NCBI RefSeq assembly: GCF_900112675.1
Contig: NZ_FOMQ01000002.1
Coordinates: forward strand, 372,001 to 436,000
Source: Paracidovorax konjaci
GTDB lineage: Bacteria > Pseudomonadota > Gammaproteobacteria > Burkholderiales > Burkholderiaceae_C
Length of the DNA: 64,000 nt
Reading direction: 5' to 3'
Shown here piece after piece: positions 1 through 64,000 of the stretch. The position numbers were made by a program, and so were the translations under genes. The notes under the pieces are model-generated. The model saw only the letters and a list, made by a program, of their open reading frames with translations. It made no database searches and had not been told where the DNA came from. Numbering within the stretch: the first letter of the stretch is position 1; every line of letters starts with the position of its first letter.

Positions 1-3000
1 ACCTTGCACGCCTGCAGGCGATTGCCCAGGACAGCGGCGCTGCCTGCGTGCTCACGACCCAGGTCCTGCAGGACCTGGTCCGCTCCGGCTTCGGTGCTTT
101 GGCCGCCATCGCAGTGGACGCAGTCGATGAATCGGGCCATGAGACCTGGCAGCGATACAGCCCACGGGAAGACGACGTGGCGTTCCTGCAGTACACCTCC
201 GGCTCCACCGGGCAGCCCAAGGGGGTGATGGTCACCCACGGCAATCTGATGGCCAATGAGCGTGCGATCCAGGAGGGAATGGGATTGGGTCCGCAGGACC
301 GATTCGTCTCCTGGGCACCGCTGTTCCATGACATGGGCTTGATCGGCGGCCTGCTGCAACCGCTCTACAGCGGTGCGCCGCTCGTGCTGGTTTCCCCCCG
401 TTATTTCCTGGAGCGGCCCGCGCGCTGGCTGGAGCTCATGTCCCGCTACCGTGGCACCGTCAGTGGCGGGCCGGATTTCGCTTACCGCCTGTGCCTCGAG
501 CGCATCGGCGAATCGCAATGTGCAGGGCTGGATCTGTCGCAATGGCGCGTGGCCTATAGCGGTGCGGAGCCAGTGCGGGCAGACACCATGGCTGCCTTTG
601 CCGAACGTTTCGCGGCCCATGGCTTCGATGCCAATGCGGTCTACGCCTGCTATGGGCTGGCCGAGGCAACGCTCTATGTCACAGGCTCCCGAAGCGGGAC
701 GGGTTTGTGGTCCAGGGCGTTCTCTGCGGAAGCGCTGTCCGTCGGTGCTGCCGCACCGGACAGTGCCGGCCCGGTGCTGGTCGGCTGCGGAGGGCCTGCT
801 GCCGGCCATGCGGTGGCCGTCATGGACCTACCATCGTTGCGCCCTGCAGATCCGGGCTGTGTCGGCGAGATATGGGCCAGCGGCCCGAGCGTGGCGGCAG
901 GCTATTGGGGCAAGGCGGCGGAAACTGCGCAGACCTTCGTGGAACGCGACGGCCGGCGGTGGCTGCGCACCGGAGATCTCGGCTTCCTGCACGAGGGCCA
1001 ACTCGTGGTGACGGGCCGGACGAAGGACCTCATCATTCTGCGCGGGCACAACGTCTATCCGCAGGATGTGGAGCGCGTGATCGAAGCGGAAGTGGAGGCT
1101 GTGCGCAAAGGGCGTGTGGCTGTCTTTTCAGTGCAGGGCGCGCATTCGGAAGGCATGGGCGCTGCCGTGGAAGTGTCCCGCGGCATGCGGAAGCTGGTGT
1201 CACCGCAAGCGCTGGTGGATGCGCTGAGCGAAGCCGTAAGCGAGACCGTGGGAGAGCCGCTGTCGGTCGTGCTGTTGCTGGAGCCTGGAACCCTTCCGAA
1301 AACCACCAGCGGCAAGTTGCAGCGCAGCGCATGCCGGGCCGCCTGGAAAGACCGTGTCGCGGATGCCTATGCCATCTACGAATGGGGCCATTTCGTGCGC
1401 GGCGGCACGGCTCAGGCGGTTCAAGCCGGAGCTGAGCCGCTGACCGCCTTGCAGGCTGGCGTGGCCGAGGTCTGGCGGCAGGTACTGCACATGGACGCAG
1501 CACGGCCCCTGGAGCGCGAGTCGCACTTCTTCGTGCTGGGCGGCAATTCCCTTGCGGCGACGCAAGCGGCCGTGCGCATCGCTCAGCGCTGGGGCGTGGA
1601 TTTTGCACCGCGTGTGCTTTTCGATCACCCGCGCCTGCACCAGTGCGCTGCCGCCCTGGAGGGGGCGATCGGCCGCGGAGCCGGCGCCCCACCCACTCCG
1701 GGATCGCAAGTCGTTCCGCTGCCGCCTTCGGCGCGCGGTGCGGAACAACCGCTGTCGCATGCGCAGGCGCGCCAATGGTTCCTTTGGAAAATGGCGCCAT
1801 CGCAGGCGGCATACCACGTAGGCGTGGCGCTTCGACTCACCGGAGAACTCGATGCCCAGTCGCTGCGCTCCGCGCTGGGCGACGTCGTGCGAAGGCACGC
1901 ATCGTTGCGGACGGTGTTTGGGGAACATGCCGACGGCATGCCGTTCCAGCGTGTCGAAGATGCCGGGCCCCACCTGTCGCTGGACATCGTGGAAATTGCC
2001 GGCATCTCTTCCGAGGAACGCGAGGAGGCACTACGGGAGCAACTGGGCATGCTGCAGGCCCGACCGTTCGATCTGCTGAAGGGGTTTCCCTGGCGCGTGG
2101 CTTTGCTGAAGCTCGGCGGGCAGACCCACGTGCTGGCCGTGGTGATGCACCACATCCTCTCGGATGGGGCATCGATGCAGGTGTGGGCAAGCGAATGCCT
2201 GGAGGCTTATGGCTCCCGCAGGAGCGGCGCCGCACTGCCGCGCGAGATGCCTGGCATCCAGTACATCGATTACGCAGCGTGGGCCACGCAGCGGCTCGCG
2301 GCTGGCGAGAGCGATCGGCAGTGGGCCTGGTGGCGCGAGCGACTGGGCGGGAACCCGGTGCTGAGCGAGTTGCGCCCGGACCATCCGCGCCCGGCCCGGG
2401 CACTCTACACAGCGCGCCGCCATGCCTTTTCCGTGCCGGAGTCCACGGCACGTGGTTTGCAAGCGCTGCAGGCCTCCGAAAGTGTCACTTCCTTCATGGT
2501 CCTGCTGGCGGGGCTGCATGCCCTGCTCTACCGCTACACCGGGCAATCGCAGGTTCGCGTCGGTGCGGCCATTGCGCAGCGCGGCCGGCCCGAGGTGGAG
2601 CGCCTGATCGGTCTGTTCGTCAATACCCTGGTGCTGCCGGGAACGGTGACAGGGCAGGCCTCTCTGGCGACGATATTGCGCGAAGCGCGGGAACTGATGC
2701 TGGGCGCGCAGGCGCACCAGGAATTGCCGTTCGACCGACTGGTTGAATTCTTGCGGCCAGAGCGCAGCGCGAGCCTCAGCCCGCTGTTCCAGGTGATGCT
2801 CAATCACCTCGCGGAGGACACGCAGGCCTTGCATTCCGTTCCCGGGCTTCATGTCCAGGCTGAGCCGTTGCAGGGGCCCGAGGCGCAGTTCGAACTGGTG
2901 CTGGAGGCACGCGAACGCAAGGATGGCACGCTCTCCCTCGCATGGCTGTATGCCGGAGAACTTTTCGAGCCGGCCACCATCGAGCGCCTGGCAGGGCACT

Positions 3001-4967
3001 ATCTGGCGCTGCTGAAGGCGCTGGCGGAGCAGCCCATGGCGCCCGTGGCAAGCGTGGATCTGCTTCTGCCTGGCGAGTGGAGTCGGCTGGTGGACTGGAG
3101 CCGCAATTCCTCCCGCGAAAGCGCGCCACGCGCAGTAATTCGCAGCCTGGAAGTCCATGCCATGCGGCAGCCGGAGGCCACCGTGCTACTGTTCGATGGC
3201 GTATCGCTTGGATATGCAGAGTTGAACGAGCGGGCCAACCGGCTGGCGAACCACCTGCTGCGGCAGGGACTCGCGCCGCAGTCGCTGGTTGGCATAGCGA
3301 TGCACCGTTCGGCGGAAATGGTGGTAGGCATGCTGGCCGTGATGAAGGCGGGCGGCGCGTACCTTCCCCTGGACCCCGAGTACCCGGCCGAGCGCCTGGC
3401 CTACATGCTGCGGCACAGCGGTGCGCGCCTTGTGCTGACCCATGGGGCCGCACGGGCTGCCGTGCCCAGACTGCAGGGTGTACAGCGCATGGACATCGAC
3501 AGCGCGATGCTGGATGCGGCCGGGGAAGACGCCAGGAACCCCGGCATCGAGATACATGCCGATCAGCTGGCCTATGTGATCTACACCTCGGGCTCCACCG
3601 GCCTGCCGAAAGGTGTGGCCGTACGCCACGCAGCGCTGCATACCTGCATGGCATGGATGCAATCCACCTACGGGTTGGCTCCTGCGGACACTGTGCTTCA
3701 CAAGGCTCCATTCGGATTCGACGTGTCGTGCTGGGAGATCTTCTGGCCGCTCACTGCGGGCGCCCGGTTGCTGGTGGCTCCGCCAGGGGCGCATCGCGAT
3801 CCGGAGCAATTGGTGAGCCTTATCGAGCAGCACCAGGTGACGACGCTGAACTTCGTTCCGTCGATGTTGCAGGCCTTTCTGGACCATCCAGGCATCGAGC
3901 ATCGCACGCGCCTGCGCCATGTCATCTGCGGCGGCGAAGCGATGCCGGAAACGCTGCAGCGCGAAGCCCTGCGCCGCCTGCCGGGCGCGACGCTGCAGAA
4001 CCTCTACGGCCCTACGGAAACCACCATCCACGTCACCCGCTGGACCTGCCGGGACGAGGATGGACCGGTACCCATCGGCCGCCCCATCAGTGAGACCGAA
4101 TGCTGGGTGCTGGACTCCGACCTGAATCCCGTACCCCAGGGGGTCGCGGGCGAGCTGTACATCGGCGGCGCACTGCTGGCACGGGGATACCTGGGGCAGG
4201 CAGGACTCACTGCGGAGCGCTTCATCGCCCATCCGTTGGCGGTGGGCGAGCGGCTCTATCGCACCGGCGACCGTGTGCGATGGAACGCTGAGGGGCAGAT
4301 CGAATACTTCGGCCGCGTCGATCACCAGATTAAGCTGCGCGGGCTGCGCATCGAGCTCGGCGAAATCGAATCCGCGCTGCGCGCGCAGGCAGGTGTCCGC
4401 GATGCCGTCGCAGTGGTGCAGGGGCGCGCGGGCAGCGAAACCCTGGTGGCCTACGTGGCAGGGGCGGGAGAGCCTGCCGCATTGCGTGCAGCGCTCGCGC
4501 TGCGGTTGCCCGATTACATGGTCCCACGCGCCGTGGTGGTGCTGGAATCGCTGCCGCTCAATGCCAACGGCAAGGTGGACCGTGCAGCGCTGCCATCGCC
4601 CGAATCTGCGCAGCCTCCCGGCCCCCAGCAGATATCCGATGGCAGCACCGCGCAGCGGTTGGCGGCACTCTGGAGTGAACTGCTGGGTGTCCGCGCAGTG
4701 GCCTTGACCGACAACTTCTTCGACCTCGGCGGGCATTCGCTGCTGCTGATCCGTGCGCACCGGCTGCTGCAGGACCAGTGGGGCCTGTCCCTGACCCTCG
4801 TGGAATTGTTCCAGCACCCGACCGTGGAATCGCTCGCGCGCCACATCGATCGCAAGAGCGGCGAAGCGGCGACCACCCCCGTATCCCCGCCGGCCGACGA
4901 TCGCGCCCGACGCCAGCGCGCCGCGCTCCTGCAGCGCCGCGCCATTCTCCAAGGAACCCAAGAATGA
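1..4967 (+). CDS. NRPS loading/first module, FAAL-PCP-C-A-PCP (5' truncated)
   Basis: The reading frame is open through the left edge, so the true start and the N-terminus of the first domain lie outside the window. Domains in order: a fatty acyl-AMP ligase (to about nt 1400; SGSTGQPKG and FHDMGLIGG motifs typical of FAAL), a carrier domain (Ser of GGNSL at nt 1548-1550), a condensation domain (HHILSDG at nt 2148 on), an adenylation domain (about nt 3120-4600) and a second carrier (Ser of GGHSL at nt 4737-4739). The FAAL should load a fatty acid on the first carrier, and the C domain would N-acylate the first amino acid, giving a lipopeptide. The eye-read A-domain code is D-V-W-N-I-G-L-I-H-K, 7/10 identical to the threonine consensus, so the substrate is Thr-like but unproven. 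The stop overlaps the PKS start (ATGA). Confidence 0.93.
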   Translation, partial: LARLQAIAQDSGAACVLTTQVLQDLVRSGFGALAAIAVDAVDESGHETWQRYSPREDDVAFLQYTSGSTGQPKGVMVTHGNLMANERAIQEGMGLGPQDRFVSWAPLFHDMGLIGGLLQPLYSGAPLVLVSPRYFLERPARWLELMSRYRGTVSGGPDFAYRLCLERIGESQCAGLDLSQWRVAYSGAEPVRADTMAAFAERFAAHGFDANAVYACYGLAEATLYVTGSRSGTGLWSRAFSAEALSVGAAAPDSAGPVLVGCGGPAAGHAVAVMDLPSLRPADPGCVGEIWASGPSVAAGYWGKAAETAQTFVERDGRRWLRTGDLGFLHEGQLVVTGRTKDLIILRGHNVYPQDVERVIEAEVEAVRKGRVAVFSVQGAHSEGMGAAVEVSRGMRKLVSPQALVDALSEAVSETVGEPLSVVLLLEPGTLPKTTSGKLQRSACRAAWKDRVADAYAIYEWGHFVRGGTAQAVQAGAEPLTALQAGVAEVWRQVLHMDAARPLERESHFFVLGGNSLAATQAAVRIAQRWGVDFAPRVLFDHPRLHQCAAALEGAIGRGAGAPPTPGSQVVPLPPSARGAEQPLSHAQARQWFLWKMAPSQAAYHVGVALRLTGELDAQSLRSALGDVVRRHASLRTVFGEHADGMPFQRVEDAGPHLSLDIVEIAGISSEEREEALREQLGMLQARPFDLLKGFPWRVALLKLGGQTHVLAVVMHHILSDGASMQVWASECLEAYGSRRSGAALPREMPGIQYIDYAAWATQRLAAGESDRQWAWWRERLGGNPVLSELRPDHPRPARALYTARRHAFSVPESTARGLQALQASESVTSFMVLLAGLHALLYRYTGQSQVRVGAAIAQRGRPEVERLIGLFVNTLVLPGTVTGQASLATILREARELMLGAQAHQELPFDRLVEFLRPERSASLSPLFQVMLNHLAEDTQALHSVPGLHVQAEPLQGPEAQFELVLEARERKDGTLSLAWLYAGELFEPATIERLAGHYLALLKALAEQPMAPVASVDLLLPGEWSRLVDWSRNSSRESAPRAVIRSLEVHAMRQPEATVLLFDGVSLGYAELNERANRLANHLLRQGLAPQSLVGIAMHRSAEMVVGMLAVMKAGGAYLPLDPEYPAERLAYMLRHSGARLVLTHGAARAAVPRLQGVQRMDIDSAMLDAAGEDARNPGIEIHADQLAYVIYTSGSTGLPKGVAVRHAALHTCMAWMQSTYGLAPADTVLHKAPFGFDVSCWEIFWPLTAGARLLVAPPGAHRDPEQLVSLIEQHQVTTLNFVPSMLQAFLDHPGIEHRTRLRHVICGGEAMPETLQREALRRLPGATLQNLYGPTETTIHVTRWTCRDEDGPVPIGRPISETECWVLDSDLNPVPQGVAGELYIGGALLARGYLGQAGLTAERFIAHPLAVGERLYRTGDRVRWNAEGQIEYFGRVDHQIKLRGLRIELGEIESALRAQAGVRDAVAVVQGRAGSETLVAYVAGAGEPAALRAALALRLPDYMVPRAVVVLESLPLNANGKVDRAALPSPESAQPPGPQQISDGSTAQRLAALWSELLGVRAVALTDNFFDLGGHSLLLIRAHRLLQDQWGLSLTLVELFQHPTVESLARHIDRKSGEAATTPVSPPADDRARRQRAALLQRRAILQGTQE

Positions 4968-7900
4968 ACACACTGTCTTCCCATGAGCCCGGGGGGCTGG
5001 AGATCGCCATCGTCGGTATGGCAGGCCGCTTTCCTGGCGCACCCGACATCGACACTTTCTGGCAACGCATCCGGGACGGCGTGGAATCGGTGAAGCACTA
5101 CACCGATGAGGAACTCGCGGCACTGGGGGTGCCGGAGTCCTTGCGCAACGATCCAGACTATGTGAAAGCCGGCATGCCGCTCGACGGGGTCGACCGCTTC
5201 GATGCCGAGTTCTTCGGCTTCACGCCACGCGAGGCGGAACAACTCGATCCGCAGCAGCGGCTCTTTCTGGAAAGCGCCTGGGCATGCCTGGAGCATGCGG
5301 GCTGCGACACATCGCGCTGGCAAGGCAAGGTCGGGGTGTATGGAGGCGAAGGCCCGAGCGTCTACCTCATGCGCCATCTGCTCCCATCGTCCGGACTGGA
5401 CGGCGGTGCGGGCATCGCCGATGTTCTGGGGCTCATGGGCGCCAATGCCGGCAGTTCGCTCTGTACCCGCGTAGCGTACAAGCTGGACTTGCGTGGCCCT
5501 GCGGTCACCGTCCAGACCGCCTGTTCGACGTCGCTCATGGCCGTTCACATGGCATGCCAGGCACTCCTCGGCCATGAATGCGACATGGCGCTGGCAGGCG
5601 GGGTCTGGCTCAATCTTCTGCAGCAGGGCGGTTACCGCTACCAGGCTGGCGCCATCCTGTCGCCGGATGGCCACTGCCGTGCCTTCGATGCGAAGGCTGC
5701 GGGCACGGTGGTCGGCAGCGGCGCGGGGACCGTCGCACTCAAGCGCCTGGACGATGCCCTGCGCGATGGAGACACCGTGCATGCCGTCATCAAGGGAAGC
5801 GCAGCGAACAACGATGGATCGGCCAAGGTCGGATTCACGGCACCCAGCGTGGATGGGCAGGCCGAGGTGATCCGCGCGGCCCAGCTCATTGCAGGCGTGT
5901 CGGCCGACACCATCGGCTACATCGAGGCGCATGGAACCGGAACCGCACTGGGCGACCCCATCGAAATCGCGGCGCTCACGCAGGCCTTCCGTTCAGACAC
6001 GGAGCGCCACGGCTTCTGCGCGGTCGGCTCGGTCAAGACCAATGTCGGCCACCTGGACGCAGCGGCCGGGGTCGCGGGGCTCATCAAGGCAGCAATGGCG
6101 CTGAAGCACCGCCAACTGCCACCCAGCCTGCATTGGCGCAAGCCCCATCCGCAGATCGATTTCGCGGCGAGCCCGTTCTACGTGAACACGGAGGCCAAGC
6201 CATGGCCCCAGGGGGCATTCCCGCGCCGTGCGGGCGTGAGTTCCTTCGGCATCGGTGGCACGAACGTGCACGTGGTGCTGGAAGAGGCACAGGCAAACAC
6301 GGTTCCCGTGGAACCGATGGAGGGGGCGTGGCACGTGCTGCCGGTGTCAGCCCGCACCGAACCTGCATTGCGGGAGAGCCGCCTCCAGCTGGCAGCGCAT
6401 TTGCTGGAGCAACCCGTGGCAGAGCTTGCGGATGTCGCCCACACGCTCCAATCCGGACGCCGTGCATGGTCTTGGCGTGCAGCCGTGGTTGCGCACGAGC
6501 CCGGCCTCGCCGCGCAGCGCCTGCAAGCGCCGCTGCCTTCCCCCGTGCGTGTTGCCGGTACGCCGGCGGAGGTGGTCTTCCTGTTTCCGGGCGCGGGCTC
6601 GCAGCATGTCGGTATGGCCCGGGACCTGTACCGCCGCCATGCCGTGTTTCGGCGGTCACTGGATGAATGTGCCGACATCCTGCGGCGAGAGACCGGCCTG
6701 GAACTGTGCGCGTTGATTCATCCCCCCGCTGGCGAAGAAGCCGCCGCTGCTGAGCGCCTGGCGCGCATCGACGCGTCCCAGCCCGCGCTGTTCGCGGTGG
6801 AATACGCGCTGGCCCAATGGTGGATGTCATGCGGTGTGCAGCCTGACCTGATGCTGGGCCACAGCCTTGGGGAATACGTAGCAGCCTGTATCGCAGGTGT
6901 CTTCTCCCTCGAAGATGCGATGCGCATCGTGGCTTGGCGGGGTCAACTCATGGCCACCCTGGTGCCCGGTGCCATGACCTCGGTCTCGCTGCCGGAGCCG
7001 GAGGTCGCGCCTTTCCTCGTGCACGGGTGCGACCTTGCGGCCGTGAACGGCGATGCGGTCTGCGTGCTGGCCGGCACGCCGGATGCCGTCGAACGCACGG
7101 AGCAGGCGTTGCGCGAGCAGGGCCATCTGCCGCGGAGGGTGCATGTCTCGGTGGCCTCGCATTCCCGGCTCGTGGAGCCCATCGTGGCCGAGCTGGAGCG
7201 GCGCATCGCCTCGGTACCACGCCAGGTGCCTCGGCTGCCATTCATTTCCAACGTCACCGGCAAGCGGGTCACGGCCGAAGAAGCTACCAGCCCCGCGTAC
7301 TGGGGGCGTCACCTCCGCGGAACGGTGCGGTTCCGCGACGGCCTGGATACGGTGCTCTCGCAGCCTGGCCGTGTGGTGCTGGAAGTCGGGCCGGGCGAGG
7401 CCCTGGCAGGCTTGGCGCGGCAGCACGCCGCCGCTGCATCCGCGGCAGGGATATGGGCCAGCCAGGCCCATCCTCAGCAGCAGGAGCGCAACGGCCAGCA
7501 GCTGGCGCATGCGGTGGCGGGGCTCTGGATGGCCGGCGTGGACATCGGCTGGAGCGCACTCCGCGACGGCGCACCACGCCGGTCCGTGCCGTTGCCGACC
7601 TATCCGTTCCAGCGCCAGCGGTTCTGGGTGGATGCGGGTCCGCGGGATCCATCCGTCCGGCATCCCGGGCAGGCCGATGCCGCTCCTGGCGGGATGTATT
7701 ACGCACCCTGCTGGCGCCGTGGCAACGCTGCTCAGGCCGATCCGGCCGCTGCCGGCCCTGCCCACGGCGATACCGTACTGATGTACGCAGGCAACGGGCT
7801 GCCGCTGGCGGACCGGCTTGCGGCGGTACTGAAGGAGCGCGGCGCCAGGGTGGTACGCGTACAGGCGGCCGATGCCTTCCTGCGGACGGGCAGCGACAGC

Positions 7901-9556
7901 TATGGCCTGCGGCCCGACCACCGCGCTGACCATGCCGCCCTCTGGCGCGATGCCGGCGCCATATCCCATGTGTTCCATTTTTGGGGCGTCGGCGGTGGCG
8001 AACCGGTCGTCTCACCCCCGCAGTCGCCCGCTTGGGAGCTTGGGTACTTCAGCCTGATGGCGCTGGCCCAGGGCCTGGAGGATGCGGGTGCAATGCGCGC
8101 TCTGTCCCTGACCGTGGTCACCGATTGCATCGACGAGGTCGCAGGCACCGAAGAATTGGTGCCCGAGAAGGCGACTCTGCTGGGCATTGCCAAAGTAATG
8201 GGGCAGGAGATGCCACATGTGGCCTGCCGGGTGGTGGATGTGATCCTGCCGCGCGCCGACAGCGTGGCGGAAGGGCAGTTGGCCCGGGCGCTGGCGGACG
8301 AGCCTACCCGATCCGCAGAAGATTTTCTCGTTGCGTGGCGAGGCGCCCACCGCTGGGTCAAGGCCTACGAACCCACGTTGCCGCCGCCGGTCAGCGCGCA
8401 ACGCCTGCGGCCCGGCAGCGTGGTGGTGATCACCGGGGGGCTCGGTGGGGTCGGCCTCGCACTGGCACGCTACCTGGGCCGCACGCATGGTGCCCGGCTC
8501 GTCCTCACAGGCCGGACTCCGTTGCCTCCGCGCCCGACATGGCCCCAACTTCTCGCGCAGCGCGATCTGCCGTCCGCCCAGCGCCGCCGTTTGGAGCAAC
8601 TGCAGGCGCTGGATGCGCAGGGCATCGCCTGGCTGGATGTGGCGGCCGACACCACCGATCCCATGCAATGGCGGGCCGCACTGGACGCCATCCACGCGCG
8701 CTTCGGACCGGTGAACGGCGTGATCCATGCCGTGGTGGAACCGGGGCGCGGCATGCTTGCGACCCGAACCCGTGAGCAGGCCGAAGCGGCATTCGCGCCC
8801 AAGGTGCGGGGCACGCAGGCCCTGCTGGAAGCGGTGCGCGGCGAGCCGCTCGATTTCGTGCTGCTTTGCTCTTCGGTGGCCAGCCTCATCGGCGGGCTCG
8901 GCCGCAGCGACTACGCCGCGGCCAATGCCTACCTGGACGCATTTGCGACCCTCTGCCGGCGCGAGTACGAATGGCCCGTGTTCTCCGTCAATTGGGACGC
9001 ATGGCGCGACGTGGGCATCGCCGTGGACATGGACGTGCCCGAAGGCCTGGGCCTGGATGAGAAGACCGGTGCAGCAGTCTTCGAGCGCATCGTCAACGGC
9101 CCCGCGGTTCCACAGACGGTGGTGTCGGTCACGCCCCTTGCACAGCGGTTGAAGCCGCTGGACGGCCTGGTGGATTCCATGCCGGACGTGCCGGAAGCCG
9201 GGCCCGCGCTGGACGCAGGGCATCCGAGACCGGTGCTCTCGACGCCCTACCGCGCGCCGGAAGAGGGCGTGGAGTCGGATCTCGCGGCCTTGTGGACGGA
9301 AGCGCTGGGCATCGACGGCCTCGGCGCGGACGACAACCTCTTCGAGCTGGGAGGCGACTCCCTGCTGGCGATCCGGTTGCTCTCGCGTGTGCGCAAGACC
9401 TACGGCGTGGAAATCCATCCAGCCTCTTTCTTCAAGGCGCCCACCGTGTCGGAACTGGCCCAGCTCGTGGAGCTGCGCCTGATCGAAGACATCGAGCGCG
9501 AGGCATCGGGCGCCTCGCAGCCCGAGGGCCGCGCCGCCACCCTGCAGACCGAATGA
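4964..9556 (+). CDS. Type I polyketide synthase module, KS-AT-KR-ACP
   Basis: 1530 aa; the start ATG overlaps the preceding stop (ATGA), implying translational coupling. The ketosynthase has Cys187 (TACSTS), His323 (EAHGTGT) and His363 (KTNVGH). The acyltransferase has Ser634 in GHSLGE and a VASH motif at 730-733. The ketoreductase has a TGGLGGVG nucleotide loop near 1156 and active Tyr1317 (SDYAAANAY). The acyl carrier has Ser1466 (GGDSL). I see no DH, ER or methyltransferase domain. It should extend the acyl-aminoacyl chain from the upstream NRPS by one ketide and reduce the beta-keto group to a hydroxyl, giving a 4-amino-3-hydroxy acid unit. The AT motifs conflict: GHSLGE is malonyl-like and VASH is methylmalonyl-like, so the extender is uncertain. 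Confidence 0.95.
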   Translation: MNTLSSHEPGGLEIAIVGMAGRFPGAPDIDTFWQRIRDGVESVKHYTDEELAALGVPESLRNDPDYVKAGMPLDGVDRFDAEFFGFTPREAEQLDPQQRLFLESAWACLEHAGCDTSRWQGKVGVYGGEGPSVYLMRHLLPSSGLDGGAGIADVLGLMGANAGSSLCTRVAYKLDLRGPAVTVQTACSTSLMAVHMACQALLGHECDMALAGGVWLNLLQQGGYRYQAGAILSPDGHCRAFDAKAAGTVVGSGAGTVALKRLDDALRDGDTVHAVIKGSAANNDGSAKVGFTAPSVDGQAEVIRAAQLIAGVSADTIGYIEAHGTGTALGDPIEIAALTQAFRSDTERHGFCAVGSVKTNVGHLDAAAGVAGLIKAAMALKHRQLPPSLHWRKPHPQIDFAASPFYVNTEAKPWPQGAFPRRAGVSSFGIGGTNVHVVLEEAQANTVPVEPMEGAWHVLPVSARTEPALRESRLQLAAHLLEQPVAELADVAHTLQSGRRAWSWRAAVVAHEPGLAAQRLQAPLPSPVRVAGTPAEVVFLFPGAGSQHVGMARDLYRRHAVFRRSLDECADILRRETGLELCALIHPPAGEEAAAAERLARIDASQPALFAVEYALAQWWMSCGVQPDLMLGHSLGEYVAACIAGVFSLEDAMRIVAWRGQLMATLVPGAMTSVSLPEPEVAPFLVHGCDLAAVNGDAVCVLAGTPDAVERTEQALREQGHLPRRVHVSVASHSRLVEPIVAELERRIASVPRQVPRLPFISNVTGKRVTAEEATSPAYWGRHLRGTVRFRDGLDTVLSQPGRVVLEVGPGEALAGLARQHAAAASAAGIWASQAHPQQQERNGQQLAHAVAGLWMAGVDIGWSALRDGAPRRSVPLPTYPFQRQRFWVDAGPRDPSVRHPGQADAAPGGMYYAPCWRRGNAAQADPAAAGPAHGDTVLMYAGNGLPLADRLAAVLKERGARVVRVQAADAFLRTGSDSYGLRPDHRADHAALWRDAGAISHVFHFWGVGGGEPVVSPPQSPAWELGYFSLMALAQGLEDAGAMRALSLTVVTDCIDEVAGTEELVPEKATLLGIAKVMGQEMPHVACRVVDVILPRADSVAEGQLARALADEPTRSAEDFLVAWRGAHRWVKAYEPTLPPPVSAQRLRPGSVVVITGGLGGVGLALARYLGRTHGARLVLTGRTPLPPRPTWPQLLAQRDLPSAQRRRLEQLQALDAQGIAWLDVAADTTDPMQWRAALDAIHARFGPVNGVIHAVVEPGRGMLATRTREQAEAAFAPKVRGTQALLEAVRGEPLDFVLLCSSVASLIGGLGRSDYAAANAYLDAFATLCRREYEWPVFSVNWDAWRDVGIAVDMDVPEGLGLDEKTGAAVFERIVNGPAVPQTVVSVTPLAQRLKPLDGLVDSMPDVPEAGPALDAGHPRPVLSTPYRAPEEGVESDLAALWTEALGIDGLGADDNLFELGGDSLLAIRLLSRVRKTYGVEIHPASFFKAPTVSELAQLVELRLIEDIEREASGASQPEGRAATLQTE

Positions 9557-9574
9557 ACGGATGACCTACCGGCC

Positions 9575-12500
9575 ATGAGCGATAGCCTTCTTTCCGAGCG
9601 CCGCGCGCGCCTCTCCTCTGCGCAACTGGCGCAATTGCAGCAACGTCTGCGTGCATCGCCCCAAGGCAATGCTGGCTCCGGCCCCATCCGTACGCCGGAC
9701 GCTGCGCGGATATCCCACAGCGGCCTGCCCGATGGCGCGCAGGCGCCGATGTCCTGGGCCCAGCAGGGCCAGTGGTTCCTCTGGCGCATGGAGCCCGGCA
9801 ACACCGCGTACCACGTGGGGGGCGGACTGGACCTGGGGGGGGCTCTCGACATGGGGTGCCTGCAATCGGCCTTGCAAGGCCTGCTGCAACGCCATGAGGC
9901 GCTGCGCACCGTGTTCGGAGAGGCATCGGACGGAACGCCGTGGCAGCGCGTGCTGCCGGCCGTGTCGATCGATCTTGCCTGCGACGATTTCTCTGCGTTG
10001 CCTTCTGCCGAGCGCGCCTCCCGCCTGGAAGAGATTGCCCAGAAGGTGTGCGCGACACCTTTCGATCTGCGTGCCGGGCCGCTGCTGCGCTGCATGCTCG
10101 TGAAGCTGGCCCCGCAGGAGCATCGCCTGCTGCTCATGATGCACCACATCATTTCCGATGCCTGGACGGTGGAGCGCATCCTCGATGAATGGGCGCAGGG
10201 TTACGCCGCGGCGCTGCGGGGCGAGGCGCAGCCTGTGCAGACGAGCTTGCCGGAGCTGCGCTATGTGGACTTCGCCGCCTGGCAACGTGGATGGCTGCAG
10301 GGCGAAGAGGCGCAGCAGCAGAGCACCTATTGGCAGCGGCAGTTGGCGCAGGAGGCACCCGTGCTGCAGATCGGCCGGGCCGATTCCGATGCTGGCGCGG
10401 CGTCGGTCGCAGCACAGTGGATTCTCGATGTGGAGCCTGTGCTTGCGGATGGCTTGCGCAAGCGCGCGCGCGCCCAGGGCTCCACGCTGTTCTGCGCACT
10501 CTTGGCATCGTTCCACGCGGTACTGTTTCGCCACGCTGGCCATGCACTGCAGCGGGTCGGGGTGCCCGTGGCGGGCCGGAACCGACCCGAAACCGCCGGT
10601 GTGGCCGGCATCTTCATCAATACCGTGGTGATGCAGGCGCGTGTTTCACCGTCGATGCCGCTGGCTGAACTTCTGACCCAGGTGCACGCGACAGCGCTGG
10701 AAGCGCGTGAACACGAAGACCTGCCGTTCGAGCACCTCGTGCAGGTGCTGCGGCCGGACCGTGGTGCGGAGGGCGCTGGATTGTTCCAGGTGATGTTCAA
10801 TCACCTGGGCGAAGGCGATCGCCCGTTGGGCGGCTGGCCGGGCCTGAAGGTGCAGCGCGTCGACCTGGGGCTGCGTGCCGCGCCCTTCGCGCTCACGCTC
10901 GAAACCATGGAGCGGGCCGGTGGGGGGCTGCGCGCCGCTTTCCGCTATGACGCGGGTCGCCTGAGCGCGCAGCACGTGCAGCATCTGGCCGAGCATTACC
11001 GGTGCATGCTGCAGGCGCTGGCCGGCGATGCCTCTCGCCCGGTCGGAGAAGTGCCCATGCTGGGTGAGGCCGAGGCCGCCTGCCTGGAGCGATGGTCGGT
11101 CAATGGCAGCCGTGCAGGCGATGGTGTACCTGTGCATCGGCTGTTCGAGCGCCAGGCTGCACGCTGTCCCGATGCGCCTGCGCTGGTCTTCGGCGACGGG
11201 CAGTGGAGCTATGCGGAACTCAATCACCGTGCCAACCGACTGGCCCATCGGCTGCGTGCGCTGGGGGCCAGACCCGGCACCTTGGTCGGCGTCGCGCTGC
11301 CGCGCGGGCTGGAACTGGTGCAGGCGCTGCTCGCGGTCATGAAGGCGGGCGCCGCCTACGTGCCGCTGGATCCGGAGCTGCCACCGGATCGGCTGGCCTA
11401 TCTGCTCGGCGATTGCATGCCAACGCTCGTGCTGGCAGATGCCGGCAGCCGGGGCCGGTTGCCGGCCCGGCCAGCGCAACCCGTGGTCCTTCTGCCTCTG
11501 GACGAGCCTGGGGCGGGCACGAGCATTGCCGGTTTGGATGGCAACCCGCTCGTGGAACTCCATGGCGAGGATCTCGCATACGTCATCTACACCTCCGGCT
11601 CCACCGGCCGCCCCAAAGGTGCGGCGAATCGCCATGGCGCGCTGGCCAACCGCATTGACTGGATGCAGCAGGCCTATGGCATCGGGCCCGGCGACACCGT
11701 GCTGCAGAAGACGCCGTTCGGCTTCGATGTGTCGGTGTGGGAGTTCTTCTGGCCTCTGGCCGCAGGCGCCCGGCTGGCGGTTGCGCCGCCCGGCGCGCAT
11801 CGGGAACCCAGGCAGTTGCAGGCCCTGTTCATGCGCCATGCCGTCACCACGGTGCACTTCGTCCCTTCGATGCTGCAGGCCTTCCTGGCACAGGCGGAGC
11901 CGTCGGCCTGCGCCAGCCTGCGCCATATCGTCTGCAGTGGCGAGGCGCTTCCTGCCGAGGCACGGCAGCGGGTGTTCGCGCTGCTTCCAGGCGTGGGGCT
12001 GCACAACCTCTATGGCCCCACCGAGGCAGCCATCGACGTGACGCACTGGACCTGCGGCGCCGCGGAACGGGGCGCGGTGCCGATCGGCCGCCCCATCGCT
12101 GGCCTGAGCACGCGGGTGCTCGACGCTGCACTGCAGCCCGTCCCCCTGGGGGCGACGGGTGAACTGTGTCTTGGCGGTATCGGGCTGGCGCGCGGCTACG
12201 TCCGGCGCCCGGGGCTTACTGCAGAACGTTTCGTGGCCGACCCTTTCGAGGCCGGGCAGAGGCTCTACCGCACGGGAGACCTCGTGCGGTGGCGAGAGGA
12301 CGGTGTCCTGGAGTACCTGGGCCGGCTGGACCACCAAGTGAAGATCCGCGGCCAACGCATCGAACTCGGGGAGATCGAAGCGCGGCTGCTGGCCTGCCCC
12401 GGCGTGCGGGAGGCCGTGGTGGTGGCTGCCGCCACGCCCTCGGGCACGGCCCTGGCGGCCTACTGCAGTGCCCATGTGGGTGCGGTTCTGGATGTGGCGG

Positions 12501-12949
12501 CGCTGCGCGAGCGGCTCGCTAGCGATCTGCCCGACGCCATGGTGCCTGCGCAGATCGTGGTGCTGGACACCTTGCCGCTCAATGCGAACGGCAAGGTGGA
12601 TCGCAAGTCGCTCCCGGCGCTCCGCCCGGCCGAGCCCGCAGTGCATGTCCCTGCGCAAGGCGCAGTGGAGGCGGCGCTGGCGGGCATGTGGTGCGAGCTG
12701 CTGGGCCTGCCGCGCGTGGGCCGCACCGATCACTTTTTCGAACTGGGCGGGCACTCGCTGATGGCCATGCAACTCGTGGCCCGCGTGCAGGCCGGGCTGC
12801 AGGTCGAGCTGTCGGTACGGGATGTTTTCCTGCACCCCGTGCTCGCCAGCCTCGCGCGGCGGGTGGACGAAATCCTGCCGCAGCGCCCCGTGGCCGACGC
12901 GCTTTCGCGCCTCGATGCCTTCATCGACGACATGGAGACCGCCCGATGA
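9575..12949 (+). CDS. NRPS module, C-A-PCP, predicted serine
   Basis: 1124 aa, beginning 18 nt after the PKS. Domains: condensation (about residues 45-480), adenylation (about 510-1010) and peptidyl carrier (Ser1061 in GGHSL). The adenylation code read by eye is D-V-W-H-V-S-L-I-D-K, which fits the serine codes of EntF-type domains. The condensation core is H190-H-I-I-S-D-A196; the family motif is HHxxxDG, so the glycine after the Asp is replaced by alanine. This C domain has to accept the reduced ketide from the PKS carrier protein. The stop codon overlaps the ATG of the next gene. Confidence 0.94.
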
Positions 12950-15900
12950 GCGATACCCCTGACCAGGAAACCCAGCAGACCCAGATGGCCCGGCGCTTCA
13001 TGCGCCTGACGGATGCGCAGCGCCAGGCGGTGTACGCGCGCATGCGGGAAGAGGGCCTGTCCATGGGGCAGTTCCCCATCCTCCCGCGAGAGGCGCAGGA
13101 CGGGGAGGCCCTGCTTTCCTATGCCCAGATGCGCCAATGGTTCCTGTGGCAGATGGAGCCCCAGGGCTCGGCATACCACATCACGGGGGCCTTCGTGCTC
13201 CAGGGCGCGCTCGACATCCCGGCGCTGGAGGCCGCCTGGTGCGACGTGGTCGGCCGGCATGCCGCCTTGCGGACGGTGTTCCGTGCAGACGCCGAGGGCC
13301 AGGTGTCCCAGGCGGTGCTCCCGCACACCGGCTTCTCCGTGCAGCGGCTCGATCTTGCCTCGCTACCGGAACCCGAGCGCATCGTCCGTGCCGAGGCCGC
13401 GGCGCGCGCCTGCGGCGAGACGCCGTTCGACCTGGGTTCGGGCCCCCTGCTGCGTGTTCTGCTGATCGGCATGGAGGGTCACGAGCACCGGCTGGTGGTG
13501 GCGATGCACCATATCGTTTCCGATGGCTGGTCGCTGGGCGTGCTGGTCGAGTCGTTTGCCGAGCGCTACCGGGCACACCACGATGGCGTGGCGCGTGCAT
13601 CCGTTTCTCCGCTGGCATTGCAGTACGCGGATTACGCCCACTGGCAGCGCCAGTGGATGGAGGCCGGCGAGAAGGATCGTCAGCTCGCCTATTGGCGCGA
13701 GAGCCTGGGTGCCGCGCATCCGGTGCTGCAGCTGCCCGCCGACCATCCGCGGCGGGCCGATGGCCGCTATCGCGCAGCCTTGCATGCATGGACGCTGGCG
13801 CCTTCTCTCGCACACGCCGTGCGCGCCGCCGCGCAGGCGCAGGGCGCCACGCCGTTCATGGCGCTGCTCGCCGCCTTCCAGGTGGCCCTGTACCGATGGA
13901 GCGGCCAGGACGACGTGCGCGTGGGCGTGCCGGTGGCCAACCGGGGACGTGTCGAGACCGAAGGGCTGGTCGGACTGTTCGTGAACACCCAGGTGCTGCG
14001 GGTCTGCCTGCACGGGCGCATGCCGCTGGCCGACGTGCTGGTTGCGGTGCGGGACGCAGCGCTGGGCGCGCAGGCGCACCAGGACCTGCCTTTCGACCAG
14101 CTCGTCGAGGCGCTGCAGCCCGAGCGCAGCCTCGCGGCGCCGCCGCTCTTCCAGGTCATGTTCAACCACCAGCAGCATGACCGGCAGGCGCTCGACGGCT
14201 TGCCGGGCCTGCAGTTCGTCCGCTGGGACCTGCCGGGACAGACGGCCCAGTTCGAACTGACGCTGGGCGTGGTGGAAGACGGGCAGGGCGGGCTGCGCAT
14301 GGAGTTCCATTACGCCCGGGAGCTGTTCGGCGAGGCGACCGTCCTGCGCATGGCCCGCCACTACGAGGCGGTGCTGCAGGCGCTGGCCAATGCACCGGCG
14401 ACCTGCGTGGGCGACATCGGCCTGCTGGCGGACGAGGAGGCCCGGCAATTGAGGGAATGGGGTGAGTGCCTCCGCGATGAGCCCCATGCAGAGCCGGTGC
14501 ACCGGGGCTTCGAGCGCATGGCCTGCCGGCAGCCCGATGCCGTGGCCGTGGAACTGGGCGGGCACGCGTGGAGCTACCGCGACCTGGATCGCCGCGCCAA
14601 CCACCTCGCGCATCGCCTGGCCGCACTGGGCGCGGGGCCCGAATGCCGCGTCGGCATCGCCATGGAGCGGTCCCCGGCATTCGTGGCGGGCCTGCTCGCC
14701 ATTCTCAAGACCGGTGCTGCCTTCGTTCCGCTGGACCCTGCCTACCCCGCGGACCGGTTGGCCCACATGGCACGGGACTGCGGCATGGCGCTGCTGCTGA
14801 CCGAACCGGCGCTCGCCAACCGCATTCCCTTGCCGCCCGGCGTGCCCTGCCTTGCCTGGGAATCCCAGGACGAAGAGAGCGACTCGCCACCGATTGCTGC
14901 CGTGGGGCCGCACCACCTGGCCTACATGATCTACACCTCGGGCTCCACGGGCCTGCCGAAAGGCGTGATGGTGGAACACGGCCCCTTCGCCGCGCATTGC
15001 ATCGACACCGCCGCATGCTATGAAATGGGACCGGGATCGCGCGAGCTGCACTTTCTATCGTTCGCGTTCGATGGTGCACACGAGCGGCTCTTCACCGCGC
15101 TCACCTGTGGCGCTGCGGTGGTGCTGCGCGACGGCCAGCTCTGGACCGCGGAGCAGACGCTGCAGGCCTTGGGCGTACGCCGCATCACCAATGCCGGATT
15201 TCCACCGGCCTACCTGGGGCAACTGGCCGACTGGGCCGGCCGCACGGGGGAGGCCCCTGCGCTCGACCTCATCTCCTTCGGCGGCGAGGCCATGTCGCGG
15301 GATGGCTTCGATGCGGTGCGGCGCCACCTGCGGCCCCGCTTGCTCATCAACGGCTATGGCCCGACCGAAGCGGTGGTCACCCCCATGCTCTGGAAGGTGG
15401 ACTCGCTGGCCTCGTTCAGCGAGGCCTACGCGCCCATCGGGCAGCCGATGCCGGGGCGCAAGGCCTATGTGCTGGATGCCCACCTGCAGCCCGTTCCCCG
15501 CCATGTTCCCGGTGAGCTGTACCTGGGCGGCTCGGGTATCGCACGCGGCTACGGAGGCCGGGCAGGGCTCACGGCGGAACGGTTCGTGGCCGATCCGTTC
15601 GGCGCTGGGGGCGGGCGGCTCTACCGCACCGGCGATTGGGTGCGATGGCGCGAGGACGGGCAGCTGGAATACCTGGGCCGTGTGGACCACCAGGTGAAGG
15701 TGCGGGGCTTTCGCATCGAACTCGGTGAGATCGAAGCAGTGTTGCGCACCGCCACCGGCGTGGGCGAGGCCGTCGTCGTGGCGCGCGAGACGCCCCGCGG
15801 CACGCGACTTGCCGCCTATGCGGCCCCGCGCGCCGGCGGCACGCTGGAGCCCGATGCACTGCGCGCGCATCTGGCGCGCAGCCTGCCCGATTACATGGTT

Positions 15901-18900
15901 CCCTCGGCCGTTGTCGTGCTGGAGCGCCTGCCCATGGGCCCCGGCGGCAAGGTCGATCGCAAGGCACTGCCGGAGCCTGCGGAGCCTGCACCGACGGAGG
16001 CAGGCGGCGCTCCCCTGGGGGCCGCCGAGCAGGCCCTCGAACGCGTGTGGAGCGACGTGCTCGGCCGCGAGCGTGTGGGGCGCGACGACAATTTCTTCGA
16101 ACTGGGGGGCGACTCGATCCTGAGCCTGCAGATCGTGGCTCGCCTGCGGTTGGCAGGCTGGCGCGTGACGCCGCGCCAGTTGTTCGAACGCCAGACCATC
16201 GCGCAGCTCGCTGCCGTGGCCGAGCCGCTGCCGACGGGGGCCGTCGCCTCCACAGGGCCGGCGCGTGGCGAGGTGCCGCTGCTGCCGTTCCAGCGCGATT
16301 TCTTTGCCATGCCGATGCCGGCGCGCCACCATTGGAACCAGGCGGTGCTGCTGCGCAGCCCCGGGCCACTGGATGCTGCGGCCCTGCGCCATGCGCTGCG
16401 CGCCGTGGGCCGACACCATGATGCGCTGCGCCTGCGCTTCGCCCGGCAGCCGCAGGGCCACTGGGTGCAGCGCTATGCCGATGTGTCTCCCGCCCAGTGG
16501 GACGACATGCTCTGGGTGCAGGCCGCTGATGGCCCGGCCCAGCTCAGCGCGCTGTGCGAGCAGGCGCAGTGCAGCCTCGATCTGGAGCATGGCCCCCTGC
16601 TGCGTGCCGTTGCCATCACCATGCCCGGTGGCGACGCGCGGCTGCTGCTCGTGGCGCACCACCTGATCGTCGATGGCGTGTCCTGGCGCATCCTGCTGGA
16701 GGACTTGCAGCAGGCCTATGCGCACAGCCTCGCGGGTGGCCCGGCCGCACTGCCTCCCGCCTCGAGCGGGCTGCGCGATTGGGTGCAGGTGCTCCAGCGC
16801 CATGGCCAGAACCATCCTGGCGAAATCGACCATTGGGAGCGCTTGGCCGGGTGTCCTTCGGCCTTGCCGTGCGCCCGCCCCGGCGCTGCAGGCACGGCGG
16901 CCCACCAGCAGACGGTCTCCATCCGCCTGGATCGGGAAACCACGGACGCATTCCTGGCCAAGGCGCCCGCGGCCTATCGCACCCAGGCGAACGATCTGCT
17001 GCTGGCAGCGCTGGGCCGTGCGCTGTGCCGCTGGAGCGGGCAGCCCCGCATCCTGGTCGATGTGGAAGGCCATGGCCGGGAGGACCTCGATCCCGGCGTG
17101 GACCTGTCCCGCACGGTGGGCTGGTTCACCTCGCTCTATCCCGTGGCGCTGGACGCACAGGGCCCGCTGCCCGAGGCCGTGCGGCGGGTCAAGGAATCGC
17201 TGCGCCGCGTGCCGCACCGCGGTGTGGGCTACGGCGCTCTGCGGCATTTCGGCACCCCCGCTCAGCAGGCATCGCTGCAGGCGCTGCCGCGCGCACAGGT
17301 GGTTTTCAATTACCTGGGGCAGTTCGACGACCGTCCGCAGCAGGAGGGGCAACGCTGGGCGCTGGCGCCCGAACCGGCCGGCGCCAGTGTGGACGCCGGT
17401 GCGCCGCTCACCCACGAGTTCGCGCTCAACGGCCGCGTGCTGGCGGGGGAGCTTTCGGTCGAAGCCCTCTTCAGCGGAGCACGCCACGATGCCGCCACGG
17501 TCAGGGGCTGGATGCAGGACTTCGAGGCCGAACTGCGTGCGCTCATCGCCCATTGCGTCCAGGCACCGCAGGGCGCGACCCCATCCGACTTTCCGCTGGC
17601 GGAACTGGACCAGGGCGGGATCGATGCACTCGGGCTGGACTGGCGGCATGTGGAAGACCTCTACCCGCTGTCGCCGATGCAGGCCGGGCTCGTCTTTCAG
17701 ACGCTGCTCGATCCCGATGCGCCGGCCTACCGCAACCAGTTGCGCATCGATTTCGAAGACCTGGATGCAGGGCGTTTGCGGGCCGCGTGGGCCGCGGCTT
17801 TCGAACGGCATGCCGTATTGCGCAGCGGCGTGCTGACGCACGGCAGCAGGCCACTGCAGTGGGTGGCACGGGGCGCGGAGTTGCCCTGGCGCGAGATCGA
17901 TGCGCGCGGCGAGCGCAATCCGGCCCGGTGCACGGATGCGCTGGCCTCGGAAGAGCTGGCGAAGGGCCTGGGCCACTGGGCGCCCCCGCTCTCGCGCTTC
18001 GTACTGGTGCGCACCGGTGAACGCAGCCACCATTTCATCTGGACGGTGCACCATGTGCTGCTGGACGGCTGGAGCACGTCCCAGCTCATGGCCGAAGTCC
18101 TCAGGCACTACGGCGGTGCGGCAGAGCCCGTGCCCGCCAGCCGCTACGGCGACTACATTCGCTGGCTGCAGGGCCGCGATGCCGCAGCGGACCGCGCGCA
18201 CTGGCTCGGCGCCCTGCATGCGGTGGATGGCCCGACGCGCCTGGTCGAAGCACTGCCGCCTGCCGAGGGGCAGGAGCACAGCCTCGGCACGGATGCGGGG
18301 CGAGCGCGGCACGCTTTCGACGAACCTTCGACGGCGCGCCTCACGGAATTCGCCCGGCGTGAGCGCATCACCCTCAATACGCTCGTGCAGGGTGCCTGGG
18401 CCCTGCTGCTGCAGCGCTACACCGGCCAGGACACCGTCGTGTTCGGCACCACCGTTGCCGGGCGCCCTGCGGAGCTGGTCGGCGTCGAGCACATGGTGGG
18501 CCTGTTCATCAATACGCTGCCGCTGGCCTGTACCCCGCGCCCCGATGCACAGGCGGGCGAGTGGCTGCGGTCCCTGCAGGCCCAGGGGCTCCAGGCCCGC
18601 GAACATGAGCACACGCCGCTCTATGACATCCAGCGGTGGGCTGGTGCCGAGGCGGGGGGCTTCTTCGATACGCTGCTCGTGTTTGAGAACTACCCTGTGG
18701 ACGACGCGCTCGTGGGCGCATTGCCTGCCGGCCTGCGCGCCCGCGTCACCGCGCAGCGGGAGGAAACGCATTACCCGCTCACGGTGCTGGCCCTGCTGGA
18801 GCCCGTGCTGTCCCTGCAACTGCGGTACGACCCGGCGCGCGTCGCCCCTGCGGTGGCCGCCATGCTGATGGGCCACCTTGCGCATTGCCTGCAGTGGCTG

Positions 18901-20871
18901 TCCGAAGATGCGGAGCGCGCCCTGGGCACGCTGGACATGCTGTCACCGAAGGAAATCCAGCAGGTCGAAGAGCGGGGGCGCACCGTGGCCACCGTCGATG
19001 GCGCCGACACGCTGCACCGGATGTTCGAACGGCAGGCGGCGCTGCGACCCGGTGCCACCGCCCTGCGCTTCGAAGAAGACACGTTGTGCTACGGCGATCT
19101 TGACCGGCGGGCCAACCGGCTCGCGCACCACTTGGCCACGCTCGGCGTGCGGCCCGAATCGCGGGTGGGCGTGGCGCTGGGCCGCGGCACCGATCTGGTG
19201 GTGGCCCTGCTGGCCGTGCTCAAGGCCGGGGCGGCGTACGTACCGCTGGACCCGGACTATCCGCCCGACCGCATCGCCTATATGGCCCGCGACAGCGGCA
19301 TGGCCTGCGTGGTGACCCAGGCCGGGTTGTGGGACGTCTCGCCCCTGCCGGACACCGTGGCGGTCGTGGACCTGGGCGCCTGCGATCTCTCCAGTCTCCC
19401 CGGCACCGCGCCGGACGTGGCCGTGCACCCCGATCACCTGGCCTACGTCATCTACACCTCCGGCTCCACCGGCCGGCCCAAGGGAGCGCAGCTGTGCCAC
19501 CGGCAGGTGGTGCGCCTGCTGCGCGGCACCGACGACTGGTTCCATTTCGGCCCGGAGGATGTCTGGACCCTGTTCCATTCGTACGCCTTCGACTTCTCCG
19601 TGTGGGAAATCTTCGGGGCGCTGTGTACCGGCGGCCAACTGGTGGTGGTGCCGTACTGGGTGAGCCGCTCGCCGCAGGATTTCCTGGCGTTGCTGCGGCA
19701 GCGGCAGGTCACCGTGCTCAACCAGACGCCCTCGGCTTTCGGGCAATTGGTGGGCCTGCCCGCCACCTACGAGGGGCCGGCGGACGGCACGCAGGACTTG
19801 GCGCTGCGCGTGGTCATCTTCGGCGGCGAGGCGCTCGACCCGCAACGGCTGCGGCCCTGGATCGCGCATTTCGGCGACGACCGGCCGGCCCTGATCAACA
19901 TGTACGGCATCACCGAAACCACGGTGCACGTGACATGGCGCCGCATCACGCGCGCAGACCTGCAACCGCAACGCAGCCCGGTCGGAACGGCCATCGGCGA
20001 TCTGGGGCTGTTCGTCCTCGACGGCGACCTGCGGCCCGTGCCGCCCGGTGCGCCGGGCGAACTCTTCGTGAGCGGGGCGGGCCTCGCGCGGGGCTATCTG
20101 CACCAGCCTGCGCTCACGGCCCAGCGCTTCGTCGCGCACCCCCTGCCGGCGCATGCCGGCGAGCGGCTCTATCGCACGGGAGACCGCGTGCGCTGGACCG
20201 CTGCGGGCGAACTCGAATACCTCGGCCGCATCGACCACCAGGTGAAGGTGCGGGGCTTCCGCATCGAACTGGGTGAGATCGAGGCACAACTGCTGGCGCA
20301 GCCGGAGGTGCGCGAGGCCACCGTCGTTGCGGAGGACGGCCCGGCCGGCGCCAGGCTGGTCGCCCATGTGAGCGCGCAGCCGGGGATGCGCATCGACGTG
20401 CCTCTGCTGCGCGAACGCCTGGGCGATGCGATGCCCGATTACATGGTGCCCGCCGCGGTGCTGGTATCCGACGGCCTGCCGCTCACGCCCAACGGCAAGG
20501 TGGACCGCAAGGCGCTGCCGTCTGCGCACGCGCCTCAGGCATCCGGTGAAATCGGCGAGCCACCGCGCGAGGGTGTGGAGCACGCGCTGGCAGCGCTCTG
20601 GTGCGAGGTGCTGCAACTCGAAGCGGTGGGCCGCAACGACCATTTCTTCGAACGCGGCGGGCATTCGTTGCTGGCGGTGCAACTGATCGCCGCGATCCAG
20701 CGGGCCTGGGGGCGGGCAGTGGCACTGCGGACGGTATTCGAGACACCCGTGCTGGCCGATCTGGCCGCGCGCCTGGCCGCGGAGGGTGCGGTGCCCCCGG
20801 GCGGGGCCATTGCCGGCGGGGGCGACTCCGCACGGCGCATCGACGCCCTGCTGGGGGAATTGGAACTCTGA
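12946..20871 (+). CDS. NRPS bimodule, C-A-PCP-E-C-A-PCP
   Basis: 2641 aa, the largest gene in the window. Order: C1 (HHIVSDG at 188), A1, PCP1 (Ser1057 in GGDSI), epimerase (HHLIVDG at 1238 followed by [14 protein letters not shown] motif later), C2 (HHVLLDG at 1702, presumably of the type that condenses D onto L residues), A2 and PCP2 (Ser2574 in GGHSL). The A1 code reads D-G-E-G-S-G-G-V-T-K, which I recall as close to codes reported for lysine in pyoverdine synthetases, so a basic residue is likely but not proven. The A2 code reads D-F-W-N-I-G-M-V-H-K, the consensus for threonine. The epimerase implies that the A1 residue is D-configured. If that residue is ornithine or lysine, it is the natural substrate for the hydroxamate-forming enzymes encoded further right. 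Confidence 0.95.
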
Positions 20872-20898
20872 CTCACCGAACCGGAAAGACCTGAACGC

Positions 20899-23800
20899 AT
20901 GACCACCGAAATGCATGAGCTCTCGCGCCGCTTCGCGGCGCTCACCCCCGAAAAGCGCCAGGTCTTCCTGGAGCGCCTGCGCAACAGCGGCATCGGCTTC
21001 GAAGCGCTGCCCGTCGTGCCACGCACGCCCGAGGGCGACGCACCCATGGCCTATGCGCAGCGGGCGCTGTGGCTTGCCTGGCAGCGGGATCCCGGATCGC
21101 CGGCATACAACCTGGCGGGCCGCATGCCGCTGGCCTCCGGGACCGATGCGCAGCGAGTGCACGGTGCGCTGGCCGCACTGGTGGAGCGGCACGCCGTGCT
21201 GCACACGCGTTTTTCGGCCGATGCCGATGGCGAACCCGTGCAGCGCGTGGACTCGCAGCGGCCCTTCGGATGGTCTGTGCAGACCTGGAATACCGCGCGT
21301 GCGGCCGAGGAGGGAGAGGCGTTGTCCCGCGCCGCCAAGGCGTTCGCGCAACAGCCTTTCGACCTGGAGAACGGCCCCGTCTTCCGCGCCTGCCTGCATG
21401 TCTTCGCGGAAGGCGATCCCGAATTGATGCTGTGCGTGCACCACATCGCGGCCGACGGGCAATCCATCGGCATGCTGATGGCCGAGCTGCAGGCATTGCT
21501 TGCGGGCCGCGGGCTGGAATCCGCCCATCGGCCGCCGGTGGGCTATGCCGACTATGCGGCGTGGCAGCGCCATTGGCTGGAGGCCGGCGAGCTGCAGCGC
21601 CAGATCGGCCACTGGCGTGAACGCCTGCACGGCGCGCCCCTGGCCACCGCGCTGCCGCTCGACCGGCCCCGCCGCGCACCGCGCGGCACGCAGGGCGGCA
21701 TGGTGGCGATGGCGCTGGACGCGGCGGTGTCGCAGCGCCTGCGTGCGCTGGGCCGTGCGCATGCGGCATCCCCGTATCTGGTTTCGCTGGCGCTGCTGGG
21801 GCAGTGGCTCCACCGCCAGGCGGGCGACGAAGACCTCTGCATCGGCGTACCCACCACCACGCGCGACCGGCCCGAGCTGGCGGGCGTGGTCGGCCATTTC
21901 ACCAATGTGCTGGTGCTGCGCCTGCAGGCCGATCCGGCCTGGGGCTTCGCGCGCTGGCTGCAGCACGTGCGTGACCGCTTCCTGGAAGCCAAGGCCCACC
22001 AGGACGTCCCGCTCGACATGCTCGTCGAGGCATTGGCCGTGGAGCGCCTGCCCGGCCTGCACCCGCTGTTCCAGGTGAAGTCCACGCAGCAGCAGGCGGC
22101 ATCGGCTCCCGCGGCGGGCCAGGCCAGCGGCATTGCCATGGACGAGATGCACTTCGACCTCAGCGTGGACCTGCTGGATACCGGGGACGCGTTGTCCTTC
22201 GAGATCGCCTACGCGGCCGATCTTTTCGACCGTTCCACGGTGCTGCGCCTGGCCGAGGGGCTGCAGGCACTGGCGCGCCAGGCCGCAGCCGACGACGGCG
22301 TGGCCATCGGAGCCGCCGCGCTGCCGCCGGCGCCGCCCCTGCGCGGCGAAGACCGCGACTGGCCTGCCTCCACCGTGCTGCACGCCTTCGCGGAGGCCGC
22401 AGCGCAGTCCCCGATGGCCGTGGCGCTGGCATCGGGCGACCGCGTGATCCGCTACGGCGAGCTCGACCGCGCTTCGGCCGCATGGGCCGCGCGCCTGCGC
22501 CGCCATGGTATCGGGCGCGAGGACCGCGTGGCCGTGTGCCTGGAGCGCGGGGTGGAGTTCGTTCTTGCCTGGCTCGCAGTGATGCGCGCCGGCGCCACCT
22601 GCGTGCCGCTGGATCCCTCGCTGCCCCCCGCGCGGCGCGATGGGTTGCTGCAGGACTGCGGCGCGGTGCTGCTGGTCTGCGCCGAGCCTGCCGATGCGTC
22701 CGCCATCGCGCAGTGGCGCATGGATTTCGAATCCGCCGGCGACGGAGCGGCCATGTCCGCGGCGGACGCTGCCGCGGTCCACCCCGGACAGGCGGCCTAT
22801 GTGATCTACACCTCGGGGTCCACGGGCCGCCCCAAGGGCGTGGTGGTCTCGCACGGTGCCCTGGCCCACTATGCGCAGGGTGTGCTCGCGCGGCTGGACG
22901 TCGGCCCGGGCCGCTGCTTCGCCATGGTGTCCACCGTAGGGGCCGACCTGGGCCATACGTCGCTCTTCGGCGCGCTGTGTTCGGGCGGCTGCCTGCATCT
23001 GCTCACGAGCGCGGAGGCATTCGATCCCGATGCCTTTGCCGCCAGCATGGAGCGGCATGGCGCCGACGTGCTCAAGATCGTGCCGGGCCATCTGCGCGGT
23101 CTGCTGAACGCGCAGCAGCCTGCTGCCGTGTTGCCGCGGCACACGCTGGTGCTGGGCGGCGAGCTTGCCGACGAAGAGCTGCTGCGCACCGTCCGGCAAC
23201 TGCGCCCCGGCCTGCGCATCGTCAACCACTACGGCCCCACCGAAACCACGGTGGGGGTCCTCACCCACACCGCTGCGCAGGACCTGGAGACGGCGGCACG
23301 GGCATTCACGGCCCTGCCTTTGGGCCGGCCCCTGCCGGCCTCGCAGGCGCATGTGCTGGACGCCCGGCTGGACCCGGTGCAGCCCGGCAATGCGGGCGAG
23401 CTGTACCTGTCGGGCCATGGCCTCGCGCGCGGCTATGGCGGACGGCCGGGCGCCACGGCCGAGCGTTTCGTGGCTTCGCCCTTCGGGCAGGGCGAGCGGC
23501 TCTACCGCACGGGCGATCGCGTGCGCCTGCGGAACGACGGCGCGCTGGAGTTCCTGGGCCGTGCCGACGACCAGGTCAAGATCCGCGGCTGGCGCGTGGA
23601 GCCCGGAGAGGTCGCTCAGCGCCTGCGCGAGTGCAGCGGCGTGGCCGATGCGGTCGTGGTGGCGCGCGCCCCCGACGCCGACCCCGGCGCGCTGGCATTG
23701 CACGCGTACGTGGTGGCCCGGCACCCTGGGTCGCCGCCCGCGGCGGATGCGCTGCGCGCGCAGTTGCAGGCGGGGCTGCCCGCCTGGATGGTGCCGGAGC

Positions 23801-24963
23801 ACATCGCCGTGATCGGCGCCCTGCCGCTCACTCCCAATGGCAAGCTGGACCGCCGCGCACTGCCGGTGCCCCAGGGGCCCGAGGCCGGTGCGGCGGGCTT
23901 CGACGCACCCCGCGGCCCCCTCGAAGAAGCGCTGGCACGCGTGTGGTGCGATGTGCTGCGCGTGGAGCGCGTAGGGCGTGGCGACAATTTCCATGCCCTG
24001 GGCGGAGATTCCATCCTCAGCCTCAAGCTGGTGGCGCGCATCCGCAAGCAGGTGCCCGGCGGTGCGCAGATCGGCCTGCCCGACGTGATGCAGGCCACGA
24101 GCCTGGGCCATCTGGCCGGTCGGCTGCGCGAGCGCTTCGAGAGCGCGCACGATGCCGTCTGCCTGAGCGGGCAGGGCAGCGGTACACCCCTCTATTGCCT
24201 GCCCGGCATGATCGTGAACACGCGCGAGTTCCTGCCGCTGGCGGAGGCGCTGCGCGGCGAGCGCAGCGTGCATGCCTTCGTGAGCCACGTCTACACGCGC
24301 CAACGCTGGCGCGGCTTCGCATTGGAAGCGCTGGCGGCCGAATACGCGGATTTCATCGCAGCGACCGCGGTGGGTGGGCGGTGCGCGCTGCTGGGCTGGT
24401 CGTCGGGCGGGGACCTCGCCTTCGAGACCGCCCGCCGGCTGCGGGGCCGCGTAGAGGTGGCGTTCACCGGCCTGGTGGATGTGCACGAGACCGAGCCCCT
24501 GCGCGCGGCGCGCCCGTTGTCCGAGGCCGAGCGTGCCGTTGCCGAGGGCCGGCTCGCGGACTGGGTCGCCGGCTCCACCATGGCCGACCGCTGGACCGAA
24601 CTGCTGCAGCGCATGGACACGCAGGAGCGCGATGGCGTGCTGCAGCTTCTGCAGGACGCGCAGCAGCCCTTCCCGCGCGATGGCGACGGCGAGGACTGCC
24701 ATGAATACCTGCTCTGGACCACGCTGGACAAGCGCGTGCAGGCGCAGCGCTATGCCTGGTCGGCCGACGGGGTGCCGGTGCACCTGTTCCAGGCCGGCCG
24801 CTCGGTGGCCGAAGGCGGCGCGCTGCGGGACTGGTCGGTGCTCGCAGACGTGCGCAGCACGCAGGTGGTGGAGGGCGCTGGCCACCTCGACATCATCCGG
24901 AACGCCGGCTTCACCGATCTGCTGCGCACCGCGCTGCGTGCCGCGGATTCCGCCGCCGGTTGA
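20899..24963 (+). CDS. Terminal NRPS module, C-A-PCP-TE, predicted aspartate
   Basis: 1354 aa, starting 27 nt after the previous gene. Condensation (H181-H-I-A-A-D-G), adenylation, carrier (Ser1038 in GGDSI) and a type I thioesterase (GWSSG with Ser1168 as nucleophile; likely His in GAGHLD near the C-terminus). The adenylation code reads D-L-T-K-V-G-H-V-G-K, an aspartate signature. In related siderophores such Asp residues are often beta-hydroxylated by a separate dioxygenase; no such gene is in this window. The thioesterase releases the finished lipopeptide by hydrolysis or cyclisation, which cannot be decided from sequence. It converges with the receptor gene on the other strand. Confidence 0.95.
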   Translation: MTTEMHELSRRFAALTPEKRQVFLERLRNSGIGFEALPVVPRTPEGDAPMAYAQRALWLAWQRDPGSPAYNLAGRMPLASGTDAQRVHGALAALVERHAVLHTRFSADADGEPVQRVDSQRPFGWSVQTWNTARAAEEGEALSRAAKAFAQQPFDLENGPVFRACLHVFAEGDPELMLCVHHIAADGQSIGMLMAELQALLAGRGLESAHRPPVGYADYAAWQRHWLEAGELQRQIGHWRERLHGAPLATALPLDRPRRAPRGTQGGMVAMALDAAVSQRLRALGRAHAASPYLVSLALLGQWLHRQAGDEDLCIGVPTTTRDRPELAGVVGHFTNVLVLRLQADPAWGFARWLQHVRDRFLEAKAHQDVPLDMLVEALAVERLPGLHPLFQVKSTQQQAASAPAAGQASGIAMDEMHFDLSVDLLDTGDALSFEIAYAADLFDRSTVLRLAEGLQALARQAAADDGVAIGAAALPPAPPLRGEDRDWPASTVLHAFAEAAAQSPMAVALASGDRVIRYGELDRASAAWAARLRRHGIGREDRVAVCLERGVEFVLAWLAVMRAGATCVPLDPSLPPARRDGLLQDCGAVLLVCAEPADASAIAQWRMDFESAGDGAAMSAADAAAVHPGQAAYVIYTSGSTGRPKGVVVSHGALAHYAQGVLARLDVGPGRCFAMVSTVGADLGHTSLFGALCSGGCLHLLTSAEAFDPDAFAASMERHGADVLKIVPGHLRGLLNAQQPAAVLPRHTLVLGGELADEELLRTVRQLRPGLRIVNHYGPTETTVGVLTHTAAQDLETAARAFTALPLGRPLPASQAHVLDARLDPVQPGNAGELYLSGHGLARGYGGRPGATAERFVASPFGQGERLYRTGDRVRLRNDGALEFLGRADDQVKIRGWRVEPGEVAQRLRECSGVADAVVVARAPDADPGALALHAYVVARHPGSPPAADALRAQLQAGLPAWMVPEHIAVIGALPLTPNGKLDRRALPVPQGPEAGAAGFDAPRGPLEEALARVWCDVLRVERVGRGDNFHALGGDSILSLKLVARIRKQVPGGAQIGLPDVMQATSLGHLAGRLRERFESAHDAVCLSGQGSGTPLYCLPGMIVNTREFLPLAEALRGERSVHAFVSHVYTRQRWRGFALEALAAEYADFIAATAVGGRCALLGWSSGGDLAFETARRLRGRVEVAFTGLVDVHETEPLRAARPLSEAERAVAEGRLADWVAGSTMADRWTELLQRMDTQERDGVLQLLQDAQQPFPRDGDGEDCHEYLLWTTLDKRVQAQRYAWSADGVPVHLFQAGRSVAEGGALRDWSVLADVRSTQVVEGAGHLDIIRNAGFTDLLRTALRAADSAAG

Positions 24964-24968
24964 CCGCA

Positions 24969-25005
24969 GAAAAAAGGGGAGCGGCAGGCTGCCCTGCCGC
25001 TCCCC
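24969..25005 (-). terminator. Intrinsic terminator of the TonB receptor gene
   Basis: A perfect 13-bp inverted repeat, arms 24976-24988 (GGGGAGCGGCAGG) and 24993-25005, with a 4-nt loop. On the minus strand it is followed by six T residues (A-run at 24970-24975), so it fits a rho-independent terminator for the minus-strand receptor. There is no T-run on the plus side, so termination of the NRPS transcript here is uncertain. Confidence 0.8.
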
Positions 25006-25048
25006 CGCGTAGCCGGAGGCGCCCGCCGCCGGCGAGCGCCTGGCCCCC

Positions 25049-27250
25049 TTACCAGCGATAGGTCGCTGTGGCGATCACGCGGCGCTGGTCGCCGTAGTAG
25101 CAGTTGCCGTACTGGTCGCAGTTGCCGATGTAGGTCTTGTCGGTCAGGTTGCGCACGTTCAGCGCGAAGGTCCAGCGATCGATGTCGTAGCCGATCATCG
25201 CGTCGAACACCGTGAAGGACGGAACCTTGCCCGGCGCGGCGTTCAGGTCGCCGTAGTTCGACCCCGTGAAGCGGGCGCCCAGTCCCACCTTGATGCGGTT
25301 CGGGAAGCGGTAGTCGGCCCAGAGCGCGGCGGCATTGCGCGACACGGCCGTGAGCGGCTTGCCGATCTCGCGCGCGGTGCTGCTGGCCGTGATCTCGGCC
25401 GTGGGCGTGTAGGTGTAGGAGCCCACCAGGTTCAGGCGGGGCAGCACTTCGGCCGAGGCTTCCAGCTCGAGCCCGCGCACCTGGACCTCGCCGGTCTGGC
25501 GCGGCACGAAGTTGTCGTCGGCGGTCAGGTAGTTCTTGCGGCGCAGATCGAAGATCGCCGCGCTGTAGCTCTGCTTGCCGCCTTCGGGTTGGTAGCGCAC
25601 GCCGGCTTCGTACTGGCGGCCGGTCTCGGGCTTGAACGGCTGGCCCGTGGCGGGATTGCGCGTGGCCGTGGGCACGAAGGATTCGGTGTAGCTCACGTAC
25701 GGCGCCCAGCCGTTCGGTGCCAGGTAGGTAAGGCCGGCCCGCTTGGTGGCCTTGCTTTCCGAGATCTTGGTATGGCTGCCGTCCAGGCGGCTGTCCACCT
25801 CGCTGCTGGCGCGGTCGTAGCGCGCGCCCAGCGTCAGCAGCCAGCGGTCGCGCCACTTGATCTGGTCCTGCACGTAGAAGCCGGTCTGCGCCAGCGTGGC
25901 GACGCCGTCATACCACGGGGCCGGGATCTGCACCGCGCCGCCGTACACGGGGTTGTAGATGTTGAGCGAGCTGGCCGAGCCGCCGCTGTAGCTGGTCTGG
26001 TCGATGCGCGTGCGCTGGTAGTCCAGGCCCACGAGCACCGTCTGCTGCACGTCGCCCGAGCGCAGGCGCGTCTCCAGCTGGTTGTCGAGGTTCAGCGCGC
26101 GGATGCGCTCGTTGCTGCCCGACACGGTGCGGCGCAGCGTCGTGAAGTTGGCCGGATCGCGCGGGTTGGCGGGGTTCACGGTGATGAAGTTGCGGCCCTG
26201 GACGGCGCTGTAGTCCACGTCGAGGTGGCTGTAGCGCGCGTTCTGGCGCACGGTGAAGGCGTCGTTGATGCGGTGCTCGAACAGAGTGCCGACCATCGAG
26301 GTGTCGAGGTCGAACCGGTTGTGCGTCGGATCGCTGGCGAAGAGCCCGCTCGGGATGAACGTGCCGATGGCCGTCGGCACGAGCGAGCCCACGGCCGGGC
26401 GCGTGCGCGAGAACACGCCCGCGCGGGTGCGCCCGAACTGCGAAAGCAGGGTGAGGCTGGTGTCGCTCGATGGCTTCCAGGTGAGCGAGGGCGCGATGAA
26501 CGTGCGGTCGTCCTTCATGCCTCCGGCCGGCAGCTCGGCATCGCGCGTGAGCGCGGTGAGGCGGTAGAGCAGGGTGCCGTCCTCGCGCAGCGGGCCGGAG
26601 AAGTCGCCCGCGATCTGCTTGCGCCCGTGGTCGCCCACCTGCACCTGCACCTCGCGCAGGGGCTCGGCCGTCGGGCGCTTGCTCACCGCGTTCACGAGGC
26701 CGCCGGGGCCGCTCTGGCCATACAGCACCGATGCCGGGCCGCGCAGCAGTTCGATGCGCTCGGCGCCGTAGCTCTCGATCGGCCAGATGCCCCAGTTGCC
26801 GTTGTTGCGTAGCGGCATGCCGTCCAGGTAGAAGCCCGGCGCATACGCATCGAAGCCGCGCAGCGAGATCCAGTCATAGCGCGAGTCGGCGCCGAAGCGG
26901 GTGGGAATCACGCCCGGGGAATAGCTGAGCGCCTCCTTCACGTTCTTCGCGCCCTGCGCTTCCATGCGGTCGGCCGGGATCACCGAGATCGACTGGGGCG
27001 TTTCGATCAGGGGCGTGTCCGTCTTGGAGGCCGTGGTGCTGCGGCGCGCCGTGTAGCCGTTCACCCGCCCGGTGCCGCCCTCTTCGTTGCCGCCCGTCAC
27101 GGTCACCGTGGGCAGCGTGGACGAATCGGCGGCTGCCTGCTGCGCGCCCACCGCGGAGGCGGTGAGCGCTGCCGCGGTCCCGAAGGCCGCGGTGATGGAG
27201 GCGTGCAGCAGCCGTTGGCGCGCGGGTCTCGCGGCGGAAAAATGGCGCAT
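25049..27250 (-). CDS. TonB-dependent siderophore receptor (outer membrane)
   Basis: 733 aa. The reading frame is open well upstream, but ATG at 27250 is preceded by AAGGGGAG at good spacing and begins a signal peptide (about residues 1-36, cleavage likely after AVGA). A TonB-box-like TVTVTG follows, then the plug domain (ETPQSISVI, LRGFDAY, ELLRGPASVLYGQSGPGG) and a 22-strand-type barrel ending in the aromatic terminus TYRW. It belongs by pattern to the ferrichrome/ferrioxamine/hydroxamate receptor family. There is no N-terminal signalling (STN) domain, so it is not a transducer that would signal to an anti-sigma factor. A Fur-box-like palindrome lies about 60 nt upstream. It should import the ferric form of the siderophore made by the adjacent synthetases. 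Confidence 0.95.
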   Translation of the reverse strand: MRHFSAARPARQRLLHASITAAFGTAAALTASAVGAQQAAADSSTLPTVTVTGGNEEGGTGRVNGYTARRSTTASKTDTPLIETPQSISVIPADRMEAQGAKNVKEALSYSPGVIPTRFGADSRYDWISLRGFDAYAPGFYLDGMPLRNNGNWGIWPIESYGAERIELLRGPASVLYGQSGPGGLVNAVSKRPTAEPLREVQVQVGDHGRKQIAGDFSGPLREDGTLLYRLTALTRDAELPAGGMKDDRTFIAPSLTWKPSSDTSLTLLSQFGRTRAGVFSRTRPAVGSLVPTAIGTFIPSGLFASDPTHNRFDLDTSMVGTLFEHRINDAFTVRQNARYSHLDVDYSAVQGRNFITVNPANPRDPANFTTLRRTVSGSNERIRALNLDNQLETRLRSGDVQQTVLVGLDYQRTRIDQTSYSGGSASSLNIYNPVYGGAVQIPAPWYDGVATLAQTGFYVQDQIKWRDRWLLTLGARYDRASSEVDSRLDGSHTKISESKATKRAGLTYLAPNGWAPYVSYTESFVPTATRNPATGQPFKPETGRQYEAGVRYQPEGGKQSYSAAIFDLRRKNYLTADDNFVPRQTGEVQVRGLELEASAEVLPRLNLVGSYTYTPTAEITASSTAREIGKPLTAVSRNAAALWADYRFPNRIKVGLGARFTGSNYGDLNAAPGKVPSFTVFDAMIGYDIDRWTFALNVRNLTDKTYIGNCDQYGNCYYGDQRRVIATATYRW

Positions 27251-27309
27251 CGGAAAACTCCCCTTGGAAGAATGGAACGTGATGGAAACTGCGGAATGCA
27301 TGAAATTGT

Positions 27310-27328
27310 AATGAGAATGTTTCTTATT
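27310..27328 (-). promoter_or_regulatory. Fur-box-like operator
   Basis: The 19-bp sequence AATGAGAATGTTTCTTATT is an inverted repeat (arms AATGAGAA and TTCTTATT, 7 of 8 positions symmetrical) in an AT-rich island inside otherwise very GC-rich DNA. It matches the layout of Fur sites (AATGAGAAT-type half sites) and sits 60 nt before the receptor ATG. Iron-dependent repression of the receptor is the inference. Confidence 0.75.
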
Positions 27329-27360
27329 CATGCGGCGCCATTGCTTTTTTTGTTCCGCTC

Positions 27361-28437
27361 TCAGGAACGCGGGAGCCAGAGGCCGTCGTAGAAGTAATGT
27401 TCCCGCAGCAGCATGACCAGTTGCGCGCGCTTGTGCGGCAGGTCGAACTCCTTCACTTTCGCGTAGCCCGACTTGTCGAGGTTGCGGATCTGCTGGTGGT
27501 GGTCGATGCGGGGCTCGCCCAGCACGCGCTGCGTGCGCGGATCGCACAGGAAGAGGTAGTGCGAGATCGAGGTGAGCCAGGCGGTGGCGAAGGCCTTGCC
27601 GCGGAAGGCGGGCTCGCCCACCAGCACATGCCATCCGCGGTCGTAGTCGTGCGCGTCGTAGAACGGCGAAATGCGGCTTTCCTTCGTCCAGTAGGACTCG
27701 AAGTACGCGAAGGGCTCGCCGTCCAGGCTGGCCATCATCGACTGCATGTGCGGATCGCGGTCGATGCCCTGCAGGTAGGCGCGGTGCTGGTCCAGATCGC
27801 CTTCCTCTTCCCAGATCACGGCCACGTCGGGGTCGTTCATCCAGCGGTGGAAGCGCGGCAGGTCCTGCTCGGTATCGAGGCTGCGGAACGAGAAGGTGCG
27901 GTCCAGCCACGGGATGTACCGCTGGTAGAGCACGCCGCGCTGCTTGGGCGCGCGGCGGGGGTGGTATCGGCCGTTCGTGAGCGCGAAGCGCTGGGCCATC
28001 GGCGGCGGCACCTGGGGCAGCCAGAGGGCCTCGTGCTGCCAGAGCGTGTCCTTGCAGGCCCGCAGCGTGCCGTCCGGGTGCGGCAGGAGCACGCCGGCAG
28101 CCGACAGCGGCGCGAGCCATGCGGCCTCGGCCAGCACGATCTCGCGCCGTGCCAGGTGGAGCGAAAAGGCCGCATCGAGCGCGGCCAGCGCATGCGCTGT
28201 GCCGCCCGCCTGTGCATCGCCGGCCCCGTGCGACATCGCCAGATCGTCGCCGCGGGCCGCCAGCGTCCATGCGGATGCGTGGCCGGTGCGGGTATCGGTC
28301 ACGCGCAGCTCGGGCCCCTCGGCATGCACGGTGTGCAGCACGCCGCCCGGGTAGGAAATGAACGGGGCCGCCTCCGCGCCGGCGTTCGTGGCGGCGGCTC
28401 CGGTGTCGGGGCTGGAATGGGGCGTGGCGAATTTCAT
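27361..28437 (-). CDS. Siderophore N-acyltransferase, GNAT/AlcB-IucB type
   Basis: 358 aa; ATG at 28437 with AGGAG about 6 nt upstream. The C-terminal half (about residues 180-358) is an acetyltransferase of the AlcB/IucB/RhbD group that acylates N-hydroxylated lysine or ornithine (motifs WMNDPDVAVIWEEEG, ESYWTKES, RGWHVLVGEPAFRGKAFATA). The N-terminal ~170 residues are the less conserved extension usual for IucB-like proteins. Its start lies 18 nt after the formyltransferase stop, so the two are co-transcribed. It would use acyl-CoA to finish a hydroxamate iron ligand. It sits next to a formyltransferase, which would do the alternative reaction. Confidence 0.88.
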   Translation of the reverse strand: MKFATPHSSPDTGAAATNAGAEAAPFISYPGGVLHTVHAEGPELRVTDTRTGHASAWTLAARGDDLAMSHGAGDAQAGGTAHALAALDAAFSLHLARREIVLAEAAWLAPLSAAGVLLPHPDGTLRACKDTLWQHEALWLPQVPPPMAQRFALTNGRYHPRRAPKQRGVLYQRYIPWLDRTFSFRSLDTEQDLPRFHRWMNDPDVAVIWEEEGDLDQHRAYLQGIDRDPHMQSMMASLDGEPFAYFESYWTKESRISPFYDAHDYDRGWHVLVGEPAFRGKAFATAWLTSISHYLFLCDPRTQRVLGEPRIDHHQQIRNLDKSGYAKVKEFDLPHKRAQLVMLLREHYFYDGLWLPRS

Positions 28438-28455
28438 GGTGTCTCCTGTTCGTTC

Positions 28456-29319
28456 TCAGAGGGAGGGGGTGGCGGGGGCCGAAGCGGCGGGGGTGGTGTG
28501 CGGCGCCAGCAGCGCGAGGCCCTGGTGGAGGGCCGGGAACAAGCTGCGGTGGAAGTTGTTCCAGCGCAGCTCCAGGATGTTGTCCTGCGGCTGGATGTCG
28601 GTGGCCAGCACGTCGAAGATCACCTCGCCCGAATCGATGCCGTTGTCTACGTAATGGAGCGATGCGCCGGTGCGTTCCACGGGCGCGATGCGCTCCGTGG
28701 CCAGCGTCTGCCAGTCGGTCACGCGTTCGCCGCGCGCGCCGTGCAGCGCATCCAGCGTGGCCCGGGCGCCGCGGCGCTGGTAGGGCGATTCGAGCCGCGT
28801 GATGCCGGGGTGGATGTTCACGATGCGGCGGTAGAAAGGCGCCCCGGGCCGCACCAGCGCATCGAGGATGACCAGCAGCCCGTCGAGCACCACCACATCG
28901 GCCTGCAGGCCCCGCAGCGCGTCCAGCAGGGCGTCTTCAAAGGCCTGCTTGCCGGCTGCGCGTTCCGGCGCGCCCAGCGGCAGGCGCCGGTACTCGGACG
29001 GCACGGGCTGCAGCAGGTCCCGCAGCTTGCGGTCCTGCGTGGTGAGTTCGTGCGGAAAGATCCAGGGCCGGCCCGGCGTGCATGCGAAGCCGTAGTCGCC
29101 CAGGGCGGCCCGGTCGCGCGGCGAGCCCGGGTCGTCGTCGAAGAGCACGCCCTCCAGCGAATACGCGTCGCCGAGCGGCGTGGTGTCGAGCGCGTGCGCG
29201 AGGTATTCGAGCGGGGAGGGCATGTAGCGCCTTCCTCCGCGGTAGTCGATGAACTGCCCGGCCTGGTCGGCGGCCGCGTTGCGCAGGGACAGGATGTAGA
29301 CGAGCTTGGCCTGTGGCAT
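28456..29319 (-). CDS. Formyltransferase for hydroxamate formation
   Basis: 287 aa from ATG at 29319; the frame is open much further upstream but that extension is low-complexity and overlaps fhuF. Formyl-transferase-fold signatures are present: VNIHPGITRLESPYQRRG (the HPG region corresponds to the HPSLLP loop of methionyl-tRNA formyltransferase) and HYVDNGIDSGEVIF (catalytic Asp region). The family transfers formyl from N10-formyl-tetrahydrofolate; in siderophore loci the acceptor is N5-hydroxyornithine (PvdF does the same reaction with a different sequence). The leader is pyrimidine-rich and I see no Shine-Dalgarno site. Confidence 0.85.
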   Translation of the reverse strand: MPQAKLVYILSLRNAAADQAGQFIDYRGGRRYMPSPLEYLAHALDTTPLGDAYSLEGVLFDDDPGSPRDRAALGDYGFACTPGRPWIFPHELTTQDRKLRDLLQPVPSEYRRLPLGAPERAAGKQAFEDALLDALRGLQADVVVLDGLLVILDALVRPGAPFYRRIVNIHPGITRLESPYQRRGARATLDALHGARGERVTDWQTLATERIAPVERTGASLHYVDNGIDSGEVIFDVLATDIQPQDNILELRWNNFHRSLFPALHQGLALLAPHTTPAASAPATPSL

Positions 29320-29431
29320 GGATGGTCGGTGAACGGAAACGGTCGGAAGGGGTGGAGGGAAGCGGAAAAGGGAAAAGGGAACGGAGAAAAGGGCGGCTGA
29401 GCGCGGCTGCGCAGCCGGGTGGCCGTGCCCG

Positions 29432-30301
29432 TCAGGGCACGGAGGCCTCCGGCGCCGTGGGCGAAGGCGCAGGCGCGTGTGCATGCGCTTCCCCATCGTG
29501 TGGGGTGCGGGGGCTGCGGTGGCACGGGTCCAGCGGGCATCTGCCGCAATAACCCTCGCCGGGCAGCAGGTAGTACAGGCAGCACTCGCGGTGCAGCGCG
29601 ACGGGCACGGTGCCCTGTGCCGTGGCCATGGGCACCACGCGGCGGGGCCGGCACAGCGGATTGGTGCGTGGCGGGCCGGCAGGCCCCGCCGCCGCGTCCG
29701 GCGCCGGCCCGGGCCAGTCGGGCGTGTGCAGCAACAGGGCGGCATCACGTGCGATGGTGGGCACCTGCGGTGCGAGCTGCGCGGCCTGTTCCAGCACCGC
29801 TTCGAGGTGCCGCGCTGCATTGCTCCACAGTACCTTGGGCGGAACGCGCGCCACGCGCTCCAGCGCGCCGAAGAGGGGGTGCCAGTGCCTCCATACCAGC
29901 CCGTCGTAGCGCTCGGCGGTGCTGCCGGCGGGCATGCGGGTGCCCGCAGAGGCGAGGTGGAAATCCCGCAACCGCCCGTCGGCGTCCAGCCGCACGTGCA
30001 GTTCTGCCAGTGCCACGGGAAAGGCATGGCCCAGCACGCTGGCGGCCGCGGCCACCGGCGGCACCAGGGCACCCAGGTAATCCAGCAGCCAGGCCGACGC
30101 GGGTGCGCGCAGGTCGCGGGGGGCCGCCACGTCGATGCGCCACACGCGCTCCGCGTAGCGCCGCAGCAAGGCGTCGAGGACATCGGGCTCCAGCAGCTGC
30201 GATGCCGGCAGCGCATCCGCGGGTGGCTCCGGCGCGCACTGCAGGCGCTCCGCGAGCGGCGCCAGCGCGCCCTGGAAAAGGGGCTGCAGCAGCGGGATCA
30301 C
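29432..30301 (-). CDS. fhuF: FhuF-type siderophore-iron reductase
   Basis: 289 aa if translation begins at the GTG at 30301. The frame continues upstream to 30532, but that part is Arg/Pro-rich and unlike protein, so I chose the shorter form; no clear Shine-Dalgarno supports either. The C-terminal motif C-C-x10-C-x2-C (RECCLYYLLPGEGYCGRC) is the [2Fe-2S] ligand set of FhuF-type reductases, which release iron from imported ferric hydroxamates in the cytoplasm. It is 112 nt ahead of the formyltransferase on the same strand and divergent from the exporter operon. Confidence 0.85.
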   Translation of the reverse strand: MIPLLQPLFQGALAPLAERLQCAPEPPADALPASQLLEPDVLDALLRRYAERVWRIDVAAPRDLRAPASAWLLDYLGALVPPVAAAASVLGHAFPVALAELHVRLDADGRLRDFHLASAGTRMPAGSTAERYDGLVWRHWHPLFGALERVARVPPKVLWSNAARHLEAVLEQAAQLAPQVPTIARDAALLLHTPDWPGPAPDAAAGPAGPPRTNPLCRPRRVVPMATAQGTVPVALHRECCLYYLLPGEGYCGRCPLDPCHRSPRTPHDGEAHAHAPAPSPTAPEASVP

Positions 30302-30615
30302 GGGGCAGGGGGACCGGCGAGCCGGTCGGTGCCATGGGCGGTCGGGGGCGCAGGGGCGCAGTGCATTCCTGGGAGACGTTCCTGCGCCCCGCATGTTCAG
30401 GGCGGGCGCGCAGCGGTGCGGCGGGTGGCGGCCGGCCGTGAACATCGCGCGGCCGATTGCGTCTTTGCTGCAGGCACCCGGGTTTTCCTCCGGTACCTGC
30501 CGCGTGCCTTGCCCCGAGCGGCTTGCGGCCACGCACCGGCCGGCGGGCCACGGGCCCGCCGCTTCCCCTTTTGCACAGCAACCAGGCCCTCGATGGGCGG
30601 AAAGAGATCTTGCGC
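30302..30615. promoter_or_regulatory. Divergent intergenic region, fhuF / exporter
   Basis: About 314 nt with no convincing gene. It must carry the promoters for the minus-strand fhuF-formyltransferase-acyltransferase set and the plus-strand exporter-monooxygenase-PPTase set. It is GC-rich throughout and I see no Fur-like palindrome. It holds a perfect 9-bp inverted repeat, GGGGCGCAG at 30353-30361 and CTGCGCCCC at 30382-30390, separated by 20 nt, which could be an operator or an RNA hairpin. Confidence 0.5.
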
Positions 30616-32313
30616 ATGACAGCAGTCACAGCTCCGCGCGCCCCGGCTTCCGAGGTGGCGCGACTCCTTCGACCGTTTCTTCCGTGGATCGCGCTCTCCA
30701 CGGTGTGCGGGGTGGGCGCCGGCATCGCCACGGTGCTGCTGCTGCGCACGGTCAACGAGGTGCTGCACCGCCAGGGCGGCATGTCCGGCGGCCTGCTCTG
30801 GACCTTCGTGGCGCTGTGCGCCGCGGCGCTCTTCGGGCGCCTGCTGGCGGACGTGTCCACCAACTACGTGGGCCAGAAGCTCGTCGCCCAGGTGCGCATC
30901 AGCCTCGCGCAGAAGATCCTCTCGGCGCCCATCGACGCGCTGGAGCGCTACCGCACCCACCGCCTCATGCCCGTGCTCTCGCAGGACGTGGACATGATCA
31001 GCGACGCCGCCTTCGTGCTCTCCTCGGCGCTCATCGCCACGGCGGTCACTGTGGGCTGCCTCGTCTACATGGCCTGGCTCTCGGTGCCGCTGTTCGCGAT
31101 CGTGCTGGGTGCGCTGGTGCTCGGCGCCAGCCTGCAGGTGGTGGCGCAGACGCGCGCAGAAAAGGGCTTCTGGAAGGCCCGCGAGCACGAGGACAGCCTG
31201 CACAAGGCCTACCGCGCCATCAGCGAAGGCGCCAAGGAGCTGCGCATGCACCGCGAGCGCCGCAACCGCATGCTGGGCGGGCAGGTGGAGCGCATCGTGG
31301 CGCAGATCCGCGACGTGAACGGCCGCGCGATCAACACCTACGTCATGGCGACGGCCTTCGGGTCGGCACTGTTCTTCCTGCTCATCGCCATGATCCTGGG
31401 CTGGGCCGCCTTCCAACCCACCGAGCCCGCCGTGCTGAGCGGCTTCGCGCTCGTGCTGCTGTTCCTCAAGGGGCCCATCGACCAGATCGCCGCCACGCTG
31501 CCGCACATGGGCCGTGCCAAGGTGGCGTTCCTGCGCATCGCCGACCTTTCTGCCCGCTTCGCCACGCCCGAGCCGCACCTGCACCTGGACCGCCCGTCCC
31601 CCGCGCCCGTGCTGCACGAGGGCATCGCGCTGAGCGGCGTGCGCTATGCCTTCGATGCGCCGCCGGACGGCGGCGAGCCCTTCGTGCTCGGCCCCATCGA
31701 CCTGGATCTGCGGCGCGGCGAGATGGTGTTCATCGTGGGCGACAACGGCTCGGGCAAGACCACGCTCATCAAGCTGCTGCTGGGCCTCTACGCGCCCCAG
31801 GGCGGCGAGGTGCGCATCGACGGCGTGGCGGTGGACGCCCCCGCGCGGGACGACTACCGCCAGCTCTTCACCACCGTGCTCTCGGATTTCTATCTCTTCG
31901 AAGACCTGGCCGGCGGCGGCACCGAGGCGGGCCCGGGCATGGCCGCGCTGCCCGAGGCCGCACGGCCCTACCTGGAGCGCCTGGAGATCGCGCACAAGGT
32001 GAGCGTCAAGGAGGGCGCCTTCAGCACCGTGGACCTGTCCACCGGCCAGCGCAAGCGCCTCGCGCTGGTGCATGCCTACCTCGAAGGCCGGCCGGTGCTG
32101 GTGTTCGACGAGTGGGCCGCCGATCAGGACCCCGCCTTCCGCCACCTCTTCTACACCGAGCTGCTGCCCGAGCTGCGCGCCAAAGGCCACCTGCTCATCG
32201 TCATCTCGCACGACGACCGCTATTTCCATCTGGCCGACCGCGTGGTCCACATGCGTGCGGGCCGCATCGCCGAGAACCGCGTCCGTGCGGACCGCGAAAG
32301 CCTGGCCGCCTGA
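30616..32313 (+). CDS. PvdE/SyrD-type peptide/siderophore ABC exporter
   Basis: 565 aa; ATG at 30616 follows GGAAAGAGA. An N-terminal transmembrane domain (about residues 20-320, several hydrophobic helices) is fused to a nucleotide-binding domain: Walker A GDNGSGKTT (about 376-384), signature LSTGQRKRLAL (about 474, the LSTGQ variant typical of the PvdE/SyrD family) and Walker B VLVFDEWAADQDP (about 494). PvdE-like half-transporters move peptide siderophore precursors from cytoplasm to periplasm. It is the first gene of a plus-strand trio with the monooxygenase and PPTase. Confidence 0.93.
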   Translation: MTAVTAPRAPASEVARLLRPFLPWIALSTVCGVGAGIATVLLLRTVNEVLHRQGGMSGGLLWTFVALCAAALFGRLLADVSTNYVGQKLVAQVRISLAQKILSAPIDALERYRTHRLMPVLSQDVDMISDAAFVLSSALIATAVTVGCLVYMAWLSVPLFAIVLGALVLGASLQVVAQTRAEKGFWKAREHEDSLHKAYRAISEGAKELRMHRERRNRMLGGQVERIVAQIRDVNGRAINTYVMATAFGSALFFLLIAMILGWAAFQPTEPAVLSGFALVLLFLKGPIDQIAATLPHMGRAKVAFLRIADLSARFATPEPHLHLDRPSPAPVLHEGIALSGVRYAFDAPPDGGEPFVLGPIDLDLRRGEMVFIVGDNGSGKTTLIKLLLGLYAPQGGEVRIDGVAVDAPARDDYRQLFTTVLSDFYLFEDLAGGGTEAGPGMAALPEAARPYLERLEIAHKVSVKEGAFSTVDLSTGQRKRLALVHAYLEGRPVLVFDEWAADQDPAFRHLFYTELLPELRAKGHLLIVISHDDRYFHLADRVVHMRAGRIAENRVRADRESLAA

Positions 32314-32380
32314 CGGACCGCCCGCGCCTCCCGGGGCGCACCCTCCCTTTCTCACAAGGTTTCCAAGGAGTTGTCATCCC

Positions 32381-33739
32381 ATGCAGCACATCCATGACCT
32401 GATCGGTATCGGCTTCGGCCCCTCCAACGTGGCGCTCGCCATCGCGCTGGAAGAGCGCCGCGACGCCCACGGCCGCGCGGCGCAGGCCTTCTTCATCGAG
32501 CGCCAGCCGGCCTTCGCATGGCACCCGCACATGCTGCTGGACCAGTCGCACATGCAGATCTCGTTCCTGAAGGACCTGGCCACGCTGCGCAACCCGCAAA
32601 GCCGCTTCACCTTCCTGAACTACCTGCACGAGCAGGGCCGCCTGCCGGACTTCATCAACCTCAAGAGCTTCTTCCCGAGCCGCCACGAGTTCAACGACTA
32701 CCTCGGCTGGGCGGCCCGCCAGTTCGAAGGAATATGCGCCTACGGCGAAGAGGTCTTCGAAGTGCTGCCCGAAGCCGCACCGGACGGCAGCGTGGAACGG
32801 CTGCGCGTGCGCTCGCGCAACGCCGCGGGCCGCGTGCAGGAGCGCGTCGCGCGCAACCTGATCGTGGGCGTGGGCGGCACGGCGCGCATTCCCGAGGTGT
32901 TCCGCGGGCTGCACGGCGACCCGCGCGTCTTCCACTCCAGCACCTACCTGCGCGATATCGCGCGCCAGGGCGAGGCGCGCAGCATCGCCATCGTCGGTGC
33001 CGGCCAAAGCGCGGCCGAAATCTTCATGGATCTGCAGGGCCGCGCCCACGCCCCCGAGGTGGATTGGGCCATGCGCGCGCGCTCCATCCGGCCCTCGGAC
33101 GACAGCCCGTTCGTCAACGAAATCTTCAATGCCGATTTCACCGACTACGTGTTCAGCCGCGACGGCGCTGACCGCGAAGCCCTGCTGCGCGAATACGCCG
33201 GCACCAACTACGCCGTGGCCGACCTCGAACTGATCCAGCAGATCTACAAGGTTCTCTACGAGCAGCGCGTGGCCGGCAGCCAGCGGCTGCGCATGCTGCG
33301 CCAGCACGAAGTGCGGGCCACGCGCGCCGATGCGTCCGGCGTCTTCCTGACCTTCTTCGATGCCGACCGGGGCGAGGAGCAGACCGTGCGCTACGACGCC
33401 GTCGTGCTGGCCACGGGCTACGAGCGCGTGGCCCACCGCGGGCTGCTGGAACCGCTGGCGCCCTACCTGGGCGACTTCACCGTGGACCGGCAGTACCGGC
33501 TGCAGACGGCCGAGCACTTCCGCCCCGCCGTCTTCCTGCAAGGCGCATGCGAAGACAGCCACGGCCTGAGCGACACGCTGCTGTCGGTGACCGCCGTGCG
33601 CACGGGAGAGATCGGCCACGCGCTGGCCGCCGCGCTGCCGCCCGCGCGCGACCCCATCCGCACCCGCGGCCCAGGCTCCGCAGGCACCCCGGCCCTGGCG
33701 GATGCCGCACGCGAAGACGATCGGCTGCGCGTGGCCTGA
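32381..33739 (+). CDS. L-ornithine N5-monooxygenase (PvdA-like)
   Basis: 452 aa; ATG at 32381 with AAGGAG 10 nt upstream. A flavin-dependent N-hydroxylase: FAD motif GIGFGPSN (residues 9-16), NADPH motif IVGAGQSAAE (about 204-213) and LATGYE (343-348). The stretch FLKDLATLRNPQSRFTF and the following FPSRHEFNDYLGW match PvdA/SidA ornithine hydroxylases better than the lysine enzyme IucD. The N-hydroxylated side chain would then be acylated or formylated by the enzymes at 27.4-29.3 kb to give a hydroxamate. Substrate choice (Orn over Lys) is inference. Confidence 0.9.
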   Translation: MQHIHDLIGIGFGPSNVALAIALEERRDAHGRAAQAFFIERQPAFAWHPHMLLDQSHMQISFLKDLATLRNPQSRFTFLNYLHEQGRLPDFINLKSFFPSRHEFNDYLGWAARQFEGICAYGEEVFEVLPEAAPDGSVERLRVRSRNAAGRVQERVARNLIVGVGGTARIPEVFRGLHGDPRVFHSSTYLRDIARQGEARSIAIVGAGQSAAEIFMDLQGRAHAPEVDWAMRARSIRPSDDSPFVNEIFNADFTDYVFSRDGADREALLREYAGTNYAVADLELIQQIYKVLYEQRVAGSQRLRMLRQHEVRATRADASGVFLTFFDADRGEEQTVRYDAVVLATGYERVAHRGLLEPLAPYLGDFTVDRQYRLQTAEHFRPAVFLQGACEDSHGLSDTLLSVTAVRTGEIGHALAAALPPARDPIRTRGPGSAGTPALADAAREDDRLRVA

Positions 33740-33765
33740 GCGACCCGCGGCGTCGCGGCGCCCGG

Positions 33766-33819
33766 GGCGGTGCTCAGGGCGGTGCTCAGGGCGGTGCTCA
33801 GGGCGGTGCTCAGGGCGGG
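33766..33819 (+). repeat. 12-bp tandem repeat, 4.5 copies
   Basis: Four perfect head-to-tail copies of GGCGGTGCTCAG (33766-33813) followed by a 6-nt partial unit. It lies between the monooxygenase stop (33739) and the PPTase start (33854). Because the unit is a multiple of three, copy-number change would not shift any frame running through it. Confidence 0.95.
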
Positions 33820-33853
33820 GGGGCGCGGACGCCGAGCGCACGACAATCCCGCC

Positions 33854-34708
33854 ATGCAGATCCCCAGCGCAGCGATGTGCCCCGTCCCCTGGCCTGTGCC
33901 CGGCACCGTGCCGGCCGGCCTGAGCGTGTGGCGCGTGCCGCTCGACCTGGGCCGCCCGGCGCCAGCCGATGACTGGGCCGTGCTCTCCCCGGACGAGGCG
34001 GCGCGGGCCCGTCGCCTGCGCCAGCCCGCCGATGGCGTGCGCGCCGTGCGCACGCGCGCAGCGCTGCGGCGGCTGCTGGGTGAACGGCTCGGCGTGCCGG
34101 CGCCCGATGTCCCCCTGGGCACCGGCCCCTGGGGGCGGCCCCGGCTGGCCAGCGGCACCGGGCCCGATTTCAATGTCTCGCATTCGGGCGACTGCGCGCT
34201 CATCGCCCTGTCGGAGCGCGGACTGGCCGTGGGCGTGGACATCGAGCGCACCGATGCCATCCTGCAAGGCACGCCCGTGGACCGCGCCGCGCTCGAAGCG
34301 CTGGTGCTCTCATGCCGCGAGCAGGGCGCCGCTCCTGCGGTGCGCCTTCCCTTCCCTGCCGTCTGGACGGCGAAGGAGGCGGTGCTCAAGTGCCTGGGTG
34401 TCGGCGTGGCGGAACACCTCGCCGCGGTCTCCCTGGAAGAGGATCCGGTCGCACCGTGGCCACCGGCCCGGGACTTGGCAGCAGACGCAGGAGCAGGCGG
34501 AGTCGGGTGGCCACCACTGGATGCCCCGGCGTCGGGCCGCTGCCTCCGGGTCCGGCTGGAGGGCGCGCTGCAGGGCTTCGGCGTGCAGGCATGCACCTTG
34601 CCGGCGCCCGCGGGATATGCCGCCGCCCTGGCTTGGTCGGACCCCCTGGGCTGGCCGCGGGGAACGCCGATTGCCCAGAGCAGGGCAGGAGCTTCCGCGA
34701 CCGGCTAG
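33854..34708 (+). CDS. Sfp-type 4'-phosphopantetheinyl transferase
   Basis: 284 aa. ATG at 33854 begins the recognisable protein; an in-frame ATG at 33770 lies inside the tandem repeat and would add an artificial AVLR-repeat leader. Motifs: FNVSHSGD, VGVDIER (about 126-132, Mg-binding acidic residues) and W171-T-A-K-E175. It transfers phosphopantetheine from CoA to the serine of carrier domains, so it should activate the five PCPs and the ACP of the neighbouring synthetases. There is no obvious Shine-Dalgarno. The stop codon TAG is directly followed by a dispersed repeat element. Confidence 0.92.
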   Translation: MQIPSAAMCPVPWPVPGTVPAGLSVWRVPLDLGRPAPADDWAVLSPDEAARARRLRQPADGVRAVRTRAALRRLLGERLGVPAPDVPLGTGPWGRPRLASGTGPDFNVSHSGDCALIALSERGLAVGVDIERTDAILQGTPVDRAALEALVLSCREQGAAPAVRLPFPAVWTAKEAVLKCLGVGVAEHLAAVSLEEDPVAPWPPARDLAADAGAGGVGWPPLDAPASGRCLRVRLEGALQGFGVQACTLPAPAGYAAALAWSDPLGWPRGTPIAQSRAGASATG

Positions 34709-34770
34709 TTGCTATTGCTTGTATAGCAAAGTATTCAATGAATACGGCGGCATGAGCACCTTTTCATGCC
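34709..34770 (+). repeat. Dispersed stem-loop element, copy A
   Basis: Begins at the nucleotide after the PPTase stop. Three consecutive inverted repeats: TTGCTAT (34709-34715) with ATAGCAA (34723-34729); the 15-nt palindrome GTATTCAATGAATAC (34731-34745); and GGCATGA (34749-34755) with TCATGCC (34764-34770). It shares the core ATTCAATGAAT-CGGCGGCATG with three other copies in the window. Confidence 0.9.
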
Positions 34771-34813
34771 AAGACGGAGCGGGGCATCGCCAAACTTGCA
34801 GCAAGGAGCGCCC

Positions 34814-35038
34814 ATGACGTCCCCCAAGGTCACCCGCACCCCCTGGCCGTTTCCCACGGCCGAATCGCACCCCGCGCCGCCTCCGCAGGCCAGCGGGCTC
34901 CAGGTACAAACCGTCGAGGAAGACACGCTCGACAGTGCCGTGGAAGAAACCTTCCCTGCCAGCGACCCCGTCTCGGTGGTCAGCACCAAGGCCGTGCCGA
35001 CCCACGGCTCCGGCGACAGTGGAAAAAAGCCGCACTGA
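34814..35038 (+). CDS. Small acidic protein with ETFPASDP motif, function unknown
   Basis: 74 aa. The start at 34814 is supported by AAGGAG 5 nt upstream; a longer in-frame start at 34766 lies in the repeat element. The central part carries VEEDTLDSAVEETFPASDP, a short motif that I recall from many small uncharacterised proteobacterial proteins. No signal peptide or membrane segment. The N-terminus is Pro-rich. Function unknown. Confidence 0.7.
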   Translation: MTSPKVTRTPWPFPTAESHPAPPPQASGLQVQTVEEDTLDSAVEETFPASDPVSVVSTKAVPTHGSGDSGKKPH

Positions 35039-35095
35039 CGGCACCGCGGCCGGGGGGCGCGGCCGCCTGCCCGGGGCCGCCGCGCCGCCGTCCCG

Positions 35096-35650
35096 ATGAC
35101 GCAGGACGCCAGCCTCACCCTGCTCGGCCTCCTCATGGCGCTGTGGATCGCGGCCGGTGTTACGGACTGGTGGTGCCACCGCCGCACGCACATCGAAGCC
35201 ACCTCGGGCCTGGCCGAATCGGCCTTCCACTGGGCGCTGTTCCTGCAGATGGGCGCCGCCGTGCTGGCGGCCCTGCTGCTGCGCCCCACGGCCGCACTCG
35301 TCGCCTTCCTCCTCGCCATGTGGGCCCTGCACGAAGTGGCCACTTGGCTGGAACTGCGCATGGTCGCGCCCGTGCGCACCATCACCCCCCTGGAGCAGAT
35401 GGTCCACAGCTTCATGGAAATCCTGCCCCTCGCCGGCGTCATGCTCCTGTGCCAGCCCGCGCTCACCGCCTGGCTGCAGGCCCCTGAGAGCGAACGCACT
35501 CTCGACTGGTGCTGGCTCCCACGCGAATCCCTGCCGCCCTGGCCGGTGCTTGCGGGCTACGCAGTGGCGATCGCGGTCTGCAATGGGGGACTGCTGGCGG
35601 AAGAGAGCTGGCGGTGCTGGCGCACCGCCAGGGCGGGAGGGGGCCGCTGA
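35096..35650 (+). CDS. Integral membrane protein, unknown function
   Basis: 184 aa, about four hydrophobic segments (near residues 8-24, 45-75, 110-125, 150-170). Conserved-looking polar residues lie at the membrane edges: DWWCHRRTHIE near residue 24, ESAFH near 40, HEVATWLELR near 82 and TPLEQMVHSFMEILP near 100. The His/Glu pattern recalls metal-binding di-iron membrane enzymes but no family motif is complete, so I assign no function. It follows the 74-aa gene by 57 nt on the same strand. No clear Shine-Dalgarno. Confidence 0.7.
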   Translation: MTQDASLTLLGLLMALWIAAGVTDWWCHRRTHIEATSGLAESAFHWALFLQMGAAVLAALLLRPTAALVAFLLAMWALHEVATWLELRMVAPVRTITPLEQMVHSFMEILPLAGVMLLCQPALTAWLQAPESERTLDWCWLPRESLPPWPVLAGYAVAIAVCNGGLLAEESWRCWRTARAGGGR

Positions 35651-35984
35651 GGGAAATGCCGCGGGGGAAGGCTCTGTGCATTTCGGTGCGCCCTGCGATG
35701 CCGGCGAATCAGACTGGTGAAGCGCGCGTTCCGGGCTGCCGCGCGGCGGAGACGGACGTTGCGCGATACAGCTTTTGATGTGTTGGTTTGCTATGTTTTT
35801 TATAGCTGACTATTCAATGTATTCAGCGGCATGGAAGCGAAAAGACTCCATATAAGCTTCGCAACTGCTTTGTTCGACTCCACATGCGGCGTTTGTTGGT
35901 TCCGGGTCATCCGCCGTTATTTGCGGAAGATGGCTGCAGCGCAACGGTGCCGAGCGCCTCCCGCAGGCGCTCCCCGCCCGGGCT
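35651..35984. other. Convergent intergenic region with repeat copy D
   Basis: About 330 nt between a plus-strand membrane protein gene and minus-strand trpS. It contains copy D of the dispersed element (35788-35851) and an 8-bp hairpin near the trpS end (GAGCGCCT at 35952-35959, AGGCGCTC at 35965-35972) with no T-run on the trpS side. I see no gene here. Confidence 0.6.
35788..35851 (+). repeat. Dispersed stem-loop element, copy D
   Basis: TTGCTAT (35788-35794), spacer, ATAGC (35802-35806), then CTATTCAATGTATTCAGCGG and ATGGA...TCCAT (35831-35851). It is the most diverged of the four copies and the only one separated (about 140 nt) from the preceding stop codon. Confidence 0.85.
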
Positions 35985-37292
35985 TTAGGCCTCGGCTGCC
36001 CGCGCCAGTGCGTCCAGGGCCGCCTGCACGTCCTGCGTGCCGACGCCTTCGACAGGCGCCAGGTGCCCCGCCAGCGCGGCCAGCGCTCCGGGCTCCCGCT
36101 GCAGCCGCGCGATGGCCTGGCCCGCGTCCCGTGGAACGTCGAAACCGGTGCTTTGCAGCAGCAGGCGCCCGTCCGCGGCCACCAGCTTGAAATAGAACTT
36201 GCCGTCCGCCTCGCGGTACTGCTTGAAGGAGGGCAGGGCGGCGGGCCTGGCGCTTGCGGCCGGGCGGGCGGCCGCGGCAGCACCGCTCCGAAGGCTGCGC
36301 AGGCCCACGGCGCTGCGCAGTTCGCGGATGAACGGCTGTGCCAGCGCGCGCGCGCGTTCGGCGCCGGCCAGCAGCGTGTCTTCGATGCGGCCGGGGTTGG
36401 CGATCAGCGATTCATAGCGCTCGCGCATCGGGCCGATCACGCTGTCCACGCGTTCGAACAGAACCTGCTTGGCGTCGCCCCAGGCGATGCCCTCCGCATA
36501 CTGGTGGCGCAGCGCTTCGGCCTCCGCGGCAGTGGAGAACGCCTGGTAGATCTGGAAGAGCGCCGAGCCCTCGGCTTCCTTGGGCTCGCCGGGCGCGCGG
36601 GAATCGGTCTGGATGCCGCCGATGAGCCGCCGCAGTTGCTCGCGCGGGCTGAAGAGCGGGATCGTGTTGTCGTAGCTCTTGCTCATCTTGCGGCCGTCCA
36701 GGCCCGGCAACGTGGCCACATGCTCGTCGATGGCGGCCTCGGGCGGCACGAAGTGCTCGCCGTACATGTGGTTGAAGCTCGCCGCGATGTCGCGCGCCAT
36801 CTCGATGTGCTGCACCTGGTCGCGGCCCACGGGCACCTTGTGCGCCTTGAAGAGCAGGATGTCGGCGGCCATCAGCACGGGGTACATGAAGAGGCCGGCC
36901 GTCACGCCGTCGTCCGTCTCGCGCCCGGCGGCCTCGTTCTTGTCCTGCGACGCCTTGTAGGCATGCGCGCGGTTGAGCACGCCCTTGCCGGTCACGCACG
37001 ACAGCAGCCAGTTCAGCTCCGGGATTTCGGGGATGTCGGACTGGCGGTAGAACGTCACATGCTCCGGGTCCAGGCCCGCCGCGAGCCAACTGGCCGCGAT
37101 CTCCAGCGTGGAGCGCTGGATGCGCACCGGGTCTTCGCACTTGATGAGCGCGTGGTAGTCGGCCAGGAAGTAGAAGCTCTGCACCCCGGGCCGCAGGCTG
37201 GCCGCCACCGAGGGGCGGATGGAGCCGACGAAGTTGCCCAGGTGGGGCGTGCCCGTGGTCGTGATGCCGGTGAGGAAGCGCGTGGTGCTCAT
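35985..37292 (-). CDS. trpS: Tryptophanyl-tRNA synthetase with C-terminal extension
   Basis: 435 aa from ATG at 37292. The class I catalytic domain shows GTPHLGN (residues 14-20, HIGH equivalent), [15 protein letters not shown] and KMSKS near residue 200. It attaches Trp to tRNA-Trp. Typical bacterial TrpRS is about 330-340 aa; the last ~95 residues here form an extra domain joined by an Ala-rich linker, containing [18 protein letters not shown], which resembles the short DUF1508/YegP-type fold. The gene follows the M50 protease by 95 nt on the same strand. The leader is pyrimidine-rich without a Shine-Dalgarno. Confidence 0.95.
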
Positions 37293-37387
37293 GGTCGGAA
37301 ACGGAAAGCGAAGGACGGGGGAAAGCCGGGGCGGAAACCCGCTGCGTGGCTCCGGGATGGGGCGTGAGGGCGGGGTGGTGGAGCCTG

Positions 37388-38056
37388 TCAACGCAGCAGC
37401 GCGGTGAGCGGGGTCAGCAGCAGGTTGATCGCGGAATAACCCACCGACATCAGCGGGCGCAGCCACACCGTGCCCACGATGCCCGCCACCACCAGGGCCA
37501 GCACGATGAAGAAGCCGTAGGGCTCGATGCGCGAAAGCCAGTGCGCCTGCCGCCAGGGCAGCAGCCCCATCAGGATGCGCCCGCCATCGAGCGGCGGCAG
37601 CGGGAACAGGTTGAAGGCCCACATGACCAGGTTCACGAGCACGCCGGCACGCGCCATTTCCATGAAGAAGCGCTCGTCCACCTCGAAGGCCACCAGCGCC
37701 ACCATCAGCACCGCCCACAGGACCGCCTGAACGAAATTGGAGGCCGGGCCCGCCAGCGCGACCCAGATCATGTCGCGCTTGGGGTTGCGCAGGTGCCCGA
37801 AATTCACCGGCACCGGCTTGGCATAGCCGAACAGGAACGCTCCCGAGGTGGCGAAATACAGCAGCAGCGGCATCAGGATCGTGCCGACCGGGTCGATGTG
37901 CCGCAGCGGATTGAGCGTGATGCGCCCCATCATCGCCGCGGTGTTGTCGCCGAAGTAGCGTGCGGCGTAGCCGTGGGCCGCTTCGTGCACGGTGATCGCG
38001 AAGAGCACCGGCAGGGCATAGATGAGAACGGTTTGGATGAGATTGGAGAAGTCCAC
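37388..38056 (-). CDS. Site-2 protease family (M50) membrane metalloprotease
   Basis: 222 aa starting at GTG 38056. HEAAH near residue 24 provides the zinc-binding HExxH motif, NPLRHIDP follows, and LPPLDGGRI near residue 155 is the second zinc motif (the Asp ligand). Five to six membrane segments. It belongs to the short YwhC/SpoIVFB-like M50 group without a PDZ domain. Substrate unknown. It lies just ahead of trpS. Confidence 0.9.
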
Positions 38057-38221
38057 CGGCCGATTGTCTCAGAGGCCGCGTTGCGCGCCGGTCACGCAGG
38101 CAGGGGAACCCCTGGGGTCCGCCGGTTACCCGCCGCGTTAGCATGCTTATTTGTTGCCAAATGCAACGCGGGCGGTCGGACATCTCCGGCCCGGCGCACC
38201 ACTACGGCAGGAGACGCGGCT

Positions 38222-39424
38222 ATGGCTTGGGATGGTTTGAGAACCGGGACGCGGCTGGTGCTGGCGTTCGGCGTGCTGGCGTTGCTGGTCGCGGTGCTGA
38301 TGGGCGTGGGCATCGCCGACATCGGCCGCGCCCAGGACGCGCACCGCGCCGTCCTGCAGGCCGCCGCCGCCTTGCCCGATGCGGCACAGCGTGCCCCCAT
38401 CGAGCGCGCGGTGGCCGAGGCGCAGGGCGAGTTGTCCGGTCTGCGCGCCTGGCTGCTGGGCCTGGGATGCGCCGTGTTCGCCGTGGCGTTCGGCGCCTTC
38501 GTGCTGTTGCGGCGGGGCATCGTGGCACCGCTCGACCAGGCCATCCTCATCGCGGAAACCGTGGCGGCCGGAGACCTGAGCCAGGAATTCAGTTCCGACC
38601 TGCAGGGCGATTTCGGGCGCCTGCTGGGCGGGTTGGGCACCATGGAGGACACGCTCACCGAACTGGTGTCGCGCATCAAGCAGTCCACCGACGCGATCGG
38701 CGCCAGCGCGGGCGAGATCGACGCCGGCAACGGCGACCTGGCGCGCCGCACGGACGAACAGGTGGCGTCGCTGGCCGAAACCGCCGCGAGCATGGAGCAG
38801 CTCACCGCCACCGTGCGCCAGAACGCCGACCGCGCGCGCTCGGCCAGCGGCCTGGCGGTGGCGGCCTCCGGCACGGCCGAGCGCGGCGGCACGGTGGTGG
38901 GGCAGGTGGTGCAGACCATGCAGGCCATCAGCGGCAGCTCGCACAAGATCGTGGACATCATCCAGGTGATCGAGGGCATCGCGTTCCAGACCAACATCCT
39001 GGCGCTGAACGCCGCGGTGGAAGCGGCCCGCGCGGGCGAGCAGGGCCGGGGCTTCGCCGTGGTGGCCGCGGAAGTGCGCAGCCTCGCGCAGCGCAGCGCC
39101 GTGGCGGCGCGCGAGATCAAGGGCCTCATCGACACCTCGGTGGAGCAGGTGCAGAGCGGTGCCGGCCTCGTGGAGCAGGCCGGGCGCACCATGGAAGAAA
39201 TCGTGCGCTCGGTGGGGCAGGTGACCACGCTGCTCGGCGAGATCTCCCATGCCCTGCACGAGCAGAGCGACGGCATCGCGCACGTGAACCAGTCCGTCGC
39301 GCAGATGGACGGCACCACCCAGCAGAACGCCGCGCTGGTGCAGCAGGCGTCGCGCGCGGCCGCGGCGCTCAACGAGAGGGCGCACGACCTGCAGCGCGCC
39401 GTGGGGGCGTTCAAGCTCGATTGA
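38222..39424 (+). CDS. Methyl-accepting chemotaxis protein with minimal sensor region
   Basis: 400 aa; ATG at 38222 with AGGAG 8 nt upstream. TM1 about residues 11-32 and TM2 about 75-97 leave only ~42 residues outside the membrane, far too few for a normal ligand-binding domain. A HAMP-like stretch follows, then the signalling hairpin with [20 protein letters not shown] and [19 protein letters not shown]. It ends in FKLD and lacks the C-terminal CheR/CheB tether seen in the second receptor (42.3-44.1 kb). It probably signals to CheA/CheW, sensing membrane state or through a partner. Confidence 0.9.
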
Positions 39425-39517
39425 CGGGGCCGTTGGCCGGGCGGGCCGTAGACTGCCTTCAGCGCCGCCGGCCCCCGGCGGCTTTTGGTTGGTGACCGAG
39501 AACGGAAGGCAGGCCCC

Positions 39518-40474
39518 ATGGACGGCATCGGCGACGGTGCGCCGCCCTGCACGCGCAGGGCATTTTTCCGGCACGCATCCCGCGCATCGGCGGGCGTGGC
39601 GGCGCTCTCCGTGGCCGCATGCGCGCGGCCCCTGCAATCGCCGCCTCCGCTGCGCATCGACCGCAGCGTGTCCTCGGAGAGCCAGGATGCACGCGTGCGC
39701 CACCTGGTGCTGCACTACACGGCCGCACCGCTCGCGCGCTCGATGGAACTGCTCACCGACGCGGCTTTCCGGGTGAGCGCGCATTACCTGGTGCCCGAGG
39801 GCGAGGATCTGCCCGTGTACCAGCTCGTGCCGGAAGACCGGCGGGCATGGCATGCCGGCCCGAGCTACTGGCAGGGCGAGCGGATGCTCAACGCCAGCTC
39901 GATCGGGATCGAGATCGTCAACCCCGGCTTTCCGGACGAGGACCAGGCGCTGCCACCGATGCTGCGCCGCTGGCACCCCTACGGCGAGGCGCAGTTCCAG
40001 GTGCTGGCACGGCTCGCGGCCGGCATCATCGCGCGGCACGGCATCCGGCCGACCCGGGTGGTCGGGCATTCCGACATTGCGCCCGGGCGCAAATCCGACC
40101 CGGGGCCGCTGTTCCCCTGGGAGCGGCTCTACCGCGAGCACGGCATCGGCGCGTGGCCCGATGCCGCGGCGGTCGAGCGCCACGCCCGGCTGCGGCCTTT
40201 TGCGGGCGACATGGCATCGCTGCAGTCGCGGTTGCAGGCCTACGGCTACGACACGCCGCAGACCGGCCTGTTCGATGAGGGGACGCGGCAGGCCGTCATC
40301 GCGTTCCAGATGCACTTCCGGCCGGCGCGCTGCGACGGGGTGCCGGACACGGAAACGGCCGCCATCCTGGATGCGCTGCTCGAGAAATACCGCGGTCCGG
40401 GCCGCGCGGCGGGTGCGCCCGGCAGCGGGGCAGGCGAAGACAACGGGGAGCCGCAGGAAGCCGGGGCACGCTGA
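39518..40474 (+). CDS. amiD: N-acetylmuramoyl-L-alanine amidase, AmiD-like lipoprotein
   Basis: 318 aa. The N-terminus has RRAFFRHASRASAG, a twin-arginine-like pattern, and a lipobox ending VAAC around residue 36, suggesting a lipoprotein. Amidase_2 domain (about residues 60-220): zinc ligands in VLHYTAAP and VGHSDIAPGRKSDPG. A C-terminal peptidoglycan-binding domain (about 230-290; LQAYGYDTPQTGLFDEGTRQ) matches AmiD architecture. It cleaves the bond between MurNAc and L-Ala in peptidoglycan fragments. It lies 93 nt downstream of the chemotaxis receptor on the same strand. Confidence 0.92.
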   Translation: MDGIGDGAPPCTRRAFFRHASRASAGVAALSVAACARPLQSPPPLRIDRSVSSESQDARVRHLVLHYTAAPLARSMELLTDAAFRVSAHYLVPEGEDLPVYQLVPEDRRAWHAGPSYWQGERMLNASSIGIEIVNPGFPDEDQALPPMLRRWHPYGEAQFQVLARLAAGIIARHGIRPTRVVGHSDIAPGRKSDPGPLFPWERLYREHGIGAWPDAAAVERHARLRPFAGDMASLQSRLQAYGYDTPQTGLFDEGTRQAVIAFQMHFRPARCDGVPDTETAAILDALLEKYRGPGRAAGAPGSGAGEDNGEPQEAGAR

Positions 40475-40498
40475 GCGGCCCGGCCACCGGCAGGCCCG

Positions 40499-41134
40499 TC
40501 AGAGCCCCAAGGTCGCCAGGCTGCCCCGCCCCTCGCGCACCACGCGCGGCTCGCCGCCGCTGGCCATGTCGGTCAGGTCCACGACGGTCGTGGGCTCCAG
40601 GGGGCAGGCGCCGGCGTCCACCACGGCGTCGATCTGGTGCTCGAAGCGCGAGCGGATTTCGGCGGGGTCGTTCATCGGCTCGGTCTCGCCGGGCGGGATC
40701 AGCGTGGTGGCCAGCAGCGGTGCGCCGTGCAACTCCAGCAGCAGTTGCAGCCCCTTGCGGTCGGGCACGCGCAGGCCGATGGTCTTGCGCTGCGGGTGGC
40801 TCACGCGGCGCGGCACTTCCTTGGTGGCATCGAGGATGAAGGTGTAGGGGCCGGGCGTCGCCTGCTTGACGAGGCGGTACTGCCGGTTGTCCACGCGGGC
40901 GTAGTTGGACACCTCCGAGAGGTCGCGGCACAGCAGCGTCAGGTGGTGCTTTTCATCGACCTGCCGGATGCGGCGCAGCCGGTCGACGGCGTCCTTGTCG
41001 TCGAGCTGGCACACCAGGGCGTAGCTGGAATCGGTGGGCACGGCGAGCACGGCGCCGCGCGCCAGCAGGGCGGCGGCCTGCTTGAGCAGCCGGGGCTGCG
41101 GATTGTCGGGGTGGACTTCGAAGTACTGGGCCAT
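40499..41134 (-). CDS. YciO/YrdC/Sua5-family protein
   Basis: 211 aa from ATG at 41134; the open frame further upstream overlaps the PHP gene and is not coding. It has the YrdC fold signature: GAVLAVPTDSSYALVC, HHLTLLCRDLSEVSNYARV and TPGPYTFILDATKEVPRR. The family includes L-threonylcarbamoyladenylate synthase (tRNA t6A), but this sequence is closest in pattern to YciO, whose role is less certain. It is 23 nt downstream of the PHP phosphoesterase gene, a pairing also known in other proteobacteria. Confidence 0.88.
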   Translation of the reverse strand: MAQYFEVHPDNPQPRLLKQAAALLARGAVLAVPTDSSYALVCQLDDKDAVDRLRRIRQVDEKHHLTLLCRDLSEVSNYARVDNRQYRLVKQATPGPYTFILDATKEVPRRVSHPQRKTIGLRVPDRKGLQLLLELHGAPLLATTLIPPGETEPMNDPAEIRSRFEHQIDAVVDAGACPLEPTTVVDLTDMASGGEPRVVREGRGSLATLGL

Positions 41135-41157
41135 GGGTGTCGCGCGGGGCCGGTTTT

Positions 41158-42024
41158 TCAGGCGGCGGGCTGCCGGACGCGGTCGGCGAGCAGGTCCCAG
41201 ACCGGGGTGAGCGTGCCGGGCAGCGGTGGCAGGGCGCCCAGGTCGGTGTGCGATTCCTGCGGGCTGTGGAAGTCGCTGCCGCGTGAAGCGGCCAGCCCGA
41301 ATTCCTGGGCCACGCCGGCGTAGGTGATGTACTCGGCGGCCGTGTGGCTGCCCGTGACGACTTCGACCCCGCGGCCGCCGTGCTGCCGGAATTCGGAGAA
41401 GAGCGCGTATTCCTCGGTGGCCGAGAACCGGTAGCGCGCGGGGTGCGCGATGACGGCCATGCCGCCGGCTTCGTTGATCCAGCGCACCGCATCGCCCAGA
41501 GCGGCCCAGCGGTGGGGCACATAGCCGGGCTTGCCCTCGGTGAGGAACCGGCGGAACACCTCGGAGGTGTCGCGGCACACGCCGGTCTCCACGAGGAAGC
41601 GCGCGAAATGCGTGCGGGAGATGAGTTCGGGGTTGCCCACGTAGCGCAGCGCGCCCTCGTAGGCGTCGCGGATGCCCACCCGTGCGAGTTGCTCCGCCAT
41701 CTCCTGCGCGCGTTCGCCGCGGCCGCCGCGCGTGGCTGCCAGGCCCTGCCGCAATTGGGCGTCGTCCGGGTCGAACCCCAGGCCGACGATGTGCACCGTC
41801 GTGCCGATGAAGGTCACGGAGATTTCCACCCCGGTCAGGTAGGCCATGCCCTGGGCGGCAGCGGCAGCCATGGCGCGGTGCTGGCCGCCGACCTCGTCGT
41901 GGTCGGTCAGGGCCCAGAGCGTGACGCCGTTGGCGCGCGCCCGCTCCGCGAGGGCTTCAGGCGTGAGCGTGCCGTCGGACACCACGGAGTGGCAATGGAG
42001 GTCGGCATTGGGCTGGGTAGGCAC
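41158..42024 (-). CDS. PHP-domain phosphoesterase, RNase AM/YciV type
   Basis: 288 aa, GTG start at 42024. Metal-binding PHP motifs: [17 protein letters not shown] at the N-terminus, [22 protein letters not shown] and SRGSDFHSP near the C-terminus. It matches the YciV/TrpH group, shown to act as a 3',5'-nucleotide phosphatase and 5'-3' exoribonuclease (RNase AM) on rRNA 5' ends. It is the first gene of a minus-strand pair with the YciO-like protein. Confidence 0.9.
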
Positions 42025-42260
42025 GGGGCCATTGTAGGACCGGGTTTTTCGCGGTGTATGCCGCGCGCCACGAAAACGCCTTCCGGCAACGCGACCGTAG
42101 TGCCATGCACCGGTATTTGTCACATAGGTTGGCTAGGCACCGAGGCGTCCATGCCAATATGTACAAAAATGTTTCAGCGCCCCCCGGCGCCCCTTTTACC
42201 GATGGGGCTTCCCTTTCGTGTGCCGAGCGCACGCCGTCCTCTCTTCCTTGCTTCCTTGTT

Positions 42261-44117
42261 ATGACCTTGAACCATCTGCCTGTCGGCCGCAAGCTGTGGG
42301 CCATCATCCTGGGCGTGCTCGTCACCATGCTCCTCCTCCTGGGCGGGCTGCTGGCCCATGTGTCCCGTGTCGACGCGGAAACCGCCCGGGCCGTGCAGGC
42401 ATCGGAAGACCGCATCAGCGATGCGCTGCGCTGGAAGGGCATGGTCGAGCGCAATGTGGAGCTGGTCATCATCGGGGCGATCACTTCCGAAGACGCACTG
42501 GCCGCCCAGTTGCAGGCCGATGTGAAGGCCGGCATCGCCGCCGTGTCGGAAGTGCAGAAACGTGTGGTCGAGGGGGCCGTCACGCCCGAGGACAAGGCGC
42601 AGCTCGAACGCGTCGCCGCGGAACGCACCAGTATCCTGGCCGTCGTGGCGGAAGCGCAGAAGGCCCGCGCGTCCGGCGACATCGAGGGTGCGCGGCAGAT
42701 CGCGCAGCAGCGCATGCGCCCTGCGGCCGCGCGCTACACGGGCGCCCAGGAGGCTTTCGTGGAATTGCAGGCGAAGGCGCGCGAGCGCGCGAAGGCCGAG
42801 GGGCAGGCGCAGCGCAGCAGGGCGCAGGCCATCGGCTTCGGGCTCGCCGTGCTGGTGTGCGTGCTGGCCGTCGCCATGGCGCGCTTCGTCGTGGCCTCCA
42901 TCACCCGGCCGCTGGACCGCGCCGTGGGGCTGGCCGACGCCATCGCCGAGGGCGACCTCACGGTGGACGTGCACGACGACCGGCGTGACGAGCTGGGCCA
43001 CCTGCTGCGCTCGCTCTCGGCCATGTCGGCCCGGCTGCGCGGCGTGGTGACCGAAGTGCGCTCGGGCGTGGAATCGGTGTCCTCCGCTTCCAACGAGATC
43101 GCCACCGGCAACCAGGACCTTTCCGCGCGTACCGAGCAGACGGCGGCCAACCTGGAGGAGACCGCCGCCAGCATGGAACAGCTCACGGCCACGGTCACGC
43201 AGTCGGTCGACACGGCGCGGCAGGCCAACCAGCTCGCCGCCACGGCCGCGCAGGCGGCCGAGCGCGGGGGTGAGGTCGTGGGGCAGGTGGTGGCCAGCAT
43301 GCAGCAGATCACCGACAGTTCGCGCAAGATCGGTGACATCATCGGCGTGATCGACGGCATCGCGTTCCAGACGAACATCCTCGCGCTCAACGCAGCCGTC
43401 GAGGCCGCCCGCGCGGGTGAGCAGGGCCGTGGCTTCGCCGTGGTGGCCGGCGAGGTGCGCAGCCTCGCGCAGCGCTCGGCCGAGGCCGCCAAGGAGATCA
43501 AGCAGCTGATCGGCACGTCGGTGCAGAACGTCGAGTCCGGATCGCAGCAGGTCAGCCAGGCGGGGCAGAGCATGCAGGAGATCGTGGGCAGCGTGCGCCG
43601 CGTGTCCGACCTCATCGGGGAGATCACCGCCTCGTCCACCGAGCAGCGCGACGGCATCTCCCAGGTCAACCAGGCCGTGAGCAACCTCGACCAGATGACG
43701 CAGCAGAATGCCGCGCTCGTGGAGCAGTCCAGCGCCGCGGCCAGCGCCATGCGCGACCAGGCCCGCCGGCTGTCGGAAGTGGTGTCCGTATTCAACGTCG
43801 GTGGGCAGGCGGTGCCGCAGCGGCCCGTGCCGGTGCCTGCACCGAAGGGGGTTGGCGCGGGCGGCAGCGTCCCCCGCGCGGTGGCGGCAGCGCCGAGCGC
43901 GGCGGCGCGCAAGGTCGCCGCCCCGGCCTCCGCCAGCGCACTGCCCGCCGCACCACGCAAGGCCATTCCTGCTGCAGCGCCCGCCCCCGTGGCAGCGGCC
44001 GCATCCGCACCGGCGCCCAGGCCCGCCACGCCGGCCACCGCGCCGATGTCGGCGCTGCGCACACCCGCCAAGCCTGCCAAGGCCACCACGGCGGACGACG
44101 ACTGGGAAACCTTCTGA
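42261..44117 (+). CDS. Methyl-accepting chemotaxis protein with CheR/CheB tether
   Basis: 618 aa from ATG at 42261. TM1 about residues 12-32, a periplasmic four-helix-bundle-like sensor of about 160 residues, TM2 about 192-212, then HAMP ([20 protein letters not shown]) and the signalling domain ([39 protein letters not shown]). A ~100-residue Ala/Pro-rich linker leads to the C-terminal DWETF pentapeptide, which matches the NWETF-type tether for CheR and CheB. No good Shine-Dalgarno precedes the ATG. The 236-nt region upstream, shared with the divergent PHP gene, shows no gene. Confidence 0.95.
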
Positions 44118-44169
44118 CCGGCACGGCGCCGCGCCCGACGCTGGAGGCCGGGCCTCGCGTTGCAGCGGC

Positions 44170-45885
44170 CTAGAGCTGCGCGCCTTCCACCAGGAACTGC
44201 ACGCGCCGCTCGCCCTTCCATTCGTTCACGTCGAGGCGGAACGCGAGCAGCACGCGCGCGGGCAGCGGGTCGGTGTGGCCGAACCAGATGCCGTCCACCG
44301 GACGGCCCTGGTGCAGCAGCTTGAGCGAAAGGTGGTTGCGGCCTTCGCCCACGAGGCGCTGGCTCACGATCTCCACCTCTTCGCTGAACGTGGGCGGCGC
44401 GAAGCCCTGTCCCCAGACCTCGCGGTGCAGCGTGTCCACCAGCTCCGCGCGGCAGTATTCGGGCGAGAGCGGGCCGTCGGTGTCGAGCCGGCGCATGAGC
44501 GTGGCGGCGTCGAGCCATTCCTGCGCCACCTGCGCGAAGGCGCGCTCGAACACCGCGAACTGCTCCTGCGCCACCGTGCAGCCGGCCGCCATCGCATGGC
44601 CGCCGAACTTCAGGATCACGCCCGGGTGGCGCTTGGCCACGAGGTCCAGCGCATCGCGCAGATGGAAGCCGGGAATGGAGCGGCCCGAGCCCTTCAGCTC
44701 GTGCGCCTTGCCCGGCGCGCTGCTGGTGGCGAACACGAACGTGGGCCGGTGCAGCCGGTCCTTGATGCGTGAAGCCACGATGCCCACCACGCCCTCATGG
44801 AAGTCGGGGTCCCACACGCTGACGGCGGCGGGCGGCGTGTCGTTCTCGCCGAACAGGCTCTCGGCCATGAGCAGCGCCTGCTCGCGCATGCCGCCCTCGA
44901 TCTCGCGCCGTTCGCGGTTGATGGCGTCCAGCGTGCGCGCCAGTTCCGCCGCGTGCCCCGGATCGTCGGTGAGCAGGCATTCGATGCCGAGCGTCATGTC
45001 CGCCAGCCGGCCGGCCGCGTTGATGCGCGGCCCCAGCGCGAAGCCGAAATCGAAGGTGGTGGCCACGGCCGCCTTGCGGCCCGCGGTGTCGAAGAGCGCC
45101 GCGATGCCGGCCGGCATGAACCCGGCCCGGATGCGCTTGAGGCCCTGCGCGACGAGGCGGCGGTTGTTCGCGTCCAGCCGCACCACGTCGGCGACGGTGC
45201 CCAGCGCCACCAGCGGCAGCAACGGCTCCAGCTTGGGCTGGCCGGCCTTGTCGAACACGCCGCGCTCGCGCAGTTCGGCGCGCAGGGCCATCAGCACATA
45301 GAACATCACGCCCACGCCGGCGATGGATTTGCTCTCGAAGGCACAGCCGGGCTGGTTGGGGTTCACGATGGCGTCCGCCTCCGGCAGCGCCGGGCCGGGC
45401 AGGTGGTGGTCGGTGACCAGCACCGAGAGGCCCAGGGCCTTGGCTTCGGCCACGCCCTCCACGCTCGCGATGCCGTTGTCCACGGTGACGAGCAGGTCGG
45501 CGCCGCGCTCGTGCACGCGGCGCGCGATGGCGGGGCTGAGCCCGTAGCCGTCGATGACGCGGTCCGGAACGAGGTAGCCGACCTGCCGCGCGCCCAGCAG
45601 CCTGAGCCCGCGCACGGCCACGGCGCAGGCGGTGGCGCCGTCGCAGTCGTAGTCGGCCACGACGACGATGCGCCGGTCGTGTGCGATGGCATCGGCCAGC
45701 AGGGCCGCGGCCTCGCGCGCGCCGTGCAGCGACGGTGGCGGCAGCAGCCGCGCGAGCGCGTCGTCGAGTTCGTCGTGCGCGGTCACGCCGCGCGCGGCAT
45801 AGAGCCGGGCGAGCAGCGGATGCACGCCCGCCTGTTCCAGCGCCCACACGGCGCGGGGCGGAATGTCTCTGGCGATGATCTTCAT
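44170..45885 (-). CDS. recJ: Single-stranded-DNA-specific exonuclease RecJ
   Basis: 571 aa. The DHH-family phosphoesterase core shows VVVADYDCDGATA and VLVTDHHLPG, and the DHHA1 domain has KFGGHAMAAGCTV. RecJ degrades single-stranded DNA 5' to 3' in RecF-pathway recombination, mismatch repair and base excision repair. The ATG overlaps the stop of the upstream gene (ATGA), so the two are translationally coupled. The open frame extending upstream to 46608 overlaps that gene and is not real. Confidence 0.97.
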   Translation of the reverse strand: MKIIARDIPPRAVWALEQAGVHPLLARLYAARGVTAHDELDDALARLLPPPSLHGAREAAALLADAIAHDRRIVVVADYDCDGATACAVAVRGLRLLGARQVGYLVPDRVIDGYGLSPAIARRVHERGADLLVTVDNGIASVEGVAEAKALGLSVLVTDHHLPGPALPEADAIVNPNQPGCAFESKSIAGVGVMFYVLMALRAELRERGVFDKAGQPKLEPLLPLVALGTVADVVRLDANNRRLVAQGLKRIRAGFMPAGIAALFDTAGRKAAVATTFDFGFALGPRINAAGRLADMTLGIECLLTDDPGHAAELARTLDAINRERREIEGGMREQALLMAESLFGENDTPPAAVSVWDPDFHEGVVGIVASRIKDRLHRPTFVFATSSAPGKAHELKGSGRSIPGFHLRDALDLVAKRHPGVILKFGGHAMAAGCTVAQEQFAVFERAFAQVAQEWLDAATLMRRLDTDGPLSPEYCRAELVDTLHREVWGQGFAPPTFSEEVEIVSQRLVGEGRNHLSLKLLHQGRPVDGIWFGHTDPLPARVLLAFRLDVNEWKGERRVQFLVEGAQL

Positions 45886-46838
45886 AGCTGGGGGTGGATG
45901 TCCGCGAAGCGCTCCGGCCGCAGGCGGCGGCGCAGGCGCTCCACCAGGCCCAGGGGCCGGTTTTCCCAGGCCATCGCGCTGCGTTCGCCGCAGAGCGTGA
46001 GGCGCACCGCGCCGCCTGCCGCGGCGCGGTCGGCCAGCACGGCCACCGGGCCCGCGTCGAGTGCGCGCCAGGCCTGGGCCCAGGCACGCCAATCCTCGTG
46101 CAGGGCGGCGTCGCGCAGGTCCGTGGGCATCTGCGGCACGGGAGCTGCGGGCGGGACGTGCTCCGGCAGCCGGCCGGCGCCATGCACCCAGAACGCGTTC
46201 ACGGGCGGCAGGCCACGCTCGGCGCGGGCGTCGTTGAAGGGATGGGTGTAGAGCAGCATCTGCATCTCGCTGTGCAGGCGGTGCAGCAGCCGCGCCCGGT
46301 CCGCATCGGGCATCCAGGCGCGCACGTCGCGCTGCACCACGCGGTCGAGCGACGCGGTGGCAAGGCCTTCGAACACCGGCGAGCGGGCGAGCCAGCGCGT
46401 GGGCGAGGCATAGGAGAGCGCGATGCCGTCCTCGGCGAACCACGGCGCGACGATTGCCAGCGCCTCGCGCGAGGCGGCTTCGTCCAGCCCCAGCGTGGCC
46501 GGGTCCGCCAGCATGACCTGGTCCGCGCCGACCTGCCAGCGGCAGGGCGTCACCCAGGCCCAGGCAGCGCCTTCGTCGGCGCCAAGCGTTTGCGCGTGCT
46601 GCGACCACGCGGCCCAGGGCAGGGCGCCGTCGCCCGGAGCGGTGAGGCCCAGGTGGCGGGCCAGCGCGCGTTCGTGGGGAGGCGTGAAGTCGGATTCCTC
46701 GCCGGCGTCGGTGCCGGCGGGCGACAGGCGTGCGAGCAGCCGGTCGAGGTGGGGCAGGCCGAGGTCCTGCAGGACCTGCCGGGACCCGGGCGCCGTGCTG
46801 GCCGCCAGGGGGATGAGCAAATGGTGAATCTCCGACAT
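45882..46838 (-). CDS. RpfE / phosphoglycerate-mutase-like conserved protein
   Basis: 318 aa from ATG at 46838. Features: HHLLIPLA at the N-terminus, HSEMQMLLYTHPFNDARAE and VNAFWVHGAGR in the middle. Proteins of this kind are annotated in Burkholderiales and Xanthomonas as RpfE-like or cofactor-independent phosphoglycerate-mutase-related, and linkage to recJ is known in Xanthomonas (from memory). I see no complete phosphoglycerate mutase active site, so the enzymatic role is uncertain. Its stop overlaps the recJ start, and it is divergent from the lolC/E gene. Confidence 0.75.
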   Translation of the reverse strand: MSEIHHLLIPLAASTAPGSRQVLQDLGLPHLDRLLARLSPAGTDAGEESDFTPPHERALARHLGLTAPGDGALPWAAWSQHAQTLGADEGAAWAWVTPCRWQVGADQVMLADPATLGLDEAASREALAIVAPWFAEDGIALSYASPTRWLARSPVFEGLATASLDRVVQRDVRAWMPDADRARLLHRLHSEMQMLLYTHPFNDARAERGLPPVNAFWVHGAGRLPEHVPPAAPVPQMPTDLRDAALHEDWRAWAQAWRALDAGPVAVLADRAAAGGAVRLTLCGERSAMAWENRPLGLVERLRRRLRPERFADIHPQL

Positions 46839-46922
46839 GGAGGGTATTGTCCGGGATGCCACAATCTGCGCCGCTTCGGTGCCGCCATTCCCGGCGCGGC
46901 GCGGGGCCGCTTCTTCCCCAAC

Positions 46923-48168
46923 ATGCAACTTCCCTACGAACTGGCCCTGGGCTGGCGCTACACCCGGGCCGGACGCGCGACGCGGCGCAACGGCTTCATC
47001 TCGTTCATCTCCGGCGTCTCCATGCTCGGCATCGCGCTCGGCGTGGCGGCCCTCATCATCGTGCTGAGCGTGATGAACGGCTTCCAGAAGGAAGTGCGCG
47101 ACCGCATGCTCAGCGTGGTCTCGCACATCGAGATCTTCGCGCCGCAGGGCGCGGCGCTTCCCGACCTGCAGCGCACGATGGCCGAGGCGCGGCGCAATCC
47201 CGAGGTGGTGGGTGCCGCGCCGTTCGTGGCGTCGCAGGCGCTGCTGGCGCGCGGCGAGGACATGAAGGGCGCCCTGGTGCGCGGCATCGATCCGGCGAGC
47301 GAGGGCGAAGTGACCGAGCTGGCCGCGCGCAATGCCAGCGCGGTGAAGACCCTGGTGCCGGGTGAATTCCACGTGGTGCTCGGCACCGAGCTGGCGCGCT
47401 CGCTCGGCGTGCGCCCCGGCGACGCCGTGACGCTGATCGCGCCGGGCGGCCAGGTCACCCCGGCCGGCGTCGTGCCGCGCCTCAAGCAGATGACCGTCAC
47501 GGGCCTCTTCGAATCGGGCCACTACGAATACGACTCCGCGCTGGTGCTGCTGCACCACTCGGACGCCGAGCGCATCTTCCGCCTCGAAGGCCCGACGGGC
47601 ATCCGCCTCAAGCTGCGCGACCTGCACCAGGCCCCGGCGGTCACGATGCAATTGGCGCGCTCGCTCACCGGCGACCTGCTGATCCGCGACTGGACACAGC
47701 AGAACCGCACCTGGTTCGCGGCCGTGCAGCTCGAAAAACGCATGATGTTCATCATCCTCACGCTCATCGTCGCGGTGGCGGCGTTCAACCTCGTCTCCAC
47801 GCTGGTCATGACGGTGACCGACAAGCGCGCCGACATCGCCATCCTGCGCACGCTGGGCGCGAGCCCGCGCAGCATCATGGCGGTGTTCGTCGTGCAGGGG
47901 GCCATGGTGGGCGTGATCGGAACGGTGTGCGGGCTGGCGCTGGGCCTGCTCGTGGCGTTCAACATCGACGTCATCGTGCCGGCCATCGAGCATGCCCTGA
48001 ACGCGAGCTTCCTCCCCAAGGACATCTACCTCATCAGCAAGATGCCGAGCGACCCGCAGACCAGCGACATCGCGCCCATCGCGGTGATCTCGCTCATCCT
48101 GGCCTTCGCGGCCACGCTGTACCCGAGCTGGCGCGCCAGCCGCGTGAACCCCGCCGAGGCACTTCGCT

Positions 48169-48176
<8 letters not shown>
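46923..48176 (+). CDS. lolC: Lipoprotein-releasing ABC permease LolC/LolE
   Basis: 417 aa. One N-terminal membrane helix (about residues 24-48, [19 protein letters not shown]), a large periplasmic domain (MacB-PCD-like) and three C-terminal helices (FtsX domain, about 270-410) with [17 protein letters not shown]. With LolD it forms the inner-membrane complex that extracts outer-membrane lipoproteins and passes them to LolA. Only one permease gene is present here, as in many betaproteobacteria, so it may serve as a LolC/E homodimer. It overlaps lolD by 8 nt. Confidence 0.94.
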
Positions 48177-48933
<757 letters not shown>

Positions 48934-48993
48934 TTGCTATTAAATAGATAGTAAACTATTGAATGAATCCGGCGGCATGGAGGCAAAAACACT
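48934..48993 (+). repeat. Dispersed stem-loop element, copy B
   Basis: Starts at the nucleotide after the lolD stop and ends next to the pdxA start codon. TTGCTAT (48934-48940), weak complementary arm ATAG (48948-48951), then ACTATTGAATGAATCCGGCGG and GCATGGAGG. The GGAGG inside it (48979-48983) is the only Shine-Dalgarno-like site in front of pdxA. Confidence 0.88.
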
Positions 48994-50064
48994 GTGAATC
49001 CTCTTGTACAGGGCGCCGCTGAGGCCCCGCTGCCGCCGCTGCTGGCGATCACGCAGGGCGACCCGGCCGGCATCGGTCCGGAGATCGTCGCGCGGGCCTT
49101 CCGCGATGCGCCCGGCGATCTGCGCGGCTGCTTCGTGGCCGGCGACGTCGAGACGCTGCGCCGCGCCGCGCGCTGCATTGCGCGGCCGGGCGAGCCTTCG
49201 CTGCCCGTCGCCGTGCTGGCATCGCCCGCCGAGGCCCGCGGCGCGCCGCCGCGCTGCCTGCCGGTGCTGCCGCTGCCGGGGCTGCCCGGCCCGGTACCGT
49301 TCGGCGCGGTGAGCGCCGAGGCCGGACGGGCCGCGGCGGATTGCGTCGTCTGGGCCGCGCGGGCCGCGCTGCGCGGCGAGGTCGATGGCCTAGTGACGGC
49401 GCCGCTGCACAAGGAGGCGCTGGCGGCCGCCGGCGTGGACTATCCGGGTCACACCGAGCTGCTGCAGGCAGAGGCTGCCCGCCATGCCGGCGTGCCCGTG
49501 GCCGGCATGCCGGTGCGCATGATGCTGGCGAGCGATGAACTGCGCACCGTGCTGGTCAGCATCCACGTGTCGCTGCGCGACGCGATCGCGGCCGTCACGC
49601 CGGACAACGTGCTGCGCACGCTGGAGATCACCCACGAGGCGCTGCGCCGCAGCCTCGGCCGCGCACCGCGCATCGGCGTGGCGGGCCTCAACCCGCACGC
49701 GGGCGAGGGCGGGTTGTTCGGGCACGAAGAGGCGGAGTCCATCGCGCCGGCCATCGCGGCCGCGCGCGCACGGGGCATCGATGCGCACGGCCCCTTCGCG
49801 CCCGACACGGTGTTCATGCGCGCGCGCAGCACGCCGCAGCGCGCGGGCGAATTCGACGTGGTGCTGGCGATGTACCACGACCAGGGCCTCATCCCCGTGA
49901 AATATCTGGGCGTGGACAAAGGCGTGAACGTCACGCTCGGGCTGCCGCTGGTGCGCACCAGCCCGGACCATGGCACGGCCTTCGACATCGCGGGCCGCGG
50001 CACGGCCGATGCTTCGAGCCTGATCGAGGCCGTGCGCATGGCACGGCGCCTCGCGCGGCCGTGA
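48994..50064 (+). CDS. pdxA: 4-hydroxythreonine-4-phosphate dehydrogenase
   Basis: 356 aa starting at GTG 48994, 10 nt after GGAGG. Signatures: TQGDPAGIGPEI, VTAPLHKEAL, PGHTELLQAEA, GLNPHAGEGGLFGHEE, MYHDQGLIPVKYLG and TSPDHGTAFDIAGRG. Conserved histidines in these motifs bind the divalent metal. It oxidises 4-phosphohydroxy-L-threonine in pyridoxal 5'-phosphate synthesis. Its usual partners ksgA and surA are not adjacent here. A strong terminator follows the stop. Confidence 0.97.
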   Translation: MNPLVQGAAEAPLPPLLAITQGDPAGIGPEIVARAFRDAPGDLRGCFVAGDVETLRRAARCIARPGEPSLPVAVLASPAEARGAPPRCLPVLPLPGLPGPVPFGAVSAEAGRAAADCVVWAARAALRGEVDGLVTAPLHKEALAAAGVDYPGHTELLQAEAARHAGVPVAGMPVRMMLASDELRTVLVSIHVSLRDAIAAVTPDNVLRTLEITHEALRRSLGRAPRIGVAGLNPHAGEGGLFGHEEAESIAPAIAAARARGIDAHGPFAPDTVFMRARSTPQRAGEFDVVLAMYHDQGLIPVKYLGVDKGVNVTLGLPLVRTSPDHGTAFDIAGRGTADASSLIEAVRMARRLARP

Positions 50065-50069
50065 CCGGG

Positions 50070-50096
50070 GAGCGGCGCGCCGCTCCGCTCTTTTTT
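50070..50096 (+). terminator. Intrinsic terminator after pdxA
   Basis: The perfect palindrome GAGCGGCGCGCCGCTC (50070-50085) is followed by CCGCTC and six T residues (50091-50096), 5 nt after the pdxA stop. This is the expected form for a rho-independent terminator on the plus strand, facing convergent mscL. Confidence 0.85.
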
Positions 50097-50105
50097 ACCG
50101 GCAGG

Positions 50106-50537
50106 TCAGCGGCGCAGGCTGTCGCGGATCTCGCGCAGCAGCACGATGTCCTCGGGCGGCGTGGCGGGTGCGGCCGGTGCCGGGGGTGGTGCCTCGCGCT
50201 TCAGGCGGTTGATTTGCTTGACCATCAGGAAAATGATGAAAGCGAGAATCAGGAAATTCACCGCGACGGTAATGAAGCTGCCATAAGCGAGCACCGGAAC
50301 GCCGGCTTTGCGCAACGCATCGAGCGTGGCCGGGGTACCCGGCGGGACACTGCCGAGCACGAGAAACAGATTCGAGAAATCCAGCCGGCCGAATACCAGG
50401 CCGACCACCGGCATGATGACGTCGTTCACCAGCGAATCGACGATCTTCCCGAAGGCGCCGCCGATGATCACGCCGACGGCGAGGTCTATCACATTTCCCT
50501 TTACCGCAAACTCCCGGAACTCTTTTGCAATACCCAT
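50106..50537 (-). CDS. mscL: Large-conductance mechanosensitive channel
   Basis: 143 aa; ATG at 50537 with AAGGAGAGG 4 nt upstream. The N-terminal amphipathic segment [20 protein letters not shown] is followed by TM1 ([18 protein letters not shown]), a periplasmic loop with [18 protein letters not shown], and TM2 (about residues 75-100). The cytoplasmic C-terminal helix ends in [11 protein letters not shown]. It is a homopentameric emergency valve opened by membrane tension in hypo-osmotic shock. It is divergent from petA. Confidence 0.97.
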
Positions 50538-50602
50538 TTCGCCTCTCCTTGATATAGCTGAAAACCCTTGCAGTATTGCCGAGTTGGAGGGGTGATAACC
50601 CC

Positions 50603-50632
50603 TGGAATTAACCTTACTCGCGCCGCTACAAT
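50603..50632 (+). promoter_or_regulatory. Candidate sigma-70 promoter of the pet operon
   Basis: TACAAT at 50627-50632 is one mismatch from the -10 consensus, with TGGAAT 18 nt upstream as a weak -35. It sits 40 nt before the petA ATG in an unusually AT-rich stretch. A small hairpin, AGGGG-TGATAA-CCCCT (50588-50603), lies next to it. Assigned by eye only. Confidence 0.4.
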
Positions 50633-50671
50633 TTGTGATTGATCCTAAAGCGACGACCTTCGAGGACCCCC

Positions 50672-51271
50672 ATGAGTGAAACCCCAATCGACTCCAGCAA
50701 GAGGACGTGGCTCATTGCGTCGGGCTGTGCTGGTGCGGTGGGCGGCGTGGCGACGGCCGTGCCGTTCGTGAGCACGTTCCAGCCCTCCGAAAAAGCCAAG
50801 GCCGCTGGGGCCGCGGTCGAGGTGGACATCTCCGGCCTGAAAGCCGGCGAGAAAGTCACGGTGGAGTGGCGCGGCAAACCGGTGTGGATCATCAAGCGCA
50901 CCCCCGAGCAGCTCGCCGCGCTTCCCGGCCTCGACGGCCAGCTCGCCGATCCCAAGTCCGAACGCAAGCCGTCCGAACTCACCCCCGAATACGCGCGCAA
51001 CGAGAACCGCTCTATCAAGCCCGAGATCCTCGTGGCGGTGGGCATCTGCACGCACCTCGGCTGCTCGCCCAGCGACAAGTTCGCCCCCGGTGCGCAGCCC
51101 TCGCTGCCCGACGACTGGAAGGGCGGCTTCCTCTGCCCCTGCCACGGCTCGACCTTCGACATGGCCGGCCGCGTCTTCAAGAACAAGCCCGCGCCCGACA
51201 ACCTCGAAGTGCCTCCCCACATGTACCTGTCGGAGACCAAGCTCCTGATCGGTGAAGACAAGCAGGCCTGA
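50672..51271 (+). CDS. petA: Ubiquinol-cytochrome c reductase Rieske iron-sulfur subunit
   Basis: 199 aa; start chosen at ATG 50672, beginning [17 protein letters not shown], with the single membrane anchor at about residues 12-35. Cluster-binding loops CTHLGC (126-131) and CPCHGS (155-160) hold the two Cys and two His ligands of the [2Fe-2S] centre. It carries electrons from ubiquinol to cytochrome c1 in the bc1 complex. First gene of petABC; petB starts 13 nt after its stop. Confidence 0.97.
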
Positions 51272-51284
51272 GGGAGAAGAACGC

Positions 51285-52703
51285 ATGGCTCACCACGAAT
51301 TCAAGGACATCTCTCCGAACGCCTCCACGGGCGCCAAGGTCACGAACTGGTTCGAGAACCGGTTCCCGACGGCCTTCGACGCCTACCGGGTGCACATGTC
51401 GGAGTACTACGCTCCGAAGAACTTCAACTTCTGGTACATCTTCGGCTCGCTGGCGCTGCTGGTGCTGGTGATCCAGATCGTCACCGGCATCTTCCTCGTG
51501 ATGCACTACAAGCCCGACGCCGCCAAGGCATTCGAGTCGGTCGAGTACATCATGCGCGACGTGCCCTGGGGCTGGCTCATCCGCTACATGCACTCCACGG
51601 GCGCCTCGGCGTTCTTCGTGGTGGTGTACCTGCACATGTTCCGCGGGCTGCTCTACGGCTCCTACCGCAAGCCGCGCGAACTGGTCTGGATCTTCGGCTG
51701 CGCGATCTTCCTCGCGCTCATGGCCGAGGCCTTCATGGGCTACCTGCTGCCCTGGGGCCAGATGTCGTACTGGGGCGCCCAGGTGATCGTGAACCTGTTC
51801 GCGGCCATCCCCTTCGTCGGCCCCGACCTGGCACTGCTGATCCGCGGCGACTACGTGGTGGGCGACGCCACCCTGAACCGCTTCTTCAGCTTCCACGTGA
51901 TCGCCGTGCCGCTCGTGCTGCTGGGCCTCGTGGTCGCCCACCTGCTGGCGCTGCACGACGTGGGTTCCAACAACCCCGACGGCATCGAGATCAAGGGCCC
52001 CAACGCCCCGCGCGACGAGCAGGGCCATCCGCTGGACGGCATCCCGTTCCACCCGTACTACACGGTGCACGACATCTTCGGCGTGTGCGTGTTCCTGTTC
52101 ATCTTCTCGGCCGTGGTGTTCTTCGCACCCGAGTTCGGCGGCTACTTCCTGGAATACAACAACTTCATTCCGGCCGACCCGCTCAAGACGCCCGCGCACA
52201 TCGCGCCCGTCTGGTACTTCACGCCGTTCTACTCGATGCTGCGCGCCATCACGAGCGAGATGATGTATGCGCTCATCGGCTGCGTGGCGCTGGCCGCGGG
52301 CTTCGGCGTGATCAAGGGCCGGCTGCCGTCCTTCGTCAAGGCCGCCATCGTGGCCGTGGCCGTGGTCGCCATCGCGCTCATGCTGTCCATCGACGCCAAG
52401 TTCTGGGGCGTGGTGGTGATGGGCGGTGCCGTGATCATCCTGTTCTTCCTGCCGTGGCTCGACCACAGCCCCGTGAAGTCCATCCGCTACCGCCCGAGTT
52501 GGCACAAGTACCTTTACGGCATCTTCGTGATCAACTTCGTGGCCCTCGCATACCTGGGCGTGCAGCCCCCGTCGCCGATCGGCGAACGCGTCTCGCAGGT
52601 CGGCACGCTGTTCTACTTCGGCTTCTTCCTGCTCATGCCCTGGTGGAGCCGCCTCGGCGAGCCCAAGCCGGTGCCTGACCGCGTGACCTTCGCCGCGCAC
52701 TGA
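51285..52703 (+). CDS. petB: Cytochrome b of the bc1 complex
   Basis: 472 aa from ATG at 51285 (AGGGAGA upstream). An eight-helix-type cytochrome b: heme-ligand histidines in IRYMHSTGASAFFVVVYLHM and FSFHVIAVPLVLLGLVVAHL, and the Qo-site motif PEFGG (equivalent to PEWY) in FFAPEFGGYF. The longer C-terminus (beyond about residue 400) is usual in betaproteobacteria. It oxidises ubiquinol and contributes to proton translocation. Confidence 0.97.
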   Translation: MAHHEFKDISPNASTGAKVTNWFENRFPTAFDAYRVHMSEYYAPKNFNFWYIFGSLALLVLVIQIVTGIFLVMHYKPDAAKAFESVEYIMRDVPWGWLIRYMHSTGASAFFVVVYLHMFRGLLYGSYRKPRELVWIFGCAIFLALMAEAFMGYLLPWGQMSYWGAQVIVNLFAAIPFVGPDLALLIRGDYVVGDATLNRFFSFHVIAVPLVLLGLVVAHLLALHDVGSNNPDGIEIKGPNAPRDEQGHPLDGIPFHPYYTVHDIFGVCVFLFIFSAVVFFAPEFGGYFLEYNNFIPADPLKTPAHIAPVWYFTPFYSMLRAITSEMMYALIGCVALAAGFGVIKGRLPSFVKAAIVAVAVVAIALMLSIDAKFWGVVVMGGAVIILFFLPWLDHSPVKSIRYRPSWHKYLYGIFVINFVALAYLGVQPPSPIGERVSQVGTLFYFGFFLLMPWWSRLGEPKPVPDRVTFAAH

Positions 52704-52722
52704 GCGGGCCGGAACGACGACC

Positions 52723-53478
52723 ATGAAAAAAATCATCCTCACGCTGATTGCCTCGCTCGGGTTCGCCCTGGGCGCGCACGCCGCAGAAGGCGGCATCGCC
52801 TGGGACAAGGCCCCGGTGCGCACGAACGACACGGCCTCGCTGCAGAACGGCGCCAAGATCTTCGTCAACTACTGCCTGAGCTGCCACTCCGCCGCCTTCA
52901 TGCGCTACAACCGCCTGAAGGACATTGGCCTCACCGACCAGCAGGTCAAGGACAACCTGCTCTTCGCCACCGACAAGGTCGGCGAGACGATGAAGGCCAC
53001 CATCGATCCGCGGCAGGCCAAGGACTGGTTCGGCGCCAACCCGCCGGACCTCACCGTGATCGCGCGTTCGCGCGCCGGGCACAACGGCACCGGAGCGGAC
53101 TACCTCTACACCTTCCTGCGCACGTTCTACCGCGACGAGACCAAGGCCACGGGCTGGAACAACCTCGCTTTCCCGAGCGTGGGCATGCCGCACGCGCTGT
53201 GGCAACTGCAGGGCGATCGCCGTCCGGTTTTCGAGGAACACGAGAGCCACGGCCACAAAACCCAGGTATTCAAAGGCTGGGAGCAACTGACTCCGGGTAC
53301 CATGTCGCCCCTCCAGTACGACGAGACCGTGGGTGATCTCGTCAACTACCTGCAGTGGATGGCCGAGCCGGCGCAAAATACGCGGGTTCGCGTCGGTGTG
53401 TGGGTGCTGATCTTCCTCGGCATCTTCACCGTCATCGCCTGGCGCCTCAATGCGGCGTTCTGGAAGGACGTCAAGTAA
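52723..53478 (+). CDS. petC: Cytochrome c1 of the bc1 complex
   Basis: 251 aa. Signal peptide MKKIILTLIASLGFALGAHA, covalent heme site CLSCH at residues 51-55, and a C-terminal membrane anchor (about residues 223-243, VGVWVLIFLGIFTVIAW). It passes electrons from the Rieske protein to soluble cytochrome c. It is 19 nt downstream of petB and followed by a terminator. Confidence 0.97.
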   Translation: MKKIILTLIASLGFALGAHAAEGGIAWDKAPVRTNDTASLQNGAKIFVNYCLSCHSAAFMRYNRLKDIGLTDQQVKDNLLFATDKVGETMKATIDPRQAKDWFGANPPDLTVIARSRAGHNGTGADYLYTFLRTFYRDETKATGWNNLAFPSVGMPHALWQLQGDRRPVFEEHESHGHKTQVFKGWEQLTPGTMSPLQYDETVGDLVNYLQWMAEPAQNTRVRVGVWVLIFLGIFTVIAWRLNAAFWKDVK

Positions 53479-53533
53479 GCTTGGCCTCCGCTGCAGCATC
53501 AGCGTCGCCTTCGTGCGGCGCATTTCGCTTTCC

Positions 53534-53565
53534 AGAGTGGACGTTTCACGCGCCCACTCTTTTTG
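53534..53565 (+). terminator. Intrinsic terminator after petABC
   Basis: AGAGTGG (53534-53540) pairs with CCACTCT (53554-53560), and the T-rich run TTTTGATTTTT follows. It lies between petC and sspA, so sspA may be expressed partly by read-through or from its own promoter. Confidence 0.65.
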
Positions 53566-53585
53566 ATTTTTAGGAGCTTCCCACC

Positions 53586-54197
53586 ATGATGGTGCTTTAT
53601 TCGGGTACGACCTGTCCTTTCTCCCATCGCTGCCGCTTCGTCCTGTTCGAAAAGGGCATGGACTTCGAAATCCGCGATGTGGACCTGTACAACAAGCCCG
53701 AAGACATCAACGTGATGAACCCCTATGGCCAGGTGCCCATCCTGGTCGAGCGCGACCTCATCCTGTATGAGTCGAACATCATCAACGAGTACATCGACGA
53801 GCGCTTCCCGCACCCGCAGCTGATGCCTGGCGACCCGGTCGACCGTGCCCGCGTGCGCCTGTTCCTGCTCAACTTCGAGAAGGAACTGTTCGTCCACGTG
53901 AACGTGCTGGAGTCGCGCGCCACCAAGGGCAACGAGAAGGCGCTCGAAAAGGCCCGCTCGCACATCCGCGACCGCCTCACGCAGCTGGCCCCGGTGTTCC
54001 TCAAGAACAAGTACATGCTGGGCGAGAATTTCTCGATGCTCGACGTCGCCATCGCGCCGCTGCTCTGGCGCCTGGACTACTATGGCATCGAGCTGTCGAA
54101 GAACGCCGCGCCGCTGCTGAAGTACGCCGAACGCATCTTCTCGCGCCCGGCCTACATCGAAGCGCTGACGCCTTCCGAGAAAGTCATGCGCAAGTAA
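53586..54197 (+). CDS. sspA: Stringent starvation protein A
   Basis: 203 aa; first of two tandem ATGs, 9 nt after AGGAG. A glutathione-S-transferase-like fold: thioredoxin-like N-domain with SGTTCPFSHRCRFVLFEKG and NPYGQVPILVERDLILYES, then an all-helical C-domain. SspA binds RNA polymerase and acts as a transcription regulator in starvation and acid stress; it does not need GST activity. Linkage to petABC and sspB is standard in betaproteobacteria. Confidence 0.96.
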   Translation: MMVLYSGTTCPFSHRCRFVLFEKGMDFEIRDVDLYNKPEDINVMNPYGQVPILVERDLILYESNIINEYIDERFPHPQLMPGDPVDRARVRLFLLNFEKELFVHVNVLESRATKGNEKALEKARSHIRDRLTQLAPVFLKNKYMLGENFSMLDVAIAPLLWRLDYYGIELSKNAAPLLKYAERIFSRPAYIEALTPSEKVMRK

Positions 54198-54245
54198 GCG
54201 CTGCTGCTGCACCCTGCCTCCCCGCTTCCCTTCCGAAACGCCGAC

Positions 54246-54791
54246 ATGATGAACGCCCAGGACTCCACTTCCACGCGCCCCTACCTGATCCGGGCCTTGT
54301 ACGAGTGGTGCACCGACAATGGCTTCACGCCCTACATCGCGGTGCGCGTGGACGATTCGGTCCAGGTGCCGCGCGAATACGTGAAGGATGGCGAGATCGT
54401 GCTCAACGTCAGCTACGACGCCACCAGCGCGCTGCAGCTGGGCAATGATTTCATCGAGTTCAAGGCCCGTTTCGGCGGCAAGCCGCGCGACATCATGGTG
54501 CCCATCGGGCGGGTGATCGCGATCTATGCCCGCGAGAACGGCCAGGGCATGGCATTCCCCCCGCCAGTGGATGTGCTCTCGCCGGGGGGCTTGCCGCCCG
54601 GTGCGGTGTCCAGCCTGCTGGATGCCGGCGGCGCCCCCACCGGAGGTGCGCTCGAACCTGCGGAAGGCGACGACCGCGTGGTGCAGCTCGTTCCGTCCGA
54701 GGGTGGTGCTTCCTCCCCTTCGGACGAACCTCCGCGCGGCCCCGGTCCGGCTGCGTCGGGTGGCCGTCCCTCGCTCAAACGCGTCAAGTGA
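54246..54791 (+). CDS. sspB: ClpXP protease specificity-enhancing factor SspB
   Basis: 181 aa; two adjacent ATGs (54246, 54249), no clear Shine-Dalgarno. The folded domain (about residues 10-110) has RPYLIRALYEWCTDNGFTP and IEFKARFGGKPRDIMVPIGR. A flexible Gly/Pro-rich tail ends in GRPSLKRVK, matching the ClpX-binding tail of E. coli SspB. It delivers ssrA-tagged proteins from stalled ribosomes to ClpXP. Confidence 0.96.
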   Translation: MMNAQDSTSTRPYLIRALYEWCTDNGFTPYIAVRVDDSVQVPREYVKDGEIVLNVSYDATSALQLGNDFIEFKARFGGKPRDIMVPIGRVIAIYARENGQGMAFPPPVDVLSPGGLPPGAVSSLLDAGGAPTGGALEPAEGDDRVVQLVPSEGGASSPSDEPPRGPGPAASGGRPSLKRVK

Positions 54792-54840
54792 TCCCGGCGC
54801 CGGCTGCGCCCGGCCCCTGCGAAGGGGCTGCGTGGCGCGG

Positions 54841-54846
54841 TAGAAT
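54841..54846 (+). promoter_or_regulatory. Candidate -10 box of tRNA-Thr
   Basis: TAGAAT, one mismatch from TATAAT, 9 nt before the mature tRNA 5' end. No good -35 is visible 16-18 nt upstream. A GCCCCT...AGGGGC hairpin lies just before it and may end the sspB transcript. Confidence 0.45.
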
Positions 54847-54855
54847 GCGCGCTTC

Positions 54856-54931
54856 GCCGATTTAGCTCAGTTGGTAGAGCACCCGCCTTGTAAGCGGAAG
54901 GTCGTCAGTTCGATCCCGACAATCGGCACCA
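54856..54931 (+). tRNA. tRNA-Thr (anticodon UGU)
   Basis: 76 nt with encoded CCA. Acceptor arms GCCGATT and AATCGGC, D-arm GCTC...GAGC, anticodon loop CTTGTAA (anticodon TGT, reads ACA) and T-arm with GTTCGATCC. The outermost pair of the anticodon stem reads C-A rather than a Watson-Crick pair. A T-run follows 3 nt after the gene. Confidence 0.97.
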
Positions 54932-54971
54932 TCTTTTTTCTTCCCGTTCGCCACCAGCGTGCCGCAGGGCC

Positions 54972-55271
54972 TCAGGTTTGGATTTTCAGGCGAATGGCGT
55001 TAACCTCCCACCCCCGAACGCGCAGATGCGCCTGCAAGGCAGGCAGCAACTGACGCACCTTGGCTGCCGCCGCATTGCTGCGGACCAGCAGGCACCACGT
55101 CGTGCCCTCGATCGGCCCTGCCTGGATGGCGGGCCGCAAGGTGGCGGGAATCAGCAACTCGATGGCCTTGAGCCGTTCGCTCGAGTCGCGCGTCAAGGCA
55201 GCCAGGCGGGCCAATGTGGGGGAATCCTCGGTGGCCTGCAGCAGCGTGACGGCGTGGTGACGGCGGTTCAT
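54972..55271 (-). CDS. DUF721/DciA-like protein
   Basis: 99 aa from ATG at 55271, beginning MNRRHHAVTLLQATEDSPTL. It has the short DUF721 pattern (LIPATLRPAIQAGPIEGTTW, VRSNAAAAKVRQLLPALQAH). Members of this family next to secA or lpxC in proteobacteria include DciA, a loader of the DnaB helicase; whether this short form does that is inference. It is divergent from the M23 peptidase gene with about 30 nt between start codons. Confidence 0.8.
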   Translation of the reverse strand: MNRRHHAVTLLQATEDSPTLARLAALTRDSSERLKAIELLIPATLRPAIQAGPIEGTTWCLLVRSNAAAAKVRQLLPALQAHLRVRGWEVNAIRLKIQT

Positions 55272-55302
55272 GGAAATGCGCCGCGCGGCGCGGAGAAACG
55301 AA

Positions 55303-56262
55303 GTGCAGTTGATTATCACGGACGCCTGGCTGGCGCGCAGCCGCGCCATCCATCTCTCGGGCCTGCGGCTGGCGGTGGCCGGCCTGGTGCTCTCGGTGCT
55401 GGTCATGCTGGTGGCGGCCTTGCTCTACCACTGGGTGTTCCTGAAGGGGGCCCGCGAAGGCTGGCCGGTGGTCGGTTCGCTGGTGCGGCTGGCCGCGCGC
55501 GACGAGATGGCCGAACGCGACCGGTTCATGCGGGCGAACCTCGACGCGATGGCCCGCAAGGTCGGCGAGATGCAAGCGCGCATGCTGCAGCTCGAATCGC
55601 TCGGCGAGCGGGTTTCCGGCCTGGCAGGCATGCCGGCCGCTGAATTCACCCGCCCGCCGGGGCAGGGCGGGGCGCTGGTCTCCAGCCGCCCGATGGACAT
55701 GGAAGAACTGCAGAGCACGCTGGATGCCCTGTCCCAGCTCACCGACCGCCGGGTGGACCTGCTGACCGTGGTGGAATCGCGCCTGTTCGACCAGCACATC
55801 CGCAAGAACATGGTGCCCACCCAGGAACCCGTCCTCGGCAAGTCCGCAGGGTCGCCCTTCGGCTGGCGCATCGACCCGTTCACGGGCCAGTCGGCCCTGC
55901 ACACCGGGCTGGACTTCCAGGCCGACACGGGCACCCCCATTTTGGCGGCCGCGGGCGGCGTGGTGGTGGCGCAGGAATACCACCCGGCCTACGGCAACAT
56001 GATCGAGGTCGACCACGGCAACCAGTTGGTCACGCGGTATGCGCATGCTTCCCGCACGCTCGTCAAGCGCGGCGATCTGGTCCGCCGGGGGCAGAAGATC
56101 GCCGAGGTCGGGACCACCGGCCGTTCCACCGGGCCGCACCTGCATTTCGAGGTGCTGGTGCAGGGCGTTCCGCAGGATCCGCAGAAATTCCTGCATGCCG
56201 GCACGACGGGCATCCCTGCGGACCAGCGGGTGGCGGCGAAGGCCGCCACGCCTCGCAGGTAA
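55303..56262 (+). CDS. M23-family (LytM) peptidase, membrane-anchored
   Basis: 319 aa from GTG 55303, chosen because GGAGAAACGAA directly precedes it and homologues start with the QLIITDAWLARS sequence; an ATG at 55270 would overlap the divergent DUF721 start. An N-terminal membrane anchor (about residues 22-45), a predicted coiled region (about 65-100) and a C-terminal LytM domain: HTGLDFQADTGTPILAAAGG and HLHFEV contain the zinc ligands, so it is probably an active peptidoglycan endopeptidase. It is upstream of secA, as in related genomes. Confidence 0.92.
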   Translation: MQLIITDAWLARSRAIHLSGLRLAVAGLVLSVLVMLVAALLYHWVFLKGAREGWPVVGSLVRLAARDEMAERDRFMRANLDAMARKVGEMQARMLQLESLGERVSGLAGMPAAEFTRPPGQGGALVSSRPMDMEELQSTLDALSQLTDRRVDLLTVVESRLFDQHIRKNMVPTQEPVLGKSAGSPFGWRIDPFTGQSALHTGLDFQADTGTPILAAAGGVVVAQEYHPAYGNMIEVDHGNQLVTRYAHASRTLVKRGDLVRRGQKIAEVGTTGRSTGPHLHFEVLVQGVPQDPQKFLHAGTTGIPADQRVAAKAATPRR

Positions 56263-56364
56263 AATCGCGCGCTCCGGAATCGCTGCCCCTGGTTGCATAA
56301 CTTGCAAGCGGTGGCGGTGGCCCCCATCTGAACCCACTTCATCATTAGGGATTCGGGTCGCGGC

Positions 56365-56382
56365 ACCTGCCCCAGGGCAGGT
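56365..56382 (+). promoter_or_regulatory. Hairpin in the secA leader
   Basis: ACCTGCCC (56365-56372) and GGGCAGGT (56375-56382) form an 8-bp inverted repeat with a tiny loop, ending 15 nt before the secA ATG. No Shine-Dalgarno lies between it and the start codon. It could block or shape ribosome access. No T-run, so it is unlikely to be a terminator. Confidence 0.5.
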
Positions 56383-56397
56383 CGCGGTCCTGTTCGC

Positions 56398-59172
56398 ATG
56401 GCCTCCAACTTCCTCACCAAACTATTCGGCAGCCGCAACGACCGGCTCCTCAAGCAATACCGCAAGACGGTGGCCCGCATCAATGCGATGGAGCCCGATT
56501 ACGAGAAGCTGAGCGACGAAGCCCTGCGCGCCAAGACGGGGGAGTTCCAGGGCCGCGTCGCCAAGGGCGAAGCGCTCGACGATCTGCTGCCCGAGGCCTT
56601 CGCCGTCGTGCGCGAGGCCTCCAAGCGCGTGATGAAGATGCGGCACTTCGATGTGCAGCTTCTGGGCGGCATGGCGCTGCACCACGGCAAGATCTCCGAA
56701 ATGCGCACGGGCGAGGGCAAGACCCTCACCGCGACGCTGCCGGTGTACCTGAACGCGCTGGCCGGCAAGGGCGTGCATGTGGTGACCGTGAACGATTACC
56801 TCGCCAGCCGCGACGCGCGCTGGATGGGCCGGCTCTACAACTTCCTGGGCCTGACCGTCGGCATCAACCTGCCGCAGGCGCCGCGCGAGGAAAAGCAGGC
56901 CGCCTACGCCGCCGACATCACCTACGGCACCAACAACGAATACGGCTTCGACTACCTGCGCGACAACATGGTCTACGAAGCACGTGACCGTGTGCAGCGC
57001 GTGCTGAACTACGCCATCGTGGACGAGGTGGACTCGATCCTGATCGACGAGGCGCGCACGCCGCTGATCATCAGCGGCCAGGCGGAAGACCACACGGCGA
57101 TGTATGTCGCCATGAACAAGGTCGTGCCGCTGCTCGTGCGCCAGGAAGGCGAAGCCGATCCCCGCACGGGCGAGGGCGTGACCAAGCCGGGCGACTTCAC
57201 GCTCGACGAGAAGACCCACCAGGTCTTCCTCACCGAGCAGGGCCACGAGACGGCAGAGCGCGTGCTCGCGGACCAGGGCCTGATCGCCGAGGGCGCCTCG
57301 CTCTACGATCCCGCCAACATCACGCTGATGCACCACCTGTATGCGGCGCTGCGGGCCAACCACCTCTACCACCGCGACCAGCATTACGTGGTGCAGAACG
57401 GCGAGATCGTCATCGTGGACGAGTTCACCGGCCGCCTCATGGCCGGCCGCCGCTGGAGCGAAGGTCTGCACCAGGCCGTGGAAGCCAAGGAAGGCGTGGA
57501 GATCCAGGCCGAGAACCAGACCCTGGCCTCGATCACCTTCCAGAACTACTTCCGCCTCTACGGCAAGCTCTCGGGCATGACGGGTACGGCCGACACCGAG
57601 GCCTACGAATTCCAGGAAATCTACGGGCTCGAGACCGTGGTGATCCCGCCCAACCGGCCCAGCAAGCGCGACGACCAGCTCGACCGCGTCTACAAGACCA
57701 CGCGCGAGAAGTACGAGGCCGCGATCCAGGACATCCGCGAATGCCACGAGCGCGGCCAGCCCGTGCTGGTGGGCACGACGTCGATCGAGAACTCGGAAAT
57801 CATCGACCAGCTGCTGCAGAAGGCAGGCCTGCCCCACCAGGTGCTCAACGCCAAGCAGCACGCCCGCGAGGCGGACATCGTGGCGCAGGCCGGCCGTGCC
57901 GGCATGATCACCATCGCCACCAACATGGCGGGCCGCGGCACCGACATCGTGCTGGGCGGCAACATCGAGAAGGAAGTCACGGCGATCGAAGAGGACGAGT
58001 CCATCGACGACGCGGCCAAGGAAGCCCGCATCGCCGCGCTGCGCGCAGAGTGGGCCGTGGACAACGAGAAGATCAAGGCCCTGGGCGGCCTGCGCATCAT
58101 CGCCACCGAACGCCACGAGTCGCGCCGCATCGACAACCAGCTGCGCGGCCGCTCGGGCCGCCAGGGCGATCCCGGCTCCTCGCGCTTCTACCTGAGCCTG
58201 GACGATTCGCTCATGCGCATCTTCGCGGGCGACCGCGTGAAGTCGATCATGGAGCGGCTCAAGATGCCCGATGGCGAGGCCATCGAGGCCGGCATCGTCA
58301 CGCGCAGCATCGAATCCGCGCAGCGCAAGGTCGAGGCGCGCAACTTCGACGTGCGCAAGCAGTTGCTCGAGTATGACGACGTGGCCAACGACCAGCGCAA
58401 GGTGATCTACCAGCAGCGCAACGAGATCCTCGACGCCGCGGACCTCTCCGCCGTGATCGCCGGCATGCGCGAAGCCTGCCTGACCGACATCGTGCGCCAG
58501 TACGTGCCCGCCGAATCGGTGGAAGAGCAGTGGGACCTGCCTGCGCTCGAGAAGGCCCTGGCCGACGAGTGGCAGATCCGGCTCGCGCTGCAGCAGGAAG
58601 TGGAAAGCGCCCAGGCCATCACCGACGACGAGATCCTCGACAAGGTGGTCGCCGCCGGCCATGCCGCGTTCCAGTCGAAGGTGGATCTGGTGGGCCAGGA
58701 GAACTTCCACCAGTTCGAGCGCGCCGTGCTGCTGCAGAGCTTCGATTCGAACTGGCGCGACCATCTTTCGGCACTCGACTACCTGCGCCAGGGCATCCAC
58801 CTGCGCGGCTATGCGCAGAAGCAGCCCAAGCAGGAATACAAGCGCGAGGCGTTCGAGCTGTTCCGCCAGCTGATCGACCAGGTGAAGAACGAAGTCACGC
58901 GCATCCTGCTGACCGTGCAGGTGCAGTCGCCGTCGGAGCTGGACCAGGCCGCCGAAGCCCTGGAAAGCCGCGCGGAACAGATCGCCAACGTGACCTACAC
59001 CGCGCCCACCGAAACCGGCGAACCCGAGGTCACGTTCGACCCCCGGACGCAGCCGGGTGCAGGCGGCAACGATGGCCTCAACCTGCCCGAAGGCGTGCGT
59101 GTGGGCCGCAACGACCCCTGCCCGTGCGGCAGCGGCAAGAAGTACAAGCAGTGCCACGGCAAGCTCGCCTGA
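56398..59172 (+). CDS. secA: Protein translocase ATPase SecA
   Basis: 924 aa, full length. Walker A MRTGEGKT (102-109), DEAD-type [19 protein letters not shown], the second nucleotide-binding fold with [20 protein letters not shown], and the C-terminal zinc and SecB-binding tail [13 protein letters not shown] (from residue 908). It drives preproteins through SecYEG. No secM-like arrest ORF is visible upstream. argJ follows after 114 nt. Confidence 0.98.
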
Positions 59173-59286
59173 CGGTGCGCTGAAGCCTGCGTCTTCGCTG
59201 CATGGGCCGCCGCAATGCGGCCCATGCCACGTCCCGGCGGCGTTGCGGCCCGACCGCTGCGCCCCTTTTCACCCAAGGATTTCCGC

Positions 59287-60516
59287 ATGCCCGTGAACCT
59301 CTCCGCTCCCGTTGCCTCCGATCTGCACCCGGTCGCCGGCGTCCGCATCGGCGTCGCCGAAGCCGGCGTCCGCAAGGTGGGGCGCAAGGACGTGACCGTG
59401 TTCCTGCTGGACGAAGGCGCCGCCGTCGCCGGCGTCTTCACGCAGAACCGCTTCTGCGCCGCGCCCGTGCAGGTGTGCCGGGAGCATCTGGCCCGCGGCA
59501 CGCAGATCCGTGCCATCGTGGTCAACACCGGCAACGCCAATGCGGGCACGGGGGCTGACGGCCTCGCGCGGGCCCGTGCGACCTGCGATGCGCTGGCCGC
59601 GCAGCTGGGCGTCGATGCCGCGCAGATCCTGCCGTTCTCGACGGGCGTGATCATGGAGCCGCTGCCCCACGACCGCATCATCGCCGGCCTGCCGGCGGCG
59701 ATCGCCGATGCGCAGCCTGCGCACTGGGGGCGCGCCGCCGAAGGCATCATGACCACGGACACGCTGCCCAAGGCCTTCAGCACGCAGGTGCGGATCGGCG
59801 GAGCCACCGTCACCGTGACCGGTATTTCCAAGGGCGCGGGCATGATCCGCCCCAACATGGCGACCATGCTGGGCTTCCTGGCCACCGATGCCCGCATCGC
59901 GCCGGAGCTGGTGCAGCCGCTCGTGCGCGAACTCGCCGAGCAGTCGTTCAACCGCATCACCATCGACGGCGACACGTCCACCAACGATTCGTTCGTGCTG
60001 ATGGCCACGCAGCGCGCGGACCATGCCGCGATCGATTCCCTGGACAGCGCCGAGGGCCAGGCCCTGCGCGCGGCGCTGCGCGAAGTGGCGCAGAAGCTCG
60101 CGCAGGCCATCGTGCGCGACGGCGAGGGCGCCACCAAGTTCATCGCCATCCGCGTGGAGGGCGGCCGCACGGCGGAGGAATGCCGCAAGGTGGGCTATGC
60201 CATCGCGCATTCGCCGCTCGTGAAGACGGCCTTCTTCGCCAGCGATCCGAACCTGGGCCGCATCCTGGCCGCCGTGGGCTATGCGGGCATCGACGATCTC
60301 GACCAGACCCGCATCGACCTGCACCTGGACGACGTGCACGTGGCCGTGCAGGGCGGACGCCACCCCGCCTACCGCGAGGAAGACGGCCAGCGCGTGATGA
60401 AGCAGAGCGAGATCACCGTGCGCGTGGGGCTGGGCCGCGGCGAGGCCGCCGACACCGTGTGGACCTGCGACCTGAGCCACGACTACGTGACCATCAACGC
60501 CGACTACCGCTCCTGA
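59287..60516 (+). CDS. argJ: Bifunctional ornithine acetyltransferase/N-acetylglutamate synthase
   Basis: 409 aa from ATG 59287 with AAGGA upstream. The self-cleaving site [14 protein letters not shown] has the nucleophile Thr193; cleavage before it makes the alpha and beta chains. GDTSTNDSF and the C-terminal VTINADYRS are also family signatures. It moves the acetyl group from N-acetylornithine to glutamate, feeding the ornithine/arginine pathway. Ornithine is also the likely precursor of the siderophore hydroxamate, though nothing links the two genetically. Confidence 0.97.
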
Positions 60517-60556
60517 ACGGGGCCCGCCGGGCCGCGCGCGACTTTCCTCCGAACCC

Positions 60557-61432
60557 ATGAACGATCGATTCGAACACCTCCTGCTGCGCGCCGAGCAGCT
60601 CATCGACCGCATCGAGTCGGTGCTGCCCCGTCCCCTCGCAGCGCCCGCGGACTGGAACGCCTCCGTGGCTTGGCGCTACCGGCGGCGCGGCGGCGGCCAC
60701 GGCGCGCTGGAGCCCGTGCGCCACGTCGCGGGCATCGCGCTGGACGACCTCAAGGAGATCGACGCGCAGAAGGAAAAGATCGAGCGCAACACGCTGCAGT
60801 TCGTCGAGGGCCGGCCGGCCAACAACGTGCTGCTGACGGGCGCACGCGGCACCGGCAAATCCTCCCTCATCAAGGCCTGCCTCCAGACCTACGCTAGCCG
60901 CGGCCTGCGGCTCATCGAGGTGGACAAGGCGGATCTCACCGACCTGCCCGACATCGTGGACGTGGTGGCCGGCCGGCCCGAGAAATTCATCATCTACTGC
61001 GACGACCTGAGCTTCGAGGAAGGCGAATCGGGCTACAAGGCGCTGAAGTCGATCCTCGATGGTTCCGTGTCCGCCTCGGCGCCGAACGTGCTGGTGTATG
61101 CCACCAGCAACCGGCGGCACCTGCTGCCCGAGTACATGAAGGAAAACCTCAGCTACACGCACACCGAGGATGGCGAGGTCCATCCGGGCGAGGTGGTGGA
61201 GGAGAAGATCTCGCTGTCCGAGCGCTTCGGCCTCTGGATCAGCTTCTATCCGTTCAGCCAGCAGGAATACCTGGCCATCGTGGCGCAGTGGTTGTCCGCG
61301 CTGGGCGTGCCGGCGCAGGCCATCGAGGCAGCCCGGCCCGCGGCCCTGGTCTGGGCGCTGGAGCGGGGCTCCCGCAGCGGGCGCGTGGCCTACCAGTTCG
61401 CCCGCGACTTCGCGGGCCGTGCCCATGGCTGA
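60557..61432 (+). CDS. DUF815-family AAA ATPase
   Basis: 291 aa. Walker [10 protein letters not shown] near residue 96, Walker B region [16 protein letters not shown] near 142, and the family-typical [17 protein letters not shown] (sensor 1 with Asn). DUF815 proteins are predicted AAA+ ATPases of unknown role, common in proteobacteria. The stop overlaps mutT by 8 nt, so the two are co-translated. Confidence 0.9.
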
Positions 61433-61889
61433 GGCCCGCGAAGCGCCCGCCGGCGCCACGCCGCGCAAGCACACCGAAGTGGCCGTGGGCATCCTGTTCC
61501 GCGGCGACGGCGCAATGCTGCTGTCCACCCGCCCGGCAGGCAAGCCGTACGCGGGATACTGGGAGTTCCCGGGCGGCAAGCTGGAGGCCGGGGAGACCGT
61601 CGAGCAGGCCCTGCGCCGGGAACTGGTCGAAGAGCTGGGCGTCACCATCGGCCCCGCTGCGGTCTGGAAGGTGACCGAGCACGACTATCCGCACGCGCTC
61701 GTGCGGCTGCACTGGTGCAAGGTGCACGCCTGGACCGGTGAATTCGAGATGCGCGAAGGCCAGGCCATGGCGTGGCAGCAGTGGCCGCTGGAGGTGTCGC
61801 CGGTGTTGCCCGGGGCGTATCCGGTGCTGCAGTGGCTGGCCGAAGAGCGTGGCCTGCCATTCGATATCAATTTGCTACAAAAACAATAG
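61425..61889 (+). CDS. mutT: MutT-like Nudix hydrolase
   Basis: 154 aa from ATG 61425. The Nudix box [22 protein letters not shown] fits GX5EX7REUXEEXGU. The length and the secA-mutT-yacG neighbourhood, as in E. coli, support the 8-oxo-dGTP pyrophosphatase MutT, which prevents A:T to C:G mutations. The last residues (LLQKQ) and the stop codon are encoded by copy C of the dispersed element. Confidence 0.92.
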
Positions 61890-61930
61890 CAAACTATTCA
61901 ATGAATCCGGCGGCATGGAGCATGAAACAC
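61871..61930 (+). repeat. Dispersed stem-loop element, copy C
   Basis: TTTGCTA (61871-61877) pairs with TAGCAAA (61887-61893), then CTATTCAATGAATCCGGCGG (61894-61913) and CATGGAG-CATGAAACAC. It starts inside the mutT coding sequence, supplies its TAG stop, and runs to within 25 nt of the convergent yacG stop. Confidence 0.9.
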
Positions 61931-61953
61931 CCCAAACCGCCTGTTGAGGGGGC

Positions 61954-62211
61954 TCAATGCTCCCGGGGCGGTGGCTGGAGGTGGTCGCCGAACCCGTCCT
62001 CGTCCGGGGGAGCCTCGGCAGGCATGCGGAAGTCCTCGGAAGCCCAGGCCCCGAAATCGATCTGCTGGCAGCGATCGCTGCAGAACGGGCGGTAGGGGTT
62101 GGCGGGCGCGTACAGGCTCTTGCCGCCGCAGGTGGGGCAGTCCACCCACAGCGCACGGTGCGGGGCAGCGGCCCCTTCCTGGCGGGGATCGTCGTCTTGG
62201 CTTGGCGGCAT
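61954..62211 (-). CDS. yacG: Zinc-binding DNA gyrase inhibitor YacG
   Basis: 85 aa from ATG 62211 with AGGAG 4 nt upstream; longer frames upstream lack support. The zinc ligands are two Cys in DCPTCGGKS and two in [16 protein letters not shown], the normal YacG arrangement, followed by an acidic, disordered C-terminus. The E. coli protein binds GyrB and inhibits gyrase. It is 32 nt downstream of zapD. Confidence 0.95.
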
Positions 62212-62243
62212 GGGACTCCTGAAGCGGTGGGTTCCGGCCGTCC

Positions 62244-62999
62244 TCACGCGCAGAGCGTGAGTTCGAACGCGGCGTCTTCCTGCACCGACTGCAGTTTGCC
62301 GTCGGTCTCCTGCCGCATGAGCCGCACGGAAACTATGAGGCGATTGCCGCTGATCTCCGGCACCATGTTCCACGCCGGGTCGATCCGCAACCGCAGGAGC
62401 TGGAAGGTACGGCCCTGGGGCAGGGTCTGCTGGAACTGGCCATGGTCGGCGGCCACTTTCTGCGGCACGCCGGAGTCGCGCAGCAGCTTCAGCAGAACGT
62501 AGAGCGATTCGGCCAGCGGGGCGAGGTGGTTGGCCCAGCCTTCCAGGTCACGCTGGCGCTTGTCGGGGGAGTGGTGCTGCCATGCGTAGTACGCCGGCAG
62601 GTCGAAGCCGCAGGTGCCGCCGGGAATGCCCACCCGGCTGCGGATGCTCATCAGCCATTCGTTCTCCGTGAGCGCCTGGCCCGTCTTGCCGGTCTGCGCA
62701 TTGAGGGCGGAGAAACAGTGGTCCAGCTGCGCGATGACGCTGTCGAGCACGGCCTCGGAGATCGAGGGGTTGCCGCGATAGCCGTCGAGCTGGTGGCGGT
62801 GCTTTTCGAGGTCCTTCAGAACGTCGGTCTTCAGGTCGGCCCGGGCCGCCACATCCATGATCTCGAACAGGGTCACCAGCGCGAAATGGTGGTCCAGAGG
62901 ATGGGGGCGGGGAATCAGCTCGCCCAGGCGCCGGAAGAGCTGCTCCAGCCGCAGGTAGGTTCTGAGGCGTTCGTTGAAAGGGTATTCGTAAAGGATCAC
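62244..62999 (-). CDS. zapD: Cell division protein ZapD
   Basis: 251 aa with a GTG start at 62999, AGGAA upstream and the conserved opening [21 protein letters not shown]. Other family marks: [21 protein letters not shown] and near-C-terminal [11 protein letters not shown]. ZapD (DUF1342/YacF) binds the FtsZ C-terminus and bundles filaments at the division ring. Length matches the family (about 250 aa). Confidence 0.95.
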
Positions 63000-63063
63000 G
63001 CTGCAGGGTTCCTGGGGGCACACGGCTGGCGCTGCCAGCTTCGCGCGTCCGATATCTCCTGCA

Positions 63064-63690
63064 TCATAGCCCGAAGCCATCGGCGATTCGCCGTACCTCC
63101 GTCCGCAGCGTTTCAAGAGGTATTCCATCGTTGTGCAACACCAGGTCCGCGATGGACCGCCGCACGGCGCGCGGTGCCTGCGAGGCGATGATGGACTCCA
63201 CCACCTCCCGCGCCAGGCCATTGCGGGCCTGCACGCGGGCCACCTGCGTGGCTTCCGAGCAGTCCACCACCAGGATACGGTCCAGCACCGGAGGCCAGCG
63301 GGGGGACTCGGCCAGCAATGGAATGTCGAAAACGACCACCCGCGCGCCCGCCAGCGCGGCCTGCTCCGCTGCGGCATGGATGGCCTGCCCGACCACCGGG
63401 TGGACGATGGCTTCCAGCCGCTGGCGCGCACCTGCATCGCGGAAGGCCAGCTCGCGCATGCGGGCCCGATCCATGGCGCCGTCGGTACCGATCAGGCTGT
63501 CGCCGAAAGCGGCCCGGATGGCCGGAATGGCGATGCCACCTGCGGCCGTGGCGGCCCGTGCCATCTGGTCCGCATCGATCAGCGCGGCCCCGAAGCCTTC
63601 CAGCCACTGGCCGACCGTCGTCTTGCCGCTGCCGATGCCGCCCGTGAGGCCCAGCCTCAGGGCGGGCAGGCGGCTGCTGGGGGACGTCAC
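63064..63690 (-). CDS. coaE: Dephospho-CoA kinase
   Basis: 208 aa from GTG 63690, which overlaps the pilD stop (GTGA). P-loop [12 protein letters not shown], then [10 protein letters not shown] and FDIPLLAES, all typical of CoaE. It phosphorylates dephospho-CoA to CoA, the donor used by the phosphopantetheinyl transferase at 33.9 kb. The next gene, zapD, begins 64 nt downstream. Confidence 0.96.
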
Positions 63691-64000
63691 AACCCGAGCG
63701 TTCCCAGGATGGTCCGCATGACGTTTTCGGGCCCGAACAGCATGGCGGTCAGCCCGGCACCCACCAGGAAGGGGCCGAAGGGGATGTAGCCGCCTTCGCG
63801 CAGGCCCTTGCCGAGCTTCATGCCGATGCCGATCACCGCGCCGATCACCGACGCCATCAGGATGATGGGCACGAGGGCCTGCCAGCCGAACCAGGCGCCC
63901 AGCGCCGCGAACAGCTTGAAATCGCCATATCCCATGCCTTCCTTGCCCGTCGCCAGCTTGAACCCCCAGTACACCGCCCACAGCGACAGGTATCCGGCCG
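63687..64000 (-). CDS. pilD: Prepilin peptidase PilD (5' end outside the window)
   Basis: Only the C-terminal ~103 residues are visible; the frame is open through the right edge. [16 protein letters not shown] carries the second catalytic Asp of type IV prepilin peptidases, followed by membrane segments and [15 protein letters not shown]. It cleaves and N-methylates prepilins for type IV pili and type II secretion pseudopili. It is translationally coupled to coaE by a 4-nt overlap. Confidence 0.94.

Follow-up and report, generated by a model that had tools for sequence, protein, structure and literature searches.

The stem-loop element seen in four copies in a 64,000-nucleotide stretch of the Paracidovorax konjaci genome (contig NZ_FOMQ01000002.1, positions 372,001 to 436,000; hereafter the window) belongs to a repeat that occurs at hundreds of places in that genome. 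We read it, with a probability of roughly 0.45, as a REP-like repeat of long standing, shared across the bacterial family, passed on vertically and kept as a set of putative double-stranded-DNA binding sites. The copies are probably maintained as sites for a candidate protein. The repeat family apparently has neither a name nor an Rfam model, nor any known reader, and no published description of it was found in the literature searched.

Architecture of the element

Judged from its sequence, each copy spans some 65-75 bp. The part common to the whole bacterial family is a palindrome, TTTGCTAT-N7-ATAGCAAA, with an A/T-rich centre (84% A+T in the loop). Behind it come about 20 bp of lineage-specific sequence and then a G-rich block, which reads CGGCATGGAG in the genome of the window and GCGCTGGAGGC or GGGCTGGAGGC in relatives and is often followed by a run of A or T. 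The 7-bp spacer between the arms is nearly invariable. Among matches to TGCTAT-Nk-ATAGC on both strands of five sequence sets, k is 7 in 115 and takes other values in the range 2-15 in 6; in the window's genome the N7 spacer gives 281 matches and the N6 spacer 2, and the N6 scan served as the control for the N7 scan of the family genomes.

All four predicted copies are present, each on the plus strand. Copy 1 (34708-34775) consists of the palindrome (34708-34730), a conserved 3' half (34730-34757) and the partner of a third, weaker inverted repeat, which reaches to about 34775; a 4'-phosphopantetheinyl transferase gene (33854-34708) lies directly 5' of it, with zero gap. The more divergent copy 2 (35787-35854; palindrome 35787-35809, 3' half 35809-35836) sits in a convergent gap, with a stop at 35650 about 140 nt before it. 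Copy 3 (48933-49000; palindrome 48933-48955, 3' half 48955-48982) has an ABC transporter ATPase gene on one side, its stop ending at 48933, and pdxA on the other, starting at 48994. Copy 4 (61871-61938; palindrome 61871-61893, 3' half 61893-61920) occupies a convergent gap, and the stop codon (61887-61889) of a NUDIX-domain gene ending at 61889 falls within its palindrome. The original prediction, that two copies start right after a stop codon and that one contains a stop, is borne out, by those at 34709 and 48934 and by that at 61871. A scan with a 21-base core (at most three mismatches) returns the four copies and one minus-strand match at 41458, and the same scan of 100 shuffles returns 0 matches.

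Copy number and distribution

That the repeat might amount to only these four copies is excluded because the whole genome holds 218 core matches (113 plus, 105 minus), with 0 in the reversed control. Across the window's family the palindrome is present in 104 of 250 genomes and 67 of 141 sampled genera; in other families of the same order it stands at background level. Eleven genomes of the genus have 33-282 palindrome matches each and six have 2-7, the latter a clade with near-total loss through decay or deletion in place. Copies are mostly solitary (2 pairs less than 600 bp apart among 57), and their 3' halves are alike within one genome and differ between species. HMM matches with E > 1e-3 were dropped, and alignment A1, used below, holds 70 of 85 copies, after exclusion of one copy whose spacer was shifted and of the 14 weakest. 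One own-genome copy searched against plasmid and phage records gave no match. Replication-strand bias is at most weak, from an eye count of 70 exact core copies in genome G010, base 1 being taken as the origin.

Placement at gene ends

The preference of the copies for gene ends is real. Over 864 kb, 52 of 57 copies lie between called genes and five inside them, the abundance of extragenic palindromic copies by which REP/RAYT repeats are recognised; gene context in genome G071, where gene calling had reduced coverage, was left uncounted. At least one gene 3' end is faced by 51 of the 52 intergenic copies, which confirms the predicted 3'-end enrichment. Where a sense gene lies upstream, its stop is at most 50 nt away in 24 of 29 copies; for an opposing gene downstream the same holds in 31 of 39, and two stop distances exceed 1 kb. 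The intergenic copies divide into 12 sense and 22 antisense in tandem gaps, 17 in convergent gaps and 1 in a divergent gap, the last to be set against 83 divergent gaps among the 415 of at least 60 nt (1/52; Fisher p 4e-4). The uniform orientation claimed earlier therefore holds for the four window copies but not genome-wide, as the tandem gaps and the strand counts both show.

Two local explanations were set aside. The window copies fit a promoter-like pattern, TTGCTA-N17-TATTSA, but a search of window positions 48000-62100 returned no promoter-like match, and 39 of the 52 intergenic copies face away from the adjacent start or sit between convergent genes. Targeting by insertion sequences was considered for four sites in G010 with about 1-1.8 kb of extra DNA near a copy; one of these stretches is an insertion sequence (which we take to be ISAs1-like) adjoining the copy, with about 10 bp of duplicated target, another is a gene that has a second copy, and the remaining two are of other kinds.

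Relation to the RAYT-like gene

The suggestion of a REP-like family mobilised by a distant RAYT transposase survives in outline, given hundreds of mostly extragenic, gene-end-biased and lineage-specific copies, but its second part is not borne out. In a REP system proper, non-autonomous copies would be moved, now or formerly, by the Y1 (RAYT-like) transposase of the family. Exactly one RAYT-like gene (E up to 0.001) is indeed present in all 17 genomes of the genus. The protein is 235 aa long, has the motifs NHFH and YIDLNP and scores 79.3 bits with the NCBIfam model for REP-associated tyrosine transposases, just below the cut-off of 80. In the window's genome this gene has a copy upstream, at a distance of about 230 bp, and of the 16 genus genomes evaluated (G007 left out), 9 have an H1-like palindrome (at most two mismatches) 99-230 bp upstream of the gene; in genome G005 the palindrome has the other orientation and a different neighbouring sequence. 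Movement would also explain site C14:64867, where the four relatives G003, G006, G007 and G016 carry an element in the same gap in opposite orientation, which indicates that over longer times elements are indeed gained or flipped.

Several observations nevertheless make such a system unlikely. The genus genomes have one RAYT-like gene whether they hold about 280 palindrome matches or 2, the frame is open in the six with 2-7 matches, and a homologue is found in 237 of 250 family genomes, with or without elements. Of 12 copy-rich genomes examined outside the genus, 1 has a copy adjoining the gene. The gene is accompanied by one copy at most, upstream; a second, inverted copy downstream was not seen in 16 genus genomes and 27 loci of other genera. 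The GT(A/G)G foot of the hairpin is not conserved in column counts of 45 copies or in alignment A1 (70 copies), and on the opposite strand the consensus before the palindrome is ATAG, neither GTAG nor GTGG. In length and motifs the protein resembles RAYT subclass 2.1, which is listed as lacking REPs in the relevant part of the published classification (PMC6006769). Finally, turnover between two sister species is zero: the element is present in both at 25 of 25 sites mapped by both flanks, including one site first scored as absent, where the element was found on reading.

Retention and change of sites

Simple slowness of loss may account for part of this retention. Carried further, the copies would be neutral relics of an extinct mobile repeat, persisting solely through slow loss and tolerant gene ends. 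Their placement is that expected of harmless insertions, and decay or deletion in place is seen in the clade with 2-7 matches. Some parts of the element also change more than the loop, which differs between orthologs by 0.143 (RATNC 0.200; 3' arm of the third repeat 0.192). Within the same copies, however, the loop changes about 2-5 times as much as the arms and the GGCGGCATGGAG block: the 5' arm differs by 0.074, the 3' arm by 0.029, the block by 0.053 and the linker by 0.091, against flanking values of 0.281 and 0.226, both ungapped and hence inflated by indels. Together with 3' halves that are similar among the copies of one genome and different between species, these rates make neutral persistence distinctly unlikely.

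Orthologs are closer than paralogs in all ten regions compared, and there is thus no sign of current homogenisation; present-day gene conversion between copies is ruled out on the short time scale. Over longer distances, at 4 of 5 sites compared genus-wide, and at 3 of 4 mapped in G005, the relatives' element matches in position and orientation and differs in its 3' half.

Tests for an RNA-level role

An RNA element at 3' ends, whether a terminator, a processing site or a stabilising stem-loop, would suit the placement behind stops, and both strands of the palindrome are able to fold. Folding z-scores are -2.6 and -3.2 in two of eight copies and -2.0 in a third; in the other five they are -0.1 to -1.7. 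The earlier argument that spacers differ while stems are kept, taken as selection on RNA structure, is not supported by covariation in the palindrome, and spacer length is itself almost constant. Cells in the palindrome arms are paired in 80.5% of cases against 81.7% in shuffles, double-change cells number 2 against 6.1, and compensatory change shows no excess in either strand; such changes had been suggested by reading single pairs, but formal tests did not bear them out. Deviations in the two half-sites are independent of each other, a result that does not bear on a dimer either way. In 20 sense copies from G010 and the window's genome, 12 cells disrupt the mRNA pair while being G-U on the other strand and 2 are G-U on the mRNA strand, opposite to expectation.

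For the third, weaker inverted repeat, pairing is slightly better with the own partner than with other partners; 438 and 735 of 5000 permutations pair as well in the window's genome, and 146 and 2366 in G010. A second palindrome (GCGCTT/AAGCGC in G005, GCCCA/TGGGC in G138) is missing from G071 and from the window's own species; it has no informative variation in G005 and no covariation in G138 (94 of 132 cells, 93.97 in shuffles). Rfam searches of the window and of five 20-kb loci from four genomes matched tRNA alone, and a search of window positions 34690-35870 with E up to 1 gave nothing. Between 48000 and 62100 no plus-strand intrinsic terminator matches copy 3 or 4; a weak minus-strand match (61949-61930) touches copy 4. 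With orientation not fixed either, the proposed terminator or processing role gains no positive support, and we consider any RNA-level reading improbable. Behind the GGAG block, some copies have an A-rich tract and others a T-rich one, and this variation, with the lack of palindrome covariation, favours recognition as double-stranded DNA.

Interpretation

Under the binding-site reading that we prefer, the copies would have spread long ago through some copying process and would now be inherited vertically. A putative protein that binds DNA, perhaps sitting on the palindrome as a dimer, would use them at gene ends, and the copies would be kept for that use; there they might block transcription read-through or collision, or organise the chromosome. 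For copies to have reached hundreds of places, some means of copying is required, beyond what the binding-site reading explains.

A bolder and rather speculative extension is gene-end punctuation, in which a dedicated putative DNA-binding protein of this bacterial family would mark, from either side, a few hundred gene ends; its specificity for the 3' half would shift by lineage, with the sites following in place. A second bold option, to be held no more firmly, is that the widespread orphan RAYT proteins (subclass 2.1 / group 1) have in these elements their missing cognate repeats. Should the element prove to be a gene-end mark at the level of bound DNA, bacteria would have in it an uncommon means of separating neighbouring transcription units; should it be the group 1 RAYT partner, the target of those widespread proteins would be known. 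The abundance of copies in some species and their collapse in a sister clade offer a direct route to the reader through comparison of gene content.

An uptake-signal-like sequence whose dialect drifts through biased transformation would fit the lineage-specific versions at the same places and the collapse in one clade, and known uptake signals, with a core plus A/T tracts, are reminiscent of the element; such signals have several times more copies and a shorter unit, and with few copies here inside genes (5/57) we regard this as highly improbable.

Comparison with known repeats

DNA uptake sequences are dispersed signals with lineage dialects, a likeness to the present family, which differs from them in unit length, copy number and near-exclusion from genes. 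GTAG- and CGTC-tagged palindromes, as presented in part of their description (PMC3733652), are likewise small palindromic genomic repeats, but the present repeat carries no such tag, and five Comamonadaceae genus names searched for in the main text of that paper do not occur there. The Betaproteobacterial repeat element (BRE) is, like ours, an intergenic repeat in some Comamonadaceae; the portion of its description used here (PMC3110155) gives about 90 bp, 69% G+C, frequent tandem arrangement and at most 29 copies, which sets it apart from an element with an A/T-rich loop, mostly solitary and several times more numerous. Measured against the account of REP/RAYT systems (Nunvar 2010, PMC2817692), our repeat is longer and asymmetric, with a nearly invariable spacer; it is mostly solitary, not in BIME clusters, lacks the GT(A/G)G head and an inverted pair around the RAYT gene, and its palindrome does not covary. 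What it shares with them, on the same account, is hundreds of palindromic copies, mostly extragenic, near gene ends and of lineage-specific types.

A dispersed repeat on both strands

The original prediction placed four copies of a stem-loop element in the window, and all four are present, starting near 34708, 35787, 48933 (beside pdxA) and 61871 (at the end of a NUDIX gene). A 21-base core pattern, searched with at most three mismatches, finds these copies and one further match in the window, and none in 100 shuffles. Across the whole genome (5.08 Mb in 36 contigs, the window being G000:C17:372001-436000), the same search yields 113 plus-strand and 105 minus-strand matches against 0 for the reversed pattern, counts that contradict both a genome with just four copies and the uniform orientation first described. 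The repeat is real, and it is old. Among named public records, in a search that possibly left out those near the window's genome, an exact core match occurs solely in Paracidovorax anthurii NZ_QLTA01000104.1 (6416-6442); contig 104 of the genus relative G011 has a core match at 6416-6442, a correspondence that identifies the genus as Paracidovorax. Within the portions of the open-access literature searched, including PMC3110155, PMC2817692, PMC6006769 and PMC3733652, we found no description of the repeat.

Using 45 copies from 864 kb of the genome plus an alignment of 70 drawn from two species, the consensus reads TTTGCTAT-N7-ATAGCAAA-CTATTSAATGRATMCGGCGGCATGGAG, followed by about 3 variable bases, a short A-rich or T-rich run and a weakly conserved tail. 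The palindrome spacer is 7 in 115 matches and of other lengths (2-15) in 6, over five sequence sets, and the loops of 85 copies are 84% A+T. A subtype at L036:9299-9366 and L123:17404-17471 carries CAATGTTTGCGGCGG, with GCAAAC...GTTTGC as a possible additional hairpin and with complementarity between the downstream arms GCATGGAGCC/GGCTCCATGC.

Position relative to genes

Genes were called with a purpose-written script, whose coding fractions of 0.84, 0.72 and 0.94 in three stretches of the genome indicate that part of the genes were missed. Among 57 copies, 52 are intergenic and 5 intragenic; the intergenic copies occupy tandem gaps in either orientation (12 sense and 22 antisense, again at odds with a uniform orientation), convergent gaps (17) and a divergent gap (1). 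Relative to the available gaps of at least 60 nt (282 tandem, 50 convergent, 83 divergent), copies are depleted in divergent gaps (p = 4e-4) and enriched in convergent ones (p = 5e-4). Pooled with the relative G005 and another family genome, G138, 2 of 82 copies are divergent (p = 8e-6), and tandem gaps hold 24 sense and 31 antisense copies. A stop codon lies within 50 nt in 24 of 29 cases where a copy follows a sense gene and in 31 of 39 where it precedes an opposing gene, and these proportions, together with the divergent depletion, bear out the predicted enrichment at gene 3' ends.

Two copies on another contig, C14:67839 and C14:133357, seem to lend one arm to a neighboring gene. At the former, the atypical arm is TGCTCC, whose complementary strand provides the ribosome-binding sequence GGAGCA ahead of what looks like the start of the opposite frame; at the latter, a frame that we take to be HisH begins within the palindrome. 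In the window, the NUDIX-domain protein has its C-terminus and stop codon encoded within the palindrome (61871-61889). Relatives with few copies encode a similar C-terminal peptide there (LLPKA against LLQKQ), which would fit a palindrome that eroded but was retained as coding sequence. Elsewhere in the window, very long open frames (48-28437) precede a phosphopantetheinyl transferase gene (33854-34708) and may form a peptide or polyketide synthesis cluster.

Recognition as DNA or as RNA

Selection on RNA structure, the earlier interpretation of the conserved stems, finds no support in covariation: in an alignment of 70 of 85 copies, paired cells amount to 80.5% against 81.7% in shuffles, and double changes number 2 against 6.1 expected. 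Exchanging 3' arms among copies does not weaken palindrome folding (3910-4726 of 5000 permutations equal or better in four tests); for a third, weaker inverted repeat 3' of the palindrome, 735, 438, 2366 and 146 of 5000 permutations were as good. Among 20 sense copies of both species, 12 cells form G-U only on the non-mRNA strand against 2 on the mRNA strand, contrary to expectation under mRNA-level selection. Folding z-scores are -2.0 to -3.2 in three of eight copies and -0.1 to -1.7 in five. The innermost palindrome pair in the 57 copies is TA in 31, CA in 16, TG in 5, CG in 1 and others in 4, and another pair is TA in 40, CA in 10, TT in 5, TG in 2 and CG in 0. Half-site deviations are independent of each other, and the tract behind the 3' half is A-rich or T-rich depending on the copy. 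That the palindrome would be recognized as DNA is well supported; a DNA-binding reader protein, and a function for the element, we infer.

Conservation among relatives

The sister species G010 is 92-97% identical over most aligned DNA. Both flanks mapped 22 of 33 sites in C14:1-400000 and 3 of 4 in the window, the remainder lying outside the stretch compared or at places with extra DNA. Both species carry the element at every one of the 25 mapped sites (one was scored absent, the element being present on reading). Ungapped ortholog differences are 0.074 and 0.029 for the 5' and 3' arms, 0.053 for GGCGGCATGGAG, 0.091 for the linker, 0.200 for RATNC, 0.143 for the palindrome loop, 0.120 and 0.192 for the loop and arm of the third repeat, and 0.281 and 0.226 for the flanks. 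The arms and one block are thus clearly slower than the loop and the remaining parts are not, and constraint on the arms is supported. At the counterpart of C14:83639, G010 (C1:406001-426000, L122) has an extra gene and a second element copy where our genome has one copy, which could be read as gain or loss of a gene between direct repeats. An insertion sequence, presumably ISAs1-like, adjoins the ortholog of window copy 61871 (G010:C1 ~3423441-3424713) with an apparent duplication of ~10 bp.

Beside pdxA, the element is clear in 9 of 16 relatives, degenerate in G014 and absent in six; the upstream gene differs in four of the ten element-bearing relatives (G001, G004, G005, G014), and the palindrome is common to them while the remainder differs, as with GCGCTTATTGAATAAGCGCTGGAGGC in G004. 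The NUDIX-gene site behaves similarly, its palindrome degraded in some relatives. In 400 kb of G005, counterparts of 4 of the 57 sites could be located, and a G005-type element is clear at three of them and degraded at one (61871); conversely, 2 of 15 G005 elements mapped to our genome, with a partner at neither. Ten relatives have an element at C14:67839 (2-3 mismatches), as do seven at C14:75639 (G001, G005 and G014 not mapped). An exceptional site is C14:64867, compared with orthologs including L223, L225, L234 and L235: the G010 and G011 elements match ours, no clear element was found in G001, G004, G005 or G014, and G003, G006, G007 and G016 carry another element type in that gap, in opposite orientation; either the lineage-specific half flipped around the palindrome or the element was gained independently. 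These last four genomes have an own-like half at C14:75639 and another type beside pdxA, so element types coexist. In another genus, G071 has AGGCAATAAATACGCCGGC-type halves, near our type.

Distribution and relation to a RAYT-like transposase

Palindrome matches, summed over both strands such that a fully symmetric copy counts twice, number 281 in our genome and 282, 229, 222, 201, 186, 179, 123, 80, 73 and 33 in genus relatives. G002, G008, G009, G012, G013 and G015 have 2-7 each; this copy-poor group has lost nearly all copies, by decay at kept length or by deletion depending on the site, and offers a natural experiment towards identifying the reader protein. At least one match occurs in 104 of 250 family genomes (67 of 141 genera), and 195 genomes from other families of the order have 0-4 each, approximately the control level. 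One copy used as query matched none of 72,556 plasmid or 50,697 phage records.

Mobilization by a distant RAYT transposase was among the possibilities originally suggested. A RAYT-like PF01797 gene is present once per genome in 17 of 17 genus genomes (235 aa in ours) and has a homologue in 237 of 250 family genomes; no homologue was found in G080 and G202, which have 34 and 38 palindrome matches, but both assemblies are just 70-74% complete. Of the 16 genus genomes evaluated (all but G007), 9 have an H1-like palindrome upstream of the gene. Among the 27 best-scoring loci from other genera, a palindrome lies beside the gene in one (G026) and within its coding sequence in two more; 12 of the 27 are in genomes with at least 30 matches, and one of these 12 has an adjoining palindrome, which speaks against the suggestion. 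As palindrome-transposase adjacencies slightly exceed, by a rough estimate, the number expected from density, a link between the element and this transposase is unproven rather than excluded.
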